A stretch of 64,000 bases of DNA from Volutella citrinella (taxonomy: Eukaryota; Ascomycota; Sordariomycetes; Hypocreales; Nectriaceae). This document shows positions 1-64,000 of the stretch, piece by piece. A model generated the notes under the pieces. That model was not told where the DNA came from. It made no database searches and worked only from the letters and a program-made list of their open reading frames with translations. A program made the translations under genes and the position numbers. Position 1 is the first letter of the stretch. Every line of letters starts with the position of its first letter. The stretch spans positions 744,001 to 808,000 of the forward strand of contig JAWZSP010000005.1 in assembly GCA_034401135.1 (NCBI GenBank), written 5' to 3'.

Positions 1-1890
1 GGTGTTGCAACAGACGGCGCGCGGGAGCTGCTTTATACACCACCACACATGGCGCCAGGCAAGCTCGACAGGGGATGGGACAAAGTTTGAAAGATTGATA
101 AAGAAGGGTCCCGGTCCGCTACGTCGGGGTGGAGTCGTGGGACACCCCGGGGCAGCCAATTCGATGTGGGCAGGCCGTAGGCTCGGGTAGGCAGATTGAT
201 AAGATGCGGCTAGGGCGATGCTACTGCAGCTAATACATAGCAATGGGACTTGACGCGAACCGGGGTGGAAAAAGCATTTACGTAGGTTGACGGGGGTGGT
301 GGTGGGTTGGGGGGGCATCACGGCCCAGGTGCTGGTGTTTGCAGATTTTTGGTGGCGGCCAATGACCACACAGGGCATGATCCGACAGACAAGGAGGCCC
401 GATTGCAATCGCTAAGAGCCGTCGAGGAGCCGGCTTGTTAGCGTCGAGGCGAGTCCTAGCTCCGTCTCCGGAGGCGGGCAGCAGCGGGGACGGTTTCCAG
501 GATTGATGGGCTGGTAGTTCGGCGTTTGCTTCGGTTTCCGCACCCAGTGGGCAAAGACACGCGGCGGGTGGGTTCTGTTTGCCTGGGATGTGGATGGGCG
601 ACATGTCTGCTGATGGGATGTTGCAGAGACTGCGTTGGGATGATGTTTGCGCAGAAGATGATGGTGGAGAGGTGACGGTGAATTGGGAGAGAAGACACAC
701 GCAGAGAATTCTGTTGAAGGAATGGAGTGAATTGGTAGTAGATGATGAGCTGGGTGGGTGGTTGATTCAAGCTTATTTACTTGTACAGCCTCTAACACAT
801 TGCTAGGTAGGTACCATAACTAAACTGCGACGTCCTCCGCCACAACCAGCCCGGCGGAAACACCCAACCCTCACTGTCAGTCAGTGCCAGGGCATCACAC
901 CATGGACCCAGGCAGCGTCATTGTCGCGCCGATGATCGGATCCGACCTGATGAGGTTGTCAATTGTCTAGCCTTTCCTCCCGCTGTCGACGAGTCCCGCT
1001 TGCTGGCATGTCGCTCGTGCGTTGATCTGCCCCATGGATGATGCACCAGTACGGATACGGGGCATGCGAACGCTCTGGCGCTTCTTATTGTTCCTAGGCT
1101 GGATTTTTAAGAAACCTTCATGGCTTTAAAAACACTTGCTTCGCCATCATGCATTGCTCGAGACAATGCACCACTTTCTGCCACTTGACGAAAGAAACTT
1201 GCACTCCAGCGACATTTAGACTCCTCTCATCAATCTGTTTCCCTCCCCATTTCCCTCCCCACGCAGACCCGCGGCACAGCAGCACCAGGGCACCAACAGC
1301 GCAGGGAATGAACCACAACCCGCCCTCGCCTTGGCACCGATCCTGTCACTGTGAGAAATCGCCGCCGAGATTCCCTGCTCAACCGGCTCCCGAGCAGCCC
1401 TCGTGCAGAATCGGACCCAGCCGTCGGGTCCCTTGCACCTCGTGCCATGTTTCGCGGCCATTTTCCTCACAGTGCGACGCTAGGCGCCGCTCACCCCTAC
1501 CGCACAGGGATGCATCGGCCCAAGTTTCTCACCGTGAGAAGAATCCCCGTCCAACGCCCGGTTCTAGAGCACGAAGGGCCCCCGCCAGCAGTCAACACCC
1601 ACGTCTCGAACGCGGCTCTTGGTTCATGGGCTACACTCTGGAATACTTCTCAAGCCTATGACGAGTATTCGTATGCAGCCACCCGAAATTAGAGCCTTGA
1701 CGCATCCAGCTCTGGCAAGGGTGTACTGTGTATTAGACGCCAAGAGCCGCCACGGCTAGTCCACCGCGGAGAAGTCGCGTGGTTGGCGTTGGGCAGTTCA
1801 GGCATGGTGTCTTCGGCACAGATTGATAAGCGAGCAGACGGGTGAGGCATTAATTTATATTCATCATTGGAGAATGCAGAAATGTCTCTT
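1..1890. other. Intergenic region, no supported gene
   Basis: Several open frames of 60-170 codons exist on both strands, but they overlap each other, are rich in Pro/Arg/Ser as expected from GC-rich random frames, and none resembles a protein family. The sequence AGATTGATAAG or a near variant appears near 93, 193 and 1820; it contains a GATA-factor core (HGATAR), so these may be nitrogen- or light-response type GATA sites. This region probably holds the 3' flank of the TPR gene and distal regulatory DNA of a gene beyond the left edge. Confidence 0.5.
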
Positions 1891-4343
1891 CTACGGCCAC
1901 GTCACATCCGGCCTCCTCCCCGGCAGCATCATTCTGAACGGCCAGCCCTGGGAATCATGAATGGCGTTGACGATGCCATGCAACCACGTCGTGGCCACGA
2001 TGGGAATCCAGTACTCGCAGCGCTCACTACGCAATATCTGCACGGCCGTGGCCCACGCGCGACGGCCCTCGTCCATGTCTCGCAGCTGCAGGTGCGCGTG
2101 GGCCAGCGACAAGTGGATGATTGCGGCGGCGAAGCTGTAGCGCGTGCGGAAGGCCTGCATGGCGTCCATCTCGCGCAGCGCGAACCGCCACCGCAGCAGC
2201 GCGCCCTCGTAGCTGTGCTGCTCGTGCGCCGTGCGCGCTGCCGCCATCAGCCGCCGCATGTGGAGCAGCTGGTCGTTGACGTCGCTCCGGCTGAAGGGCT
2301 CCATGCCCGCCAGTTCCGAGAGCACCGACTCGGCCGCGTCGAGGTGTCCGAGGCCCACGTTGGCGTCGACGGCCGCGAGTAGGAGACGCCGCACCGGCCG
2401 TGTCTTGCGCTCTCCGTCTGTTAGCTCCTCTAGCTCCGGCTGGATGATGGCCATGGCCTTGTCGTACTGCTGCAGCTCTGAGTAGATGTCTGCCAGCCGG
2501 CTGAGGATCAGCCGCCGCGTGTTTGTCCTCAGGGGCTCCGCTGGGCTCAGTGACAGGTGCTGCTCCAGTGACGCTTTTGCCGTCTCAAACTCCCCAATCG
2601 ACTGGAAGAACCGAGCTGCTGTGCTCTGCAGCCTGTGCGTCACTTCAATCTCAAACTTGGACATGGGGTGCTGCCCCTGCCAGTTGTAAAGGCACGCCGC
2701 CACGTCTTCGTCGCACCGCTGGATCTTGGTGTCGATGCGCGCAATGTGTAATCTGCCTTGCAGGGCATTGTCTAAGCGCGTCACAGGCTTTACATCCCGG
2801 TTTAGGTAGTCGATGATCTTGCCTTCTGACCTGGCGAGGTCGCCCTCGAGACGGAACATGATGCTTTGGAAGAGAACCACGGATGCGTGGAGGTATGAGG
2901 GCATCGTCTTTCTCAGGAGGCCTTTGGCTCGGTCCATTGCCAGGCGCCGTATTGTAAAGGCGTCTCTCTCGGAGAAGAAAAGGCACACCTCCAACACGTC
3001 CGTCTTGAGAGACCGTGGTACCTTGCCGCGGTCTAGCGTCTGGCATATCAACGGCCAGAGTATCTCCTTCATCTGCGGTGACCTATTTTTGCATTAGAAT
3101 GGAGTTGCCATCTTTCTCAGTCTCGTTTGAGTAACACATAGACTCACCAAGTTGTGTCTCCTTGGTAGCAGGGCGGACAAGCAAAGCAGATCAACCTCAA
3201 CGCAGTGGCAGTCAAGTACTCCATCGTCTGCGGGAGCAGAGCCTGCCACATGGCTGCCTTGGTCTCTGCACAAACAGACCAGCATGCAATGTCCTCTTGC
3301 AGCGTGTGCTGTCGGGCACCGGATCGGCCAAGTGCCATGTTGAGACGCGCATTGTCAGAGAGAAGGTCGACCAACTCGGGGTCCAGACCGTATGCGAGGG
3401 CATCGGTTGTCTGGCTCTCCCCGTTGGTGTTCCAGCGTCTCTGAGGAACGCGGACGCTCTCTAGTAGATGATGGGGAATGCTAGAATCGCCCAAGGAACA
3501 GAGCAGCAGTAGCACCTTGTCTGAATCTGGGAGAATATCGGCGAATTCGGAAATGAGGTTGTAATATGACACTGTCAATGAAGGATCTGGTGATGATGTC
3601 AGTATCGTTGGTCAAGCGCAGGCCCAGCACCCCGTTCAAAGTATTTGATGCGAATATATGAGTAGACTGTACCTCGTAGTTGGCTTAATACCAACGCTTT
3701 GACCTGGTCATCGTATAGATGTGTTTGGGGGCCAAGAGATTTGAGGTGAGAGAAGAATTCGTCATCATCCATGCTCACATATCGCTCATATCTACCGAGA
3801 TAAGCAGCTGGGACAGAATTACGGCTGTAGAGACACATACGTTGACGACGGGATATCCAGCGGGAGCCAAAAGACGGACCCGATGCCGCCAAGCTTCCGC
3901 GCAATGTTGATGTACTTCTTGCCCGCATACCGCAGCTCCGCGTACTTTGCGCCCTGGCCGAAGCTGGCGATGGCGGGCGGCAGCACAGCATCCGGATTGA
4001 GCTTTGAGCGGAGGAAGATTGCGATACAGGCGACCCTCCGGCGCAGCTCGGCGTGCAGCTGGTCGTCCGAGGGCACCCAGAAGTCGTCCGGGTTCCCCTT
4101 GAACCTGGCGGCGATGCGGTCGACGGCGGCGGTGTCGACCGACTCGATGGACTGGACCTTGTTGGTGCGGTGGTTGTTCTGGACGACGCTGTACTGCACG
4201 TCGCGCGCGAGCTGCTTGGAGCTGGCGAGGATGGTCCGGATGGCCTTGAGGTGCAGGTTTAGCTCGGCCGCTAGGCTCTTCGCCTGGGCCTCGTCGAAGT
4301 TCCTCGCTAGCTGGCGGGTGACGGAGCAGAGGCACGCCGCCAT
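1891..4343 (-). CDS. TPR-repeat protein, four exons, function unknown
   Basis: Proposed exons are 4343-3841, 3791-3673, 3586-3148 and 3082-1891, giving 750 residues. All three introns (49, 86 and 65 bp) have GT...AG ends and the phases agree across every join. The N-terminal 170 residues are helical with no named domain. A middle part contains a DKVLLLLCSL segment and a following LLES helix reminiscent of the winged-helix stretch found after NB-ARC/NACHT modules. The last 400 residues form consecutive helix pairs typical of tetratricopeptide repeats (for example AKASLEQHL, YDKAMAIIQPELEEL and LDAAESVLSEL). No P-loop is visible, so it is not a complete STAND ATPase. The start ATG at 4343 is the first in frame. 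The promoter lies in the repeat-bearing interval to its right. A scaffold role is only what TPRs usually imply; the specific job is unknown. Confidence 0.8.
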
Positions 4344-6449
4344 GTCATGTGTATCATACGATCTGGACGACCGCCGTCACGGTGAGTGTGTGGCACAGGA
4401 GTTTTCAATGTCGTCGCCAACAGGGTTTGCTCCTCTCTCGGCCGGGATTTCCGATGCAAGTCGTGAGCTGGGAGCGGCCGAAAATATGGCCTGCACACGG
4501 GACTCGAGCGCGCCCCGATCAAGGCCGTCGCCCACTTTCCGAACACACTCTAGACTGGGTTTGTCACGTGGGGGTTGGCGAGAGCTGCATCCACTGCGAG
4601 ATTGATAAGTCCCATACGCGGCTGTCTGATTGGCTGGGCTGCTTGCTAGTGAGTGAGGCGTGGTTGTGGCAGACCGACCTCGCAGATGGCTGAAACCGGT
4701 CAATAGACGAGATGCAGGTGTAAAACATCTTGCCGAGTTGTCATTTTCTTGGTCTATATTGTGATTGGCAGACTCGTAACCGCTGCAAACAATTCAGCCC
4801 AACCAACCTCGTTGACCTAAGCTTTATCAATCTGCTCATCGCTCCTCATCTCCAGTGGCTGAATGTACCTCTGCCCGCGGAGGTCCTGAGCCCGCCCAGC
4901 CCTATTATGCACAATTTCATGCACTAAAAAAAAAGCAAAGCTCGGGATCCGCGCATGCCCCGTTTTGGCAGAATTGCATCCACTCGTGCATCAGTAAGTC
5001 CAATATCTGGCCACATGATTGGCTGTGTCGGGTATAATCGTGAGGCCCAGGGCGCGTAGAGATTTCGAAATCGCTGGATCGGTTGCATGGACCCGATAGA
5101 GTAATACTGTGATTCTCTCGGGATTATCCCACGGCGCAAGTTTGTGTGTTCGTTTTTTTTTTTTGTTTCAAGTTGTGGTGAGCATCTTAGCCTTGAGTCG
5201 CATTATCAGATCGTAATAAGGTTTTAATCTTATCAATCAATCTCTCCATGAGTCGCGTGGGTGTTGATCCCGCCATCGCCACCAACATGCAAGGTGGACC
5301 GTACCTGCTTCTTTCCTCTTTCCCCCACAACCCGCCCAGCCTGCCCAGCCCTATTATGTACAATGCGAGGCGCCAAAAGCAAAAACCAAAGATCCCCCAC
5401 GCCCGATTTCGGAAGCGAACGTGTTGGGCAGCGAGGGTCTGAAGACCAAGGACGCGGATTTGGACTCCCCAAGAGCCCAACGGCAACGGGCCAACGGAAC
5501 GACCCGAGCCGGGGTTCTGTGCTCTCTTCTTATCCCGATTCCGAGCTGTACTCGTTGAAAAGTGGCGGATGGTGGCACTCGATCTGGCAAGAGCCGGAGA
5601 ACGGTCGGCGATTACTTGGACGGGACCGACTCGGATTAGCTCGCAACCCCAACTCTCGACAAGGGATTTTCGCTAGACAAAAATGCTCGAGGGTCTAGTT
5701 ACGGGTTTCCACATGCCGTGGTCAAGTGATTTCATGCTGTTCCAACCTCTTTTCCTACCCATCAGCATCTTTCTGGACTAGAAGCCATAGCCATGAACCT
5801 ATTATTGGTGGCATCCTGTCATCCCGCTTATTTTAACAGGGTAGACGGGTACAGGAAATGGCGCTCGATACTAACAATACCTGGGTAGTCTGGGAGAGTG
5901 CCTGGGGCATAGACATCTGCCCCGAGGGAGTGCCTAAGATCGCTCCCCCAACGTGCACTGTCGGTCGAGACAAGGACAACCAGACCCTCTACCACGGATT
6001 GCCAACGCTGGAGACCATCACCGCTACTGCGGGGTTGGTCGCATTGCCTTTGGACATTGATTGTGTCATTGGTTGCTACTTGTTTGTCATCAGGATGGGC
6101 GCGAGTTGGCTGCTGCAAGACCAGTTGAACAGCCTTCAAATAGGAAAAAGACACTTCATCTGGGAGCAGCCTCATTTTGTACGATAGCGGGGGTCGCAGG
6201 GTGGCTAGGTTTGGGAAACTGCATTTCCAGTCACCAACACTAGCCTGGAACTCGGAATTCCTCCTGCTTGGGGATGAATTTCTTTCATAATTAGTTGTTG
6301 TTTTTGAATAATTTAGCTAGCAAGAGTGGGAGAAAAGAGGGGGGGAAATAAGTTGAATGAATTCGATAATTTAATAAAGAAGGGAAGAGAAAGGTGTGTG
6401 TTGAAAAAAGTAGCAATTTCACAGTTGTTTGTGCCCTCACAAGCCAGTG
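4344..6449. other. Intergenic region with diverged duplicated segments
   Basis: No gene is supported. It holds the presumed promoter of the TPR gene and two diverged copies of a roughly 150-190 bp segment, described separately. An A-rich run lies at 4926-4934 and a T-run near 5153-5163. A 110-codon frame at 5858-6187 starts with ATG but resembles nothing known and was not called. Confidence 0.5.
4813..5402. repeat. Two diverged direct copies of a non-coding segment
   Basis: Copy A (about 4813-4950) and copy B (about 5220-5402) share landmarks in the same order: a TTATCAATC GATA-type site, then a GCCCAGCCCTATTATG core followed by YACAAT, then an A-rich AAGCAAA stretch. The core matches at 21 of 22 positions, the single difference being C/T. 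The rest is much diverged. A second weaker pair (about 4585-4640 and 4965-5030) shares GCATCCACT, TAAGTCC and GATTGGCTG. This looks like an old local duplication; whether it is regulatory or transposon-derived cannot be told by eye. Confidence 0.45.
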
Positions 6450-7267
6450 ATGCGGGGCGACGGTATCTCCAGGTGCGCAGCTTGCGTCCATGGGCATCGC
6501 GCTGATGTGCCTTCTGCTAGCGAGTCTGCTAGTGGCCGATACAATGAGCCCAACCAGGCCGAAATCCCGAATGAGAATCTCGACAACCCTTTTGCTGAAG
6601 GAGCCATTCGCTATGTTGCTAAGGGGAGGCATGTTTCGGGTGACCGCGGGGTCAGGCATGCGTGATCAAGTGGTTCAAGACGGGTGTCGTATTCGAGAGC
6701 GACTTCTTCATCCTCGACATCAAGGCCGTAGATAAGGCCCTGGAAATAGTGAACCGCTTCAACGACTTCAACATGATCAACAAAACAATCAAGATCAACG
6801 TCCCGGAGGTGTGGACGTTCACCAGTACTTCTGGATCGTGGTCAGGCACAAAGGGTCTCTGCGAACCATTCGTCAACAACTACCAAAAGTTCAACAGCAA
6901 CTCGGGATGGTTTGATGACTCGAAAGTCTGGGGAGAGGTCATGCAGGCCCTCAGCCACTTTAGCTATCATGTCTCGGGGGGCTTCCACGTTCTCTGCGAT
7001 CTGCAGGGCGGCATATACCAGCACGAGGTTGTCCTCTCGGACCCAGTCATCCTGTCCCGCAACCGCGAGTACGGCGTGACGGACCTCGGGCCAGAAGGCA
7101 TCAGCTCCTTCTGTTCCCAGCACGAGTGCAGCAGCTACTGTCGCTCCAATTGGACTCGCCCGGCCAACCCTTCTCAATATTTCAGGCCTACCGCAGGCAC
7201 CACCATGATGGCACGCAACGTCCCCACAGCGTACTCGCGAGCCAATGGAACCCGCGGATTCCGATAA
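6450..7267 (+). pseudogene. Alpha-kinase (EF2K/myosin heavy chain kinase type), frameshifted
   Basis: Two frames together give the C-terminal part of an alpha-kinase domain. The first (to 6665) ends with an NPFAEGAIRYVAKGR segment, as in the N-lobe of fungal alpha-kinases. The second (from about 6655 to 7267) carries IKWF, DLQGG, the LSDPVI aspartate motif and a GPEGISSF...HECSSYC segment, which is the family's glycine loop and zinc-binding His/Cys set. The frames are out of register by one base near 6645-6660, in a CGCGGGG run: one extra base would join them. No intron of plausible size fits there. Either the gene is broken by a one-base deletion or the assembly has an error. The N-terminus before the kinase domain is short and unrecognisable. 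Members phosphorylate serine/threonine in helical substrates; activity here is doubtful. Confidence 0.7.
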
Positions 7268-7635
7268 TGAGAAACGAAGGGCGTCGAAAGAAGTCACAAT
7301 CTACATTCTTGGTGGGAGCAGTCTGCAGTAATGGTGGAAGTGAGACAGGAAACTGTGTGCCTTTGCAACATCTTTGGTGTCCGTTTCCTCGAGGGCTTTT
7401 GCACTCCACTGTGTTAGTGTGTACGGTTGTACCAGAATTTTTTCTGGTAGTCGAAGTGCACGAGCGACTTCGAGATTCGTTGGGTGAGAATGCGGTCCAT
7501 CTTCGTGGGTGTGTTCGTTGCTTGGGGCCCAAGCAATGCCTTTCAAATGGATGGAAGTCTACTTGAACAGGGGTATATCAAGCAACAAACTCTGGAATCC
7601 CCATAATGTTAGAAGAAAAGACTGCCATTTCAAGT
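7268..7635. other. Short intergenic region
   Basis: Lies between the 3' ends of the alpha-kinase remnant and the ankyrin gene, which converge. Overlapping frames exist on both strands (for example minus 7546-7301) but none can be tied to a family or to a clean splice model. Probably 3' untranslated sequence for both neighbours. Confidence 0.4.
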
Positions 7636-8826
7636 CTAAACGAATGCTTGCCGGAGAAGCTCCAGTATTTGATCGCGCTGACCCTGCGAGAATCTCTCCG
7701 AAACCGTTTGAATGGCGTACTCGATTATTTCCCTTTTGTCTTGGTTTGCATCGAGACTCTGCACAAGTAGCTCAACCGCGTCACGGTGTCCACCTATCGA
7801 CGCCAACACGAGGGGGCGCGAGGAGTCGATGTCGTCGGCCGAATCAAGTTGTGCCCCCTGGTTCAGCAGAAACTGGATTATAGAAGCATGGCCACCTGCC
7901 GCTGCCGCAGTGGTAGGGCTTTCAAAAGGCCCATATCCACCATTGACGCTTGCCCCTTGCTCTAGCAACAGCTGGACAATCTCCGCGTGGCCTTGGAAGC
8001 ATGCGGCTTGCATAGCCTCTTCCATGGTCGGATCGATACGGTCTGGATCTTGTAGGTTAGATCTACTGTCAAGAAGCCGTCTTGTTGCTTCCGAGAGACC
8101 GTGGAATGCGGTGTGATAGAGCCTACTCCGATGAGCAGGGACCCAGTCATACCGCCGCGGGATGTGGACGTCTCGAAGCCTCCCTTCCTCCTCGTCGCAG
8201 ATCTTTAGCCACTTCTCGGTGCATCGATCGTTTCCAACGAACTCCAGAATGCTGTGGCATAGATGCTGGTCGCTTGTGCCAGCCTTCTCCGCCTTTTCCG
8301 CATGAAGGGTCCAGTAGCGGGCCGCATAGTTGTTGAATGGCTCATTGGTCGTTTCTGTGTTTTGAAAGCCTGATCGAGACCCCAGAGCGCTGATGTAGGC
8401 AACGCAAATCTTTGCTAGACAAGCATGACCGCTGCCGATCCAGCTTTTCTCGACGTCGGTGAGATCCGGGTCACTGTGTGGCCGATTATTCACACTCGCG
8501 CGCACGGATAGCACTTGAACCCTGTATCCGTGATTCTCGTCCCAGTACGGTTTCGGCTGGCCAGCAGGCGATATTGTGGTAGTTTCAACATAGCCTGGGG
8601 CGGCAGAGTGGATGGTTTGCAAGAGAGAGGAAGCCTCGTTCCGGTGCGTCTCATCAATGGATTGGCTGCCAATGCTGAACGCTACAGCCTCTAGGAGCTC
8701 ATCTTCTGTGATTGGTCGCTCCACGCAGTCCAGAATCTGAAGAATTGTTGCGACTCCCTGGCGTGTGGAAGCATGCTCAAATTTGGCGAGAAGATCAGAG
8801 TGTGGCGATGCAGCGATGGTAGTCAT
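7636..8826 (-). CDS. Ankyrin-repeat protein, NACHT-less relic of a STAND receptor
   Basis: An uninterrupted 396-codon frame begins at the first ATG (8826); the frame is open upstream but has no earlier ATG. Residues 15-60 (ILQILDCVERPITEDELLEAV) match the winged-helix segment that follows the NACHT/NB-ARC ATPase in fungal NLR-like proteins. Residues around 125-170 contain HACLAKICVAYI and an NYAARYW motif, also usual in the linker of those proteins. At least three ankyrin repeats follow from about residue 260 (for example QAACFQGHAEIVQLLLEQGA and a TAAAAGGHASIIQFLLNQGA unit). The P-loop NTPase half is absent, and intact relatives are usually well over 800 residues. It may be a genuine short paralogue or a truncated receptor that captured a new start. 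Fungal NLRs function in non-self recognition and cell death; no such role can be shown here. Confidence 0.75.
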   Translation of the reverse strand: MTTIAASPHSDLLAKFEHASTRQGVATILQILDCVERPITEDELLEAVAFSIGSQSIDETHRNEASSLLQTIHSAAPGYVETTTISPAGQPKPYWDENHGYRVQVLSVRASVNNRPHSDPDLTDVEKSWIGSGHACLAKICVAYISALGSRSGFQNTETTNEPFNNYAARYWTLHAEKAEKAGTSDQHLCHSILEFVGNDRCTEKWLKICDEEEGRLRDVHIPRRYDWVPAHRSRLYHTAFHGLSEATRRLLDSRSNLQDPDRIDPTMEEAMQAACFQGHAEIVQLLLEQGASVNGGYGPFESPTTAAAAGGHASIIQFLLNQGAQLDSADDIDSSRPLVLASIGGHRDAVELLVQSLDANQDKREIIEYAIQTVSERFSQGQRDQILELLRQAFV

Positions 8827-9810
8827 GGTGATGGATGTGCTGGTTGAGAAGCTGGGCAATTGGAGTTGAGAGTTCGACTATTCATATGCAGAGGCTAGGA
8901 CTTGCGGCTCACGGAAGACGGGTAGTCCTATAAGGCAAAGTGCTCACATGAAACGGTCACATGGCAGCACTGGGATAAGGCAACCCCTGCACGATGACGT
9001 TCAGAAACCACCACTTGCGCTTGTATTTGGTTGCCTGCCGTGGGTAGATCATCATATCCGCGTCAGACTACATGGTTGGCTGTTGGCCATCGCGAGGTTT
9101 TTGGCATGGCTGCTGAAGGAGAGGGGTCTAATTGACTCAACAATGAATAGATTGTGAGGTGGCGTATGAAAGTTGGAGTGTGCAACTCTGGAATGTTGCT
9201 AATGATGTCGCGCATATATCCATCCATTGTCGGCATTGACTGTCGCGAGAGGATCGTGTAGCTGCCCTTGGTGCCATGATGATGCGATGCGGTGGATAAG
9301 ACGCTGAGAGGCATCTCAATTATGGATATCAGGGACCCAAATGAGGTGATATGCTGAAAAACCCCAGCGTGAGTCACTCGGTCTGGGGCCATCGGTAATC
9401 AGGCGCATTATTAATGCCGGGTCGGCACCCTCGGGGTTCCACGCCCATTAATCATCCGCTGCACGTAGCACCCAGTGCAGTGGTTCGGTGGGCATTTGGG
9501 TGGGTGCAACGAGCCCGGACTCGCCGCGGGGCCGAATGCCGAGCTCAGCACAATGCAACCCTGCTGCCATTTCTGGCAGTGGGCAAGCAAGAAAATCCTG
9601 CTTCGGGGCTCGGGAGTGCGAGAGTAATCAAGGTGAATTTCAAAGCCGCCAATTTCCAGAGAAGCAATGTATATAGTGTGCGAGTTGAGTCGTTTGAAGT
9701 TGGGAATACCGATGCAGAGTCTATAACCAAGCATTCCACCATTGCTTAATTCCCAGCAGCCAATTGAACCACCCTCTCTATACAAAGTGCATCACTTGTT
9801 TCGAATTAAA
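8827..9810. other. Divergent promoter region
   Basis: Separates the ankyrin gene (minus) from the SRR1-like gene (plus), so it should hold both promoters. Frames on either strand are short and unlike known proteins. A CT-rich tract with TATACAAAG occurs 30-40 bp before the SRR1-like start. Confidence 0.4.
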
Positions 9811-10670
9811 ATGGAGGTCCAAAGTATGTTTGCACAGTCATCTACAATGCCCCCGTGCTCACCCATGTGCTTCCAGGGTTTCCAGCCTCACATGGCCAGC
9901 GCAACAGGCACAGCCAACCCAAAGGCCGCGCCCAATCGAAGCAATTGCAGCAAATGTTTACCATGTTCAACGAGACAAGAGATCTCTTCCATAAATCAGC
10001 ATTCTCGAAGTCGCTCGACGCCCTCCTGAGAGCCAAGGGCCGGCCGACAGTCACGCGAGTCGTGTCATTGGGTCTGGGCAGTCTGGTCGCCACCAAGGAC
10101 CAGGCCCGTCGCATCAAGCAGCTTGTCATTCTCCTAGAAATCACATCCCACCTACAACTGGCTTCGTCGACGTCGGGCGATGCAGCGGCACCAGTCTACG
10201 CTCAAGACCCGGACTTTACCAGTACCGACGAGCAGTTCCTCCGCGCCCTGGGCATCCAAGTCCTAAAAACACCATCAACGTCAGATCTAGGCGAGGCGCG
10301 GCGCATGATCCATGGCGAGACGCTCATATACAGCCCATTTCTCACAATAGACGCTTACCGCCAGTTATTCACGGCCTTTTCGGACATGCAAGGCTCAGAT
10401 GCTGCCATGCCGGTGCTAGTCGGCGATGACTTCAATGCCCTCAAGACGAAGTGGGATAGGCGGACAGCAGAGCACAAGCAGGTCGAGGACATGGTCAAGG
10501 GCATGCGAGAGCACAGCTACCAACGCCGCGCACTCGCAGGAGAGGGATTCTGGGAGGAGTCGGACAGCCCATTCCCCATGGCTCTGTACTCGAGACGAGC
10601 AGGGGAAGCAGATGCTGCTCCAACACGGAGGCCTGATGCGAACACTAGACCACGAAAGGCGAGGCGTTGA
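9811..10670 (+). CDS. SRR1-like domain protein
   Basis: Exons 9811-9823 and 9877-10670 encode 268 residues. The 53-bp intron (GTATGT...TTCCAG) restores phase and joins a four-codon first exon to the main frame, which otherwise has no ATG until codon 34. The conserved core is clear: FHKSAFSKSL, then RVVSLGLGSL, a QLVILLEI helix, YAQDPDFTSTD and FLRALGIQVL. These are the hallmarks of the SRR1 family, named for the Arabidopsis SENSITIVITY TO RED LIGHT REDUCED 1 protein of phytochrome and clock signalling. The fold resembles a nucleotide/SAM-binding Rossmann domain, but the biochemical activity is not established in fungi. The C-terminal 25 residues are basic and could be a nuclear signal. Confidence 0.85.
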
Positions 10671-11163
10671 GCAGTTGGACGAGGGATTACAGTGGTAATG
10701 GTTTCATGCTGGGCACGAAGCTGGATTTTTTTTTTTTTGAAGCGCATAGACGAGAGAGCGTCGCATTATATACCCGAGAGCGACGGCTACTATTTTCATC
10801 AACTCAAAGTCATCTGTTATGTGCCTCACTGCACCCATCGAATGTATCGTGGGGATCTGGTGCCTGGCCTTGGTTGGTCAATGGTAGACCATGGTCCATG
10901 ACTCGAGACCAGCCGCCGCCTCGACTGGCTGCAAGCTCATTGGACCAGTCCATGCGTTAGTGTAAAGCCTCGAGGTTCTCATTTGCCTTGCCTGATATGG
11001 CAAGTCGCCCCAACCTTTCAAATCTGGACCGACCCCGCATCCACGACCCTCCTCCCTGTCTCCCCACAACTGGAACTCGGACTCCAGATTCAGATCGATC
11101 CAGGCCAGCTGATGCCCTGCTCTCTGTGCCTTTGACGTACCTCGGTCCAAGTACTGGCTGAAA
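10671..11163. other. Intergenic region
   Basis: 3' flank of the SRR1-like gene and promoter of the downstream Zn2Cys6 factor. A T-run of about 13 lies near 10727. Nothing else recognisable. Confidence 0.4.
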
Positions 11164-12900
11164 ATGGGGCAGAAGAAGACATATACTCCTAAAGTTAAAG
11201 GTGCCGTCACTCTGAATTGGCCATGGCCATCTCGTTCATGCGTACTAATTTGTCCAGGCTGCTACGAGTGCTCGCAGCGCCGCATTCACTGTGACCGCCG
11301 GGAACCGCAGTGCAAAAAGTGCGTCACAAAGGGCATCAAGTGCAGTGGCCTCAACCTACGATATCGCTTCGAATCAGACGTTGTGTCCAAAAGCAAGAAG
11401 AGCAAGACGCACAACACGGGTGACCTCCCTAGTCGGTATGTGAAATGTCTGACCAAACCATGTCAGCTTCAATTGTTGAACCAATTTAGGTCTTGGAGTG
11501 AGGAAAATGCAGTCCCGTCACCTCTCAAAACTCCTACGCGCCCTATAAAATGGCGCCATAGATATGAAAATTCCGGCCACTCTCGTAGGCAGTCTGCAAC
11601 GCTGTCGGACTCTACCACTGTAGACACAGAGTCTCACAGACATTCTCGAGAGGATATCTCAACCCCACTACAAGACGGATCAAGCCCGAAAGAGCATCAA
11701 GATGATATCAACGTCAATGAAAGGCGCCGATGCAAAGTGCCACCCTTGTCCCCCTCACCAATACCACACACCGGATCCGCCTGGAAGCGGTTCTTGATAT
11801 CTTATTGTTCGTCTTGACCATCCATATGTTCATCGTCTTGGCTAATACGATTCTAGTTTCTGACAACATTGCTCTGGAAATGGTCGTCATCGATGGCCCA
11901 CACAATGGCTGGCGACATCTAATACTGCCCATCGCATGGAACGATGACGCGTTGATGGACGCCGTGCTGGCTGTTTCCTCTTTCCACTTCGAGTCCAACA
12001 TTGGCCGGGGAAACACGAATTCGGACCCAACCGCCTCAACGCATTACTTGAAGTCTGGTGCTGCGAACCCCTGTGAGCTGTACTCGCGGGCAGTTAAGCG
12101 CCTGCAGCGGCGCCAGCTAGACCGGTGCGACAACCTCAGCCAGCAGATGGTTCTCTTGACGCTTCTGGTGCTGTTGACGGGTGCTATGGTGACTGGCGAC
12201 TCGGACTTTCCGGTCCTGTTCGGGGCGCTGCAGTCAGCCATCGACGCTATAGGGGGCGAGGAGGTGCTTGGCCAAGGGGACCTTGCGGGCTTTATAAGGA
12301 GACAAATGCACAAGTGAGTAATTGAAACTGATGCTAGGTTTAGACTGGCCTAGAATTGAACGCTCAAAGGCCATGGCTAACTCGGGGTGCAGATTGCTGA
12401 TCTATGGTGCGCCTCTACTCAGCGAGGAGGCGGGCCATGCGATGCTCTCATCCCCAGATCAGAGACGCCAGGTACTGGACTGCTTGAAGTACTGCACGCA
12501 AGAGCGACCCGAACATGAAGCCCACACTTCACTCGTCGCAGACTTGGTCGGACAGGCGCAAGAGATATACTTGCACCAGTTCGACAATGGCCACCTAGAT
12601 CACCCGGAGCAGCATTCCGGCTCCGTCGAACGGGTCCAGCAGTTCATTGATGCCCTGGAAACATTCCCGCCTGATGCTCCTGGTGAGCACGTGTTGGTGT
12701 GGCCGGCCTTCATCGCAGCCTCGGACTGCGTGCTGGATGAGCATAAGGCTTTCTTCGAGGGCTACCTTTTCCGACACTACATGCGGAGCGGGTTCATGAA
12801 CCTGCTCCGAGGCCTCGATCACCTGAGGCAAATGTGGCAGAGGGCGCCTGGCGAGAGGTGGGTGAGCATGCTGCCACAGGCCAAGCTGTTTGTAATGTAG
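11164..12900 (+). CDS. Zn(II)2Cys6 transcription factor, five exons
   Basis: Exons 11164-11200, 11258-11435, 11490-11806, 11857-12313 and 12393-12900 give 498 residues. All four introns (57, 54, 50, 79 bp) have GT...AG ends and branch-like CTAAT/CTAAC or CTGAC elements, and phases agree. The DNA-binding cluster is perfect: Cys14, 17, 24, 31, 34 and 41 with spacing C-x2-C-x6-C-x6-C-x2-C-x6-C, followed by a basic linker rich in Lys/Ser. After a low-complexity Ser/Thr region, the fungal-specific factor domain begins at FSDNIALEMVVIDGP and continues with LILPIA and LMDAVLAVSSFHFES, as in the Pro1/UgaA-like group. The intron at 11807 uses a GTTCGT donor, chosen because it joins RFLISY to FSDNIA. 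Targets are unknown; neighbours (SRR1-like, subtilase) give no obvious pathway. Confidence 0.85.
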
Positions 12901-13592
12901 CCTTGATCAAGCTGCGACGAAGGAAGCGCATGGTGGTTCGACGTGGGCCTACCTGGCACCTCAATCTTGGACTTGCAGCCGTCCAAGGCAAATGCGCACT
13001 GTTAGCAGTCGCCTATATTTTTATGTCATGAACGAGAAAGGATTTTCCCAATTCCCGCCTCGCGTGACCACTTGCTGCTTCAGTTGGCACCTGCTCCTTC
13101 AGTTGGTACGGCCTGCTTCCTTCGCCTCTCCAACCCTGGCATATACCCTGGACGGCCGTCGAATCTAGCAGTCCGTATCTCTAGGCACCGGTACCCGCGA
13201 AGGATTGGGCAGATGAGCTGGGGCTTAATTGCGGGTCAGCGGGTCAAAGGTAAGGGTGTCGCAAGACGTGTTTCCTCTTTTGTGCATTTGCGCATTTTCA
13301 GGGATATATTCTTAGACATCTGGCATTTATTTACTACCAGCAGTAAACACATTGAATCAAATTGACAGTGTCAGTGGAACCCAAGAATCCAATTCTGATT
13401 CCTTCAATGGGTATTATTATCATCCCCTGCGCCCGACCGCAGCTGCGCGTAGCAAGCCGTCATTTAATACTCCTGGGGCAGCCCCATAGAGTAGCTGTCG
13501 TTTTTAAGAGAGCGGGCTGGGAAAAAATAGGTCGACTGGTCGTGTTCCTTTGACAGCTCCGGATTCTTCGACGCATATCCGAGTCTAACAAA
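12901..13592. other. Intergenic region
   Basis: 3' flank of the zinc-cluster factor and promoter of the subtilase. CTTCAGTTGG occurs twice near 13077 and 13096 in a small imperfect repeat (TGCTGCTTCAGTTGGCACC / TGCTCCTTCAGTTGGTACG). No gene supported. Confidence 0.4.
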
Positions 13593-16500
13593 ATGGGTTC
13601 AATAACAGCCCTGCTATGTTTACTATTAGCCATTGACAGAGTCCGAGCCCAGGAGCCAGCAACCGTCACTGTTACCGTGACCGAATCATTATGTCCGGCT
13701 ACGACCGACCTGCTATCCGCTACGATACCATCGAATGATGTGCCTCCCCAGACGAGCACTCCAACCGTTTCGGATCCCACTGCGACAATTATTGAAGTTT
13801 CCACTGATACACAAGTAGAGGAATCCTCCACGGCGACTTTAACGACAGAGCCAGCTGACTTGGCCCAATCTGCAACGGAAGCGACTGCATTGTCGCAAAC
13901 AGACGATGCTGTCATCATACCCAACCCCCAGGCTAGCTCCACCGGCACGGGAGAGTCTACTAGCACCTCAGACCCTTCTAGCACGGTCGGTTCAACAGAA
14001 GCTGGCGAGTCTAAAGGACTAGAAGAGGGCACTACGACAACTGGGTCGGCAGGTGCAGCTAAAACAACAGAGACTGAGACGACTGCGAACACAGCTGATT
14101 CTAGTCTGCCTGTCGAGTCAACCACGGCCGATGTGAACATTGGCAAGCCAGCTGTTTCAATTATTCCAAGCGAACAAGCAGAATCCACGGATACAGCCCC
14201 ATACACCCACGCAAGTAGCAGTAACCATGTCCCCGTCGACACATCGGCTCAGATGGAGCCCACCACAGCCCGTGCCGATGAACCTACCCCCCCAGGAGCG
14301 AGCGTGCAACCCATCACATCATCTATTCCTCCAGCAGCTCCCGCCACAACCCAGGGCCCGTCTGAAACACCCTTCATCTCCGAAACCCAGTTCGTCGTTG
14401 GAGCTGAGACGGGTAGTTTTACTGCCATGCAGAATAAGGATCTTGCAACCATTACGGAGCCAATCACCACATCAACTGCGTGGAAAATCGAGGTCGACGG
14501 CCACAGTACGTCGACTGATGTGCCGATAATTATTGGTGCTGTTGGATGGTTCTGGTTCCCCAAGCCAAATCTACCCATTGGGGGTGGTGGTGGAGGAGGA
14601 GGAGGAGGAGGGGGTTTAACTTGGCCCATTTCGTTGCCATCGTTTCCCGCACCAGTGCCCCCAGTGCCCCCAGTCCCGGCAACCCCCAAGGACCCAGGCA
14701 ATCCTGAGACTGATCCAACAGATCCCGAGAAGGAAAAGGAAAAGGACGAGGAAAAGCAGACGGACTCGGACCCGAAGAGCACAGAGCCGCCAAAGTCTAG
14801 CACAAAGCCCTCTTCTACAGCATCTGAGATAACGACTACCCAGGCACCTACAACTTCGGAAACAGAAACAGCATCCACAACTACAACAAACCCGTGTACT
14901 GCCACTAATGGCTCTAGTGGTATTCGTCGACGACAGGATGGGAGCGGAAACGAGTCGGAGTCCTGCGAGCTGCCCGTGAAATACGTCGTCTATCCGAAGA
15001 AGAGAGACAAGGGCAGCACCGATTTAATTCATAAGAAACTACTCGAGTTCACAGAGAACATCAAAACAGAGGCCTCTGGTAGCCTTGGAGTTGTGTTCTG
15101 GGCTGCGCAAATCACCAAATCCCAGGCAAAAGAGATGAAGCGCTTCCCAGGGGTAAGAGGATCGAGGCCGTTAAGCGAGGTGCAAGACTAACACGTCTGA
15201 TAGGTCATGGCTGTCCAAGCACCGTGTGGTACCTTGTGCTACAACCCTTTTGCGGAATTAGTCCAACAAGCGAGCTCAGAGGACATGGTTGTGTTGAGCC
15301 AGGATGTCCAGGTGCCTCTGGAAAAATACAAAGGCTACTACATCTATGACGACAAGGCTGGTGAAGGCGTTGATGTATACCTGCTGGACTCTGGCATAAA
15401 AAAGGACCACGAGGTAAGTTGATGTCACATATCCCGAGGACAGCGCTGATGCCCTTTACCTAGGAGTTCAACCAAGGTAGAGAGATTGCCAAAAGAGTCA
15501 GGTGGATTCACCCCGATCCTACCCAAGTGGAAGAGAACGACATTATTGGCCACGGTACGTGTATGCTCAGTCGACTGGCCGGGCACAAGTACGGAGTGGC
15601 CAAGAACATCAACCCCATCATTGTGCGGATCCCCATGGTCGGCGGAGTCGAGACGATCATCCAGGGCCTGAACAGGATCAATGAGGACATCGGAGAGGGG
15701 AAGCGGGCCATCCTGGCCATGTCGATTGCCTATCCCGAGTTTCAGGAGGTGAGGACGGCGAGAGGGATCACCTTGGAGCCCGTGTTTGTAGATGCAGACG
15801 GCGAAAACATCTACGACACAGTGAGGAGCATCATGGCGTATGTGCTCAAGGACCTCATTCGAAAAGGAGTGACGGTTTCTACGGCGTCTGGGAATGACGG
15901 AAAGGTAATGTCTATCCGCGTGCTGGCTGCCTGGTTGCATCTGGGTAGTATTGGGAGTGGCGAGGGGTTGCTAACTAATACAACTGACAGATGGTCATTC
16001 ACAACTTGCCGGCCGAACTGGCACTTTCCACAATGTCCGAAGAAGACCATATCCCGGAGCTAATCGTCTCGGGGGCAACGTGGGCAAACGGTGAGCCTAA
16101 CGACATGACGCTCGTGACTTCTCGCTGACAACAGCAGGGCGCGAGATGTGGCCCGACACAAACATCCAAGCCGACGAACCCGTTCCTCACGTATTTGCTC
16201 CTGGAGCAGGTGGTACGTCGTGTGCGAGCCAAAATGGTGGATATCGAAGCACCACAGGCACCAGTGGCCGTCAGTATACTCCCACACCAACAACGAGAAT
16301 CTTACTGACAAGCCATGACAGCCGGAGCATCTACGGCAGGTATGCTCGCATACCTATACAGATATGGCCTAGACAAAGGCCTTGATGTCAGCACGCCAGC
16401 CAAGCTGAAGCACTTGCTGCTGTCTTGGTCGTTTGAGCGAACCAAGGGTAACAACGTGCCAGTGATTAGCAATGGTTTGCGGTATCACGAAGTCATGGTT

Positions 16501-16700
16501 AACAAACAGCCGGTGAGTCGTCACGTTGCAGTCCTCGTGGCGTATGGTACTGACGGATTGCGGAACAGGCCTGTAGGATTGTTCGCCGTCAAGACGGAGG
16601 TGATTTCCCATACCCAGATCAGCCTGGCTGCTCGGCAGAGGTTCCGGATGGCCCGACTACGATGGCCACTCAGGCGCGCACAGAGCCGACGGCTGCTTAA
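13593..16700 (+). CDS. Secreted mucin-like subtilase (peptidase S8), seven exons
   Basis: Exons 13593-15152, 15204-15413, 15464-15904, 15991-16090, 16138-16269, 16322-16512 and 16569-16700 give about 921 residues. It opens with a signal peptide (MGSITALLCLLLAIDRVRA). Residues 25-300 are a Ser/Thr-rich stalk, probably O-glycosylated; a run of 13 glycines follows, then Pro- and Lys/Glu-rich linkers. Residues 450-520 (KYVVYPKK...VVFWAAQITKSQA) look like an inhibitor-I9-type propeptide. The S8 triad is visible: Asp582 in LLDSGI, His620 in IIGHGT and Ser813 in TGTSG, with oxyanion Asn734 in ASGND. The intron at 16270 splits the serine loop; the GTCAGT donor used keeps the serine but gives GTSGPGASTAG, two residues longer than usual, so that junction is the least certain. 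It likely acts outside the cell or in the wall. Confidence 0.85.
14578..14615 (+). repeat. GGT/GGA triplet run encoding polyglycine
   Basis: A run of GGT, GGA and GGG triplets inside the first exon of the subtilase encodes 13 consecutive glycines between PI and LTW. Such trinucleotide tracts are slippage-prone and often vary in length between strains; here it forms a flexible hinge after the Ser/Thr stalk. Confidence 0.9.
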
Positions 16701-16859
16701 TGTGATAGGGATCTGAACATTTGAGCCAAAACTAGACTGGCTGTTGGGAAGGATTGGGCACGTTGCGGGTAGAGTTGCAAAGGAATCAAGTAAAAAATAC
16801 ACCATTGCTCAATATTTTCTCCCAAGCTGCAAACAAATTCATCTACAAGTCGCTGTACT

Positions 16860-18275
16860 CTATAGCTTCGCCTTGAAATCAGGCTCGCGTGCCTGGTCGA
16901 GCGACTTTTGCAGCGCCTCGATCCTGTCCTTGGTCACCAGCACCGACTTGGGATCCTCCGGCGAGGGCGCTTGGCCGAGCATCATCCTCGCAACCATCTG
17001 CGACGTCTTGAAGGCCTTGACCATGCCGGTAGCGTGGTATGCACCGCACACCCACTGGTGAGAGCGCCCCGGGAACGGCAGCCGTCCCGCAAATGGCACG
17101 CCGTCTTGGGTGAATGCCACGCAGCCGGACCACGCGTGGGTGATGAGGGACGAGGGTCCGGGGACGGACGACTTGAGGAGGACATCTCCGAAGCCCCGGA
17201 GGTGGGCCATGGCGGCCAGGTCCGTCTCGCCGTCGTTCGAGGTGGTTCTCCGGCCTGTGCTCGCCCGACCGACGATGACATCGCCAGCTTCACGTTGGAT
17301 CAGGTAGTCGTAGTCCTTTGCGCCGTGGCGCAGCCAGAGCGAGTACCCGCTGTCGAGGCCAAACGCAGACTTGTCGGACGCGCCGCCGGTGCCGCCCTTG
17401 GTAGCCCCGTAGCGCACGACGTTTGCGCGCACGGGGGAGATGAAGGGCCGTAGTTCGGGCAGCAGGTGGCCCAGGAAGGCGTTCTGGGCGTGTACCACGT
17501 TCCTGGCCTTGATGTTACCGCGGTTGGTCTTCACGACGGCGTAGTCGGCCTCGTCGCTGTCCTCGACCGCCTGGACCGTCGTGTGCGTCTGCACGTTGAC
17601 CTTGTTCTCGTCAATGAGACGGCCCAGGACAGTGGTGACCCATTTGTACGGCCAGACGGAGCCGGCAGGGACGCCAATGGCTCCGACGCAGCCGGGGGCT
17701 ACCTTGAAGACTTTTTGCAGGTGCTCCGGGTCGGTATAAACGGTGTGCTTGGCGGCGAGCTGGGGGACGTGAGCCCGCATGTCCTCGAGATCCTGGACGG
17801 CCTTGTCGAACGCGGCCTTGTTAAAGTATGCCTCGACGCCCTCCAGGACAACGAGGTCGCAGTCAATATCGTCCTCACGGATAGCGCCCGCCATGGCCTC
17901 GAGATGGGCGTGCTCAAAGGCAGTGATGCGAGCCGCCTCGGCGATGCCAAAGGCCCTCTTGCGCTCTGCCCACATGGCAAACGTCATCGTCTTGATGTGT
18001 CCGCCGTTGCGGCCGGTCGCGCCGGAACACAGCGTGCGGGCCTCGACGAGGACAATGGACAGCTTCGGGTTGCCAGCCAGGAGTGTGCGGGCAAGCGTCA
18101 TGCCAGAGATGCCGGTTCCGATGATGACGATGTCCACAACGCCGGTTGGCCATGCCGACTGGTGGCTGGCATGGCGATGGGGCTGTGACTGCCAGAAGGG
18201 CTTGGTGGGTTCTGGCACCGGGAAGCCTGGGTCAACGATGCCGGGCTCGTAGATTCCCTCGAGGTTTCCAGACAT
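16860..18275 (-). CDS. FAD-dependent amine/amino-acid oxidase (DAO family), PTS1 AKL
   Basis: A single 471-codon exon starts at ATG 18275. Residues 47-70 hold the dinucleotide-binding fold with GTGISG and a downstream acidic LVEAR, followed by the SGATGRNGGHIK motif typical of DAO-fold oxidases such as gamma-glutamylputrescine oxidase and related fungal proteins. A C-terminal WSGCVAFTQDGVPFAG and HATGMVKAF segment completes the FAD site. The protein ends FKAKL; AKL is an accepted type-1 peroxisomal signal, which suits an H2O2-producing oxidase. The substrate is probably an amine or secondary amino acid, but cannot be assigned. It is transcribed towards the subtilase; its promoter lies right of 18275. 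The length is normal for the family and all key motifs are present. Confidence 0.85.
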   Translation of the reverse strand: MSGNLEGIYEPGIVDPGFPVPEPTKPFWQSQPHRHASHQSAWPTGVVDIVIIGTGISGMTLARTLLAGNPKLSIVLVEARTLCSGATGRNGGHIKTMTFAMWAERKRAFGIAEAARITAFEHAHLEAMAGAIREDDIDCDLVVLEGVEAYFNKAAFDKAVQDLEDMRAHVPQLAAKHTVYTDPEHLQKVFKVAPGCVGAIGVPAGSVWPYKWVTTVLGRLIDENKVNVQTHTTVQAVEDSDEADYAVVKTNRGNIKARNVVHAQNAFLGHLLPELRPFISPVRANVVRYGATKGGTGGASDKSAFGLDSGYSLWLRHGAKDYDYLIQREAGDVIVGRASTGRRTTSNDGETDLAAMAHLRGFGDVLLKSSVPGPSSLITHAWSGCVAFTQDGVPFAGRLPFPGRSHQWVCGAYHATGMVKAFKTSQMVARMMLGQAPSPEDPKSVLVTKDRIEALQKSLDQAREPDFKAKL

Positions 18276-18965
18276 TCTGAAGGCAGCTGCAAGAGGCGGG
18301 GAGGAGTTGGTGATGAAAGAGATGGGCTTGTCAAGTTGCCAATTGAGCAGCCACTCCAGACGTTAAATATCGACTCCGGCCGGTTTAGTTCCATCACGTA
18401 CCCGACGAGCCTAGTGAATGCGCCAACAATAGAGTATGGGGCGTCTCTTAGTCCAGCGAATAGAAGCCAAAGCCGGTCCTCCGTCCATCTCATTCCACAT
18501 ACCCGATCTGGTAGGTCTAGCCAGACCCACACCCTCGTCAAGGCTCGTGATGCGCCTTCGTTTAGCGATTCCATTCTCGGCTGTGGAACAAGTCGCGGGG
18601 CAGACAGGTCAGTTTTCGCCTGCTTGTCATGGGCAGGATTCGGAAGGAGGAAAGAGACCATATTGGAGACTCGCTCCTCTGCCTGATCCCTGAACCGGCC
18701 AGTATTCGTCGGAGACATGGGATGGGCCACCAACAAGCTGATCAGAGGATAACGAACAAACTTTACGTTATGATTTTAAAGGGTGTCAACTATTGGAGGA
18801 AACATAGCAAACCAATTCATATTAGACAGCTGGAAGTTGTACATAGTAACCGATATGTGGACTGCATCAACAACCACCAGAGCAGTTTAAATACAACGCA
18901 GAAATGCCATTCGCCAACCAGATCGCCTCGCTTGTCCGTTCCAATCGATCCCCCCGATTGGGCAG

Positions 18966-19400
18966 TCACTGAATACGAAAAAGACAATCCCCTCCAGGTT
19001 GCCCTCCGGAAGATCGAGACGGACTGGAACAAGCTGTGCGAGTTAGCCTCGGGCCATAACCTCCAATGGGAGGACCCTGCCGAACCTTGTTATGGAAGGC
19101 GGCGGCGGTCTCAGCGACAGCCTCTTCATCGGTCAAGAGTGGCACGAACATGCGGTATAGCTTGGCCATGCGGGCGGCCATCGGGGTTTCGGACGGGGGT
19201 GGGGCTGAGGGGGCCGGGTCTAGGTGGCCTGGAGGCCGGGCCGGGGGCGTCGGCGAGGAGCCCGGGCAGCTCCGGTGGTGGCAGAGACGCCTGGCACCGG
19301 GGACAACGGGGCGCTATTTTGCTGGTGTTGGTGTTGGTGCTGGTGCTGTTGTTGCTGATGCAGGTATTGTTGTTACAGGCCTCAAGGATCAGTTGTCAGT
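18966..19400 (-). pseudogene. Possible broken Pro-rich protein, unknown
   Basis: On the minus strand one frame reads TSKIAPRCPRCQASLPPPEL with a following LLADAPGP, and a second frame continues with PMAARMAKLYRMFVPLLTD and EEAVAETAAAFHNKV. Both have sensible codon choice (frequent C-ending codons) and would form one plausible protein if a single frameshift near 19190-19240, in a C-rich run, were corrected. There is no start ATG upstream that is convincing, and the 5' side runs into Asn/Thr or Gln/His low-complexity sequence depending on frame. It is not recognised. It may be a decayed gene, a gene with an unusual intron, or chance. Confidence 0.25.
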
Positions 19401-19522
19401 AAGTAGACCTTGGTGTTCGTACCAGTGGTGATGGTACTCTGGTCCCTGAGGCCTGTACTAATGGAGGTGTTGCTGATGCAGGTGCTGTTGCTGATGATGC
19501 TGTTGTTGTTGGTTTTGGGTGC
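19317..19522. repeat. GTT/GCT-rich imperfect repeats with an inverted repeat
   Basis: Two blocks (about 19317-19378 and 19465-19522) consist of imperfect GTT, GCT and GGT triplets and share the unit GTTGCTGATGCAGGT. Between them, ACAGGCCTCAAGGATCAG and CTGGTCCCTGAGGCCTGT are reverse complements at 16 of 18 positions, separated by about 50 bp, so a hairpin could form. Read on the minus strand the blocks would encode Gln/His-, Asn/Thr- or Ala/Pro-rich peptides. Confidence 0.6.
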
Positions 19523-20103
19523 TTGACTAGAGTCACAACAAGACAAAAGAAGTCCCTACTGTGCGGAAACCACGCTCAGTCGTCGTTCTTGCTCAATGAT
19601 AAGCGATGGCACTCCCCAGACAACCAATAGGGAGGGACGTCCAATGATGAGAAAGAGTACCCGCCATGTATTCAGCCCCGCATGACCTTGCTACGGAAAG
19701 AGCAACCATAGGTATACTCCATAATGTTAAAGGGCACTGTTGTCGGTATCATTCATATTTCCTTTCTCAGTCATCAGATATGGCAAGTTCTATGCGATCA
19801 TAGTATCAGATAGTCGACCCTGCATGTGCCAGGTTTGCCAGTGATGCATCTTCTGAGTCAAGGCACATACATCCAATTTGATTCGTCAATACACCATCAC
19901 CACCTATTGGCTCTTCCCCTCACTTACACGGTTGTATTAATGCATGCAGTCGGTGTAACCTCGGTTGCCCACGCCTTGTGTCAAGCCCAACGACTCAATG
20001 TTTTTTTAGGACAGATGGGTATTCGCTCACAGCACTCCTCGCATTTGAGGCTCCAGTTGCTCAACCCGATCAAGGCAAGCCTAACAACGCGAGCGCCGTC
20101 AGC

Positions 20104-21321
20104 ATGGCAGACATTCACAACAAGCTCACCCGTCTCGTGTCGCACCATCTCACCACTGAGAGAGTGGCCGTCATTGCCTCCGTCGCGCTCTTCTATCTGC
20201 TTTTGGTGAAACTGTTGAGATTCCGCAATGTCCGCAAGCTGCAGGCCGAGTTCGCCGAGTACCTGAGCGACCCCCACAAGATGGACTACAAGACGGCGCA
20301 CAAGATTGTACTCACCTCGCAAATGTACGAGTCCCCATTCTCGACTGCGTTTGGCACCCAGTGGGCCCTCATCAAGTCCTACGGCATTGCACAAGGAACC
20401 AAGCTGCTGGTGCAGACGCAGCGGCTCACCCAGGAGGCGACAGTCGGGCGACGCAGCGAGGACACCGGCGTTCTCTTGTACGAGGTCATGGTCACGGGCA
20501 TCGACACGTGCCGTGGATTGACTGCCCTTGCCAAGATGAACTGGATGCATGCGAGGTACGGCGCCAAGATCTCCAACGGCGACATGATCCACACGCTCGC
20601 GCTCTTCGTGCTGGAGCCCATCCGATGGATCGAGAAGTACGAGTGGCGAGCCATGACGCGGCTCGAGCAGGTGGCCCTATTTGTCTACTGGAGGGAGGTC
20701 GGAAACCGTATGGGGATGCAGGACATACCCAAGACGATTGACGAGCTGCGGACGTGGACCAAGGCGTACGAAGCCAAGGAGATGTACTATGCCGGCACCA
20801 ACAAGCAGTGCTACGAGGCGACCAAGAAGTTGTTCGTGAGGGGAGCGCCCTGGTTCATGCATGATGTCGCATCCTGCTTCGCCGACGCTTGTCTGGAAGA
20901 GTACACGCGCAAGGCGCTCGGGGCCAAGACGCCGCCGGCCTGGGTCCAGCTCTCGCTCGACGCCTTCTTCGCCGTCCGCGCCTTTGCGACCCGGCACCTA
21001 GCCCTGCCGCGATTTGCCTCGGCCGATCCGGGGACCCGCGAGCTGCCCGATGGCCGGATCCAGCGGTCCTCGTACATGTTTGAGCCGTGGTACGTCAAAG
21101 AGTCGTCGTGGGATGCGGTCCGCGCCGCGCTGGGGCTCCGCCCGAAGTACGCGCCCGGGCCGGATTACCAGAGTGAGGGCTACCTGCCCGAGGAGATTGG
21201 CCCCAAGGAGTTCCAGAAGGTGGCCAGGGCCGAGGTATTGGACCAGGCCGCCTTGCTGCGCGAGTACATAGAGCAGGGGGGGAGCGCGGGCACGGGATGT
21301 CCATTCGCATTCGCAAGGTGA
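20104..21321 (+). CDS. mpaB/rubber-oxygenase-family protein, ER-anchored
   Basis: The frame is open from 19978 but the first ATG is at 20104 in a good context (GTCAGCATGG), giving 405 residues. Residues 20-42 form a hydrophobic membrane segment (VAVIASVALFYLLLVKLL), then a basic stretch, consistent with an N-terminal ER anchor. The remainder matches the mpaB/rubber oxygenase (DUF2236) pattern, with an FGTQWALIKSYGIAQGTKLL segment, TGVLLYEVMVTG, WMHARYG, ALFVLEPIRWIEKYEWR and YWREVGNRMG; the His and Arg residues in these segments are likely heme contacts in this family. MpaB in Penicillium cleaves a farnesyl side chain during mycophenolic acid biosynthesis; latex-clearing proteins cleave rubber. 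The substrate here is unknown, and no biosynthetic core enzyme is nearby. No introns are evident. Confidence 0.8.
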   Translation: MADIHNKLTRLVSHHLTTERVAVIASVALFYLLLVKLLRFRNVRKLQAEFAEYLSDPHKMDYKTAHKIVLTSQMYESPFSTAFGTQWALIKSYGIAQGTKLLVQTQRLTQEATVGRRSEDTGVLLYEVMVTGIDTCRGLTALAKMNWMHARYGAKISNGDMIHTLALFVLEPIRWIEKYEWRAMTRLEQVALFVYWREVGNRMGMQDIPKTIDELRTWTKAYEAKEMYYAGTNKQCYEATKKLFVRGAPWFMHDVASCFADACLEEYTRKALGAKTPPAWVQLSLDAFFAVRAFATRHLALPRFASADPGTRELPDGRIQRSSYMFEPWYVKESSWDAVRAALGLRPKYAPGPDYQSEGYLPEEIGPKEFQKVARAEVLDQAALLREYIEQGGSAGTGCPFAFAR

Positions 21322-21680
21322 GGGGGAGGTGCTCGCTTTCGTTACGAGCCACGACGACGGCAGCAGGTGTGAGCCGGAATCAATGGAGAAGATGCATCTC
21401 TCCATTCGTTGCGTGTCAGCTGTGGTCTTTAGCCGCGAGGCGTCAAATAGGGTGACAGGATCGTAATTTATTTAGCGGGTTTCGGTATTATACGATGTAT
21501 ACGAGCTGTCCGACGGGGCCGAATCTGCGCCGTGGTCTGTCACTCTGCGGAGCTGTCAACCCGCCAGCTGACCTCCCAAGGGCCCCGGAATTTGTCCCAA
21601 TTGGGGTTTGACTCGTTTGGGTGCTTCCGTCTCGTCTCTAATAAGAGCTCTTTGGCTCAACCACCTACCCTACCCATGCA
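21322..21680. other. Intergenic region
   Basis: 3' flank of the mpaB-type gene and promoter of the kinase-fold gene. A CT-rich stretch precedes the ATG at 21681. Nothing else recognised. Confidence 0.4.
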
Positions 21681-22844
21681 ATGATATCGACAGCCCCAAG
21701 CAAGCCCATGATGAAGGTCTACTACAAGCAGCCCGTAGGCACCGTCTTTTGGAGCGTGACACAATTCACTTTTAATGCCGCCGACAACGACTCTACCGTG
21801 GTGATAATGTGCAATGGCCGTCGCATCGTCATCAGCCTACGCCTCGCCCACTTTGCCGCCTCCCAGTCCATCAAAAACAAATACTATCTATTCCTGCGCG
21901 TCGCAGACAACGAGGCACGTGAATACTACACCGTCGATGATTTCTTTGACTGGCTTGCCGAGCCGCTGCTCCCATTCATCAACCAGCTGAGCGCGCTCGA
22001 CAGGGTGCCGCCAACCTTGGACTCGTTCTTCTCGCCACCAGTTCACTACGTTAGCCTGTACGCGAAAGACAATTCGCTGGTAGCGGCGCCGTATCGAGAT
22101 GGCTGCACAGATCCTCCTCTCTATGGTGCTACGATTCCGGCAGCCGTCACCTCGCAATGGCCTTGTTTTGCGCCGTCGGAGCTGGGCATTGGCGATGGTG
22201 ACTGCGACCTGGAGACATTTGCGACCAAGCCAAAGACAATAATCCTCGGGGACGGATCAACAGCTATTTTGAAGACTGCTTTTCCCAGTGACAAGGCTAG
22301 CATTCTCAGGGAACTCGAAGCTTACCGAAGGATCCGCGATGCCTGCTTTGATGCTTCGGTGCGCATCTCGCGGCTACGCGGCCTCGTGCTGGACGCAGAT
22401 GGACGAGTGCTCGGGATGCTCCTCGCCTACGCCGGATGCGATGGTGGAAATCCATGCCCGATTGCAACTTTCGGCACGAGCGAGGCTCTGCGACGAAGGT
22501 GGCTCGCTCAGATCCGAGAAACTACACATAACCTGCACGCGGCGGGCATCGCATGGGGCGCCGTCCATCCCGACAACGTGCTCGTCGACCTAAAAGGCAA
22601 TGTCTGGCTGACCGGGTTTGGCGCTGGCATCGAAACCAGCCAGACGCCCAATGAGCTTACCGGAACAATCGCAGCTGACAGAGCGGCAATGCCCCTGTTG
22701 GAGTATGCTCTCATACAGGATAGTCCGGAGTCAAGCGCGGCAGATGATTCAAGCACGGCCGAGCTGGACACTAAAGAGCTGGACCTTGCTTTCCAGCGTG
22801 GAATAGAGCCAGAAGCGAGGCGGCACTACCGGCTGCAAGCTTAA
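21681..22844 (+). CDS. Kinase-fold protein with degenerate catalytic motifs
   Basis: An uninterrupted 387-codon frame. The N-terminal 170 residues are a mixed domain with no recognised family. Residues 180-330 follow a protein-kinase-like order: IILGDGSTAILKTAF (a possible VAIK-type strand), EAYRRIRDACFD (helix C with Glu), LGMLLAYAG (hinge), and a catalytic-loop equivalent AVHPDNVLVD. In active fungal relatives that loop reads HGDVKPDNVLID; here the catalytic Asp is replaced by Ala. The following DFG equivalent reads TGFGAG, lacking the metal-binding Asp. Both losses point to a pseudokinase. The protein ends soon after, with an acidic Ser/Asp/Glu-rich tail, so the C-lobe is truncated. A binding or regulatory role is possible; nothing in the neighbourhood suggests a partner. 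Confidence 0.7.
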   Translation: MISTAPSKPMMKVYYKQPVGTVFWSVTQFTFNAADNDSTVVIMCNGRRIVISLRLAHFAASQSIKNKYYLFLRVADNEAREYYTVDDFFDWLAEPLLPFINQLSALDRVPPTLDSFFSPPVHYVSLYAKDNSLVAAPYRDGCTDPPLYGATIPAAVTSQWPCFAPSELGIGDGDCDLETFATKPKTIILGDGSTAILKTAFPSDKASILRELEAYRRIRDACFDASVRISRLRGLVLDADGRVLGMLLAYAGCDGGNPCPIATFGTSEALRRRWLAQIRETTHNLHAAGIAWGAVHPDNVLVDLKGNVWLTGFGAGIETSQTPNELTGTIAADRAAMPLLEYALIQDSPESSAADDSSTAELDTKELDLAFQRGIEPEARRHYRLQA

Positions 22845-23096
22845 ATCAGGAGCAGCCAGACAATATGCATACTAGTGGTTTTGAGCTTTGGCAATTTGGC
22901 TTACTACTATACGGGAGAGCCGTATACACACTGGTACCGCAAATCAGGCGGGGGTCAATGAGGCTCTAGCCCATCGAGCAATCCCAAAAATAATTACATC
23001 ATCTCCAATATTGGTTGCAACTAACTCAGCGTGTCAAGACAGACCTAGTCTAATTATTCCCAGGTGGCTATCCACCATCATGCCTCTATACAAGTT

Positions 23097-23657
23097 CTAG
23101 CACCTTAGCCGCATTTTCAGCTTGTCACCATCTTCAATCTCCTTTCTTTTACTGACAAGTTCCTGCATGTCCCAATTACAGCTCAACCAGCGTCCCTGCA
23201 GCCAGACTCTCCTCTCCTGAGTCAACCACGCAACGGTTTCGCCGGCAAGAGCTGACGAATCCACGAAAAGGGGAAACAGTCTTTCAGGCATCGCAACCTT
23301 TGTCATTTCTGACATGATTGCGCCAGGGTGGACAGAGTAAACGAGTAGCCCGTTGACTGCTTCCTCAGCGAGTAACGCCTCGGTAAACTTGAGCACTGCG
23401 CACTTTGAGGCAGCATAGTTGCTGGAGAATGGGCGGACCCCGATGGAGGCGACCGAGTTGATATTTATGATGGTCTTGAGCCCATCCGTGTTCTCCAGCA
23501 ACAGCGGAGTGAAGTACGCCAGATTATTTCTCATCTCTCTCGGGGAACGACGCTGAGGCCGGGCACCATCATCATGACCGGAACCCCTTCGGGCGTTGGC
23601 TACTTCCGTAAACAGTTCCTTAAGAACCGGGACGTTGTTGAGGTTGACGTAGATAAG
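23097..23657 (-). pseudogene. 5'-truncated short-chain dehydrogenase
   Basis: The C-terminal half of a classical SDR is intact: NINSVASIG, then the catalytic YAASK, FTEALLAEE, HPGAIMSEM and a tail (ETVAWLTQERRVWLQGR) close to that of the intact SDR at 30685-31602, so the two are paralogues. Upstream, an open stretch back to 23657 reads VPVLKELFTEVANAR, the usual helix before the NNAG strand, but the NNAG strand itself is scrambled and the N-terminal GxxxGxG cofactor loop is missing. A TAG acceptor-like site stands at 23658-23660. Further upstream is unrelated repetitive DNA with no SDR sequence. The first ATG (23534) would leave a 145-residue protein without a cofactor site. Most likely a pseudogene cut by an insertion or deletion. 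Confidence 0.7.
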
Positions 23658-23660
23658 CTA

Positions 23661-24233
23661 GGTAGAATCTCAAATACCATGGTTTTTTATTAGCTTAGTA
23701 TAGACGGAAAACACGGTGGGTGGCATTTCATCCGCCCTGACGGCCCCCCCCTCGTCCGTCCTGACACAGCGATATGGGACGGTGTGCTATAGTGGGGTGT
23801 AGAAGGAAATTGACAAGCTTCTTAGTGCCCTGAAAATGCAAACTATTGAATGGCTTAGTGCCCCGGAAATGGAGACCCCCCCGACGGCTATTGAGAATTA
23901 GCGCCGACTCCCTGCGTTAGCTCTTCGCAACAAATCAATTTTGCCAGGGAGACACAGCGCATTGGGAAGAGTCCTGGCCGTCTGAACAGGCAAACGAGAT
24001 TCAGCTGCCAATACTGCAAGACCCTTGTGCTAATTAGTTGAAAATCTCGTAATCAACACGGCCGTAGCAGCAGCAAGAATGACCCACTGCTCAAAATGAT
24101 ATCTAACTCGACTGAGGCCAATTTGATGACGCACTGGTCCCTTCCGCCCCCGTCTTGAACTGTGAGCCAGTTGATCGACTGATCTTGCATCCCATGGGGG
24201 TTGGTTGCTCTGTTCCCGTCGTGGAAAGCCAGC
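23661..24233. other. Intergenic region with short repeated units
   Basis: GCTTCTTAGTGCCCTGAAAATG at about 23817 and GGCTTAGTGCCCCGGAAATG at about 23852 are near-direct repeats, flanked by C-runs (CCCCCCCC near 23742 and CCCCCC near 23876). This looks like a fragment of a repetitive or transposon-derived element inserted beside the truncated SDR. The right part should contain the promoter of the large surface-protein gene. Confidence 0.4.
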
Positions 24234-27200
24234 ATGCGCCATTCAGAAGCCCTTGTGGCTGCCGCCTTGTTCGGTTGGGCGGCGGCTAGTCGCTGCGCAC
24301 CACGATCTTCTTCCATCTCAAGACTCGTTAGTTCAGCCACTACCGAAGCCACGGCGAGCGAGTCGACGCTATCCGGCGACTTGGATATCAGTTCCAGCTC
24401 TGTTGGTGTTGCACTCGAGTCAAGCGGCACTGTCATCACTATCGCCACCAGCAGCTATGCTTCTGAGACTGAAACTGTCGCTCCGTCGTCGACGTCCGGG
24501 TCGACGCGTCCATCAGTCACCAACTTGCTGAGAAATGGAAACTTCCCACTGTTCAGCCAGAATTCTGTGGGTGGGCTCCAATATTTCGAAGTCGACAACG
24601 ATGTTCTTCAAGTCTCGGGCAAGGGACAAAGCAACGGGGAGAACCAAGAGATGGGCTGCGCCAAGTTTGCGGCTCAAGCCCCCAATCGTCTTTCAGGGCG
24701 ACAGCTCGGTGCCGCTGGTAGCTCGGCCAAGATTCGACAAATGATTGAGTTACCAGGAGAGAGCGACTTCCTCACTGTCCAATTCTTCTACGCTGTGCTC
24801 AAAAGCGAAGCTGCGTCCACTTGCCGGATCAACATTTACTTCGCTGAAAGTCTCCTTCTGTCGACACCATATTTCGATGTCCAACCGCAGAGAGAAACTG
24901 CACCCTACTCTCAGATTGCGGAACGAGCACAAATCACACAACAGCAGGGGTATTTTGCAGTCGAGTTGAATTGTGAAGGAACGGGTGCTGCCGGTGTCCT
25001 GGTTGACCAAATATTCATCACCACAGAGATAACGCCCGAGCAACTCAATGGCATACAAATAATTTGGCCTGGAGCTCCTGAGACTTCCACAAGCTCTACA
25101 TTACCAAGCACCTCGCTTGAGAGCAGCGCCATCGTCACCCAATCAGATGCTACTACAGCAACAAGCTTCTCAGACCCAGCACCAAGCTCAAGTGCAATCC
25201 CCACGACAGTTTTTCCAGAGACTTCTGCAGAAGCCCAGTCATCCATCACGTTTACTGGTGTCCCAACGAGCACAGAAACGGAGCAGTCCGGCACCAGTAC
25301 CTCCCCGATCGCTGCATCAATTACGCTACTTGAAACAACCACTGAGACAGATGCTCTGTCCACTGCACCTACCGATGCCAGCACAGTCCAGGAATCCGCA
25401 TCACAATCTACAGAGTACGGCGCATCTGAGAGTACATCAATCCCGACGTCTCCTACATCTACCAGTAGTAAGCAGCAGGACAGCTCGACGTATGAGTCAT
25501 CAGTGTCGGAGAGCACAAACGGTGCTTCCTCAACTGGAACAATCACCTCTGTGGAATCTTCCATTTCATCTTCCGATTTCACTGTTCCTGCCTCTTCATC
25601 CGCTGTCTCTACACAAGAACTCGGATCTTCGGCGACACTCTCTATTGAACCCACTTCGGGGTCTGCCACATCGGAATCTGCTCTACCAGCTTCCCTCACA
25701 TGGGAGTCAACGAGCTTGGAACCGACTTCATATCAAACTTCAACGAGTGAAACTACAACAGATGAGTCTACGACGTTGACATCCGCTACTGTTGGGTCCA
25801 ATGGAGAACAGTCCACGACTTTGGAAGACACTACATCGGAATCCTCGATGTCAGAAACCGCTACAGCTGAATCTACCGCGTTGATATCTACTACTGGATC
25901 TGAGTCCAGCGAAACGCAATCCATCACATTGGAAGACACTACAACAGAATCCTCCATGTCAGAAACTACTGCAGCTGAGTCTACTGCGTTGGCATCTACT
26001 ACTTCTGGATCGGACGAGCCACAATCCACCACATTGGACGTCACTGCGTTAGAATCCTCAATCTCAGAAACTACAACGGCTGAATCAACGACTGAAGATT
26101 CCACCGCTATACCGCCGACTTCATCCGCTGTTACAGATTATGGTACATCAGAGTCCGGCACAATTGGTTCCACAACGGATTCCAGCACGATTGCTCCTAC
26201 GACAGATTCAGCCACCATTGATTCCACAATTTCCACAGCAGATTCAACCACCATTGATTCTACAACAGATTCCAGCATGATTGGTTCCACGACAGAAAGC
26301 CCAACTGACGGAGAATCTGGCACGACAGATTTTGCAAGCACAGCACCTACGACAACGCAATATGATTCTGCGGATTCTTCAACGACGCTGTTTACTTTCG
26401 AGCCAACTTCAACTGGGGAATCCTCCTCCGAGGCTACGACACAAACCGATGCTGACGAACAAACGACGGTTTCCACAGCTAGAACGGAAGAAACAACCTC
26501 CGCAGGGGCCGTTGAACCCTCCACTAAGATTCCCACGCTGTCTACTACTATTATGACATTCTCGGTCTCCGGAACTGCATCCCTTGGCGAATCAACCACT
26601 ACCGCGTCTACCGAAGCCATCCCGCCCCTGCCGACTTCACTTGATGATTTGAGTCCGGGTGCACGCGAAATATATAACTACATGAAAGAACATGCGCCAA
26701 AAGCTGACGATGGTTCTGTTATTTTCCCTCGCAACTCGAACGGAGACGGAGCTACGCTTGAGCCCAGCCCTTTTGACCCGGAGAACACCGAGGCCCAAAA
26801 AGAACTGGAACAAGAGTTTGAAAGACTTGGCGCTGGGCCAATTGATGACCTCGCCGCTGCCGCAATTGCCAAGGCGGATGACGCCAAGAACGGCGTCTGC
26901 TCCAACCCGAACCAGCGACGAGGGACTCTGCTCGACGGCCACGCTACAGGGGCCAGAATCAAAAGAAGCCGCAGATCTAGTGGGTTGTCCGGAAAGCCGC
27001 TACACAATCACCTCGCGAAGAGAGGCTTTTGGGACTGGTTCTGGGACCTTGCCTGCAACGACGTCGTGGAGTATTTCCTTGGCGACATTGACTCCCTTGC
27101 GGCAATCCAGGAGCTTCTCTGCAACGGAAAGGATGCTTATGATGGCCGAGATGCCTACTATTGCCTCCTAAATGGTTGCAACGCCGAAATATGGCAGGAA

Positions 27201-29144
27201 GCAACCTGGACCTGGCAATATGCCGCCAGATCCAACATTGCCTTGTCGCCTCGCACGGTTCTCAAAACCAAGGGCAGTGGCAACGCTCTATCCTGCGAGA
27301 ACTGCGCTCTAGATGTGCCAAGAGTGTCCTTTGACGGCACGCTTGTGATGTACATCATCAAAGGCGAAATGACCCTCAAGGAGGCGACGATTTACCCCGA
27401 AATCACAGCCAATGCCGACCTGGTCATGCGCCTGAAGACCGACGCGGCTTGGAAAGACTCATGGAGCTACAACTTCCAGGGCATACCGCTGCAGGGTGTG
27501 GGTGACAACGGCTGGAGTGTAAGTGCGAAGCTGTTATGGGGCCTGGGTGTCAGCTTCGATGCCAGCCAGGCCGTCGATGTTGTGGGCGGTGCTTCATTCA
27601 AGCTCGACAAAGCCAGGGCGCAAATCAATATCGACAAGAAAGGCGTTGCATCCTCCAGTTCCAAAGCCAACTGGCAGCCAGCTGTCACTTTTCAGTTCCC
27701 AACATTCACTACACCAGGCGGTGTTGTCCTGCAGCCGTACATGAAGTGGGCTTTTGAACTTGATGTCCGGGCTCAGCAACCAATCAAGCTGACACCAGCC
27801 ATTTCTTCCGTGTCCTTATTTACCATCCAGTCCATATTTTCAAAGGATCCCCAAAGCACCTGTCCACTACCCAATAAACTCGGGGTGAACACCTTCCTCA
27901 ACACCAAGACCAATCTGGTTCTCGGCACCAACTCTATGGAGACGCTGTACAACGATGACAGCCGACTGCCGGATAGATGTCTCGACCCTCCGGCACAGCC
28001 AGACTACAACCCTTCACTTGCCGAGATCAGGAGCCTGGCAGAGCTTGGTGGCGCATTCTGCACGTCGTACATCAGGTACAGCCCCCCGAGGGTCACGTCC
28101 AGAAAGATATCCACAATCTACACGCCGACCACCACCATCACTGAGACAACGGTAACGACGATCACGGGCTTCCCCGTTGTGACCGTAACCAGAACCGAAA
28201 GGATTGACAAGGGTATTCAAACTTCCCACTACCCAACGCAATCGATAGTCCAGGCGAGCGACAAAACTGCCTCGGTCCCCAAGGTAACAGCAACCGCCGC
28301 AGCCAAGATTGAGGCCCGACAAGCGATTCAGACCCCAGCCATGGTAGCCGGTTGGCACAGTTCCAAGATATCACTGGCATGTAGTCAAGTTGCCACCGGA
28401 ACTACTACCTTTACTCAGTCAGGAGTCACCGTCGTCGGCTCGGGTAGCGTCATAACGACCGTCACGTCCTCGACCAAGACGGACGCCCCCGTCGCCACAG
28501 AGACAGTAACAGAGCAGTATGAGATTTTTCGTGGTGCCGTCAATGAGCCCGAGGGGACACGATCCGTCTGGGGTTGTTCCGAACCAGCCCCTGATTCGGG
28601 AGCTTGCTTCAAGATCATTGTCCATGGTCCCGAATGGGTCGACGGCCAAGAAATGCGCTACGGTTATGACATCGGCATCGGAGTCGAGGCGGCGAGCGGC
28701 CCGAGTCAGAATACCCAGAAGACATTCTACCTGGACGAGAATGGCCTTTTGCGACTGCAGGACCTCGAACCGATGAACTGGTCCGAGGGCTTCCCAGCGC
28801 CAATCCTCGTTCGGGGAAACCCTTCCTGGGAGGGTATCGAAACGGGCGAATGGCCAGCTTTCGAGCTCTTTACTAGCCCTTATTTACTCAGTCCCTACTT
28901 CGATTCGGATGCTTCCCATGAGCACCTCTACTGCTCCAAGGATCCCGACCCCTGCTCAAGGGAATTGTCGTGTCGTACGAACACTCTCGATGGCATCAGC
29001 TTTATTCCGCCACAGTTTTGGACCCCGGACGACTTGGGATTCGTGGCTGGTGTTCATTTTAGGATGTTTATCGGACCTGTTCCCGGCGGTGTCCCGGCGA
29101 GACTGACTTGGGAGCCGATGCCTTGCATCTGTGGCGGTGTGTAG
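24234..29144 (+). CDS. Giant Ser/Thr-rich secreted or wall-associated protein
   Basis: One exon encodes 1636 residues from ATG 24234; the frame is open 11 codons further but without an ATG. Residues 1-20 are a signal peptide (MRHSEALVAAALFGWAAAS). Residues 95-280 look like a beta-rich lectin/carbohydrate-binding-like domain (NLLRNGNFPLF, CRINIYFAE, FAVELNCEGTG). Residues 285-795 are almost only Ser, Thr, Glu, Ala and Pro with internal repeats, a stalk expected to be heavily O-mannosylated. A dibasic stretch (KRSRRSS, LAKRGFWDWF) near residue 920 could be a Kex2 site. Residues 925-1290 form a Cys-poor beta-rich domain, then a second Thr-rich bridge (TITETTVTTITG), and a Cys-rich C-terminal domain ending in MPCICGGV. 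No transmembrane or obvious GPI tail is seen. Adhesion is a guess from the layout; no family could be named with certainty. Confidence 0.8.
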   Translation: MRHSEALVAAALFGWAAASRCAPRSSSISRLVSSATTEATASESTLSGDLDISSSSVGVALESSGTVITIATSSYASETETVAPSSTSGSTRPSVTNLLRNGNFPLFSQNSVGGLQYFEVDNDVLQVSGKGQSNGENQEMGCAKFAAQAPNRLSGRQLGAAGSSAKIRQMIELPGESDFLTVQFFYAVLKSEAASTCRINIYFAESLLLSTPYFDVQPQRETAPYSQIAERAQITQQQGYFAVELNCEGTGAAGVLVDQIFITTEITPEQLNGIQIIWPGAPETSTSSTLPSTSLESSAIVTQSDATTATSFSDPAPSSSAIPTTVFPETSAEAQSSITFTGVPTSTETEQSGTSTSPIAASITLLETTTETDALSTAPTDASTVQESASQSTEYGASESTSIPTSPTSTSSKQQDSSTYESSVSESTNGASSTGTITSVESSISSSDFTVPASSSAVSTQELGSSATLSIEPTSGSATSESALPASLTWESTSLEPTSYQTSTSETTTDESTTLTSATVGSNGEQSTTLEDTTSESSMSETATAESTALISTTGSESSETQSITLEDTTTESSMSETTAAESTALASTTSGSDEPQSTTLDVTALESSISETTTAESTTEDSTAIPPTSSAVTDYGTSESGTIGSTTDSSTIAPTTDSATIDSTISTADSTTIDSTTDSSMIGSTTESPTDGESGTTDFASTAPTTTQYDSADSSTTLFTFEPTSTGESSSEATTQTDADEQTTVSTARTEETTSAGAVEPSTKIPTLSTTIMTFSVSGTASLGESTTTASTEAIPPLPTSLDDLSPGAREIYNYMKEHAPKADDGSVIFPRNSNGDGATLEPSPFDPENTEAQKELEQEFERLGAGPIDDLAAAAIAKADDAKNGVCSNPNQRRGTLLDGHATGARIKRSRRSSGLSGKPLHNHLAKRGFWDWFWDLACNDVVEYFLGDIDSLAAIQELLCNGKDAYDGRDAYYCLLNGCNAEIWQEATWTWQYAARSNIALSPRTVLKTKGSGNALSCENCALDVPRVSFDGTLVMYIIKGEMTLKEATIYPEITANADLVMRLKTDAAWKDSWSYNFQGIPLQGVGDNGWSVSAKLLWGLGVSFDASQAVDVVGGASFKLDKARAQINIDKKGVASSSSKANWQPAVTFQFPTFTTPGGVVLQPYMKWAFELDVRAQQPIKLTPAISSVSLFTIQSIFSKDPQSTCPLPNKLGVNTFLNTKTNLVLGTNSMETLYNDDSRLPDRCLDPPAQPDYNPSLAEIRSLAELGGAFCTSYIRYSPPRVTSRKISTIYTPTTTITETTVTTITGFPVVTVTRTERIDKGIQTSHYPTQSIVQASDKTASVPKVTATAAAKIEARQAIQTPAMVAGWHSSKISLACSQVATGTTTFTQSGVTVVGSGSVITTVTSSTKTDAPVATETVTEQYEIFRGAVNEPEGTRSVWGCSEPAPDSGACFKIIVHGPEWVDGQEMRYGYDIGIGVEAASGPSQNTQKTFYLDENGLLRLQDLEPMNWSEGFPAPILVRGNPSWEGIETGEWPAFELFTSPYLLSPYFDSDASHEHLYCSKDPDPCSRELSCRTNTLDGISFIPPQFWTPDDLGFVAGVHFRMFIGPVPGGVPARLTWEPMPCICGGV
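25735..26290 (+). repeat. Tandem repeats in the Ser/Thr stalk
   Basis: About three copies of a unit of roughly 40 codons (pattern TTLEDTT-ESSMSET-AESTAL-STTGS) run from about 25740 to 26100. They are followed by shorter STTDSSTI / SATIDSTI units of about 8-10 codons to 26290. Copies are similar at DNA level but not identical. Such coding repeats in fungal surface proteins expand and contract by recombination and alter stalk length. Confidence 0.75.
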
Positions 29145-30163
29145 GACTATGTGAAATCTACTTGACTGGGGATGAATCAGCGATTGGGTTTAAGCGTGAT
29201 CAATCATCATTGAGAGGCGTAATCAGTTATAGTATTGGGTGCGTTGGTAAGATTATGGGTCTGACTATTGTATACTATCTATTGCAGCTCGTCTATAGCA
29301 ATGAGCCGGTAATCAGGCCAAAATAGTACAAATGCAAGAAGGAAATCACTGCTCGCCTGGAGGCCTTGCTAGATGCTCTACCAAGGTGCAAAGGGCCCAG
29401 TGTACTCTAAGGCCAAAGGCCTTGCAAGCAGGATTTGATTGAAGCAAGATCTCAGATACTATGACCCTCGGCCTCTGCTTTTGACGCAGTTGAAATAGTG
29501 GTGAGCGCCTAGGCCGCCTACCTTGGGTGATTACCGTAATATCTACGAATGCGATAGTGAACCATTCCCTCCTCTAGCTTCGGCGATGGCGTAGCTTACG
29601 GTGAGCTTACGGCCAGCCAAGAACTCTATCGGCAACTAAGCCGAGTAGAACAAGAGTTTTGGGCTGCATATGATGCGACGTTGACCAGAATGTGCGAATA
29701 GCACGTGGAATAAGATTCAACCAGCCACTCTCGGCTTCCCCGGTCCCGATCCCGCCTCAAACGAGCTTGGTGCGTAGACTGTCTCCCAGATTAGCATCCT
29801 GAGACTCAGCCAGCCACCCCGCATGCCTTGGACCGAGTACTATTTGTGAATGAGCCAATTGCCACTGCTCGCCACAGAAAAGGAGACTGATGAAACAATA
29901 ATTGAGTTCGTACTCAATTTATGACGTTATTGTCCACGTCAGCCCGGATCGCGGCACACTCGGCACCTCCCGCCGACTTTAGCGCCGGTGATGCCGGCGA
30001 TCCGAGAATGAGGAGCCAACAAGCCAATCGAGGGTATAATAAATACAGCTCGCCTTCACCCCCGGAATTTCTCTGAGCAAGAGGTTACAAATCAATCCTA
30101 TCGACGAACCTTGAAGCTTGTATTCACTCTTGCATCTCCCCGCGTCTATTTTTATACGAAAAC
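29145..30163. other. Intergenic region with a decayed reading frame
   Basis: Contains the 3' flank of the surface-protein gene, a protein-like decayed stretch (29333-29700, listed separately), and the CipC-like promoter. TATAATAAATA at about 30034 and a CT-rich stretch lie about 100-130 bp before the CipC-like ATG. Confidence 0.4.
29333..29700 (+). pseudogene. Decayed unknown coding sequence
   Basis: Stretches on the plus strand read like protein but are broken by stops and frame changes: KEITARLEALLDALPRCKG, then YDPRPLLLTQLK, a stop, APRPPTLGDYRNIYECDSE, and in another frame FGDGVAYGELTASQELYRQL followed by EQEFWAAYDATLTRM. There is no start codon or splice pattern that joins them. No family was recognised. 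The most economical reading is an old pseudogene or transposon-derived coding remnant. Confidence 0.4.
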
Positions 30164-30586
30164 ATGGGTTGGTTCGATGGTATGTTGTCCCCGTGCAGAG
30201 TCTACACTATAAGCTCACAAGCCACAGACGACTCCTACCAGGCTCAGGCCTACGACGAGGTGAGGAACCGCCCTCACGAGGCCAAGTGGACGCATGAGCT
30301 CCTCGGCGGCGCTGCCGCATTCGAGGCCGCCAAGGTGTACGAGGACCACGTTGCCAGGAATGGTACGAATGATTGACCCCGCTGCGCCTGTTAGCAATGA
30401 TCTGACTTCCCTCTAGGTCACCCTGCCGAGCATGCCCGAGCCAAGGAGATGCTGGCCGGTGTCATCGGTGCCTTTGTCGACCGTGAAGTCGAGACTAGGG
30501 GACTGGACTATGTCGACCGAGAGAAGGCCAAGCGCCACGCCCAGCAACAGGCTGAGGAGCAGCTTCAGCAGGAAGGCCGATGGTAG
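30164..30586 (+). CDS. CipC-like antibiotic-response protein (DUF3759)
   Basis: Three exons (30164-30179, 30228-30362, 30417-30586) encode 106 residues. Introns of 48 and 54 bp have GT...AG ends and keep phase; the first joins MGWFD to DDSYQAQAYDEV, the standard start of CipC proteins. Conserved features are WTHELLGGAAAFEAAK, EMLAGVIGAFVDREVETRGL and a Lys/Gln-rich helical end (EQLQQEGRW). CipC was found in Aspergillus nidulans as a concanamycin-induced protein; homologues are strongly stress- and infection-induced, cytosolic and of unknown biochemical function. Size is typical (about 105-115 residues). A TATA-like stretch lies at 30034. Confidence 0.9.
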
Positions 30587-30684
30587 AGATTCCGTGCGTA
30601 GCTTCTGTATTTAAGCATATAAAAAAAACAAAGCCATGACTATGATTTTATTCACAACATTAATATCTTGGAGCCCCGCCACTC

Positions 30685-31602
30685 TTATAGGGCCAACTTC
30701 CACTTCAGCAGATCCCTTTCCACTATCTCGTCCTTTCGCTTCTCAACCTCGGCGACGTTCCATCTCACGCTCACAACGCGTCCAGATAGCCACTCTCGCC
30801 GCTCCTTTACCAGCCAGACCATAGTCTCGGGAGCCAGGGCTGGGTCATCCTTGGGCACGTGCTGGAGGACGGGATGCATCGTTGCGGCCATTGGGGTATC
30901 CGTCAAGCCAGGCTCAAAGGAAAATGCAAGAAGCCCCTGGTCCCCGTACTCATGGACTAGGGACTCTGTGAAGCGGCACACGGCGACTTTGGAAGGGCCA
31001 TAGGACGAGTAGCCCTGGATCCCCATGATGGCCATTCCGCTTGTCATGTTGATGACAGACTTGAGCGAGGACTTGAGGAGCAGCGGCAGCAAGGCCCTGG
31101 TCACCAGGTAAGTGCCCTTGACGTTGACCTCCCAGACGTTCCACCAATCCAGCGGGTCCGAGTCCTGGATGAAGTTGTGCTCCTCCAGCGCGCCGGCATT
31201 GTTGATGAGCACGTCCAGGGAGCCGTCAAAGGACTCTTCCACAGCCTTGGCGATTCTCTCAACGTGCTGCTCTGAGCGGACATCGGCAGGAATAACTAGA
31301 ACTAGAGGTTCGACAAGGCCCTCGGCTTTGGCCGCTTGCTTTGCCTCGTCGGCCACGTTCTGGAGCTGCGCCTCCGATCGAGCGGAAATGGCTATCCGCG
31401 AGCACCCTGCCCTGGCAAACGTCGATGCGAGTACCCTTCCTACACCCTGAGAGGCCCCGGTTATGAGGACTGACTTGCCGCTGAGGTCCGCATTTCTGGG
31501 CGAGATGAGGGGGTAGCTCTGCGAGCAGGGTGGCGAGTTGAAGCTGATGAGGTCGCCGTAGTTGGCAAAGTCGACCTTTGGGTCAGGCTTCTCAGAAGAC
31601 AT
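30685..31602 (-). CDS. Short-chain dehydrogenase/reductase (classical SDR)
   Basis: A single exon of 305 codons from ATG 31602. The cofactor loop TGASQGVG is at residues 48-55, NNAG follows DVLI in the middle, and the catalytic set is present with Ser in NMTSGM and YGPSK. The N-terminal 40-residue extension (ending SYPLISPRNADLSGK) and the C-terminal MVWLVKERREWLSGR tail mark a fungal subgroup that also includes the broken copy at 23097-23657. The loop lacks an Arg directly after the motif, so NAD versus NADP preference is left open. The substrate is unknown. No CCTCGG box is seen in its promoter, unlike the cluster to the right, so it probably lies outside that regulon. Confidence 0.85.
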   Translation of the reverse strand: MSSEKPDPKVDFANYGDLISFNSPPCSQSYPLISPRNADLSGKSVLITGASQGVGRVLASTFARAGCSRIAISARSEAQLQNVADEAKQAAKAEGLVEPLVLVIPADVRSEQHVERIAKAVEESFDGSLDVLINNAGALEEHNFIQDSDPLDWWNVWEVNVKGTYLVTRALLPLLLKSSLKSVINMTSGMAIMGIQGYSSYGPSKVAVCRFTESLVHEYGDQGLLAFSFEPGLTDTPMAATMHPVLQHVPKDDPALAPETMVWLVKERREWLSGRVVSVRWNVAEVEKRKDEIVERDLLKWKLAL

Positions 31603-32340
31603 TTTGGGCAGACGAGTGGTTGGTGTGTATTTATGATGAGGAAATCTGGTTTATTCACGCAGAAGGCGTTGTTGAGGAGGTTTTGGTCTTTTACCAATTA
31701 AGCTGACGTGTTGCCACGGAGTGAATTGATCCAAAGATCCTTTCGTTGCCAGCAGTGTAAGCACTAACTTGACCGCCGGCCGGGCGCATTACAATCCCCT
31801 CTAGGAATATCAACCACCTTGTCGCGATGGGACGCTGCTCCACTCTTGACATCATATCGTGGTCTTGGCGGCTTCGGTTCGCACCATTTCAGCAACAATA
31901 GAAGTTTGTGACGAATGCGAGGGGTGGAGTTGGCAGAGTGAACAGTTCATCAGCAGACGCCTCATATATTGTTAACTCATGCTCCATGTTACCGGTGACG
32001 GGATACAACAACATTCAGGAGTTGATTTCTTCTGATTGGCCCCAGCACTCAGTTTTCTCGGATGAATACTAGTTCCGTTCTGTTCTGTCGCTGGTTTTAG
32101 AGCATGGAGCTATTCACTATCAGGGTTCCGCTGCATTTGAAATGTAATGCACTGGTCATAGTGACTAAACGGCACCGTTTTAAGGCCCAGGGAAACGAAA
32201 TGAAACTAACAGCACAATCATGAAAATAACTATATTTGATTTAACGGTATATAGAGCACTAGACTACTGATCCTTAGCTACAAGCGTCGTCTCCATCTCA
32301 CTTGTTTCGTGTCGGGTAGCCTCCGTTGTCATGTGATTCG
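31603..32340. other. Intergenic region
   Basis: Promoter side of the SDR and 3' flank of the P450 relic. AT-rich in the right part. No gene or repeat recognised. Confidence 0.4.
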
Positions 32341-32772
32341 TCACGTGACCCCATATGTCCTTGGCGTCAGGTGGATGAACAGCCGCTGCTTTTCCCAAAG
32401 GAGATAGATTTCGTTCTCATCAAAGTGCCAGATGAGTCGCGCCAAGATCAAACGCATCTCGGCATACGCAAGACTGGACACAATATCAGCATCAAATTAT
32501 GATCATTTCGGGGCAGGGCAGGTCTCCTTTTTGCCAATGCAGTTTCGCGGACCCAAAGAGAAGGGCTAGAAAGGCTTCTTTTTGGTCGTTGGCATAGCGC
32601 GGGTCATCCAACCATGGCTCTGGGATGAAGGACTCGGGATCCTTGAAGTAGAGCGCATTATGGAAGAGCGGTCAAGAGATACGTGGCCCCCGATAACGCG
32701 GTTGCTGTTGTCTCTGAGCCACCAGCAATCAACGTGACGCCATTAGCCATGATTTCGGGGAGTGATAGTAAC
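32341..32772 (-). pseudogene. Cytochrome P450 relic (C-terminal pieces)
   Basis: Translated on the minus strand in shifting frames, this stretch gives in order an I-helix piece (LIAGGSETTATALSGATYLL), a FKDPESFIPEPWLDDPRYAN segment that precedes the heme loop, the heme-binding FSLGPRNCIGKKE, and the final LAYAEMRLILARLIWHFDE ending in LTPRTYGVT and a stop at 32341. The K-helix ExxR region between the first two pieces is deleted, frames change at least twice, and the first 280 or so residues are absent. The pieces resemble the intact P450 at 53431-55173 (shared GGSETT, SLAYAEMRLILA and GPRNCIGKK), so this may be a dead paralogue. It lies just outside the first BVMO, at the apparent cluster edge. 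Confidence 0.8.
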
Positions 32773-33009
32773 TGGTTACTTTGTCAGTCTCAGGTCAATG
32801 AGTCTCCAGATCAGATCAGATTCAATTGGTCGTGTTTATAAAGTGGAGTGTAGATCCCACTGAGCACTACCATCATATGTCCCACCATGCCAATGATGCA
32901 CGTCGCGGCTCTCTAGTTCCGACGAGGATGTGACTGAAGTCATTCATTTAATGGTATTTACAAGCGTGTCATCATCAACAGGCCTAAACTGCGTCTCATA
33001 TATCTCTCG

Positions 33010-34941
33010 CTAGACGCTGCTCACCTCGATTCCCTTGTAACCACCCTTGGCCCAATCCAGAGTCTCTCGCTCGTAGTCATTAGCGCCCTTGCTCCACATG
33101 GTTCCCCGAGCCCGAGCCATCTGCACCTCGAGAGGCACCTCGCGGTCGAGTTCGCCCTCCGCATTGATGTAGCTGGGCGTGCAGCCAGCCGTGGCAGCAA
33201 ACACGGCAGCTCCGCCGGCGATGGTGTTGGCCCAGTCCTCTTCCGCCTGTGCGCTGGGCTCCACGGTGAAGTTATACTTGTATGGAGACGAACTGCTCCT
33301 GGACTTGGACTCGTTACGCCCCTTGGCCATGATGCCCGCGACGTTTTTGGCGGCTAGATCAATGACAAAGGTAAAGTTGGCGGAGCCGGCGGCCTGTACG
33401 AAGCCCGGCCAAAACAAATTGGGGAAGTCGTGACTGGTCACGCCGTGTAGAGTCTTGACACCGGCGGGCGAAGTCCACTTCTTATCTAAATCAATGCTGT
33501 CACGTCCAACTGCTCTGATGTCCACGCGCCCAGAGGGACTGTAAAGGAATGGGCTGCGGTACCCTGTGCTCAGCACGAGGACATCGAGCGGAAACTCCTT
33601 GCCACAGGCGATGACACTTGTCTCGTTAATAAGATTGACACCTTGGCCATCGGTATCAACGAGTTTGACATTGTCTTGGTTGAATGCTTCAAGGTAGTCA
33701 TCGTGGAAGCAGGGGCGCTTACACCACCCGGCATACCAAGGCTTAAGCTTCTCAGCGGTCTCTTTGTTCATAACGACCTCATCAATCCTCTGTCGGATCT
33801 TATCCTGTCGTACCGCGTCGATCCTGTGCAGCATCTGCTTATATTCACCGAGTTGCTCTGGCGACACTGTCCTGTTGGATCCAGCAATGGCGCTATGGGA
33901 GGGCATGGAAGTCCAGCCATCTGAGACTAGATCGACCTTGGGCTTTGTCGGGGCGTTAGCTAGGAACTCGTTCCAGTTGCGCTGCCTGTCGTACTGCCAT
34001 CCAGGGTGACTGGCAGTATCAGTGTTCCACTCTGCCTCGTCAGTGGCTCTGTTGTCTCGTCGATCAACGGATGACGGAGTTCTCTGGAAGACGTAAAGCT
34101 CCTTGGCCCACTTGGCGAGCTGTGGGACAACCTGAATTGCAGTTGCACCTGTGCCGATGATACCAACTCGCTTATCAGTAAGGTTGGTCAGGGTCGGATC
34201 AAGCGGAGTACCACCGGTGATGTCGTAATCCCATCGGGCGGTGTGGAAGATGGGATTTTTGAACGTCTCGATGCCGTCGATCAATGCGATTTGCGGCACA
34301 ACCGAGATGCCAGTGGTAAGCATCACAAATCGAGACTTGACTTTCAGGGGGGCAATATCGACACCGTTCGCCTGATAGAAGGCGTTTGTGGTCCACTCCT
34401 TATTGCTCTCGTCCCAAGCCAGGTTGTCGACCTTGATATGAAACAGGGCCCGATCCTGGACTTTGAGATGGGACGCAATTCTCTCAGCGTGACGTCGAAG
34501 CTCATCTCCAGAGCCATACTTTGTCTTGGGCATGTAGCCCGTTTCCTCGAGCAAGGGCATGTAAATGTAGCTTTCAACATCACACATGAGTCCTGGATAT
34601 CTGTTCCAGTACCAAGTGCCTCCAAAGCCGCCGGCATTGTCGACAAAGAGGAAGTCGTCGGGGCTGAAGCCGGCCTGTATCAGCCGAGCTGCGAAAAGCA
34701 GACCGCTGTGTCCCGCGCCAACAATCAGGATCTCGCAACGCTTCTCACTGGGTCGCTGTGTAGAAGCGCCATTTGAAGCATCATCCTTGGTCCAGGGATC
34801 AGCGAGGAACTGCTTGAATTTGTCCAGCTTGTACAGATCAGTGAACTGTGACAAGCCATCGTCGCGAAGTCGCTTGGTACGCTCCAGGCTGTACTTCTCC
34901 TGGAGCTGAGCCACCTTTTCATCCAATTTGTCAACCATCAT
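33010..34941 (-). CDS. Baeyer-Villiger monooxygenase 1
   Basis: One exon, 643 residues, ATG 34941. It has two Rossmann motifs, the FAD one at residues 75-80 (GAGHSG) and the NADPH one near 263-268 (GTGATA). Between them is the BVMO fingerprint at 227-237, FKNPIFHTARW, which fits FxGxxxHxxxW except that the Gly is Asn. GGFGGTWYWNRYPG and the downstream LSTGYRSPF motif are also typical of class B flavoproteins. Such enzymes insert oxygen next to a carbonyl, turning ketones into esters or lactones with NADPH and O2. It lies at the left edge of the catabolic cluster. Its upstream region holds eight CCTCGG/CCGAGG boxes within about 300 bp, the densest array in the window, which suggests strong control by the in-cluster regulator. 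No targeting signal is seen (ends EVSSV). Confidence 0.9.
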   Translation of the reverse strand: MMVDKLDEKVAQLQEKYSLERTKRLRDDGLSQFTDLYKLDKFKQFLADPWTKDDASNGASTQRPSEKRCEILIVGAGHSGLLFAARLIQAGFSPDDFLFVDNAGGFGGTWYWNRYPGLMCDVESYIYMPLLEETGYMPKTKYGSGDELRRHAERIASHLKVQDRALFHIKVDNLAWDESNKEWTTNAFYQANGVDIAPLKVKSRFVMLTTGISVVPQIALIDGIETFKNPIFHTARWDYDITGGTPLDPTLTNLTDKRVGIIGTGATAIQVVPQLAKWAKELYVFQRTPSSVDRRDNRATDEAEWNTDTASHPGWQYDRQRNWNEFLANAPTKPKVDLVSDGWTSMPSHSAIAGSNRTVSPEQLGEYKQMLHRIDAVRQDKIRQRIDEVVMNKETAEKLKPWYAGWCKRPCFHDDYLEAFNQDNVKLVDTDGQGVNLINETSVIACGKEFPLDVLVLSTGYRSPFLYSPSGRVDIRAVGRDSIDLDKKWTSPAGVKTLHGVTSHDFPNLFWPGFVQAAGSANFTFVIDLAAKNVAGIMAKGRNESKSRSSSSPYKYNFTVEPSAQAEEDWANTIAGGAAVFAATAGCTPSYINAEGELDREVPLEVQMARARGTMWSKGANDYERETLDWAKGGYKGIEVSSV

Positions 34942-35085
34942 GATTGGTCCTGCTTGTAAACAAGAAGCAAGGGAGGGCTATTTGGTTTGGATTTGAGTTT
35001 TTTGCTTGTCTAGGCTCGGAACGCTTTGGCGTGAATAGTCTAGATTTATCGTCTGGGACAGCTACTTGCATCAACCAGAAGAGCA

Positions 35086-35389
35086 CCGAGGGTGGGTGTC
35101 CTCGGAGCCAACCTCTTCACTGGCGTGTTGTAGAACGTCAACGCATACGATAGACAGGAACAGCGCCGAGGAGCCGTTAGACTACAAGACTGGCGGCTCC
35201 TCGGATTCACTTTACTGCAAGTAGTTATGAGGCATCTGATGTGCTCTGAGGGCACAGCACCGAGGACCAGTGAGCAGGCGGCTGTGCATGGCCTCGGGGA
35301 CCAATTGCTACTTGGGTTTATCGTCGAGGCGCCTTGGTGTTGCGTAACAAGAATCCTCGGAAGTTCGATTTGGGCTTAGTGTGCCTCGG
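35086..35389. promoter_or_regulatory. Eight CCTCGG/CCGAGG boxes upstream of BVMO 1
   Basis: Boxes start at 35086, 35100, 35166, 35199, 35260, 35292, 35355 and 35384. Two of them form an exact 11-bp inverted repeat, CCGAGGAGCCG and CGGCTCCTCGG, with 22 bp between. CCTCGG is the reported core site of Aspergillus FarA/FarB, relatives of Fusarium CTF1. The array sits 145-450 bp before the BVMO ATG. The rest of the 34942-35809 interval shows nothing else recognisable. Confidence 0.7.
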
Positions 35390-35809
35390 TTACTATCACA
35401 GCCGGGCCAGTCACACTGTCCCTCGCGGCTAGCTGGTCAGGCGGATATACACCACCAGACCGTGGTGGCTCTCCTAGGAACCCCGCTCTAGCATTTGATG
35501 CCACGCTATCGAAGTGTGTGCAACAAATGGCTTACAATGGCCCTGAATCTACGACTTAGTGTAGCTTGGGTCAGCTGCTATTCCCGGACAATTCCCATAC
35601 GAGATTTCGGTCTTTGACTCAAGTATCAAATCTCCGAGACATAAGCTCAAAGTTGTCTGACTGAATAGCCCAAATGAATGCTGCAAATCACCGAAGCTGA
35701 AACGTAAGACTATAGAAACATAATATAATGACATATCACAGCTATCTCGATTCAGCTAGAAGACATTCCAATGGCCCTTGACTCTGGAAGGCCCAAATAC
35801 ACAGTGACC

Positions 35810-37906
35810 TCACAAGGCTGCACCCTTAGGCCGAGGCTGACGACCAGCCGCAGTGCTTGGAGGTCCCAGAGGTTTGTTTCCATACGGAGTCACATCGATT
35901 CCCAGCTCCTCAGCCTTGATACGAAGCGCTAGACAACCCGAATGGAATCTACTAAACGCAAACTGGTGGAACATTGCCCACAAGCCCTTCTGTGGAAGCG
36001 GGCAGTAATTGATCAGAGACTCACCCTCAGGGCCAATGAAGAACGCATTGCCCTTCTCCCATCTTTCATTGCACTTCTTGGCCATCTTGTCTCCCATGAC
36101 GGCCTGGATTGCGCTCTTTGTGTCCATGTAGCCCGTGGCGAAGATGACCACGTCTGCTTGTTGGGAGGTGCCGTCCTTGTACACAATACCGTCCTTGGTG
36201 AAATGATCGATTTCGGAATGCCTCAATTTAATGGTCCCGTCTGCAATAAGCTTACTACAGCCAGTGTCCCAGTAGAAGCCGCCCTGGTCAAAATGGAACA
36301 TGGAGTATGCACCTCCGCCGTGGTAGCCGTCGTGAAGGCGGAAGCCGACCTTTCGGAGAGAACTCAAGAGCTCCGCGTCAATTTCTCGCGTCTTACGCTG
36401 CCCAATCTGCAGGACCTCGTATTCCACAGGAAGCGGCTGTTTCAAAAAGTTGGACTGGTCGGCAATATCTATCGGGACGCCTCCTCGTCGGTTCGTCAGT
36501 TCTCTGGCCTTGAACAGATGGCGAACACTCTTTTCGACAGACATGATGTGTGTTGCGCCACGTTGGATCATAGTAACCTCGCAGCCATTTTGGACAAGCT
36601 CGTGGGAGATGTCGTGTCCGGAAGTGGCGGCGCCAACGATTACACATTTCTTGCCTGCCCAGTTGGGCCCGGTTCGGTGTCGAGAGGAGTGGACGATCAA
36701 GCCTCCATTAGCCTCAAAGTCGCCCATGCCACTGATCTTGGGGACATTGGGCAGAGTTCCAGAGATACCAGTCGCGATCATGATGTGGCGGGGGCGCAGC
36801 ACGCGCTTACTGCCATCTTCTCTTGTCACGGAAACAGTCCACCTGCCCAAATCTTCGTCGTATGTTGCGTTTTCGCCGTCAATCTGTGACTTGGTCCAGA
36901 AATTGAGGTTCATAATACCTGCGTAATGCTGCATAAAGCTTGAAAGTTGCTGGGTTGGCATGAAGATAGGGAACCAGAGGGGGAAAGGCACGCAAGGCAT
37001 GTGATTTGTGAATGTAGGCCCATGGAGGGACAAGCTCTCATATCGACTTCCCCAGCTGTATCCCGCCCGATCCTCCTTCTCAATGATGAGATGCGGGATG
37101 CCAAGTGTCTTGAAACGAGCCGCCAACGACAGGCCTGTATGGCCAGCGCCAATAATCACCACTGTAGGCTCCGTTCCTTGCAGGTACTCCTGTTCATCCT
37201 GTCTTTGCTGGCGATATGTCCGGGTCTTGCCCAAAGGATCGTGAACCTTGGCATGCTGGTATCGGATTTTATCACCACTTTCAGCGTCCCAGCCTTGCAC
37301 TGTGTCGATGGCAGTGCCGATGGTGTATATCTTCCAGCTGTTGACATCTGCTAGCTCCACGGCTGAGCCAGTAGTCGCAGCAAATGGGCTCAGGCGAATT
37401 ACACCAACACCAGTTCCGTGTGCAAAGTCGTACTGGACGTGGATAAGAATGAAAGCCAGGTCATCTCCGATACTTTCCAGTGAGGGAGTGGCTGCGGGGT
37501 TAAGACGGATATTCTGAATGCCAGTCTTTGGGAGTCGCTCTTGCAGCATGGGTCGGATTTCTTCATGTGTATGGAGAGTGCGAATATCCCACGTAAGCAG
37601 TTCGACATCTTTCCAGTAGCCATCAGATCCAATGTGACTGAGGATTGCATCAATATCTTGCTCCTCCACGGCCTTTGCAAATGTCTTGATGAAAGCGTCG
37701 GTAATCACGCCGACATCGACGGAAGCATAATCTGGAGTGAAGCCCAGCTGGCCGCTCGTTGGAAGCTTGGCGCGTTTCACATGGCCATAGTACCCCAGAG
37801 TTTCGGACAGAGGGACACCGGCCCAGCCGATTTGCTCTGGATTGGGGGGCCGGATGCATTCATCAGTCCAGTCGAGAGTGTCGTTCTGCGTGCTGTTGTG
37901 CGTCAT
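35810..37906 (-). CDS. Flavin-containing monooxygenase with N-terminal extension
   Basis: The frame is open from 37951 but the first ATG is at 37906, giving 698 residues. Residues 60-205 form an alpha+beta region resembling a SnoaL/NTF2-like fold (FIKTFAKAVEEQDID, LTWDIRTLHTHEEI, VNSWKIYTIGTAID). The monooxygenase part follows: FAD motif GAGHTG near 253-258, acidic IIEKEDRAGYSWGSRY, YESLSLHGP, an ATGISG turn, NADPH motif GAATSG and a late FATGY motif. This layout is shared with a fungal/bacterial group annotated as flavin-containing or YUCCA-like monooxygenases; no BVMO fingerprint is present. It is transcribed with BVMO 1 in the same direction and shares its promoter region with the MFS gene. 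Likely an NADPH-dependent oxygenation of a pathway intermediate; the substrate is unknown. Confidence 0.85.
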   Translation of the reverse strand: MTHNSTQNDTLDWTDECIRPPNPEQIGWAGVPLSETLGYYGHVKRAKLPTSGQLGFTPDYASVDVGVITDAFIKTFAKAVEEQDIDAILSHIGSDGYWKDVELLTWDIRTLHTHEEIRPMLQERLPKTGIQNIRLNPAATPSLESIGDDLAFILIHVQYDFAHGTGVGVIRLSPFAATTGSAVELADVNSWKIYTIGTAIDTVQGWDAESGDKIRYQHAKVHDPLGKTRTYRQQRQDEQEYLQGTEPTVVIIGAGHTGLSLAARFKTLGIPHLIIEKEDRAGYSWGSRYESLSLHGPTFTNHMPCVPFPLWFPIFMPTQQLSSFMQHYAGIMNLNFWTKSQIDGENATYDEDLGRWTVSVTREDGSKRVLRPRHIMIATGISGTLPNVPKISGMGDFEANGGLIVHSSRHRTGPNWAGKKCVIVGAATSGHDISHELVQNGCEVTMIQRGATHIMSVEKSVRHLFKARELTNRRGGVPIDIADQSNFLKQPLPVEYEVLQIGQRKTREIDAELLSSLRKVGFRLHDGYHGGGAYSMFHFDQGGFYWDTGCSKLIADGTIKLRHSEIDHFTKDGIVYKDGTSQQADVVIFATGYMDTKSAIQAVMGDKMAKKCNERWEKGNAFFIGPEGESLINYCPLPQKGLWAMFHQFAFSRFHSGCLALRIKAEELGIDVTPYGNKPLGPPSTAAGRQPRPKGAAL

Positions 37907-38062
37907 GGTGAAGCAATGAATCACTGAGGTACTTGACAGAGAATGTGCCAACCTCTACTTAGTGATCAAAGCACTCGTAGAGACGTGCTGTAGTTATGTC
38001 AGTCTTATCACGTAGTCAGACAGGACGTTGTTGTATTGGCTGGCTGAGTGCTGCTTCGTTTG

Positions 38063-38254
38063 CCTCGGGCCGACGCCCAGGTAGCAACGCAATTCTTAGG
38101 TAGGTCCAAGATGGTGAGTAGTGAACGGTAAGGTGCATTCAGTTACTTTGAGAACTCAATAATGTGTTTGTAGGCCTGAAATGGAATGACTTCGAAATGC
38201 ATGATACGTAGTAAGTAGCCGTGCCTCGGAAGCCAGCCAGGCACCTCACCTCGG
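38063..38254. promoter_or_regulatory. Three CCTCGG boxes in the FMO/MFS divergent promoter
   Basis: Boxes begin at 38063, 38224 and 38249 within the 510-bp interval between the FMO start (37906, minus) and the MFS start (38418, plus). They could control both genes. Confidence 0.6.
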
Positions 38255-38417
38255 GCGGGACCCGAGCCATTCCGCTGATTCACAAACATAACTCGCGGCT
38301 GGAGAACGAAAATGGTATACGAAATTGTTGGGTGGGCAACAGTCTGAGATTCCTCGCTCCCCGATAGCAACCGATACCCAAACCGCATCTTCCTTCGCGT
38401 AACAGCAGCATTGCACA

Positions 38418-39959
38418 ATGGACCCAAGCAAGCCCTCGTTGAGTGAGGCCAAACAGGAAGTGGCTCGACAAGAAGTTCTCAATGACAAGATGGGGGGCAA
38501 TCAAGCAGCCACAGAGGGCCAGCATCTGGAACATGGCGTTGAAGAGTCCTGGGCGGGTGCTAGTGAGGCAGAAGTGACAGCGACGATCAGGAAGGTTGAC
38601 CTGATCATCGTGCCCATCATGATGATCTTGCTAGCATTCTGCTACATCGATCGTGCGAATATGGGCCTTGCCGCCGTTGCTGGAATGGCAAAAGAGCTGA
38701 AATTCAGGGGCGATCAATATTCCATCTCGCTGCTTGTGTACTTCCCCGCCTACATTCTATGCGCCCTTCCCAGCAATTACGTCCTCCACCGCACTTCGGT
38801 CCGCTACTGGCTCACATTCTTGTCGCTCTCATTTGGGCTATTCACTTTGGCCATGGGCTTGGTTAAGAGCTATGCAGCGCTTGTGGTCATGCGGTTCTTC
38901 CTTGGTGTCTGCGAGGCTGGGTGAGCCTCCTCCCATGAACATTTTTCGTTGGTAATAGCACTAACCATGATGAATATCAGTGCGTACCCGACTATTGTAT
39001 TTGTGCTCAGTTGTTGGTACCCACGTTATTACTTTGGAAAGCGAATGGCCGTGCTCGGCACCGGTGCCTGCTTGATCGCCTCTCTGGCTGGCGTGCTCGC
39101 ATATGCCTTCTCGAGAATACATACCGCTCATTACGCCGGCTGGAGATGGATCTTCATTTTGGAGGGCCTCATCACTGTTGTCATCGCTATCGGAGCTTTC
39201 TTTCTGCTCGAGGAATATCCTGAGAAATCCCGGTTTCTTACACCCAAGCAGCAGAACATTGCGGTTCGCCTCATTGCAGAAGATCGAGAAGAAAATGTCG
39301 ACACAAAGCTTACCGTGAGGGTGGTTTTCCAAAATCTAGGCGACTGGAAACTTTGGGCCTTTGGCTTCATGTACATGCTCTGTGTCACAACAACGTACGG
39401 CATTGTCTACTTTATGCCAATGATTCTCGAGGGCATGGGCTTCAAAGGAGCTCTAAGCCAGCTTTTGACAACACCACCATACTTTTGGGCTTTTATTCTG
39501 GCTGCACTGTTGACTTGGACATCTGATAGGATTCGAAATAGGTCCATGTTTATCATTTTCTTCTCACTCAACGTCATCATGGGCATCGCATTAACCCGCT
39601 GGGGCCCCAACACCATTGCTCAGTACATGGGATTGTTCTTCACACTGGGAGGCGCGCTGTCAAACGGACCCATGATCATCATATTTGCTCAAAATAATGC
39701 TCCTACGCGGGTGAAGCGGAGCGTAAGCTCAGGTTTGCAGATGAGTCTTGGTGCCGTTGGAGGAATCATCGGATCTACCGTTTTCCGCGCCAAGGACGCC
39801 CCGACCTACACTCCCGGCATCATTGTTCTGCTGTGCGCTACAGCGACAATGATTCTAATCGACTTATGTCTCGTATGGCATTTCAGAACGCAGAATAGGC
39901 TCCAGAAGGAGGAAGGGTTGGTGCTAGAGGGTCAACACGGCTTCCTGTACACGCCTTAG
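38418..39959 (+). CDS. MFS transporter, Dal5/anion:cation symporter type
   Basis: Exons 38418-38920 and 38981-39959 (60-bp intron, GTGAGC...ATCAG) encode 493 residues. The intron falls between CEAG and AYPTIV, a frequent position in this family. About twelve membrane spans can be counted, starting with IIVPIMMILLAFCYIDRANMG, whose DRANMG signature is characteristic of the allantoate/nicotinate/tartrate carriers. RFFLGVCEAGAYPT, GWRWIFILEGL and the long central loop with YPEKSRFLTPKQQ also fit. Members move organic anions and small carboxylic acids with protons across the plasma membrane. In this cluster it is a good candidate for uptake of the substrate or a carboxylated intermediate. Confidence 0.9.
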
Positions 39960-40225
39960 TCTTAGCACTAATAAGCCTATTGCATCAACTATATAGACAT
40001 CCGATTTAAGAAGTAACTGCGGATGCTGTTTGATCACCTGCTTCAAAAAACTTGTCCATCTGATGCCTACCAATCTGGTCCTTTCCAGATGTCTCTACTT
40101 GCTGGCAGCTGAAAGAAGGTACGCCAAATCCATAGAGCCCTTTCACCCGCTGATCAATCGTGAAAATCAAATCTGTTGATACTCCCGCGTAGTTTAATCT
40201 CCAGTCAACTATCATTCAACTGTTG

Positions 40226-40302
40226 TCCTCGGTAACAGTGTATATCTCGGCTTTGGAGGGGACTCCTCGGTAAGAGTGTGTATCTCGGCTTTGGAGTCAA
40301 TG
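40226..40302. repeat. Tandem 38-bp repeat carrying CCTCGG boxes
   Basis: Two adjacent units begin TCCTCGGTAA and CCTCGGTAAG-type sequence at 40226 and 40264 and continue with AGTGTRTATCTCGGCTTTGGAG; they match at about 34 of 38 positions. Each unit contains one CCTCGG box (40227, 40265) plus a degenerate TCTCGG. Confidence 0.75.
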
Positions 40303-40439
40303 TATTATCCGACCATCCTGCGAGTTACCATGGCGTTGCACTCAAGGTGCGGGGTAGTAACAGCCCCTGAATCATTTCTTCTTGCCCCCGCCCCCCCGTA
40401 ATCGTCTTCTCCACTGGATGCTGATCCGGGAGTCCTCGG
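40227..40439. promoter_or_regulatory. CCTCGG boxes upstream of hydrolase 1
   Basis: Boxes begin at 40227, 40265 and 40434, that is 160-370 bp before the hydrolase ATG at 40594. The remainder of 39960-40593 holds the 3' flank of the MFS gene and a C-run at about 40385-40397, with nothing else recognised. Confidence 0.6.
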
Positions 40440-40593
40440 CTATGCAAGGCAAGTCACTGCGCTCTTGCAATAGCCGATCCGCAACATAGCAAGCTCCGTG
40501 GTAGGAATAAATGATGTTGACCTCATGAGAGTCAAGCGATACTCTCGTAGCCTGCCCAACGTCTGATAGTAAGTGACACGAACAATAACGAAC

Positions 40594-41559
40594 ATGTCTC
40601 TTGCATATGATTCCGACTACGCCAAGGCCATCGAGCCGCTGCGGCCGTTGCTCGCTAAGCGCGCCAAGCTCAACCTTGACCAGATCTCGTCGACCCGACA
40701 GGGTCGCGAATCGGTGATTGCTACATCGTTCGACAGGCTGCCACCATCCCCAGAGGTGGTCCAGAGTCTGACCTACGCAACAGCCCGTGATGGGTACCGC
40801 ATCCCCGTCCATATATTCACACACCAAAATGCCCGTGCGTACACCGGCCCTGCTATCGTGCATTATCACGGCGGAGGCATGATCCTCGGTTCGGGCAAGC
40901 TTCAGGCGAGAGGGTTGGCGAAATACGTGACAGACACATCTATCCCTCTCTTCAGTGTGGATTACCGCCTCGCGCCAGAACATAGCGGTACGACATTGGT
41001 CGAGGACTGCTATGACGCCCTAGTCTGGCTGAACAAAAATTCTGATCAGTATAATATTGATCCGGCAAGAATCTGCCTTGTTGGAGAGAGTGCGGGAGCA
41101 GGTCTGGCTGCTGGTGTGGCATTGATGGCTCGGGACCTGGATCTGCAACCTCCGTTGGCCAAGCAAGTCCTGTACTACCCAATGATTGACGATAGGAACA
41201 ATGTAAAGAACGAAACTTTGGCGCCGTTTGCATTCTGGTCGACAGACGACAATAACACGGTTTGGAGGGCCGTGTTGGGCGACAAAGCTGGCCAGGCTGA
41301 TGCCGATGTGTCCCCATACGTTGCCCCGGCGCGGGCTACCACCCTGGCAGGGCTTCCGGCAACCTACATTGATACAGGGTCGCTCGACATATTTGGTCCT
41401 GAGTCCATTACTTACGCTACACGATTACTATCCGAAAATGTTCCTGTCGAGTTTCATCTGTACCCGGGATTGCCACACGCGTTTGAAGTGACGGCACCGA
41501 ACATCCCGGCTTCGGAAAAGGCTTACGCCAACAGACTGAAAGCTTTGCTAGATGTTTGA
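40594..41559 (+). CDS. Alpha/beta hydrolase 1 (HSL family)
   Basis: The first ATG in frame is at 40594 and gives 321 residues in one exon. It has the oxyanion HGGG at 92-95 and the nucleophile in GESAG with Ser166. The acid is Asp265 in GSLDIFG and the catalytic His is His295 in LPHAFE. VDYRLAPEH between the motifs is the family's signature. Hormone-sensitive-lipase-type enzymes split short esters and some lactones. Sitting between a carrier and a BVMO, it is well placed to open the ester or lactone made by a BVMO. A second member of the same family stands at 63197. No signal peptide is seen, so it should be intracellular. Confidence 0.9.
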   Translation: MSLAYDSDYAKAIEPLRPLLAKRAKLNLDQISSTRQGRESVIATSFDRLPPSPEVVQSLTYATARDGYRIPVHIFTHQNARAYTGPAIVHYHGGGMILGSGKLQARGLAKYVTDTSIPLFSVDYRLAPEHSGTTLVEDCYDALVWLNKNSDQYNIDPARICLVGESAGAGLAAGVALMARDLDLQPPLAKQVLYYPMIDDRNNVKNETLAPFAFWSTDDNNTVWRAVLGDKAGQADADVSPYVAPARATTLAGLPATYIDTGSLDIFGPESITYATRLLSENVPVEFHLYPGLPHAFEVTAPNIPASEKAYANRLKALLDV

Positions 41560-41946
41560 GTAGGAATGGCCGAGACTGTGAGCATTAGGTGGTAGTGAAT
41601 GGTTGGAACGGAAACAATCAAGGCAACATTATTGCAAGTCATTAGATTCAATTAGAACCACCACACACAAAGATAAACTCCGTTCTGGTCTTTATAAGTA
41701 ACATTGAAATAAAATATATGCACGTGGTACTTCTCACCATTGTTATTGATGTTTCACCGGATAAGATCCGACATAGCCATGTTTCAAGTTACTTTATGCC
41801 TGCCAAAGGATTTTGGGTAGTCTATGGGCAGATGTTATGATATTGAGGGATATTCTTTTATCAGAGACTGATAATTTATAGAAGAAAATCGTTGGTACAT
41901 AATGAAATTCAAGTTATCATCCTGTCTAACGCGAGAATCTGACGCT
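41560..41946. other. Convergent intergenic region
   Basis: Shared 3' flank of hydrolase 1 and BVMO 2, AT-rich, without a CCTCGG box, as expected for a region with no promoter. Confidence 0.5.
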
Positions 41947-43923
41947 TTACCATATCTCGTAGTCATCAAAGTTGGGCGCCGCCACCATGCGGTGGTAGTC
42001 AGCAACAACCCAGGGTGCGTTGACGTTTTGTCGACCATGCTCATTGACATAGTAGCTGTAACCCTTCTTCTCCCAGATGAGGCCTTTGGCCTCCTCGTCC
42101 AACTTGGCATTGTATTCATCATATACATCCCGTCGGACGTCCATGGCCTTCTTGTCGTTCTCGATGAGATGAACAATCGAGTCCACGGCATATCGCGACC
42201 AGATCTCACCCCATGAGTGGAAGCCTCCGGATCGAGGTTGGTGGTTGGGGCCATAAAGAGAGAAGAAGTTGGGGAAGCCCGGCTGGGCCAGGCCAAGATA
42301 CGACCGCGCGCCGTCCTTCTTCCACAACTCTTCAAGTGTTGTGCCGTTGCGGCCCACATACTTGCAGGGCCAGAAGTACTCCTGGACTTTGAAGCCGGTT
42401 CCAAAAGCCACCACGTCAAAGTCACGCTCCACTCCATCGACAGTCTTTATGCCCGTCTTGGTAAAGGTGTCAATGTGGTGGGTAACCAGATCCACATTCT
42501 CCCTCCGGAGAGCGTCGTAGAAACCGTTGTCCACCACAAGTCGGCGAACAAGCGGATCGTGGCTAGGAATAAGCTTCTCTTCTAGCCCTGGAATTCCCTC
42601 GGCCTTGGACTTGATGTATTCGAGCAGCGTCTTGCGCACCTTGTCGTTGCGCTCGTTGACGAGGCCACCCTTTGCCTGCCACTCCTTGTCGTTGATTTGC
42701 ATGTACTGGAGCTGTTGGGATGCCACGTGAGCGCCGTAGCAGAACCAGTTCCAGTAATAGGGCATGGTATCAAAGATCCACCTTATATCTGGAGTGACCT
42801 TTGACTTGTAGCCATCGGCCTTCATCATCCAGTTTGCAGATCGTTGGAAAATGGTGAGATGGCCGGCCTCAGCTGCAAGTGCTGGTGCTACTTGGGCTCC
42901 GGTAGATCCGTTACCCAGCAGTGCCACTCGCTTTCCGCGCCATGCAACGTCATGTCTCCACTGAGCTGTGTGAAACACGGGGCCCTGGTAATCCTTAATA
43001 CCCTTGATATCGGGCAGACTAGGTGTGGCAAACAAGCCGCTGCCACTGATGATTGCGTTGCACCTGGTCTTTTCTTCGTGACCATCAGAGTGCTTTACAG
43101 TGAGTTCCCACTCACTGGCGTCCTCGTGCCATACCGCACTGATGACCTCTCTGTTGAAGGTAAAGTAGTCACGGAGCTTATAATGATCGACGACATATTC
43201 GAGATACCTGAGTGTTTCACCAGCTGAAGCGAAGTATTCACTCCACGGATAGTTCTTGACGAACTTGAACTGGAAGAGGTAACTTGACGTATCGACCCTG
43301 GCATCGGGGTATGAGTTGAGGAGCCATGTTCCGCCGATGCTGCTTTGTCGCTCAATAACCTGAAATTTAATCCCTAGGTTATTGAGCTGCACGGCGGACA
43401 CGATTCCGCTAATGCCACCACCAATAACGACGACCTTGAAGTTGGCTAACTTCTCAGCTGAAGGCTTTCCTTTGGTCCAGCGCGAAGCTCGAGGCAGATC
43501 TTCAAATGCTAGTTCTTCGTAGTTGTATTCGAATTCAATGTCCTTGACTGGCTCATCTCCATAAAGGTCCATCAACTTCTTCGCTTCAGCCCTGGATGGT
43601 GGCGTTGGCACAGCGTCACCCGGCTTGCGCTTGGACAGGTACGCATATGCCTTCTCCTTTAGGGCTGGGGCATCCTCGTCTGCCAGCACATAGCCGTACA
43701 TGGCGCCGCCGCGAATAGGGAGACGACGAGTCTTCATCTTGGCCAAGTCCGGGTCGCCAGTGACCTGGAGCAAGGCAAGTCGAAGCGTGTTCAGGTTGCT
43801 CTGATCAATGGCGGCTCGGATAAAAGCTTCATCTGCCACCGGGCCTTGATTTTTGCCATTGGTGCCATTGGCTTCATGGGTGTTGTTGGTGCCATTGGTG
43901 GCAGAACTCGCAGCTGATGCCAT
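41947..43923 (-). CDS. Baeyer-Villiger monooxygenase 2
   Basis: One exon, 658 residues, ATG 43923. A 160-residue N-terminal region begins with an Ala/Ser/Asn/Thr-rich repeat-like stretch and has helical segments; such extensions occur in fungal BVMOs of the cycloalkanone/steroid monooxygenase type. The FAD motif GGGISG is at 168-173, followed by IGGTWLLNSYPDARVDT. The fingerprint at 312-322 reads YQGPVFHTAQW, matching FxGxxxHxxxW except for Tyr in place of Phe. The NADPH motif GNGSTGAQ follows at about 337-344. FGTGFKVQEYFWPCK near residue 520 and HQPRSGGFHSWGE are also usual. It differs strongly from BVMO 1, so the two probably act on different ketones of one pathway. Its promoter is shared with the CoA ligase. 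Confidence 0.9.
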   Translation of the reverse strand: MASAASSATNGTNNTHEANGTNGKNQGPVADEAFIRAAIDQSNLNTLRLALLQVTGDPDLAKMKTRRLPIRGGAMYGYVLADEDAPALKEKAYAYLSKRKPGDAVPTPPSRAEAKKLMDLYGDEPVKDIEFEYNYEELAFEDLPRASRWTKGKPSAEKLANFKVVVIGGGISGIVSAVQLNNLGIKFQVIERQSSIGGTWLLNSYPDARVDTSSYLFQFKFVKNYPWSEYFASAGETLRYLEYVVDHYKLRDYFTFNREVISAVWHEDASEWELTVKHSDGHEEKTRCNAIISGSGLFATPSLPDIKGIKDYQGPVFHTAQWRHDVAWRGKRVALLGNGSTGAQVAPALAAEAGHLTIFQRSANWMMKADGYKSKVTPDIRWIFDTMPYYWNWFCYGAHVASQQLQYMQINDKEWQAKGGLVNERNDKVRKTLLEYIKSKAEGIPGLEEKLIPSHDPLVRRLVVDNGFYDALRRENVDLVTHHIDTFTKTGIKTVDGVERDFDVVAFGTGFKVQEYFWPCKYVGRNGTTLEELWKKDGARSYLGLAQPGFPNFFSLYGPNHQPRSGGFHSWGEIWSRYAVDSIVHLIENDKKAMDVRRDVYDEYNAKLDEEAKGLIWEKKGYSYYVNEHGRQNVNAPWVVADYHRMVAAPNFDDYEIW

Positions 43924-44004
43924 TTCAAGCTATCCGGGATCCAATGATACTGGTATGACGATAGAGAGCTGAGGTGTAACGCAGCTGGCGGCGCACCTGC
44001 TTGT

Positions 44005-44333
44005 CCTCGGTGGCTGATCGTTGCCGCTACAGAGGGATGTCTCAAAGTTGATCCACGGGGGTAAAAAATGAACTCTCCTTGTCCTTCTATAAGCCATCTA
44101 TCTTGAAAGCACTGTTGCGTGATGGAGGCGTCTCTGTGTTTGAATGGGTCGATATCGCTAGATCCCGCCCGAGGCCCGAGGGCTTTTCCCCACCACCACC
44201 ACCACCAAAAAGAAAATCTGATGACTTATGGCTCCAGGAAGCCCGTGTTTTGGGCTGGTACCTGCCGTGAATTGTAGTTCTCTAGCTCAGATGACCCTTC
44301 TCGGGCTTTCGGACCCCGGCTACATTACCTCGG
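44005..44333. promoter_or_regulatory. Four CCTCGG/CCGAGG boxes in the BVMO 2/ligase promoter
   Basis: Boxes begin at 44005, 44169, 44176 and 44328 in the 571-bp divergent interval. The pair at 44169 and 44176 is a direct repeat with one base between. Three trinucleotide ACC repeats lie at about 44191-44207. Confidence 0.65.
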
Positions 44334-44494
44334 AAGCGAAACCCCAACACTGCAGACAAAGTATTCTGGCAATAACCACCAACGTCAAGACACACTAGGA
44401 TCCTTTTTAGGAGAACAATCGTACCATCGTCGATTACTAGAGCAGAAACAAAGGACCAAAAGTGGTTTGATTAGGTCCGTGTCCTAATTCCGCC

Positions 44495-46441
44495 ATGGTG
44501 TTCCGATCTGCTTATCCAGATATCAAATGTATGAAATTCTATGCACTGGCTACGGCTCATTATCACTGACCATTATTCTTAGACCCCAAGGACATAACTG
44601 TCTGGGAATGGGCATTCGAAGACAAGAGGTACTCGCCATTGTTCAGGTATCCGTCGAATGAGGTGGCCGGCTTTACCAATGCAGTCACCAATGAGCGATT
44701 AAGCTTCTTCGACGTCAAGGAGCATGCTGCACACTTGTCCACGGCATTGGTGAAAAACCATGGATTCAAGGAAAAAGATGTTATCACATTGTTTAGTCCA
44801 AACACAATATGGTACCCTGTTGCCATGTTTGCTATTCTCAGAGCCGGTAGGTGCCTTGGCAGGCGACACAATGGCAACACAACCGAGGCCATGATTCATG
44901 CTGTTCATCAATGATTGATTCTGGACTTAGGTGGCATGGTCAATGGGGCATCCCCATCTTATAGTGTGGAAGAAATGACCTACGCTCTCAAGACAGCAGA
45001 AGCAAAATTCGTCATGACCCTGCCTGATTCCGTGGAATCAGTCACCGATGCAGCCAAGCAGGCTGGGATTCCTGAAGAACGAGTATTCATTCTGGAAGGA
45101 CAGGTGGATGGTTACACGAGCCTAAAAGACTTAATAACTACCGGTAGAAACTATGGCGAGGTCGGACAAGCTCCGGTGTTCCGCATACCAAGGAACAGAG
45201 ACAATGACATATGTGGCTTTCTGACCTTCAGCAGCGGTACCACCGGGTTTCCCAAGGCTGTAAGTCACATTAGACGTTCAGAAAGTCAACGTGATGCTGA
45301 CCTCCTTGTACAGGTAATGCTGTCCCATCAAAACATCATCGCTCAGTGCTTGCAACTCAAGGATGTGGCAGGCGAAGATAGGAAGAGATACCTGGCCTGC
45401 TTGCCGTTGTTTCACAGTAAGAAATCCCACCAAAACATCAGTGAGCCAAATAACTATTGAATGAACTATACTGAATTTTTCCAAGTCAGCGGCCTCGTTC
45501 GCTTCCTCAATTGGCCTGTTGCAAGTAACGATGAGGTTGTCATGCTCCCCCGCTTTACACTCGAAACCTTCCTCGACGCTATTGTCAAGTATGGTATAAC
45601 GGATCTAAGCATCGTTCCTTCCATTGTTATTCGCCTCGTCCGCGATAAAGAAGCGGAAAAGTACGATCTCACTTGTCTCAAGCGAGTTGCTTGCGGGGCT
45701 GCGCCTCTTGGAGTAGAGGTACTCGGGCTCCTCCAAAAGAGGCTTCCTTGGGTAGGGTTCAGGCAGAGCTATGGGTTGACCGAGTCCTGTTGTCTGCTCA
45801 CCACTCACCCGCCCGAGTTCTACGACTTCAAGTACGCACAAAATGGTGGCAAGGTTTTAGCCAGCACCATTATCAAGGTTGTCGACATCGACACTGGTAA
45901 AGAGCAAGGTGCTGGAGGTGTTGGGGAAATCTTAGCAAAGGGCCCACAGATTGCTATGGGCTATCTTTCCAATCCAGAAGAAACTGCCCAGGTTTTCGGA
46001 CAGGATGGATTCCTTCACACTGGGGATGTTGGCTACATTGACAACGAGGGCTTCATCCATATCGTCGACAGGATCAAAGAGATGATCAAGGTCAAGGGCC
46101 AGCAAGTGGCCCCAGCAGACCTAGAGCACCTCCTTATCGGCCACCCCCAAGTTCGCGATTGTGCAGTGTTGGGAATACCCGATGAATATGCCAACGAGCG
46201 GCCCAAGGCATTCGTTGTCTTGCAGCCTGGAGTAGAGGCAACCAACGCGGTTGGGTTAGCCCTGATGCAATACGTGAAGGAGAAGCGTGTGCGCTACAAA
46301 TGGGTCAAGGAGGTTGAATTCATTGACGAGATCCCCAAGAATCCCAGTGGGAAGATCTTGAGGAGGCTGTTGCGTGGCCAGCCACCTGCCAGGGCCAGTG
46401 GTCATGTCGTGCGGGAACCATCTAGAACAGCAAAGCTGTAG
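44495..46441 (+). CDS. Acyl-CoA ligase (4-coumarate:CoA ligase-like), PTS1 AKL
   Basis: Exons 44495-44528, 44583-44846, 44931-45259, 45314-45416 and 45486-46441 encode an adenylate-forming enzyme of about 561 residues; each intron has GT...AG ends and the phases agree. Motifs in order are SSGTTGFPKAV (AMP-binding P-loop), QSYGLTESC, GEILAKGPQIAMGY, HTGDVGYID and the catalytic-lysine motif PKNPSGKILRR. The N-terminal YSPLFRYPS, then SFFDVKEHAA, fits the fungal 4CL-like group. The protein ends RTAKL, and AKL is a type-1 peroxisomal signal. It should form an acyl-CoA from a carboxylic acid inside the peroxisome. It stands divergently to BVMO 2 and upstream of an SDR, which suits activation of a hydroxy acid released by the hydrolases. 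Confidence 0.9.
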
Positions 46442-46474
46442 GCTTCCGAAGCATTCTACCCGATCCTGCGATTG

Positions 46475-46784
46475 CCTCGGGCATGCAGTGCTACTTTTGA
46501 AATGAAAATTGGTTTCTGTATTCAACTCAATGCATATTTGGATTGCTCAGCCGATCCTCGGTGATGAAGCCCTTGTCTCAGTTCCGCTGACGTCCATGTC
46601 GCGCCAAGCCTTCAATCCCAACAACACTAATACAATATTTTATTACTTCATTGCGAATGCGAAAAGACGATTCAATGTGTATGCGATCGGTAAGATTTAT
46701 TTCGGGTTACCGATTTAAAATATGGGTATGGTCCCGTATGGCTCGGCTCCGAGGTGAGACAGTCGCCGCCTTTTGTACCCTCGG
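46475..46784. promoter_or_regulatory. Four CCTCGG/CCGAGG boxes upstream of SDR 1
   Basis: Boxes begin at 46475, 46556, 46749 and 46779, between the end of the ligase gene and the SDR 1 start at 46915. Nothing else is recognised in this 470-bp interval. Confidence 0.65.
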
Positions 46785-46914
46785 CAACCATCACAACCAT
46801 AGCAGAAGAGAGTTGATATTTAAATCTCTGGCTTATAGTCAACATGATTGATAGCACAACCCAAACACATCACACATATCAACTCTAGCACCGGCTCTAC
46901 TCCGTTCATCCACA

Positions 46915-48003
46915 ATGTCATTCGCTGGGGAAACTGCGTACATCACAGGTACTGTTTCAGTTCAACGGTCAATTCGATGAGAAATATCAGCCAAGCTGAC
47001 TGGGTTGTAAGGTGGCGCAAGTGGAATTGCTCGCTCGCTTTGCAGACATCTAGCGAAGAACGGGTAAACACCTTGAAGATCCGTCATGTATTGCATGGGG
47101 CTCATACTTTTTCTGCCACAGCTTGAAGGTGTTTATTGCCGACTACAATATCAAGGGAGCGCAAGAAACCGCTGCAGAATTAAACAAGGATGGACAGTGC
47201 GTGTGGGCTGTTGAGGTCAACGTAGCGGACTGGGAGTCTCAGCGCAAAGGTTTTGAGACTGCCGTCAGCACATCAGGCCGGATTGACTACGTGTTCCCCG
47301 TTGCTGGCATCTCCGAGGTCTCTTGGCTTCCTAATCGTCCCAAGGCAACGACATTTGAGAAGCCCAACCTGTCTGTCTTGGAAGTCAACGGTGTGGGTGC
47401 TCTATACACGGCTGCTCTGGGCATTCAACAGTTCAGGCGCCAGGAGAAGAACAAGCATGGATTCCGCGGAAAGAGTAAGCAAACACATTTAGTAGCAATG
47501 ATTTCCCCGGATAACTAACAAGAATTAAACAGTCGCTATTGTTGCGTCTGGATGCGGCTTCTATTACATCAACAGCCTGCCCATTTACACAGCTTCGAAA
47601 CAGTGAGCTTTCCCCAATATCGCAATGATTCACCCAACTGACTCGGAGCAGCGCTGTAGTCGGGTTCGTCCGCTCTTTTGGCAAGCTTCTGCCAAACGAG
47701 GGCATTACTTTGAATGCCATCTGTCCCAACATCGTCAAGACGGCAATCTCAGTCGGTGAATTCTACGATAAGGCAGAGGCCAGGGGCCTTCTCGTCACGG
47801 AGGAGAACATGGTGGACGCATTTGTGGCATTAATGGGTGATAGCGATGTGTCTGGTGAAGCCATCGAGGTTTTGCCAGGGAATGGCGGCCACCGAATTAA
47901 GGAGAGGCCCGAGTACACCAACGCCCAGTGCCAGGAGAGTGTAGAAATGACTCAGGCCCGCTCGCATAAGTCAAACAAGTTCCACGAGCCCGTCGAGGAG
48001 TAG
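46915..48003 (+). CDS. Short-chain dehydrogenase SDR 1, five exons
   Basis: Exons 46915-46948, 47012-47063, 47122-47474, 47533-47602 and 47652-48003 give 286 residues, with consistent phases and GT...AG introns of 49-63 bp. The cofactor loop is TGGASGIA near residues 11-18 (split by the first intron), followed by VFIADYN with an Asp at the end of strand 2, which usually favours NAD. DYVFPVAGIS replaces the standard NNAG. The catalytic set is Ser in IVASGCG and the YTASK motif, and PNIVKT follows. The group resembles fungal 15-hydroxyprostaglandin-dehydrogenase-like SDRs. It could oxidise an alcohol to the ketone used by a BVMO, or act on a 3-hydroxyacyl-CoA. The C-terminus has no PTS1 (ends PVEE). 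Confidence 0.85.
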
Positions 48004-48619
48004 TATCTCAATCCTTATACACTGAATACTGCTACCTATATTACTATTATAAAGCATTTCATATGATTTCAATGGTACTACTGTAGCTAGTTGACCGTGA
48101 CATAAGTTTATCATTGTAACATATAATGCACTTTTATAACATTTAATTCAGCTGGGCATCTTTAATCTAGCCAATCGGGGGCGGCTATTTAAGTGACCGA
48201 GGCAACTACACTACATTGCCGGCCATCGCTACGTGAGTCAAGCTAAAATCCGGCCTTTTGTTGTAGACATCAAGGCATAAAGTGCAAAGCTTCGCACTTT
48301 TTCAGCCTGCACAGGCTTTTGTCTCTCTCTCAATTTGCAAGATTGAGTGTGGCAAAAAGACTCATTGCTTGAATCGCAAATGACATTGTACTAAGCAAGA
48401 GTAAGAAACTATCCGGGATATAGGACACGACTCCCTGTCTAATAGACGGCACAGATTTAAATTATTAGTGTGGGGTATGAGAGAGTGCGTTTCACAAGTC
48501 ATCAATTCATCTCAAAAACGGTAAGATACTTCATAGTGCGCGTGGCTAGTGGATAATGTCATGTATGGAGGTGCTAGATTTCTTTCAACCACACCGGTAC
48601 CAGAGTAGCTAGCATATTC
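48004..48619. other. Convergent intergenic region
   Basis: Lies between the 3' ends of SDR 1 and the regulator. One CCGAGG box stands at 48197, about 190 bp past SDR 1. AGTGCAAAGCTTCGCACTTT near 48280 is an imperfect palindrome that could act in transcript ends. No gene recognised. Confidence 0.4.
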
Positions 48620-51213
48620 CTATGCCATAGCCGTCCTCACTTCATCGTGACTCAAAAGAAGATTGGGATCCATCTCAAAGTCAACAAGAGGGGCAATGAT
48701 GTCGTTAATCTCACCCCAGTCCAGAGGAGAACCAGGAACTCCGAGCTGTGCTTGGTTCCTGTTATCCACAGGGGCCCAGCTATCGAGGCAGCTGAGCAAC
48801 TGGCCCATTTGCGTCTGGTCAATGTTATCTTCAGAAGGATTCGAACAATCCATGGGCATGACGTTGGTCCCCTGTTGCCCGTAGCTCGAAGGGCTGGGGT
48901 AAGCTGTTGCTGCTTGGTAGTCGGACGGAGGACTTGCCGGAAGGTCGTTTGAGAGCTTGAGCTTTGACGAAGGGAGCTCAAATGCGAGCATCTGCGCATT
49001 CATGCCGCGATTCACCAGTACGGTCTCGATAAAGCAGAGGGCCGAGTCGGCGGATGAATACAGGTCTCGTAGTTGAAATAGGGCCTGCATGCACTGGTAA
49101 AAACGACCAATGCTAATGTTACGGACTTGCTCGTCGAGAGACCGGACGTCGAGCAGGTGTATGAGGGCTGCTGATAGAAAAGCCGGAACACTACTTGTAG
49201 ACAGGAAGCGTAGCTGGCTGTTCGACTGTAGATAGAATGCCATCTTGGTCATAGCAATAGCAGCCTCGACCACTTTGTCCTTGGAGGCCTTCTTGCTAAC
49301 GGCTTCGTCCTCCAGACCCAGCTCAGCGCGAGAAAACGCATGAGGACGGTGCAAGGCTCCTACGGCAATGAGGTAGATCATCTTCAGCATAGCTTGATGC
49401 AGATACGTGCTCTGCTTTGCGTTGTCACTGGGGACACCGTGTCCGTGCCCGTCCAGCGGGAACTTGGAGCATGATCCTTGGCTTTGGCACCAGACTTCAA
49501 GCTCTGCATCGCATATAGCAACATCTTGCACCTGTTGTAGTGATCTTTTAGGTATCACCACGGCTTTGGTCAAGTAGTCTGACGCTAACGATGCATTGTT
49601 GCCGAGAAGTGTGTATTGGGTGTCGAGGATGTGGCCAACGCAGACACACAGCTTGCAAAGGTCGATGCACATGGACGCCACGGCTGCTCGCCCGGAGGAA
49701 TCCACCGAAGTGAAGGACGATTCGCCAAGTAGGCGGCGCAAAGGGGCTGAAGGCTGGACGAGGTAGTAAAAGTCGCCAAGAATGAGCATGGCCACATTGC
49801 AATCACCATCTCTGATTCGAGCCGGGCGTCGGATCCCCAGCGCCAGCAGACGGTCCCTCATGAGGCAACACCACCAAATGCGGCGCCGGAGACCCTTTTC
49901 CGGCTCCGGAATGTCGAGTCTTTCTGGATCGCGGTGGTAGCCAAGAACACAGGCAAGAGACAGTGCGTTGCCCATCCAGTACCATGTGTCCTTTTCATCC
50001 TCCGGCGAATCGTACCAGTATGTCATGAGAAGCAGCGAAGAGAGTAATGCTGGTCTGTCTTTTTCACAGTCGAGACTGTATAAGAGACGGACGCGGTCGA
50101 AAAATTGCTTGCGGGCCTCCTTCCGGCTCCGAAACCCTCTGGTCTTGAGGAAGCCAAAATCTACAAATGTGACGGCTGCAAACATGACGGCCTGGAACAA
50201 GAGAAGGCTGACAGGGCGACTGCCATCGCCGGTGATGATGGGAGGGAAAAACTCCTCAAGCTCTATACAAGGCAGAAACGGGTACACAATGGTGATGAAG
50301 GTTCTGAGGAGCTCGTCGCGGAGTTCCTCGTCGGGGATGCTGAGGGATCCCTTTTCTGATAAGTATTGGACGTCTCGAGGCGTGAGATGGCCGGGAAGAG
50401 GCTGGATGTAGCATGGAAGCTGGTGGTATACGGGATCGTTTGCACGGCTGCCCAGAGACGGCTGGCCGCACCCGTCGTTTGAAGCGAGAGATGAGCCATG
50501 GTGTGCTCTGATGTGATGCTGTGGTCTGACAAAGTTCCGCTTCTGCGTTGGTAGAGAGTGTCGTCGGTTCCTGTGGCCTACGACCGGTTGGGGTCAGTAT
50601 CCTCATGTTCGTCGCCCTGCCACGCGCCCATCTGGAGCTGGGGACAGCACATACCTTCAAAGGATAGGCTTAGGAGGTAGTCGTGAGAGTCATCTGCGTG
50701 CGGTCCCGGCGGCCTGTTTTCGTACATGTCTCGCAGCTGTGGGTATGATGATGTTTGGTCTTCTTGCAGTGTTTGATGCTGGGCTTGATGCTGAGCATTC
50801 TGCAGGTGATTGCGATGATGCTGGGCCTGCTCTCCTTGGTGGCGCTGGACGCTTGAATCACGATTACGCTGGTCTGTATCATTTGTTGTTGGGGGTGAGG
50901 CGGCCACAGGACCTTGCTCTGCGAGAGCCGAGGGCTCAGACTCGGGCGCGGCGGCATTGGCTGGCCGTCTGCCTCTATTGGAGCCCCGTAGGACGCACTC
51001 GACATCGTCGAGACGACAATTGGTGCAGGGAATGCCACCATTGTTGACATCACAGCGCACCTTGCGATTGCGACACGACAGACAAGCACGGGACGACCGC
51101 CGCTTCCCCCCGCGATGGGTGGCAGCGTGCCAGCCTGGCCGGTTCGTGGGCTTGGGGCTCCGTTCAGTGCTGCCGGCCACGTTGATAACCGAGTGCGAAG
51201 TGAGTGACTCCAT
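48620..51213 (-). CDS. Zn2Cys6 regulator resembling CTF1-beta/FarB
   Basis: Exons 51213-50655 and 50577-48620, joined over a 77-bp intron (GTATGT...CGTAG), encode 838 residues. The frame is open upstream to 51426 but the first ATG is 51213. The zinc cluster is Cys44, 47, 54, 63, 66 and 73 (C-x2-C-x6-C-x8-C-x2-C-x6-C), followed by a basic stretch. A Gln/His-rich region spans residues 120-180. The fungal-specific domain has YPFLPCIELEEFF, then LLYSLDCEKDRPALLSSLLL and MTYWYDSPEDEKDTWYWMG, the arrangement of cutinase transcription factor 1-beta and FarA/FarB. Those proteins bind CCTCGG and activate cutinase, fatty-acid and peroxisomal genes. Given the dense CCTCGG boxes around it, this is the probable activator of the cluster. 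The exact orthology needs a tree. Confidence 0.85.
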
Positions 51214-51627
51214 GACCTGTATCGGGGGGGTTAATGGTGGTGGTGAAGATGGGGAGGGTTCAAGTGGAGGAGTGAAGCCGTGGCAGTGAAGGGGAGCTTC
51301 AGAGGGCCCTCGATAAGCGGGGAGACATCCTTGGTTCGGAACAATGTTTGCGGGGTCAGGAGCCCTCTCCAATGATGCATAGCATCTTGCATTGCCGACT
51401 AGACTAGGCTGTGATTGAAGCTCCACTTCCCCATGGGGTATACTAGCGAGCAGCCCTGGCCTCCCCGAAAAGGCCCAAAGCGACTCGGATCATGCGTAGC
51501 TACCAGGTTATGGAATGAGGGCAGGGTCAGCAAGGTCAGCTAGGTCGTACAGGTGGCTAGCGTGCCTGTTCCATCTCACCGGGCAGCAAATCACACGGCG
51601 TAATGCGTAGCGCAGCTCTCTCTTGGT

Positions 51628-51663
51628 CTCCTCGGCTATCAACGCTTCCTCGGCTATCAACAA
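51628..51663. promoter_or_regulatory. Tandem CCTCGG repeat upstream of the regulator
   Basis: Two adjacent 18-bp units, TCCTCGGCTATCAACGCT and TCCTCGGCTATCAACAAC, put boxes at 51630 and 51648, about 420 bp before the regulator ATG. They suggest autoregulation. The rest of 51214-51760 holds only the 5' flank of the regulator and 3' flank of SDR 2. Confidence 0.6.
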
Positions 51664-51760
51664 CGGGCGTGGCAAAACGACATGCGAACATAGTGTGGAT
51701 TTGGACATGCGTCCGCCGGTCCTAGCCATCCATCCGCCTTCACAACCTCGTCTCCCGTGC

Positions 51761-52749
51761 TCAAGTAGCAGAGTCAATCGTGACCGGCACTGAAAATCCG
51801 CCTTCCACGTCGAGAAGCGAGCCCGTCATGTATGACGATTCATCCGACAGCAGGAATGCAACCACTTTGCCGATCTCCTCCGGCTCCGAGATGCGTTTAA
51901 GATGGGACTTGTTCGCGCTCGGCTTGATGTCTGTGCCGTCAAAATAATTGTTTGTAAGTGGAGTGTTGACGACTCCGCTGTTTTTGCACACGTAGGTCAG
52001 CCTTTTGCCAGATGATGGATTTCGTCTCGAATCTCGACTCACGGCGCAATCGCATTGACTCGGATACCCTTTGGTCCGTACTCATATGCGGCGGTCCTTG
52101 TGATTCCCAGAACGGCATGCTTGCTGGCACCATAAGCTACCATATATGGAGTGGCCGAAACGGCAGCCATGGAGGCAATATTGACGATTGAGCCACCGCT
52201 GGGTAGACGAGGTAGCTGTGCACGCAGCGCCTTGAATCTGTCCAAGAAATGAGCCTGTCAGCAACAGGATCCAGGAGACATATGAGCCGACCAGAATAGT
52301 ATACATACACTCCGGTTGCATTAATCGCCATGCCGCTCTCCCACTCCTTATCGGAAGTCTCTCCAATGAGTGGTCCAAGGATAGCTACACCAGCAACGTT
52401 GGCAGCGCCGTCAAGCTTGCCCAGCTCACGAACGGCCGTTTCAATCCAGTTGTTGACATCGTCTGTTTTCGTAACGTCCAGGTAAACTGTAATCAACTTC
52501 TGATCGTCGGAGACGGCCAGGCCCTTGATCTCAGCGGCGGCCTTATCGAGGGCGTCTTTCCGAATGTCGCCAAGAGCCAGAGAAGCGCCGCGACTGTAGA
52601 GAATCTTGGCCGTAGCAAGACCAATACCGGATGCCGCACCTGCAGTAGCAAGTCAGACCTGGTAAGAGCATTGAAGATGCTGCTGTGCCGCTAGGCGTGG
52701 CTCTAAACGTACCCGACACGGCGAATACTTTGCCAGTAAAGGTTGCCAT
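51761..52749 (-). CDS. Short-chain dehydrogenase SDR 2, four exons
   Basis: Exons 52749-52713, 52639-52309, 52237-52043 and 51977-51761 give 259 residues. Introns of 73, 71 and 65 bp have GT...AG ends and matching phases; the second was placed so that INATGV continues with [11 protein letters not shown]. The cofactor loop GGAASGIG follows VSG at residues 12-20, LGDIR ends strand 2 with an Asp (NAD preference), NVAGV stands for NNAG, and the catalytic Ser (IVNIAS) and YGASK are present, as is APGVVNTPL. The end ([11 protein letters not shown]) lacks a PTS1. It shares a divergent promoter with the P450, so the pair may act in sequence: hydroxylation, then oxidation to a ketone. Confidence 0.88.
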
Positions 52750-52884
52750 GATGCTGAACTTTTATATGTAATGCTCTCAAACAACTGTGCTGGTTGTGTC
52801 AAAGCTTCGAAGCTTTGATCGACTGCAGCTATGTATTGCTTTTTATCATCTTCTGACTTCAGTTTGTGACAACACATGAAATAG

Positions 52885-53214
52885 CCGAGGGTGCACGACA
52901 TTTACATTATTGAAGCCTCGCTCCTCGCTCCTCGGTCAGAAGCGGCCTCTAAAGCTATCGAACTATGATGAAATTTATGAAAGCAAAAGTACAGACCTGT
53001 TAGCTGCACCGTAAGATGTGTCAGAGGTCGCATGCTGGCCCTGATGGCAGGGCTAACTGTGTCATCCTCCTTCACCATGCTCCCGTACTTCTAGGCAGAC
53101 TAGGCTATATCCAGTGAATGAGGAACATGAGTTTTTAGATGAGAAAAATCACGCCACGTGTGCCAATGAGCTGCTCGGGCATTGGAACGTTGCCGAGGAG
53201 GGCCATCTCCTCGG
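52885..53214. promoter_or_regulatory. Four CCTCGG/CCGAGG boxes in the SDR 2/P450 promoter
   Basis: Boxes begin at 52885, 52930, 53193 and 53209. The last two (CCGAGG then CCTCGG, ten bases apart) face each other as an inverted pair. The 680-bp interval shows nothing else recognisable. Confidence 0.65.
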
Positions 53215-53430
53215 GCGCTCCCCCGTTCGGTCCGTTGGCGAATCCGAAAGCATATATTGTGTATTAGATAATTTCATGCGTCCTGAACTCATGGAAATTG
53301 AACAAACTGTTACTGGACAGCATCTTCTCACGTCTTGGACTTGGGCCAACCCACTCAGCGTCACTTGAACTTTCTGGGCAGGACTTTGACGGCAATTGTG
53401 CGGTAGTTTATTGCTACTTCTGCAGTCGTC

Positions 53431-55173
53431 ATGCTCGAACAGCTCACCACCGTCCCGGTGTGGAAGGCATCCTTGCTGGTACTATCCGTTTCCGTAAGTC
53501 TGATAACATCTGCAACGTTGCAAGCCGAGATTAGGCTTGTTGGAGCCGCAATTGACCCGTACGTGTGTAGACGGTAGGCTACCTCATTGGCAGCGTCATC
53601 TACAACCTATTCTTCCACCCTCTCCGCAAGTATCCGGGGCCAAAGCTGTGGGCCGCCTCTCGTTGGCCCTGGAATTTTATGTGGCTATCTGGTACTGGAC
53701 ACAAAACAGTCCTCGAGCTGCAGAAGAAGTACGGGGATGTGATTAGAATCTCCCCCAACGAGCTGGTCTATGGATATCCAGAGGCTTGGGAAGATATCAT
53801 GGGCCATCGCAAGCGAGGACAGGCCGAAAATGGCAAGGACCCGTCATTCTGGATCGAGAGCGATACATACACGCTCGTCGGATCTCCACGTGAGCGACAT
53901 CAGCGTCTACGAAAGGCCCTATCCAATGCCTTCTCGGCCAAGTCAATGATGGAGCAGCAGCCCATCTTTCAAGAACATGTGAACTTGTTGATCCGCAGAC
54001 TGAAAGAGGCCGTTGAGAAAGACGAGTCTCAGGACATCACGGCATGGTTTAACTGGACAGCCTTTGACATGATTGGCGATTTGTGCTTTGGCGAGTCGTT
54101 TGGATGCCTGCACGAGCGTGCCTATCACCCCTGGGTGAAGCTCATCTTCGAGAACATCAAGGGCATGGCTCTCAAGATCGTACTGATCGGCATTCCATTC
54201 TCTCAAACAGTTGCAAATATGGTCATGCCCGCCGAGATGGCAAGGAAGATCAAGGCACACCACGAGTTTGTTGAGGCCAAGGTGGCCAAGCGCATGGAGT
54301 ATGGCGTGCCACGGCCTGATTTCATGGAATCGATGATCCAGGCCCGTCACAAGTCTGTAAGTATGATGTGTTCACACCTACTTCTGAAGCGACAATTAAC
54401 CTTGAGCAGTTAATGTCCCATCGGGAGATGATCGCAGTTGCCCACAATCTCATTGTCGGTGGCTCGGAAACTACTGGGACTGTTTTGGCCGGCACCACGT
54501 ACCTGCTTGCCAAGAACCCGCGCGTGATGGCCAGGCTTGGTGAAGAGCTGCGAAACACTTTCCATAATGATGATGAGATTACTTTGCTCAGCGTACAGAA
54601 GCTTGACTACATGCTGGCCGTCTTTGACGAAGCTCTGCGTATCTATCCCCCGGTTCCTTCTGCTATTCCTCGCATTACGCCTCCCACTGGAGCAACGATT
54701 CGCGGAGAGTTCATTCCCCCAAAAGTAGGTGTCAAAAATGGCTTGTTCCTTTAAAGGTGGCCAAGACGCTAATACTTTGATAGACTACCCTCTCGATTTG
54801 GTCGTGGCCAATGTGTCACAACTCGGCTTTCTTCAAGGATCCTGAGGAATTCGTTCCGGAGCGTTGGCTCGGCGATCCAAAGTATGAGAGCGACATCAGG
54901 GAAGCTTCGCAACCATTCTCTGTTGGACCCCGCAACTGCATTGGCAAGAAGTAAGCACATTTCCACCTAAACATCTACACATGTGCGATCCGCCCTGTTA
55001 ATAGCCCCAGTCTTGCCTATGCAGAGATGCGTCTCATTCTGGCCAAGCTCGCGTGGAACTTTGACTTCAAGATCCACCCGAAGAGCGAGAATTGGATCGG
55101 TGATAACTCGCTGTTCTTCCTTTGGGTCAAGCCAGACCTTTATCTTCGCATGACACCAAAAGTTAACGAGTGA
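53431..55173 (+). CDS. Cytochrome P450 monooxygenase, five exons
   Basis: Exons 53431-53493, 53571-54356, 54410-54724, 54784-54950 and 55005-55173 give 499 residues; all four introns (77, 53, 59, 54 bp) keep phase. Residues 3-35 form the N-terminal membrane anchor, followed by the hinge HPLRKYPGPKLW. The I-helix motif is GGSETT near 300-305, ExxR is Glu357-Arg360 in FDEALRIYPP, and the heme loop is FSVGPRNCIG with Cys440. All are intact. It resembles the fungal isotrichodermin-15-hydroxylase/benzoate-hydroxylase-like group (CYP65-type), but family naming needs a search. It should hydroxylate the substrate at the ER. The acceptor at 54409 could also be 54406, adding one Gln. A dead relative lies at 32341-32772. 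Confidence 0.92.
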
Positions 55174-55572
55174 TGGATCATGGCTTAGGTTCCAGAGTTT
55201 GACGATGAGGGGGGATTTTGTTTTTGGCAGATGAAGGGATCTGAATTTGACATGCCGGATGGTGTAGCTGTATGCGCTTCTGATGAATTCAATACTGATG
55301 TTCAAGCTTAATCACAGGTCAGCACAAGGCCACACACTTGGAAATTGGGCGAATTTCAACCTCACATTAAGAACGACAAGTAATCTCGTCCAGCATTAGA
55401 GCATGTACACTGGCGGGTTAACAGGCTCGGTTGGTTTGGCATCCGCTGCCGAGGATTCATATCTCATTGACGCAATTTGTAAAGCTACACATATGCCGTA
55501 TAGGTCGGAAAGTATCTCATTTATCTCAGTGCCATCAGCAAGTATCTGCGCAGTTTCAATCCTCCGTTGAAT
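55174..55572. other. Convergent intergenic region
   Basis: Shared 3' flank of the P450 and SDR 3. One CCGAGG box at 55449. Nothing else recognised. Confidence 0.4.
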
Positions 55573-56453
55573 CTACAAACCCCGAGTCCATCCTCCATCA
55601 ACCACGACATTTTGACCGGTTATCTGAGATGTTAGATTCGATTCAAAAGTAATGATAAATATGTACTAACATAGCTTGCACGCTCCGAAGCGAGGAAAAC
55701 GACTTGAGCAGCCACCTCTTCCGGGTTGCCCGGCCGCCTCACTGATATCACGGGTTGCGGCTCCGGCTGAGAGGCGATCAAATCATTGCCTTCGCTTTCT
55801 ATCTTCTCACTAACACCGGTATCAATCAGACCAATAGCAATGGTGTTGAATGTGATACCGTAGGACGCGAACTCGTTTGAGAGAGATCTCATCAGTCCGA
55901 CGGCGGCTCTACTCAATCCTCAGTCAATGGAACGTTGCGGATTCAGAACCAGAACGACTTACAGTCGGAAGGTATTGCCCAAGACGATGTGATGCCATCG
56001 ATGTGGCTCCAGGGTGCAGACGCTGCCCAGGTTAATAAACCGCCCCCATTTCTTTTCCTTCCACGCTGGAAGGACGGCTTTGGCGAGATGAACCACACTC
56101 AGAACGCATTGATCTGAGCTGGTTCGGAAGTCATCTGCGCTGGCTTGTTCAAATCCAAATTTGATCAAAGACCTAACATTGCACACAACGACATCTGGCA
56201 CCGAGCCAAACACTTTCTCGGTCTCCAGAACGGCAGCCTTCACCTCGTCTTCTTTGGTCATGTCTGCGGAAATATAGCTCGACTTGCCTCCAAGGTCTTG
56301 GAGTTCTTTGACTGTATCTTGAAGCGGCCCAACGCTCCTGGCGACGATCATGACAGATGCGCCTTCGGTTGCGAATTCTCGAGCTATCGCTTTGCCAATG
56401 CCGCTAGAGCCACCAGACACGAGAACCACTTTGTTCTCGAGACCGAGTTTCAT
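55573..56453 (-). CDS. Divergent SDR 3 lacking the YxxxK active site
   Basis: Exons 56453-55963, 55908-55671 and 55623-55573 encode 259 residues; introns of 54 and 47 bp restore phase, and the last 16-codon exon (ITGQNVVVDGGW) completes the usual SDR C-terminus. The cofactor loop SGGSSGIG is intact at residues 14-21 and VARS follows strand 2, suggesting NADP. Where classical SDRs have Y-x-x-x-K, this protein reads LGNTFRLAAVG: Tyr and Lys are both missing and an Arg stands nearby. A bacterial FabG-like subgroup shows a similar SNxxR arrangement, so this may be a real subfamily and not decay. It may not be a normal ketoreductase. It shares a CCTCGG-bearing promoter with the YciI-like gene. Confidence 0.82.
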
Positions 56454-56629
56454 CTTGGAAGAGCCACAAAGCTTCGTTGTGCGTTGCAGATTTCCGTAAA
56501 GCCAAAGCAAGTCCGTAGGGTAATGAGCAACAGTATGTTGCGTATACCAATATATGACGGGCGTATGCGTTAGTTGTGATGGAAAGTGAGCCACGGATCG
56601 ATGCGGAACGTGATAATGCAAATAACTCT

Positions 56630-56675
56630 CCTCGGTCCGAGCTTCGGAATCCTAACTTAGCCGAAGAGGCCTCGG
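56630..56675. promoter_or_regulatory. Two CCTCGG boxes in the SDR 3/YciI-like promoter
   Basis: Boxes begin at 56630 and 56670 in the 366-bp divergent interval between SDR 3 (start 56453, minus) and the YciI-like gene (start 56820, plus). Confidence 0.6.
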
Positions 56676-56819
56676 AGCCATCACCAAATGTGTTTGTTAA
56701 TTATTATGTTCTTGACCACACTCCAACGAGATAATCCAGCTTCTTATCATCGCTAGCCACTACAACTAGCTATTTTTCTCTCATCAGCTAGCAGAGACAT
56801 CGCCACAAGTACTCTCTCC

Positions 56820-57155
56820 ATGTCTGCAAAGACCTTTCCTACCGAGTGGCTTGTCCAAGTGCCACTGAATCCCGGATCCCTCGAACGTCGTTTAGCCCTC
56901 CGAAAGCAACATGTGGACGAGGCCATGCCGAAAATCAACGCAGGTATCATCACTCTCGCTGGAGGGATTCTGTCCGAGCCTACTCCCGATGGCGATAATA
57001 AGGGCATGACTATCGTCATCTTCACTGTGAACGTCGACACTGAGGCTGAGGCAAGGAAAATCATGGAGGACGATATATATACCAAGGAGAACATCTGGGA
57101 TACGAACAAGGCGCAGATCTTCCCATGGAAGACTGGGATCAGGCTGGCCAAGTAG
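56820..57155 (+). CDS. YciI-like small protein (dimeric alpha/beta barrel)
   Basis: A single exon of 111 residues. EWLVQVPLNPGSLERRLALRKQHVDEAMP gives the first strand and helix with the conserved His of YciI-related proteins. The following KINAGIITLAGGIL, TIVIFTVNVDTEAEARKIMEDD and IWDTNKAQIFPWKTG complete the ferredoxin-like fold. Family members act as small-molecule-binding or dehalogenase-like enzymes and are often found in aromatic and lactone catabolic operons (compare muconolactone isomerase, same fold). In this cluster it could isomerise or bind an intermediate. No targeting signal. The size is normal for the family. Confidence 0.8.
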   Translation: MSAKTFPTEWLVQVPLNPGSLERRLALRKQHVDEAMPKINAGIITLAGGILSEPTPDGDNKGMTIVIFTVNVDTEAEARKIMEDDIYTKENIWDTNKAQIFPWKTGIRLAK

Positions 57156-57562
57156 TCTGGTGACAAGTTCTCCTGGTTATGGAATATGAACCAAGATACC
57201 CGTCTATGAATGTGCGCGGGACAGCGTCTGCGGCCTAGTCCGGGGTCGAGCTACAAGTTAATTGACAGAGGGCTAATAAACCATCGAACTATTTAACTGT
57301 GTGACTCTTACTGAACCCTCACTGTGGCTGAGATGCTGGGTATATCATCTACTGTGGTACTGACTGTGGTTTTCTATTTTGTGTGTATGGGTTGCGTGCA
57401 CTGCGCCGACTCTTAGAACTATATGTCTTGCGTAAAAGCCGTTTTTAAAAAGTGTTTCTTGTAATATTTTTTTTCTATTCATACTAGTCTCTGCGCACAT
57501 ACTCCCCTTGCACAAGCCAAATCCCGTGAAGCTTCATGCACAATCTGCATTGTTCTTCCTCG
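57156..57562. other. Convergent intergenic region
   Basis: Shared 3' flank of the YciI-like and thiolase genes. T-rich at 57460-57477. No CCTCGG box, no gene. Confidence 0.5.
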
Positions 57563-59016
57563 TCACAGATTCGCATTAGCTCGAACCCTACGAAGCGTGT
57601 CATCCAACGCAAAGTCGTTCCTATTGGCCTTGCTTCGAACCCTATCGGCGTCCTCGATTGAAATGCTTCGTGCCTCGACGGCAGGGTTGTAGCCGAGCCA
57701 GCTTGACCGCGCAATGTCCGCATCGCTGACCTTCTGGTTTACCGGGCTGCCATCCGCACGCTTGTAGATATTGATGACGACGGCTCCTCCAAGGCCCAAG
57801 TTGTGCTGTAAGGCGACCGATGCATTCTCTACCAGGCGGTTGTTGGCCCAGCCTCGCAGCTGCCATGTCAGCTCGGCACACTGGGCGAGGCCGGTAGCGC
57901 CAATGGGGTGGCCCTTGGAAATCAATCCTCCGGATGGGTTGACTACCATCCGGCCTCCATACGTGATATCACCCTTTCGAACCATCTCATGTGCCTTGCC
58001 GTGTTCGGCAAACTCAAGAGCGTCTAATAGGATCAGTTCGTTGGTCGAGAAGCAGTCATGAAGCTCGCAGACGTTGACATGGGCAGGGGTGATGCCAGCT
58101 TCTTTCATAGCTGCACGAGCCGCCCGTTGTGTCATATCATATCCGATCAGCTCAATCGCGCTTGTTTTGAATGCCTCTGGAGAATCCGTCTTGAACGCTT
58201 GTCCAGCCATCAGGATCGCCTGGCCCTTGAGGTGAGGGCGGGCGTCTAGGAACTTCTGCGACACAATGACAGCCGCAGCGGCGCCATCACTTGTCGGGCT
58301 GCACTGCAGTTTGGTCAAGGGAGCGAAAATGGTGGGCGACTTCTCAATTTCCTCGAGTGTATAAGCTTGGCGGAACTGTGCGTAGGGGTTTCGCTGCGAG
58401 TGTTCATGCGAGACACGGCCAATCTCAGCAAAGTCTCGGGCGGTCGCTCCGTACCTAGTTAGATGCTATTAGACCAGCTCTCGATCCCGATTGAGTCAAT
58501 GATGGGGTATGTTTACTTTTCAATGTACTCGCGGCCAGCGTTGCCAAAGTACTGGGCCGTCAAGGGAGCCTTGGCATCAAGGCCGACGAGTTGCTTCATC
58601 TTGGCAGCAAACCGACCGCTGGAGCTGGGTCTGTCATCCCAAACACTCTTGAGGCTTCCTGGCTTCATCTTTTCGACACCAACAACGAGAACGCAGTCTG
58701 CATTTCCACTTCGCACGAGTGTGCGCGCCAGATAGAGCCCGACGGAACCTGTGGCGCACGCATTGGCCGTATTGACAATGGGGATGCTCGTCATGCCGAA
58801 CTGATAGAAGACTCGCTGGCCAGATGTAGAGTCACCGTACGCAAAGCATGCAACTCCGTGTTCCACATCGTCGTAGTTGATCTGTGCATCCAGCATCGCC
58901 TTGACACCGGCCTCGAATCCCATATCGGGATACTCGCGCAGCCCTCGCGGCTTGATGAACTTGGTCATGCCCACGCCAAGCACGTAGGCTTGGTTTCCTG
59001 GTTGGGATTGCCCCAT
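57563..59016 (-). CDS. SCPx-type thiolase
   Basis: Exons 59016-58517 and 58454-57563 (62-bp intron, GTAAAC...ACTAG) encode 463 residues. The acyl-accepting Cys87 lies in NTANACATGS; HDCFSTNE carries the first catalytic His, and GGLISKGHPIGATG the second. PTSDGAAAAVIVS in the middle is also typical of the SCP2/SCPx thiolase branch, which handles branched-chain and steroid side-chain 3-ketoacyl-CoAs. The length (about 460) corresponds to the thiolase without the SCP2 lipid-transfer domain. The protein ends RANANL; ANL is a weak PTS1-like tripeptide, so peroxisomal import is possible but not certain. Two CCTCGG boxes precede it. It would carry out the last chain-shortening step. Confidence 0.9.
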
Positions 59017-59233
59017 GGCCGACAGTTGCGTAGAGAATTATATGTTACGTGCTTCTTGACTCGAACAATGGTGTCGTTGCAATCTCTTGAGCTGTGAAAC
59101 GCAACGGAGTGACTCGGTGGCCAAAGGGAAAAGGTTCTGCCTGCACCAAGTGGTATTAATGCTAAATGATACTTTAGTGCCATGATTCACGCCATAGCTT
59201 TGTGCCGTGGTCGCCCCAGGCAGTGTCAGGTCC

Positions 59234-59263
59234 CCGAGGTTAACATAGTGGTTGCGACCTCGG
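59234..59263. promoter_or_regulatory. Two CCTCGG/CCGAGG boxes upstream of the thiolase
   Basis: Boxes begin at 59234 (CCGAGG) and 59258 (CCTCGG), about 220-250 bp before the thiolase ATG, as an inverted pair. The rest of 59017-59587 is the 3' flank of the kinase gene and shows nothing else. Confidence 0.6.
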
Positions 59264-59587
59264 AGATTTTGGGCGCTGGCTTGCTGCGACAGCGCAGCGA
59301 GTCGGTTAAGTGCGGGAACGGCTATGGGCAGCCACACCGTAGGCCTGCCCTAAACCTACCAATCTCGTGCGCAATCAACGCAGTTTCACGGCCGCATTAG
59401 TTTCCTAGACCTTGGTTTGCACTAAATCAACTTTGTTGTGAACTGAATATCTGGACTACGATAGAGTGTGTGAATGGATGGTTCGTGTAAACAGTCAGGT
59501 CTACTATAGGTGTAATTTGATAGTATCTCTGCGAACCAAGCAAACAATGTCTCTAGGCCTGGAGGGGTTTTTTTCATGTAAATCTAT

Positions 59588-60959
59588 CTAGAGCTTAGAC
59601 CGTGACGCCTCTTCGTTACTCTGACTCTGAACCATCTTCCACGCGGTATCCAAGAACTGCCTGGACTTTTGATAGAACAGATGGCTAAAGTCACTGCTAG
59701 CTTGGCCGCTAATGCTCCTGGCCTGAATGCCATGGGCTATCGCACCTCCGCGGATGTAGCCGAAGAGTGTTGCAACCTGCCAGTCCTTACCCCCTCCGTC
59801 TTGGCGAAGATCAAATCCCACTTTCTCGGCATAGCGGTCAAGCAGCTCCTCAGGTTCCGGCAGCCCGTACGCAGCTCTGCGTTCAGGCTCATACGGGGAC
59901 TCGGCAGCTTTTGATGATGGCTTGCCGAATCTAGGGGCGCCGCTGACAAAGGGACTGATGAAGAACACTACGTCCAGCAGAGGATGCCCAATGGTTGAGA
60001 GCTCCCAATCGAGAATGGCGATGACTCTCGGTTCTTTAGGGTGTAGCATCTAGTGAGTTGATCTGAGTATATGTGTCTTCAAACGTATCAGCTTATTCTA
60101 CTTACCAGGTTGTCAAATTTGAAGTCGCCGTGCACAATCGAGTAACGTTCGCCCGGGAGGTTTTTTCTAACGTGGTCGACGATCTCGTCATACTTCTCGT
60201 GGGCTCGTCCAAGAGCCTGTCCGGTTTTCTTGTCTCTCACAGCTGCTTGCTGAGACTCGATTTTGCTCAGTGTGTTGCACTGACGTTCGTAGAATCCCGT
60301 CTTCTTGCCATAGCCATTCAACCCAATTGAATCAGGATCGAGGGAGTGAAGCCAGGCAAGGGTTTCCGCCGCAGAAAACCATCTGTTTAGCTATTTATTA
60401 GTAGACATAAGTGAGAAATAGCGCAGTCGGTCTTACACTTTTCTTCTGTCTGAAGGGCTCAGGTCTGGCATATCGTGGTCTGTTAATATTCTGCCATGGA
60501 CAAATTCCATAAGCTACACCACACATTAGTACTTGCTGGCAAGGCTGTCAATGGTTCTTACGTAGAAGGGCGTTCCAATGACCGATGAATCCGTACAAAA
60601 TGTATAAACCTTGGGGACTGGGAATCCATCTACAGATCCGAGTGCCTGGAGCACACGAAATTCTCGATCGATCTGGTGCGCAGTGGGACTAATGGATTTC
60701 CCCGGAGGCTTCTTCCTCAGGATCCATCTGGTTTTGCTATCATGGCAATTTCAGCAAGCGTTCCTCTGCGTAAATATTTTTATTTCTTGACAAGATACTT
60801 CACTTACGCTGAATCGTCAAGAAAATAGGTCGGATTACTCTGTCCGTACCCAATCTTCGAGGCTACGACTGGCAGCTGCAGATCGGGGACTTTTCCCGAC
60901 TGCACAAGCCATTCGCCGAGCGCCTTGTTGTCGATATCATGCACCGATGCCGTACCCAT
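59588..60959 (-). CDS. APH-fold kinase resembling the ACAD10/11 N-terminal half, PTS1 SKL
   Basis: Exons 60959-60808, 60736-60562, 60513-60437, 60382-60106 and 60049-59588 give 380 residues; four introns (71, 48, 54, 56 bp) agree in phase. An N-terminal [11 protein letters not shown] strand pair, [10 protein letters not shown] (ATP-binding Lys region), [13 protein letters not shown] and VPVPKVY-like segments are exactly those of the phosphotransferase part of ACAD10/ACAD11. The catalytic loop is HGDFKFDNL and the metal Asp lies in [11 protein letters not shown]. It ends SRSKL, a canonical peroxisomal signal. Human ACAD11 and bacterial LvaA phosphorylate the 4-hydroxyl of 4-hydroxyacyl-CoAs. 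Here the kinase is its own gene, head-to-head with the acyl-CoA dehydrogenase that would be its fusion partner. Confidence 0.9.
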
Positions 60960-61222
60960 GTTCAGTTCAGACTCGATGCAAGGGAAATTGCCGGGGATGA
61001 CGTCCGATCTGAGGCGATGGCACTCAATCTTGGTGGATTTCTTGCCTCGAAACCACAGACCAAGTTAGTTTCCACGGCGCGAAAGAGCCAGAAATCTCAA
61101 TTTATCGGGAGCAGGGGACGTTTCGTGGCGCTGCAGGCACTCATTCGCTCTGGATTCAATCGGATCGTAGTGCCTTGTATGTAGTGGTTGAGCTGCACCT
61201 GCACTCGTCATCAGCTTCGGTG

Positions 61223-61235
61223 CCGAGGCCCTCGG
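61223..61235. promoter_or_regulatory. Perfect CCGAGG-C-CCTCGG palindrome between kinase and dehydrogenase
   Basis: Positions 61223-61235 read CCGAGGCCCTCGG, two inverted boxes with a single base between them, near the middle of the 437-bp divergent promoter (60960-61396). Nothing else recognised in the interval. Confidence 0.7.
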
Positions 61236-61396
61236 AAACGTCCCCTGCCTTACCACTACCGCAAATCATACCTAGTCCACCCATTCTTTGAGCAGGGCTA
61301 CATTGATTTGTGGACAAAATCGCATGTATACTCCATACTGTTGTCTTTCTACGCTCAGCTTATCGACTGATTGGACTTCAACGCTACACAGTCACG

Positions 61397-62752
61397 ATGA
61401 ACTTCGAACTCCCTCCCGATCTACAAGACTACTTATCGCGGCTTGATAAGTTCATCAACGACAAGATCCTGCCGTTACAGAACAAAGATGATAACCAGCG
61501 CTTCTTCGATCACCGCCGCGAGGCTTCACGGACCCAGTGGGATAACCAAGGATTGCCAGCCGAGGACTGGGAGAGATTGCTGAAGCAGGCCAAGGACCTG
61601 TCAGACGAAGCTGGCTTCTACCGCTTCGCCGCTCCTCAAGAATATGGCGGCTCAGGGAGCAAGTCTCTAAACTTGTACATGTGCGCGACTCGATACTTTC
61701 TCACGTCGCATCCTGTGTATGGCGGTGGAGTCAGCCTTGCCAATGATCTGCAAAATGAGCACAGCGTTGTGGGAAATAATCCGACCACTATTTTGCTACA
61801 CCACTACGGCTCCGAGGAGCAGAAGAAGGTCTTCATTCCTGCTAACCTCCGTGGTGACATGAAGTTCACCTTCGGGTTGACCGAGATTGATCATGGCTCC
61901 GATGCCACACATATGGACACCAGGGCTAGGGCTATCACTCTCCCATCAGGCGAGCCTGGGTACGAGATCAATGGCAACAAAAAGTGGCAGACGGGCATGC
62001 ATCATGCCAACTACTGCGTCATATTTGCCAGAACTTCAGGACAAGATGGCGATGCAATGGGTATCACCGCGTTCCTGGTGCCTGTTGAAACTCCTGGTCT
62101 GAGTGTTGTGTCCTACGAATGGACCCTCAATATGCCAACCGACCACGCCACTATCAAGCTTGAGAATGTCCGCGTTCCCGCCTCTGCCATATTGGGACCA
62201 CCTACCAACGGCCTTGCCATTGCACAAACATTTACACACGAGAATCGCCTCCGTCAGGCCGCAGCTAGCTGTGGCGCGGCTCGCTTCTGCGTTGATCGAA
62301 GTGTCGAGTATGCCAATAAGCGAAAGCCCTTCGGCAAGCCATTGTCAGCAAACCAAGCCATACAATGGCCTTTGGTTGAGATTGCAACCCAGGAAGAGAT
62401 GCTAAGGCTCTTGATTCTCCGAACGGCCACCGAGATGGATCAAGTACGGGACGAAGCGGTAGCGGCCGGGAAGTATCCTTGGATCGCCATTGAGAAGGAG
62501 CTTGGCCATAAGATTGGAATGTGCAACTACTACGCCAACAGGCTTGCCTGTGAGGCAGCTGATCGTGCGATTCAGATACACGGTGGAGATGGATACTCAA
62601 GGCATTATCCATTCGAGCACATGTGGCGACACTTCCGACGATATCGGATTACTGAGGGCAGCGAGGAGGTTCAGATCCGCAAGGTTGCTGCGTATCTCTT
62701 TGGCTACAAGTCGACGGGAAAGACGACTGGCAAGGCGGACGCAAAGCTTTAG
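61397..62752 (+). CDS. Acyl-CoA dehydrogenase, ACAD10/11-like, PTS1 AKL
   Basis: One exon, 451 residues from ATG 61397 (frame open further upstream; this ATG begins the family homology MNFELPPDLQDYLSRLDKFI). Motifs are FAAPQEYGGSGS, KFTFGLTEIDHGSDATHMDT (FAD/substrate loop), NGNKKWQTGMHHANYC, ETPGLSVVSYEWTL, a TFTHENRLRQAA segment and the C-terminal IHGGDGYSRHYPFEHMWRHFRRYRITEGSEEVQIRKVA. These place it with the ACAD10/ACAD11/LvaC group and not with ordinary straight-chain dehydrogenases. It ends ADAKL, a type-1 peroxisomal signal matching the SKL of its divergent neighbour. In the ACAD10/11 reaction the phosphorylated 4-hydroxyacyl-CoA loses phosphate to give an enoyl-CoA that enters beta-oxidation. 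Confidence 0.92.
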   Translation: MNFELPPDLQDYLSRLDKFINDKILPLQNKDDNQRFFDHRREASRTQWDNQGLPAEDWERLLKQAKDLSDEAGFYRFAAPQEYGGSGSKSLNLYMCATRYFLTSHPVYGGGVSLANDLQNEHSVVGNNPTTILLHHYGSEEQKKVFIPANLRGDMKFTFGLTEIDHGSDATHMDTRARAITLPSGEPGYEINGNKKWQTGMHHANYCVIFARTSGQDGDAMGITAFLVPVETPGLSVVSYEWTLNMPTDHATIKLENVRVPASAILGPPTNGLAIAQTFTHENRLRQAAASCGAARFCVDRSVEYANKRKPFGKPLSANQAIQWPLVEIATQEEMLRLLILRTATEMDQVRDEAVAAGKYPWIAIEKELGHKIGMCNYYANRLACEAADRAIQIHGGDGYSRHYPFEHMWRHFRRYRITEGSEEVQIRKVAAYLFGYKSTGKTTGKADAKL

Positions 62753-63067
62753 AACTACAGACATGAAGCTTGAGTGGAAGCATTAGAATGGAAGTAAATG
62801 TATATTTAGTAGGCGGTAGGTTTCAAAATACTAGTTTACGCATTCGATTCCGGTACATTTTAGTCGCGGCCAACTTGGGGACCGTGGTGTGATGACATCG
62901 TAACAACGAAGACGGCCAAGCTCAAATGTTGGCCCGATGCTACCTTACGTACATTTGACCCTTTTCTCATTAACTTCCATTGGGATGGGCTAGGAACTAT
63001 GGGCTTTCTGGGTCGTATGTACTCTGCCGGGGCGGCTACTTCGCCGAGAAGAATGCCGGCGATGCTA

Positions 63068-63073
63068 CCTCGG
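63068..63073. promoter_or_regulatory. CCTCGG box upstream of hydrolase 2
   Basis: A single box, 124 bp before the ATG at 63197. The remainder of 62753-63196 is the 3' flank of the dehydrogenase and shows nothing else. Confidence 0.5.
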
Positions 63074-63196
63074 GCAAGAGTCTCGCTCGGGTATGTGTGA
63101 GTACACGCAGTAAGGCCGTTCATTATTTGTCCACAAATACCACGCTTAAGTTGAAGAGATAAACAGCACTAGGCTCCATGGTGCACCGAAGTCACC

Positions 63197-64000
63197 ATGT
63201 CGCTGCATTACGACCCCGAGTGGTACGAAACCACCGGCCCAGCACTCACGTCTCAGGCCGAAGTCCTTCCCATTGGCGATGTGAAGACCCGGCGAGAGAG
63301 ATACGCGGCCTTATTTGTCAATTACGACATTAAGCTTCCAGATGACTTGGAACTCAAGGTGCACAAAGCGCCTGCATCAGACGGCTATAAGGTGTCAATC
63401 TACCACATCTCGAACAAGGGCACCCAGGCGTCAGCCAAGAAGACACCGGCTGTTTTACACATTCACGGAGGAGGTTTTACCTCTGTCAATGCAAAGGATG
63501 TGCTGCCCAGCATCGCTCCATACGTATCCAAGACTGGCATACCAATATTCTCAGTCGACTACCGATGGGCACCCGAGAATCCGTTTCCCATCCCCGTTGA
63601 GGACTGCTGGACTGGGCTTCAATATCTCCAGAGCCATGCAGACGAGTACGATATTAACAAAAGTCGCATAGCCATCATGGGAGAGAGCGCTGGAGGATGT
63701 CTGGCTGCGTCGCTGGCCATGATTGCCCGGGACCGCAAATTCTCACCACCATTAGTGAAGCAAATCCTGATCTACCCCATGTTGGATGATCGGACTGTCT
63801 CGGACTACACAGGCGGTCTAGCAGTTTTCAGTGCGAACGATGTAATCACTGGTTGGTCCGCGTACCTCGGCAAAGCATACGGAACCGACCATGTCTCCCC
63901 AATCGGTGCACCAGCACGAGCTGCAGACGTGACTGGTTTGCCGGAGCTCTATCTGGACGTGGGCCAGCTCGACGTCTTCCTCCATGAAGATATTTCATAC
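63197..64000 (+). CDS. Alpha/beta hydrolase 2 (HSL family), cut by window end
   Basis: The frame from ATG 63197 stays open to the end of the window, 268 codons, so the C-terminus lies outside. HGGG is at residues 90-93, GESAG with Ser164 at 162-166, VDYRWAPENPFP follows the first motif, and Asp259 in GQLDVFLHED is the acid. The catalytic His is not yet reached. It is a relative of hydrolase 1 (similar motif spacing, KQILIYPMLDDR versus KQVLYYPMIDDR), yet clearly diverged. Two BVMOs and two hydrolases in one cluster suggest two oxygen-insertion/ring-opening rounds or two substrates. The cluster probably continues to the right. Confidence 0.88.
   Translation, partial: MSLHYDPEWYETTGPALTSQAEVLPIGDVKTRRERYAALFVNYDIKLPDDLELKVHKAPASDGYKVSIYHISNKGTQASAKKTPAVLHIHGGGFTSVNAKDVLPSIAPYVSKTGIPIFSVDYRWAPENPFPIPVEDCWTGLQYLQSHADEYDINKSRIAIMGESAGGCLAASLAMIARDRKFSPPLVKQILIYPMLDDRTVSDYTGGLAVFSANDVITGWSAYLGKAYGTDHVSPIGAPARAADVTGLPELYLDVGQLDVFLHEDISY

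Follow-up and report, generated by a model that had tools for sequence, protein, structure and literature searches.

In 2014, Wang reportedly proposed β-oxidation for the terpene clusters of the fungus Grosmannia clavigera. In the excerpts available, one paper (PMC3680317) describes for this species a 30-gene cluster that responds to terpenes, and another (PMC8120277) implicates two of its BVMOs in the detoxification of limonene. As far as these excerpts go, the G. clavigera clusters are the nearest described system to the locus analyzed here. In Aspergillus niger, a peroxisomal CoA-dependent hydroxycinnamate pathway exhibits a CoA ligase, foxA, FarA dependence and CCTCGG sites, according to the accessible part of its description (PMC10512302).

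The present locus lies in and just beyond a 64-kb window, this being the whole stretch of Volutella citrinella DNA that was analyzed. We consider it probable that its 19 genes form a co-regulated fungal catabolic cluster, in which a lipophilic, methyl-branched (isoprenoid-like) compound is converted to a ketone, receives an oxygen insertion, is hydrolyzed and enters peroxisomal β-oxidation. An earlier note on this DNA knew of no described fungal cluster with its full gene set. This has to be narrowed, since the G. clavigera cluster and limonene BVMOs are already described; still, our search of the open-licence literature yielded no account of catabolic clusters in fungi that combine BVMOs with a β-oxidation set of their own.

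Gene content and peroxisomal signals

An intron-aware gene predictor retrieved all 16 adjacent genes noted previously at 33.0-64.0 kb. When searched against Pfam, NCBIfam and PDB sequences, these gene calls showed the families that the earlier note had claimed, except for the subtype of one acyl-CoA dehydrogenase (ACAD). The gene set is real and larger than first noted. The window cuts the cluster: the hydrolase gene g28 runs to 64150, and three further genes lie directly beyond (coordinates above 64000 continue the window numbering). They encode a second ACAD (e40, 64285-65727, minus strand), a dedicated MFE-2 (e41, 66309-69160, plus strand) and an acyl-CoA thioesterase (69887-70993, plus strand), completing the β-oxidation set. 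The whole cluster spans about 38 kb. Another MFE-2 is present elsewhere in the genome, so that e41 is a separate paralogue.

Domain and PDB searches identified two type-I BVMO-like flavoproteins, g13 (33010..34941, minus) and g17 (41947..43923, minus), the latter with an N-terminal extension. The solved sequence closest to g13 is 5mq6, which we take to be PockeMO, a polycyclic ketone monooxygenase; the match covers nearly the whole length (E-value = 7.5e-179 in the PDB sequence search). The type I BVMO fingerprint is FxGxxxHxxxW(P/D). Translations of this region read FKNPIFHTARWD in g13 and YQGPVFHTAQWR in g17, with the H and W kept and the G or F changed. The top PDB match of g17 is a steroid monooxygenase, and several of its homologues carry the source name 4-hydroxyacetophenone monooxygenase. 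A flavin monooxygenase (FMO) with an N-terminal extension, g14 (35810..37906, minus), has 8acs as its closest solved sequence. The other oxidoreductases are a cytochrome P450, g22 (53431..55173, plus), and three SDRs, g19 (46915..48003, plus; N-terminus re-read by hand), g21 (51761..52749, minus) and g23 (55396..56453, minus). Two Abhydrolase_3/HSL-type hydrolases are encoded by g16 (40594..41559, plus; domain and sequence search) and g28 (63197..64150, plus; in-window part 63197..64000). Domain search also assigned an MFS transporter, g15 (38418..39959, plus), and a YCII-domain protein of 111 aa is encoded by g24 (56820..57155, plus).

The CoA-pathway genes within the window encode a 4CL-like AMP-forming CoA ligase ending in AKL, a PTS1 (g18, 44495..46441, plus), an SCP2-type (SCPx) thiolase ending in ANL (g25, 57563..59016, minus), an ACAD11-type APH-fold kinase ending in SKL (g26, 59588..60959, minus) and an ACAD ending in AKL (g27, 61397..62752, plus). 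PTS1-like tails of the form [SAC][KRHN][LM] are found in 6/7 CoA-module proteins and 0/12 others (Fisher p = 2.6e-4), N having been allowed post hoc, after two ANL tails had been noticed. A stricter pattern without N retains 4/7 against 0/12 (p = 0.009). The tail of the MFE-2 e41, TRL, is non-canonical. These tails support the previously proposed peroxisomal location for the CoA-pathway module, as a prediction.

Shared promoter sites and linkage in other fungi

The most enriched 6-mer in the promoter gaps of the cluster is CCGAGG/CCTCGG, with 38 sites against 5.2 expected (p = 1.6e-20); it occurs in 12/12 cluster gaps and 16/33 flank gaps. After subtraction of two exons found later, the count is 37 sites (p = 2.6e-21). 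The density is highest in the g13-g14 intergenic region (34942..35809, 8 sites), the shared promoter of g26 and g27, which are arranged head-to-head, holds 2 sites (60960..61396), and the region upstream of the thioesterase has 4 additional ones. CCTCGG is the motif of CTF1/FarA/FarB in fatty-acid catabolism, as stated in the available portion of PMC5068947. Being short and also present in five lipid-gene promoters examined here (2-5 sites each), it indicates a fatty-acid-type regulon, not a substrate. Expression of the cluster is most likely tied to fatty-acid catabolism via these predicted Far/CTF1 sites. The cluster also encodes a Zn2Cys6 regulator with Zn_clus and Fungal_trans domains, g20 (48620..51213, minus; first exon read by hand), which probably acts as a local regulator; its best paralogue in the same genome (51%, at C2) was not identified as Far.

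The neighbourhood is conserved in other fungi, with exceptions. Among the matches listed, after correction by hand, the BVMO pair g17-g13 is on one contig in 13/15 matched assemblies, the kinase g26 is on the same contig as g17 in 8/10, and as g13 in 7/10. The remaining assemblies have split contigs (2/15, 2/10 and 3/10, respectively), some of which are short. Linkage of these marker genes is seen in three fungal classes among the matches listed and extends beyond close relatives. Clustering exceeds chance in the PTS1, promoter-motif and synteny tests. Taken together, the tails, the shared motif, the linkage and the lack of core-synthase domains in the flanking gene models (see below) support a unit that is co-regulated, peroxisomal and catabolic.

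The kinase and its neighbouring acyl-CoA dehydrogenase

The best PDB match of g26 is the ACAD11 kinase domain (E-value = 1.5e-61), and its alignment exhibits the catalytic D220/N225, as well as R86 and R176, of ACAD11-type kinases. By these features, g26 is an ACAD11-type kinase. Its neighbour g27 had been described as an ACAD10/11-like (LvaC/ACAD-type) dehydrogenase, an assignment that does not hold: g27 exhibits F, Q, A and E where mouse ACAD11 has R626, H634 and R637 (HCMR region) and the catalytic D753. With all four signature residues different, g27 was rejected as an ACAD of this type and placed in a distinct non-ACAD10/11 family. Across g27, its C9 paralogue and 67 bacterial relatives, the four sites are F in 69/69, Q in 69/69, S in 68/69 or A in 1/69, and E in 68/68 readable sequences, the single A being that of g27. 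At least two true ACAD11-type ACADs with R/H/R/D are present elsewhere in the genome, on C7 and C4.

Members of the g27 family lie next to an APH kinase not only here but also at a second locus and in 34/67 bacterial loci, an adjacency that may reflect a second kinase-ACAD pair, so far undescribed. We tentatively raise the possibility that this family is a second, undescribed class of kinase-partnered ACADs. Together with APH kinases, it would use phosphorylation to strip hydroxyacyl-CoAs of a hydroxyl, a Glu base and another polar pocket (invariant H250, R284, R286 and Q287) taking the place of the R/H/R/D of ACAD10/11 and LvaC. Conservation of such a pair would reach from sphingomonads to filamentous fungi, and the pair would here serve a cluster-encoded, Far-regulated peroxisomal isoprenoid-ketone route. 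The kinase-ACAD adjacency makes it testable whether a second enzymatic solution to hydroxy acids exists besides ACAD10/11.

Proposed pathway, alternatives and known systems

The observed gene content, PTS1-like tails, promoter motif and linkage in other fungi are the basis of a pathway, for which we infer the order of steps, the substrate class and the roles of g20, g26 and g27. It is also backed by the domain content and by the solved sequences that the PDB search placed nearest to the BVMOs, the FMO, the kinase, the thiolase, the ligase and the thioesterase. A lipophilic, methyl-branched compound would be brought to a ketone by the P450 g22 and the SDRs, the BVMOs g13 and g17 and the FMO g14 would insert oxygen next to the carbonyl, and the hydrolases g16 and g28 would cleave the resulting ester or lactone. 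The acid would become a CoA ester in the peroxisome through g18. The hydroxyl from ring or ester opening would be phosphorylated by g26, with g27 as the likely partner, allowing the hydroxyacyl-CoA to enter β-oxidation by the dedicated ACADs g27 and e40, the MFE-2 e41, the SCPx thiolase g25 and the thioesterase. Transcription would depend on the Far/CTF1 sites and probably g20. The best-fitting candidate substrate is a methyl-branched ketone of the terpenoid or steroid type.

In animals, β-oxidation of branched-chain and sterol substrates is the task of SCPx-type thiolases and MFE-2, and both are present here. The BVMOs could cleave a side-chain or ring ketone of a steroid or triterpenoid, whose branched chain SCPx, MFE-2 and the ACADs would remove. 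The top match of g17 and the likeness of g13 to PockeMO, whose oxidation of steroid rings A and D is described in the available text of PMC7570940, agree with this. However, BVMO family membership does not reveal the substrate class, and the Pfam results single out no gene as sterol-specific; we regard this reading as doubtful. Orthologous BVMOs and an epoxide hydrolase would be expected of a limonene cluster of the G. clavigera type. The present cluster combines two BVMOs with β-oxidation genes, but the Pfam results report no epoxide-hydrolase domain among its proteins, and no G. clavigera (CMQ_) name appears among the best 120 listed homologues each of g26, g17 and g13, some rows being unnamed. 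We consider it unlikely that the locus is the counterpart of the G. clavigera cluster and degrades limonene-type monoterpenes, a reading for which the excerpts cited above (PMC8120277, PMC3680317) provide the precedent. Fungal detoxification genes are often clustered, as the accessible part of PMC8120277 states, and the BVMO and esterase steps might simply disarm a plant or environmental toxin beside incidental β-oxidation neighbours. Against this, the CoA and BVMO genes have the promoter motif and compact spacing in common and the cluster MFE-2 is a second copy, which leaves little room for detoxification only.

The earlier note drew a levulinate/γ-lactone-type 4-hydroxy-acid pathway, with g26 as LvaA-like and g27 as LvaC/ACAD11-like. 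The kinase half of this scheme agrees with the sequence of g26, which keeps the catalytic residues, and a CoA ligase and SDRs are in the cluster as in lvaABCDE (available text of PMC6692424). The dehydrogenase half is not borne out, and since g27 is not of the LvaC/ACAD11 type, the scheme is incomplete as drawn and improbable. The true ACAD11-type ACADs lie outside the cluster; they may act in trans, so that the scheme might still hold in part. Biosynthetic clusters, too, commonly use BVMOs, P450s and SDRs for tailoring. Yet domain searches found no core enzyme of the PKS, NRPS, terpene cyclase or prenyltransferase kind in the cluster proteins, nor any such domain among 36 gene models in the flanks (over ~68 kb on the upstream and 34 kb on the downstream side of the cluster, most scanned via their longest exon). 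With a whole β-oxidation set, PTS1-like tails and Far-type sites, this makes a core synthase outside the window highly improbable and bears out the catabolic reading first given to the locus.

As marker genes of the cluster are linked in three fungal classes among the matches listed, its BVMOs are of biocatalytic interest and its genes carry a known fatty-acid regulatory site, straightforward induction and deletion experiments offer a way to look for the substrate. The likeness of g13 to PockeMO (5mq6) is one of sequence, and g13 differs in sitting in a catabolic cluster. With the Far/CTF1 regulon the locus has in common CCTCGG in all promoter gaps and peroxisomal β-oxidation genes, and here predicted sites span the whole cluster, including BVMOs and P450. 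The A. niger pathway is alike in its CoA ligase, foxA, FarA dependence and CCTCGG sites, whereas its accessible description mentions neither a BVMO nor a single cluster (PMC10512302). Pseudomonas putida lvaABCDE and mammalian ACAD10/11 resemble the locus in an ACAD11-type kinase, CoA ligase, SDR and ACAD in one locus; hydroxyacyl-CoA phosphorylation is here a predicted step, and g27 lacks all four LvaC/ACAD10/11 signature residues. The G. clavigera clusters are likewise fungal, with two BVMOs and a terpene-responsive 30-gene cluster in the excerpts available (PMC3680317, PMC8120277). The present cluster differs in that a single unit contains an ACAD11-type kinase, an SCPx thiolase, an MFE-2 and a thioesterase.

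Extent and gene content

The window spans bases 744001-808000 of a contig of 4.57 Mb; the genome totals 45.1 Mb in 26 contigs. Introns, and the names carried by its nearest homologues, mark the window as fungal. Sixteen genes are predicted from position 33010 to its end. The gene models are computational, made by a predictor trained on the long ORFs of the window with fungal splice signals. The start of the SDR g19 (mis-spliced), the first exon of the regulator g20 (missed), the start of the YCII-domain protein g24 (cut) and a thioesterase gene (missed) were assigned by visual inspection of the reading frames. The earlier note described a 31-kb cluster at this location. The cluster is real and larger than claimed, its right part having been cut off by the window end. 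Reading the contig past that point (window coordinates continued), the final hydrolase g28 stops at 64150, and is followed by a second ACAD (e40, 64285-65727), an 896-aa MFE-2 with two SDR domains and a hydratase 2 domain (e41, 66309-69160), and an acyl-CoA thioesterase (69887-70993) matching acyl-CoA thioesterases II and a peroxisomal thioester hydrolase. Intergenic spacing in the cluster is 0.13-1.1 kb. Another MFE-2 is present elsewhere in the genome (C5:3055006-3058087) with 55-68% identity, exon by exon, to the cluster MFE-2, which is therefore a separate paralogue. In PDB sequence searches, the thiolase g25 matches SCP2-thiolase type 1 (E-value = 3.5e-123), and the CoA ligase g18 yields the general 4CL/luciferase class only. 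Judged from these family assignments, the cluster carries a whole predicted β-oxidation set (ACADs, MFE-2, thioesterase, SCP2-type thiolase and ligase).

Three flavoproteins may act upstream of this set. The BVMO g13 is closest, over nearly its full length, to PDB entry 5mq6 (E-value = 7.5e-179), which we take to be PockeMO. PockeMO is described as oxidising steroids on their A and D rings (PMC7570940). The second BVMO, g17, matches steroid and phenylacetone monooxygenases in the PDB, and several of its listed homologues carry the source name 4-hydroxyacetophenone monooxygenase. The nearest PDB entry to the FMO g14 is 8acs. Family membership does not fix the substrates of these three enzymes.

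The left edge of the cluster is marked by a P450 relic (32356-32783, minus strand), in three different frames with stops, the pieces of which are 40-58% identical to the cluster P450 g22. Adjoining the right edge is a pair of genes for an M20 peptidase and an MFS carrier (73073-76941), the gap between them containing no CCTCGG. Farther left in the window, we observed an FAD-dependent oxidoreductase (DAO) with the C-terminus AKL, probably another peroxisomal enzyme (16860-18275, minus strand), a short SDR-like piece, perhaps a gene remnant, whose 145 aa cover roughly the final third of the domain (23097-23534, minus strand), and a protein of 1,637 aa, possibly located at the cell surface, that has an extended Ser/Thr-rich region and matches no Pfam family at E-value 1e-6 (24234-29298, plus strand).

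Promoter element and peroxisomal tails

No other 6-mer of the intergenic DNA is nearly as enriched as CCGAGG/CCTCGG, which occurs 45 times in 12.9 kb where the flanks would predict 8.4. Between 34942 and 66308, bounds chosen after the motif was seen, all 12 promoter-holding gaps contain it (38 sites vs 5.2 expected, p = 1.6e-20). Two of these gaps include later-found exons (of g20 and g24), one of the 38 sites falling in the g20 exon; excluding both exons leaves 37 sites (p = 2.6e-21). Gaps between converging genes, 1.36 kb in all, hold 2 sites (0.9 expected, p = 0.22), and at least one site is found in 16 of 33 gaps of the flanks. Four further sites lie upstream of the thioesterase; none is found in the gap to the left of g13 (31603-33009), upstream of the neighbouring SDR g12. 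According to PMC5068947, CTF1α/β and FarA/FarB control cutinase and fatty-acid genes through CCTCGG, a site reported as well for A. niger foxA, katA and hcsA (PMC10512302). Control promoters (the other MFE-2, two true ACAD11-type ACADs, an ACAD11-type kinase and a kinase-ACAD pair on contig C9) have 2-5 sites each, so that the element indicates a fatty-acid-type regulon, not a substrate. The regulator g20 exhibits a Zn2Cys6 domain and has a 51% paralogue on C2.

C-termini were compared with the PTS1-like pattern [SAC][KRHN][LM], N being admitted after two ANL tails were noticed. The pattern is present in 6 of the 7 proteins of the CoA module (ligase AKL, thiolase ANL, kinase SKL, one ACAD AKL, the other ACAD ANL, thioesterase SRL; the MFE-2 ends in TRL, outside the pattern) vs none of the 12 other cluster proteins (Fisher p = 2.6e-4). 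The strict count without N is 4/7 vs 0/12 (p = 0.009). Four of 67 other predicted proteins exhibit the pattern, two of them, an ACAD on C9 and a kinase on C1, having been fetched as homologues. Such tails occur in 16 of 32 kinase relatives in the clade of the cluster kinase g26, and, with the same pattern, in none of 47 relatives of g13 and none of 47 relatives of g17.

The kinase g26 and the ACAD g27

The kinase g26 is of the ACAD11 type (E-value = 1.5e-61), has the residues named in the ACAD11 structure paper, and is transcribed head to head with the ACAD g27. R626, H634, R637 and D753 are described as active-site residues of ACAD10/11 and LvaC that are absent from conventional ACADs, and changes to R626, H634 and R637 as ablating activity (PMC12440821). 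At these positions g27 has F, Q, A and E. The gene families listed in the earlier note agree with ours for all but this gene: g27 had been considered LvaC/ACAD10/11-like, an assignment rejected on its database rank and its residues, all four signature positions being different. Two ACADs on other contigs of the genome keep R, H, R and D (C7:2525849-2527392 and C4:984425-986064, with CCTCGG upstream), the former matching the ACAD11 chain with an E-value of 3.1e-123. The 10-kb pieces that surround them contain no predicted kinase gene. Since g27 lacks these residues and the true ACAD11-type ACADs are elsewhere, a levulinate-like scheme is incomplete within the cluster.

The nearest relative of g27 in the genome is an ACAD on C9 (67% identical). 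This ACAD likewise faces an ACAD11-type kinase head to head (G000:C9:1608601-1611901; L042, L043), and the gap between the two has 2 CCTCGG sites. Bacterial genomes, when scanned, yielded 67 close relatives of g27 (51-59% identity, two cut by contig ends). That these are unlinked to kinases, as fungal-kinase queries suggested (1/68 loci), was rejected with bacterial and profile queries, which found a kinase ORF at most 500 bp from the ACAD in 34 of the 67 loci, farther away in 2 and none in 31, the last mainly from Hyphomonas, Henriciella and Acidobacteria, with a few short contigs. The kinase-bearing loci are mostly from sphingomonads, and independent events are therefore far fewer than 34. 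Six of these bacterial genomes contain 6-17 APH matches each, so that a kinase would be that near by chance in about 0.5-1.2% of cases. In Novosphingobium kunmingense (L060:8429-11284), a Pfam scan of the neighbours identified an ORF with APH and DUF6285 (presumably the LvaB family) directly upstream of the g27-type ACAD.

The residue replacement recurs in g27 and its relatives (F in 69/69, Q in 69/69, S in 68 or A in 1, E in all 68 readable sequences), and H250, R284, R286 and Q287 are invariant. The g27-type ACAD and its kinase may constitute a second kinase-ACAD pair, no description of which was found in the literature searched beyond the works cited. Besides the corrected label of g27, the analysis yields a new lead on kinase-partnered ACADs. 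Three bacterial loci (L075, L110 and L116; Bradyrhizobium, Albimonas) contain a g17-like BVMO, a CoA ligase, an SDR and a g27-type ACAD within about 10 kb, and are possible bacterial counterparts.

Conservation and probable catabolic role

A set of 5.8 billion proteins supplied the listed homologues of the kinase, g17 and g13; all 120 listed kinase rows and the best 47 of 120 for each BVMO were counted, and paired by serial locus tags or equal-length contigs. "Same contig" accordingly rests on contigs of equal length or on tags of one series, those of Neopestalotiopsis 37M being 199 apart. Automatic counts were 8/10 (kinase-g17), 14/15 (g17-g13) and 7/8 (kinase-g13); one hand-picked g13 row (P0303) was then dropped, and three same-species pairs without serial tags, all on different contigs, were added by hand: Lepidopterella palustris (g17-g13), Aspergillus unguis and Fusarium albosuccineum (kinase-g13).

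The earlier note had named synteny in other fungi as a check on the cluster, and among these best listed rows linkage is indeed kept, with exceptions. Of 10 matched assemblies, 8 have kinase and g17 on one contig (Penicillium lividum, Aspergillus nanangensis, Fusarium nematophilum, F. falciforme, Sporothrix eucalyptigena, Dactylonectria macrodidyma, Phaeoacremonium minimum and one metagenome contig), with serial tags, where present, 2-16 apart; the exceptions are Thyridium curvatum and Cladophialophora psammophila. After hand correction, 13 of 15 assemblies have g17 and g13 together, two Dothideomycetes and C. psammophila among them; Fusarium sp. NRRL 66182 and L. palustris do not. The corrected count for kinase and g13 is 7 of 10. 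More distant listed rows, outside these counts, have the kinase on a different contig from g17 (Cladophialophora immunda, Lophium mytilinum) or from g13 (Rhizodiscina, two Fonsecaea species). By these same-contig matches, linkage extends over three classes for the BVMO pair and over two for the kinase. In a quick tree of 107 rows, 10 of the 11 kinases labelled linked, g26 included, belong to one 33-row clade (SH-aLRT 99), outside which fall the other two ACAD11-type kinases of the genome. Some fungal kinase-domain-only proteins (329-379 aa) are publicly named "Acyl-CoA dehydrogenase family member 11" or "acyl-CoA dehydrogenase IBR3".

A biosynthetic cluster, already argued against in the earlier note, is rejected, as a search extended beyond the window found no core-synthase domain in 36 flanking gene models (most scanned by their longest exon, E-value 1e-6). 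From enzymes assigned by family, we infer as the most likely order uptake and oxidation of the substrate to a ketone, Baeyer-Villiger oxygen insertion and then hydrolysis. The acid would then be loaded on CoA, the freed hydroxyl phosphorylated, and the product degraded by peroxisomal β-oxidation with the SCPx thiolase, an enzyme suited to 2-methyl-branched chains. A terpenoid or steroid ketone fits best as the substrate. We consider this a genuine catabolic cluster, bigger than first reported, with linked counterparts in other fungi. No equivalent fungal cluster was found described in the openly licensed literature searched. Equivalence to the G. clavigera clusters is not supported, although it may yet hold; as described in PMC3680317 and PMC8120277, these clusters represent the nearest described system.
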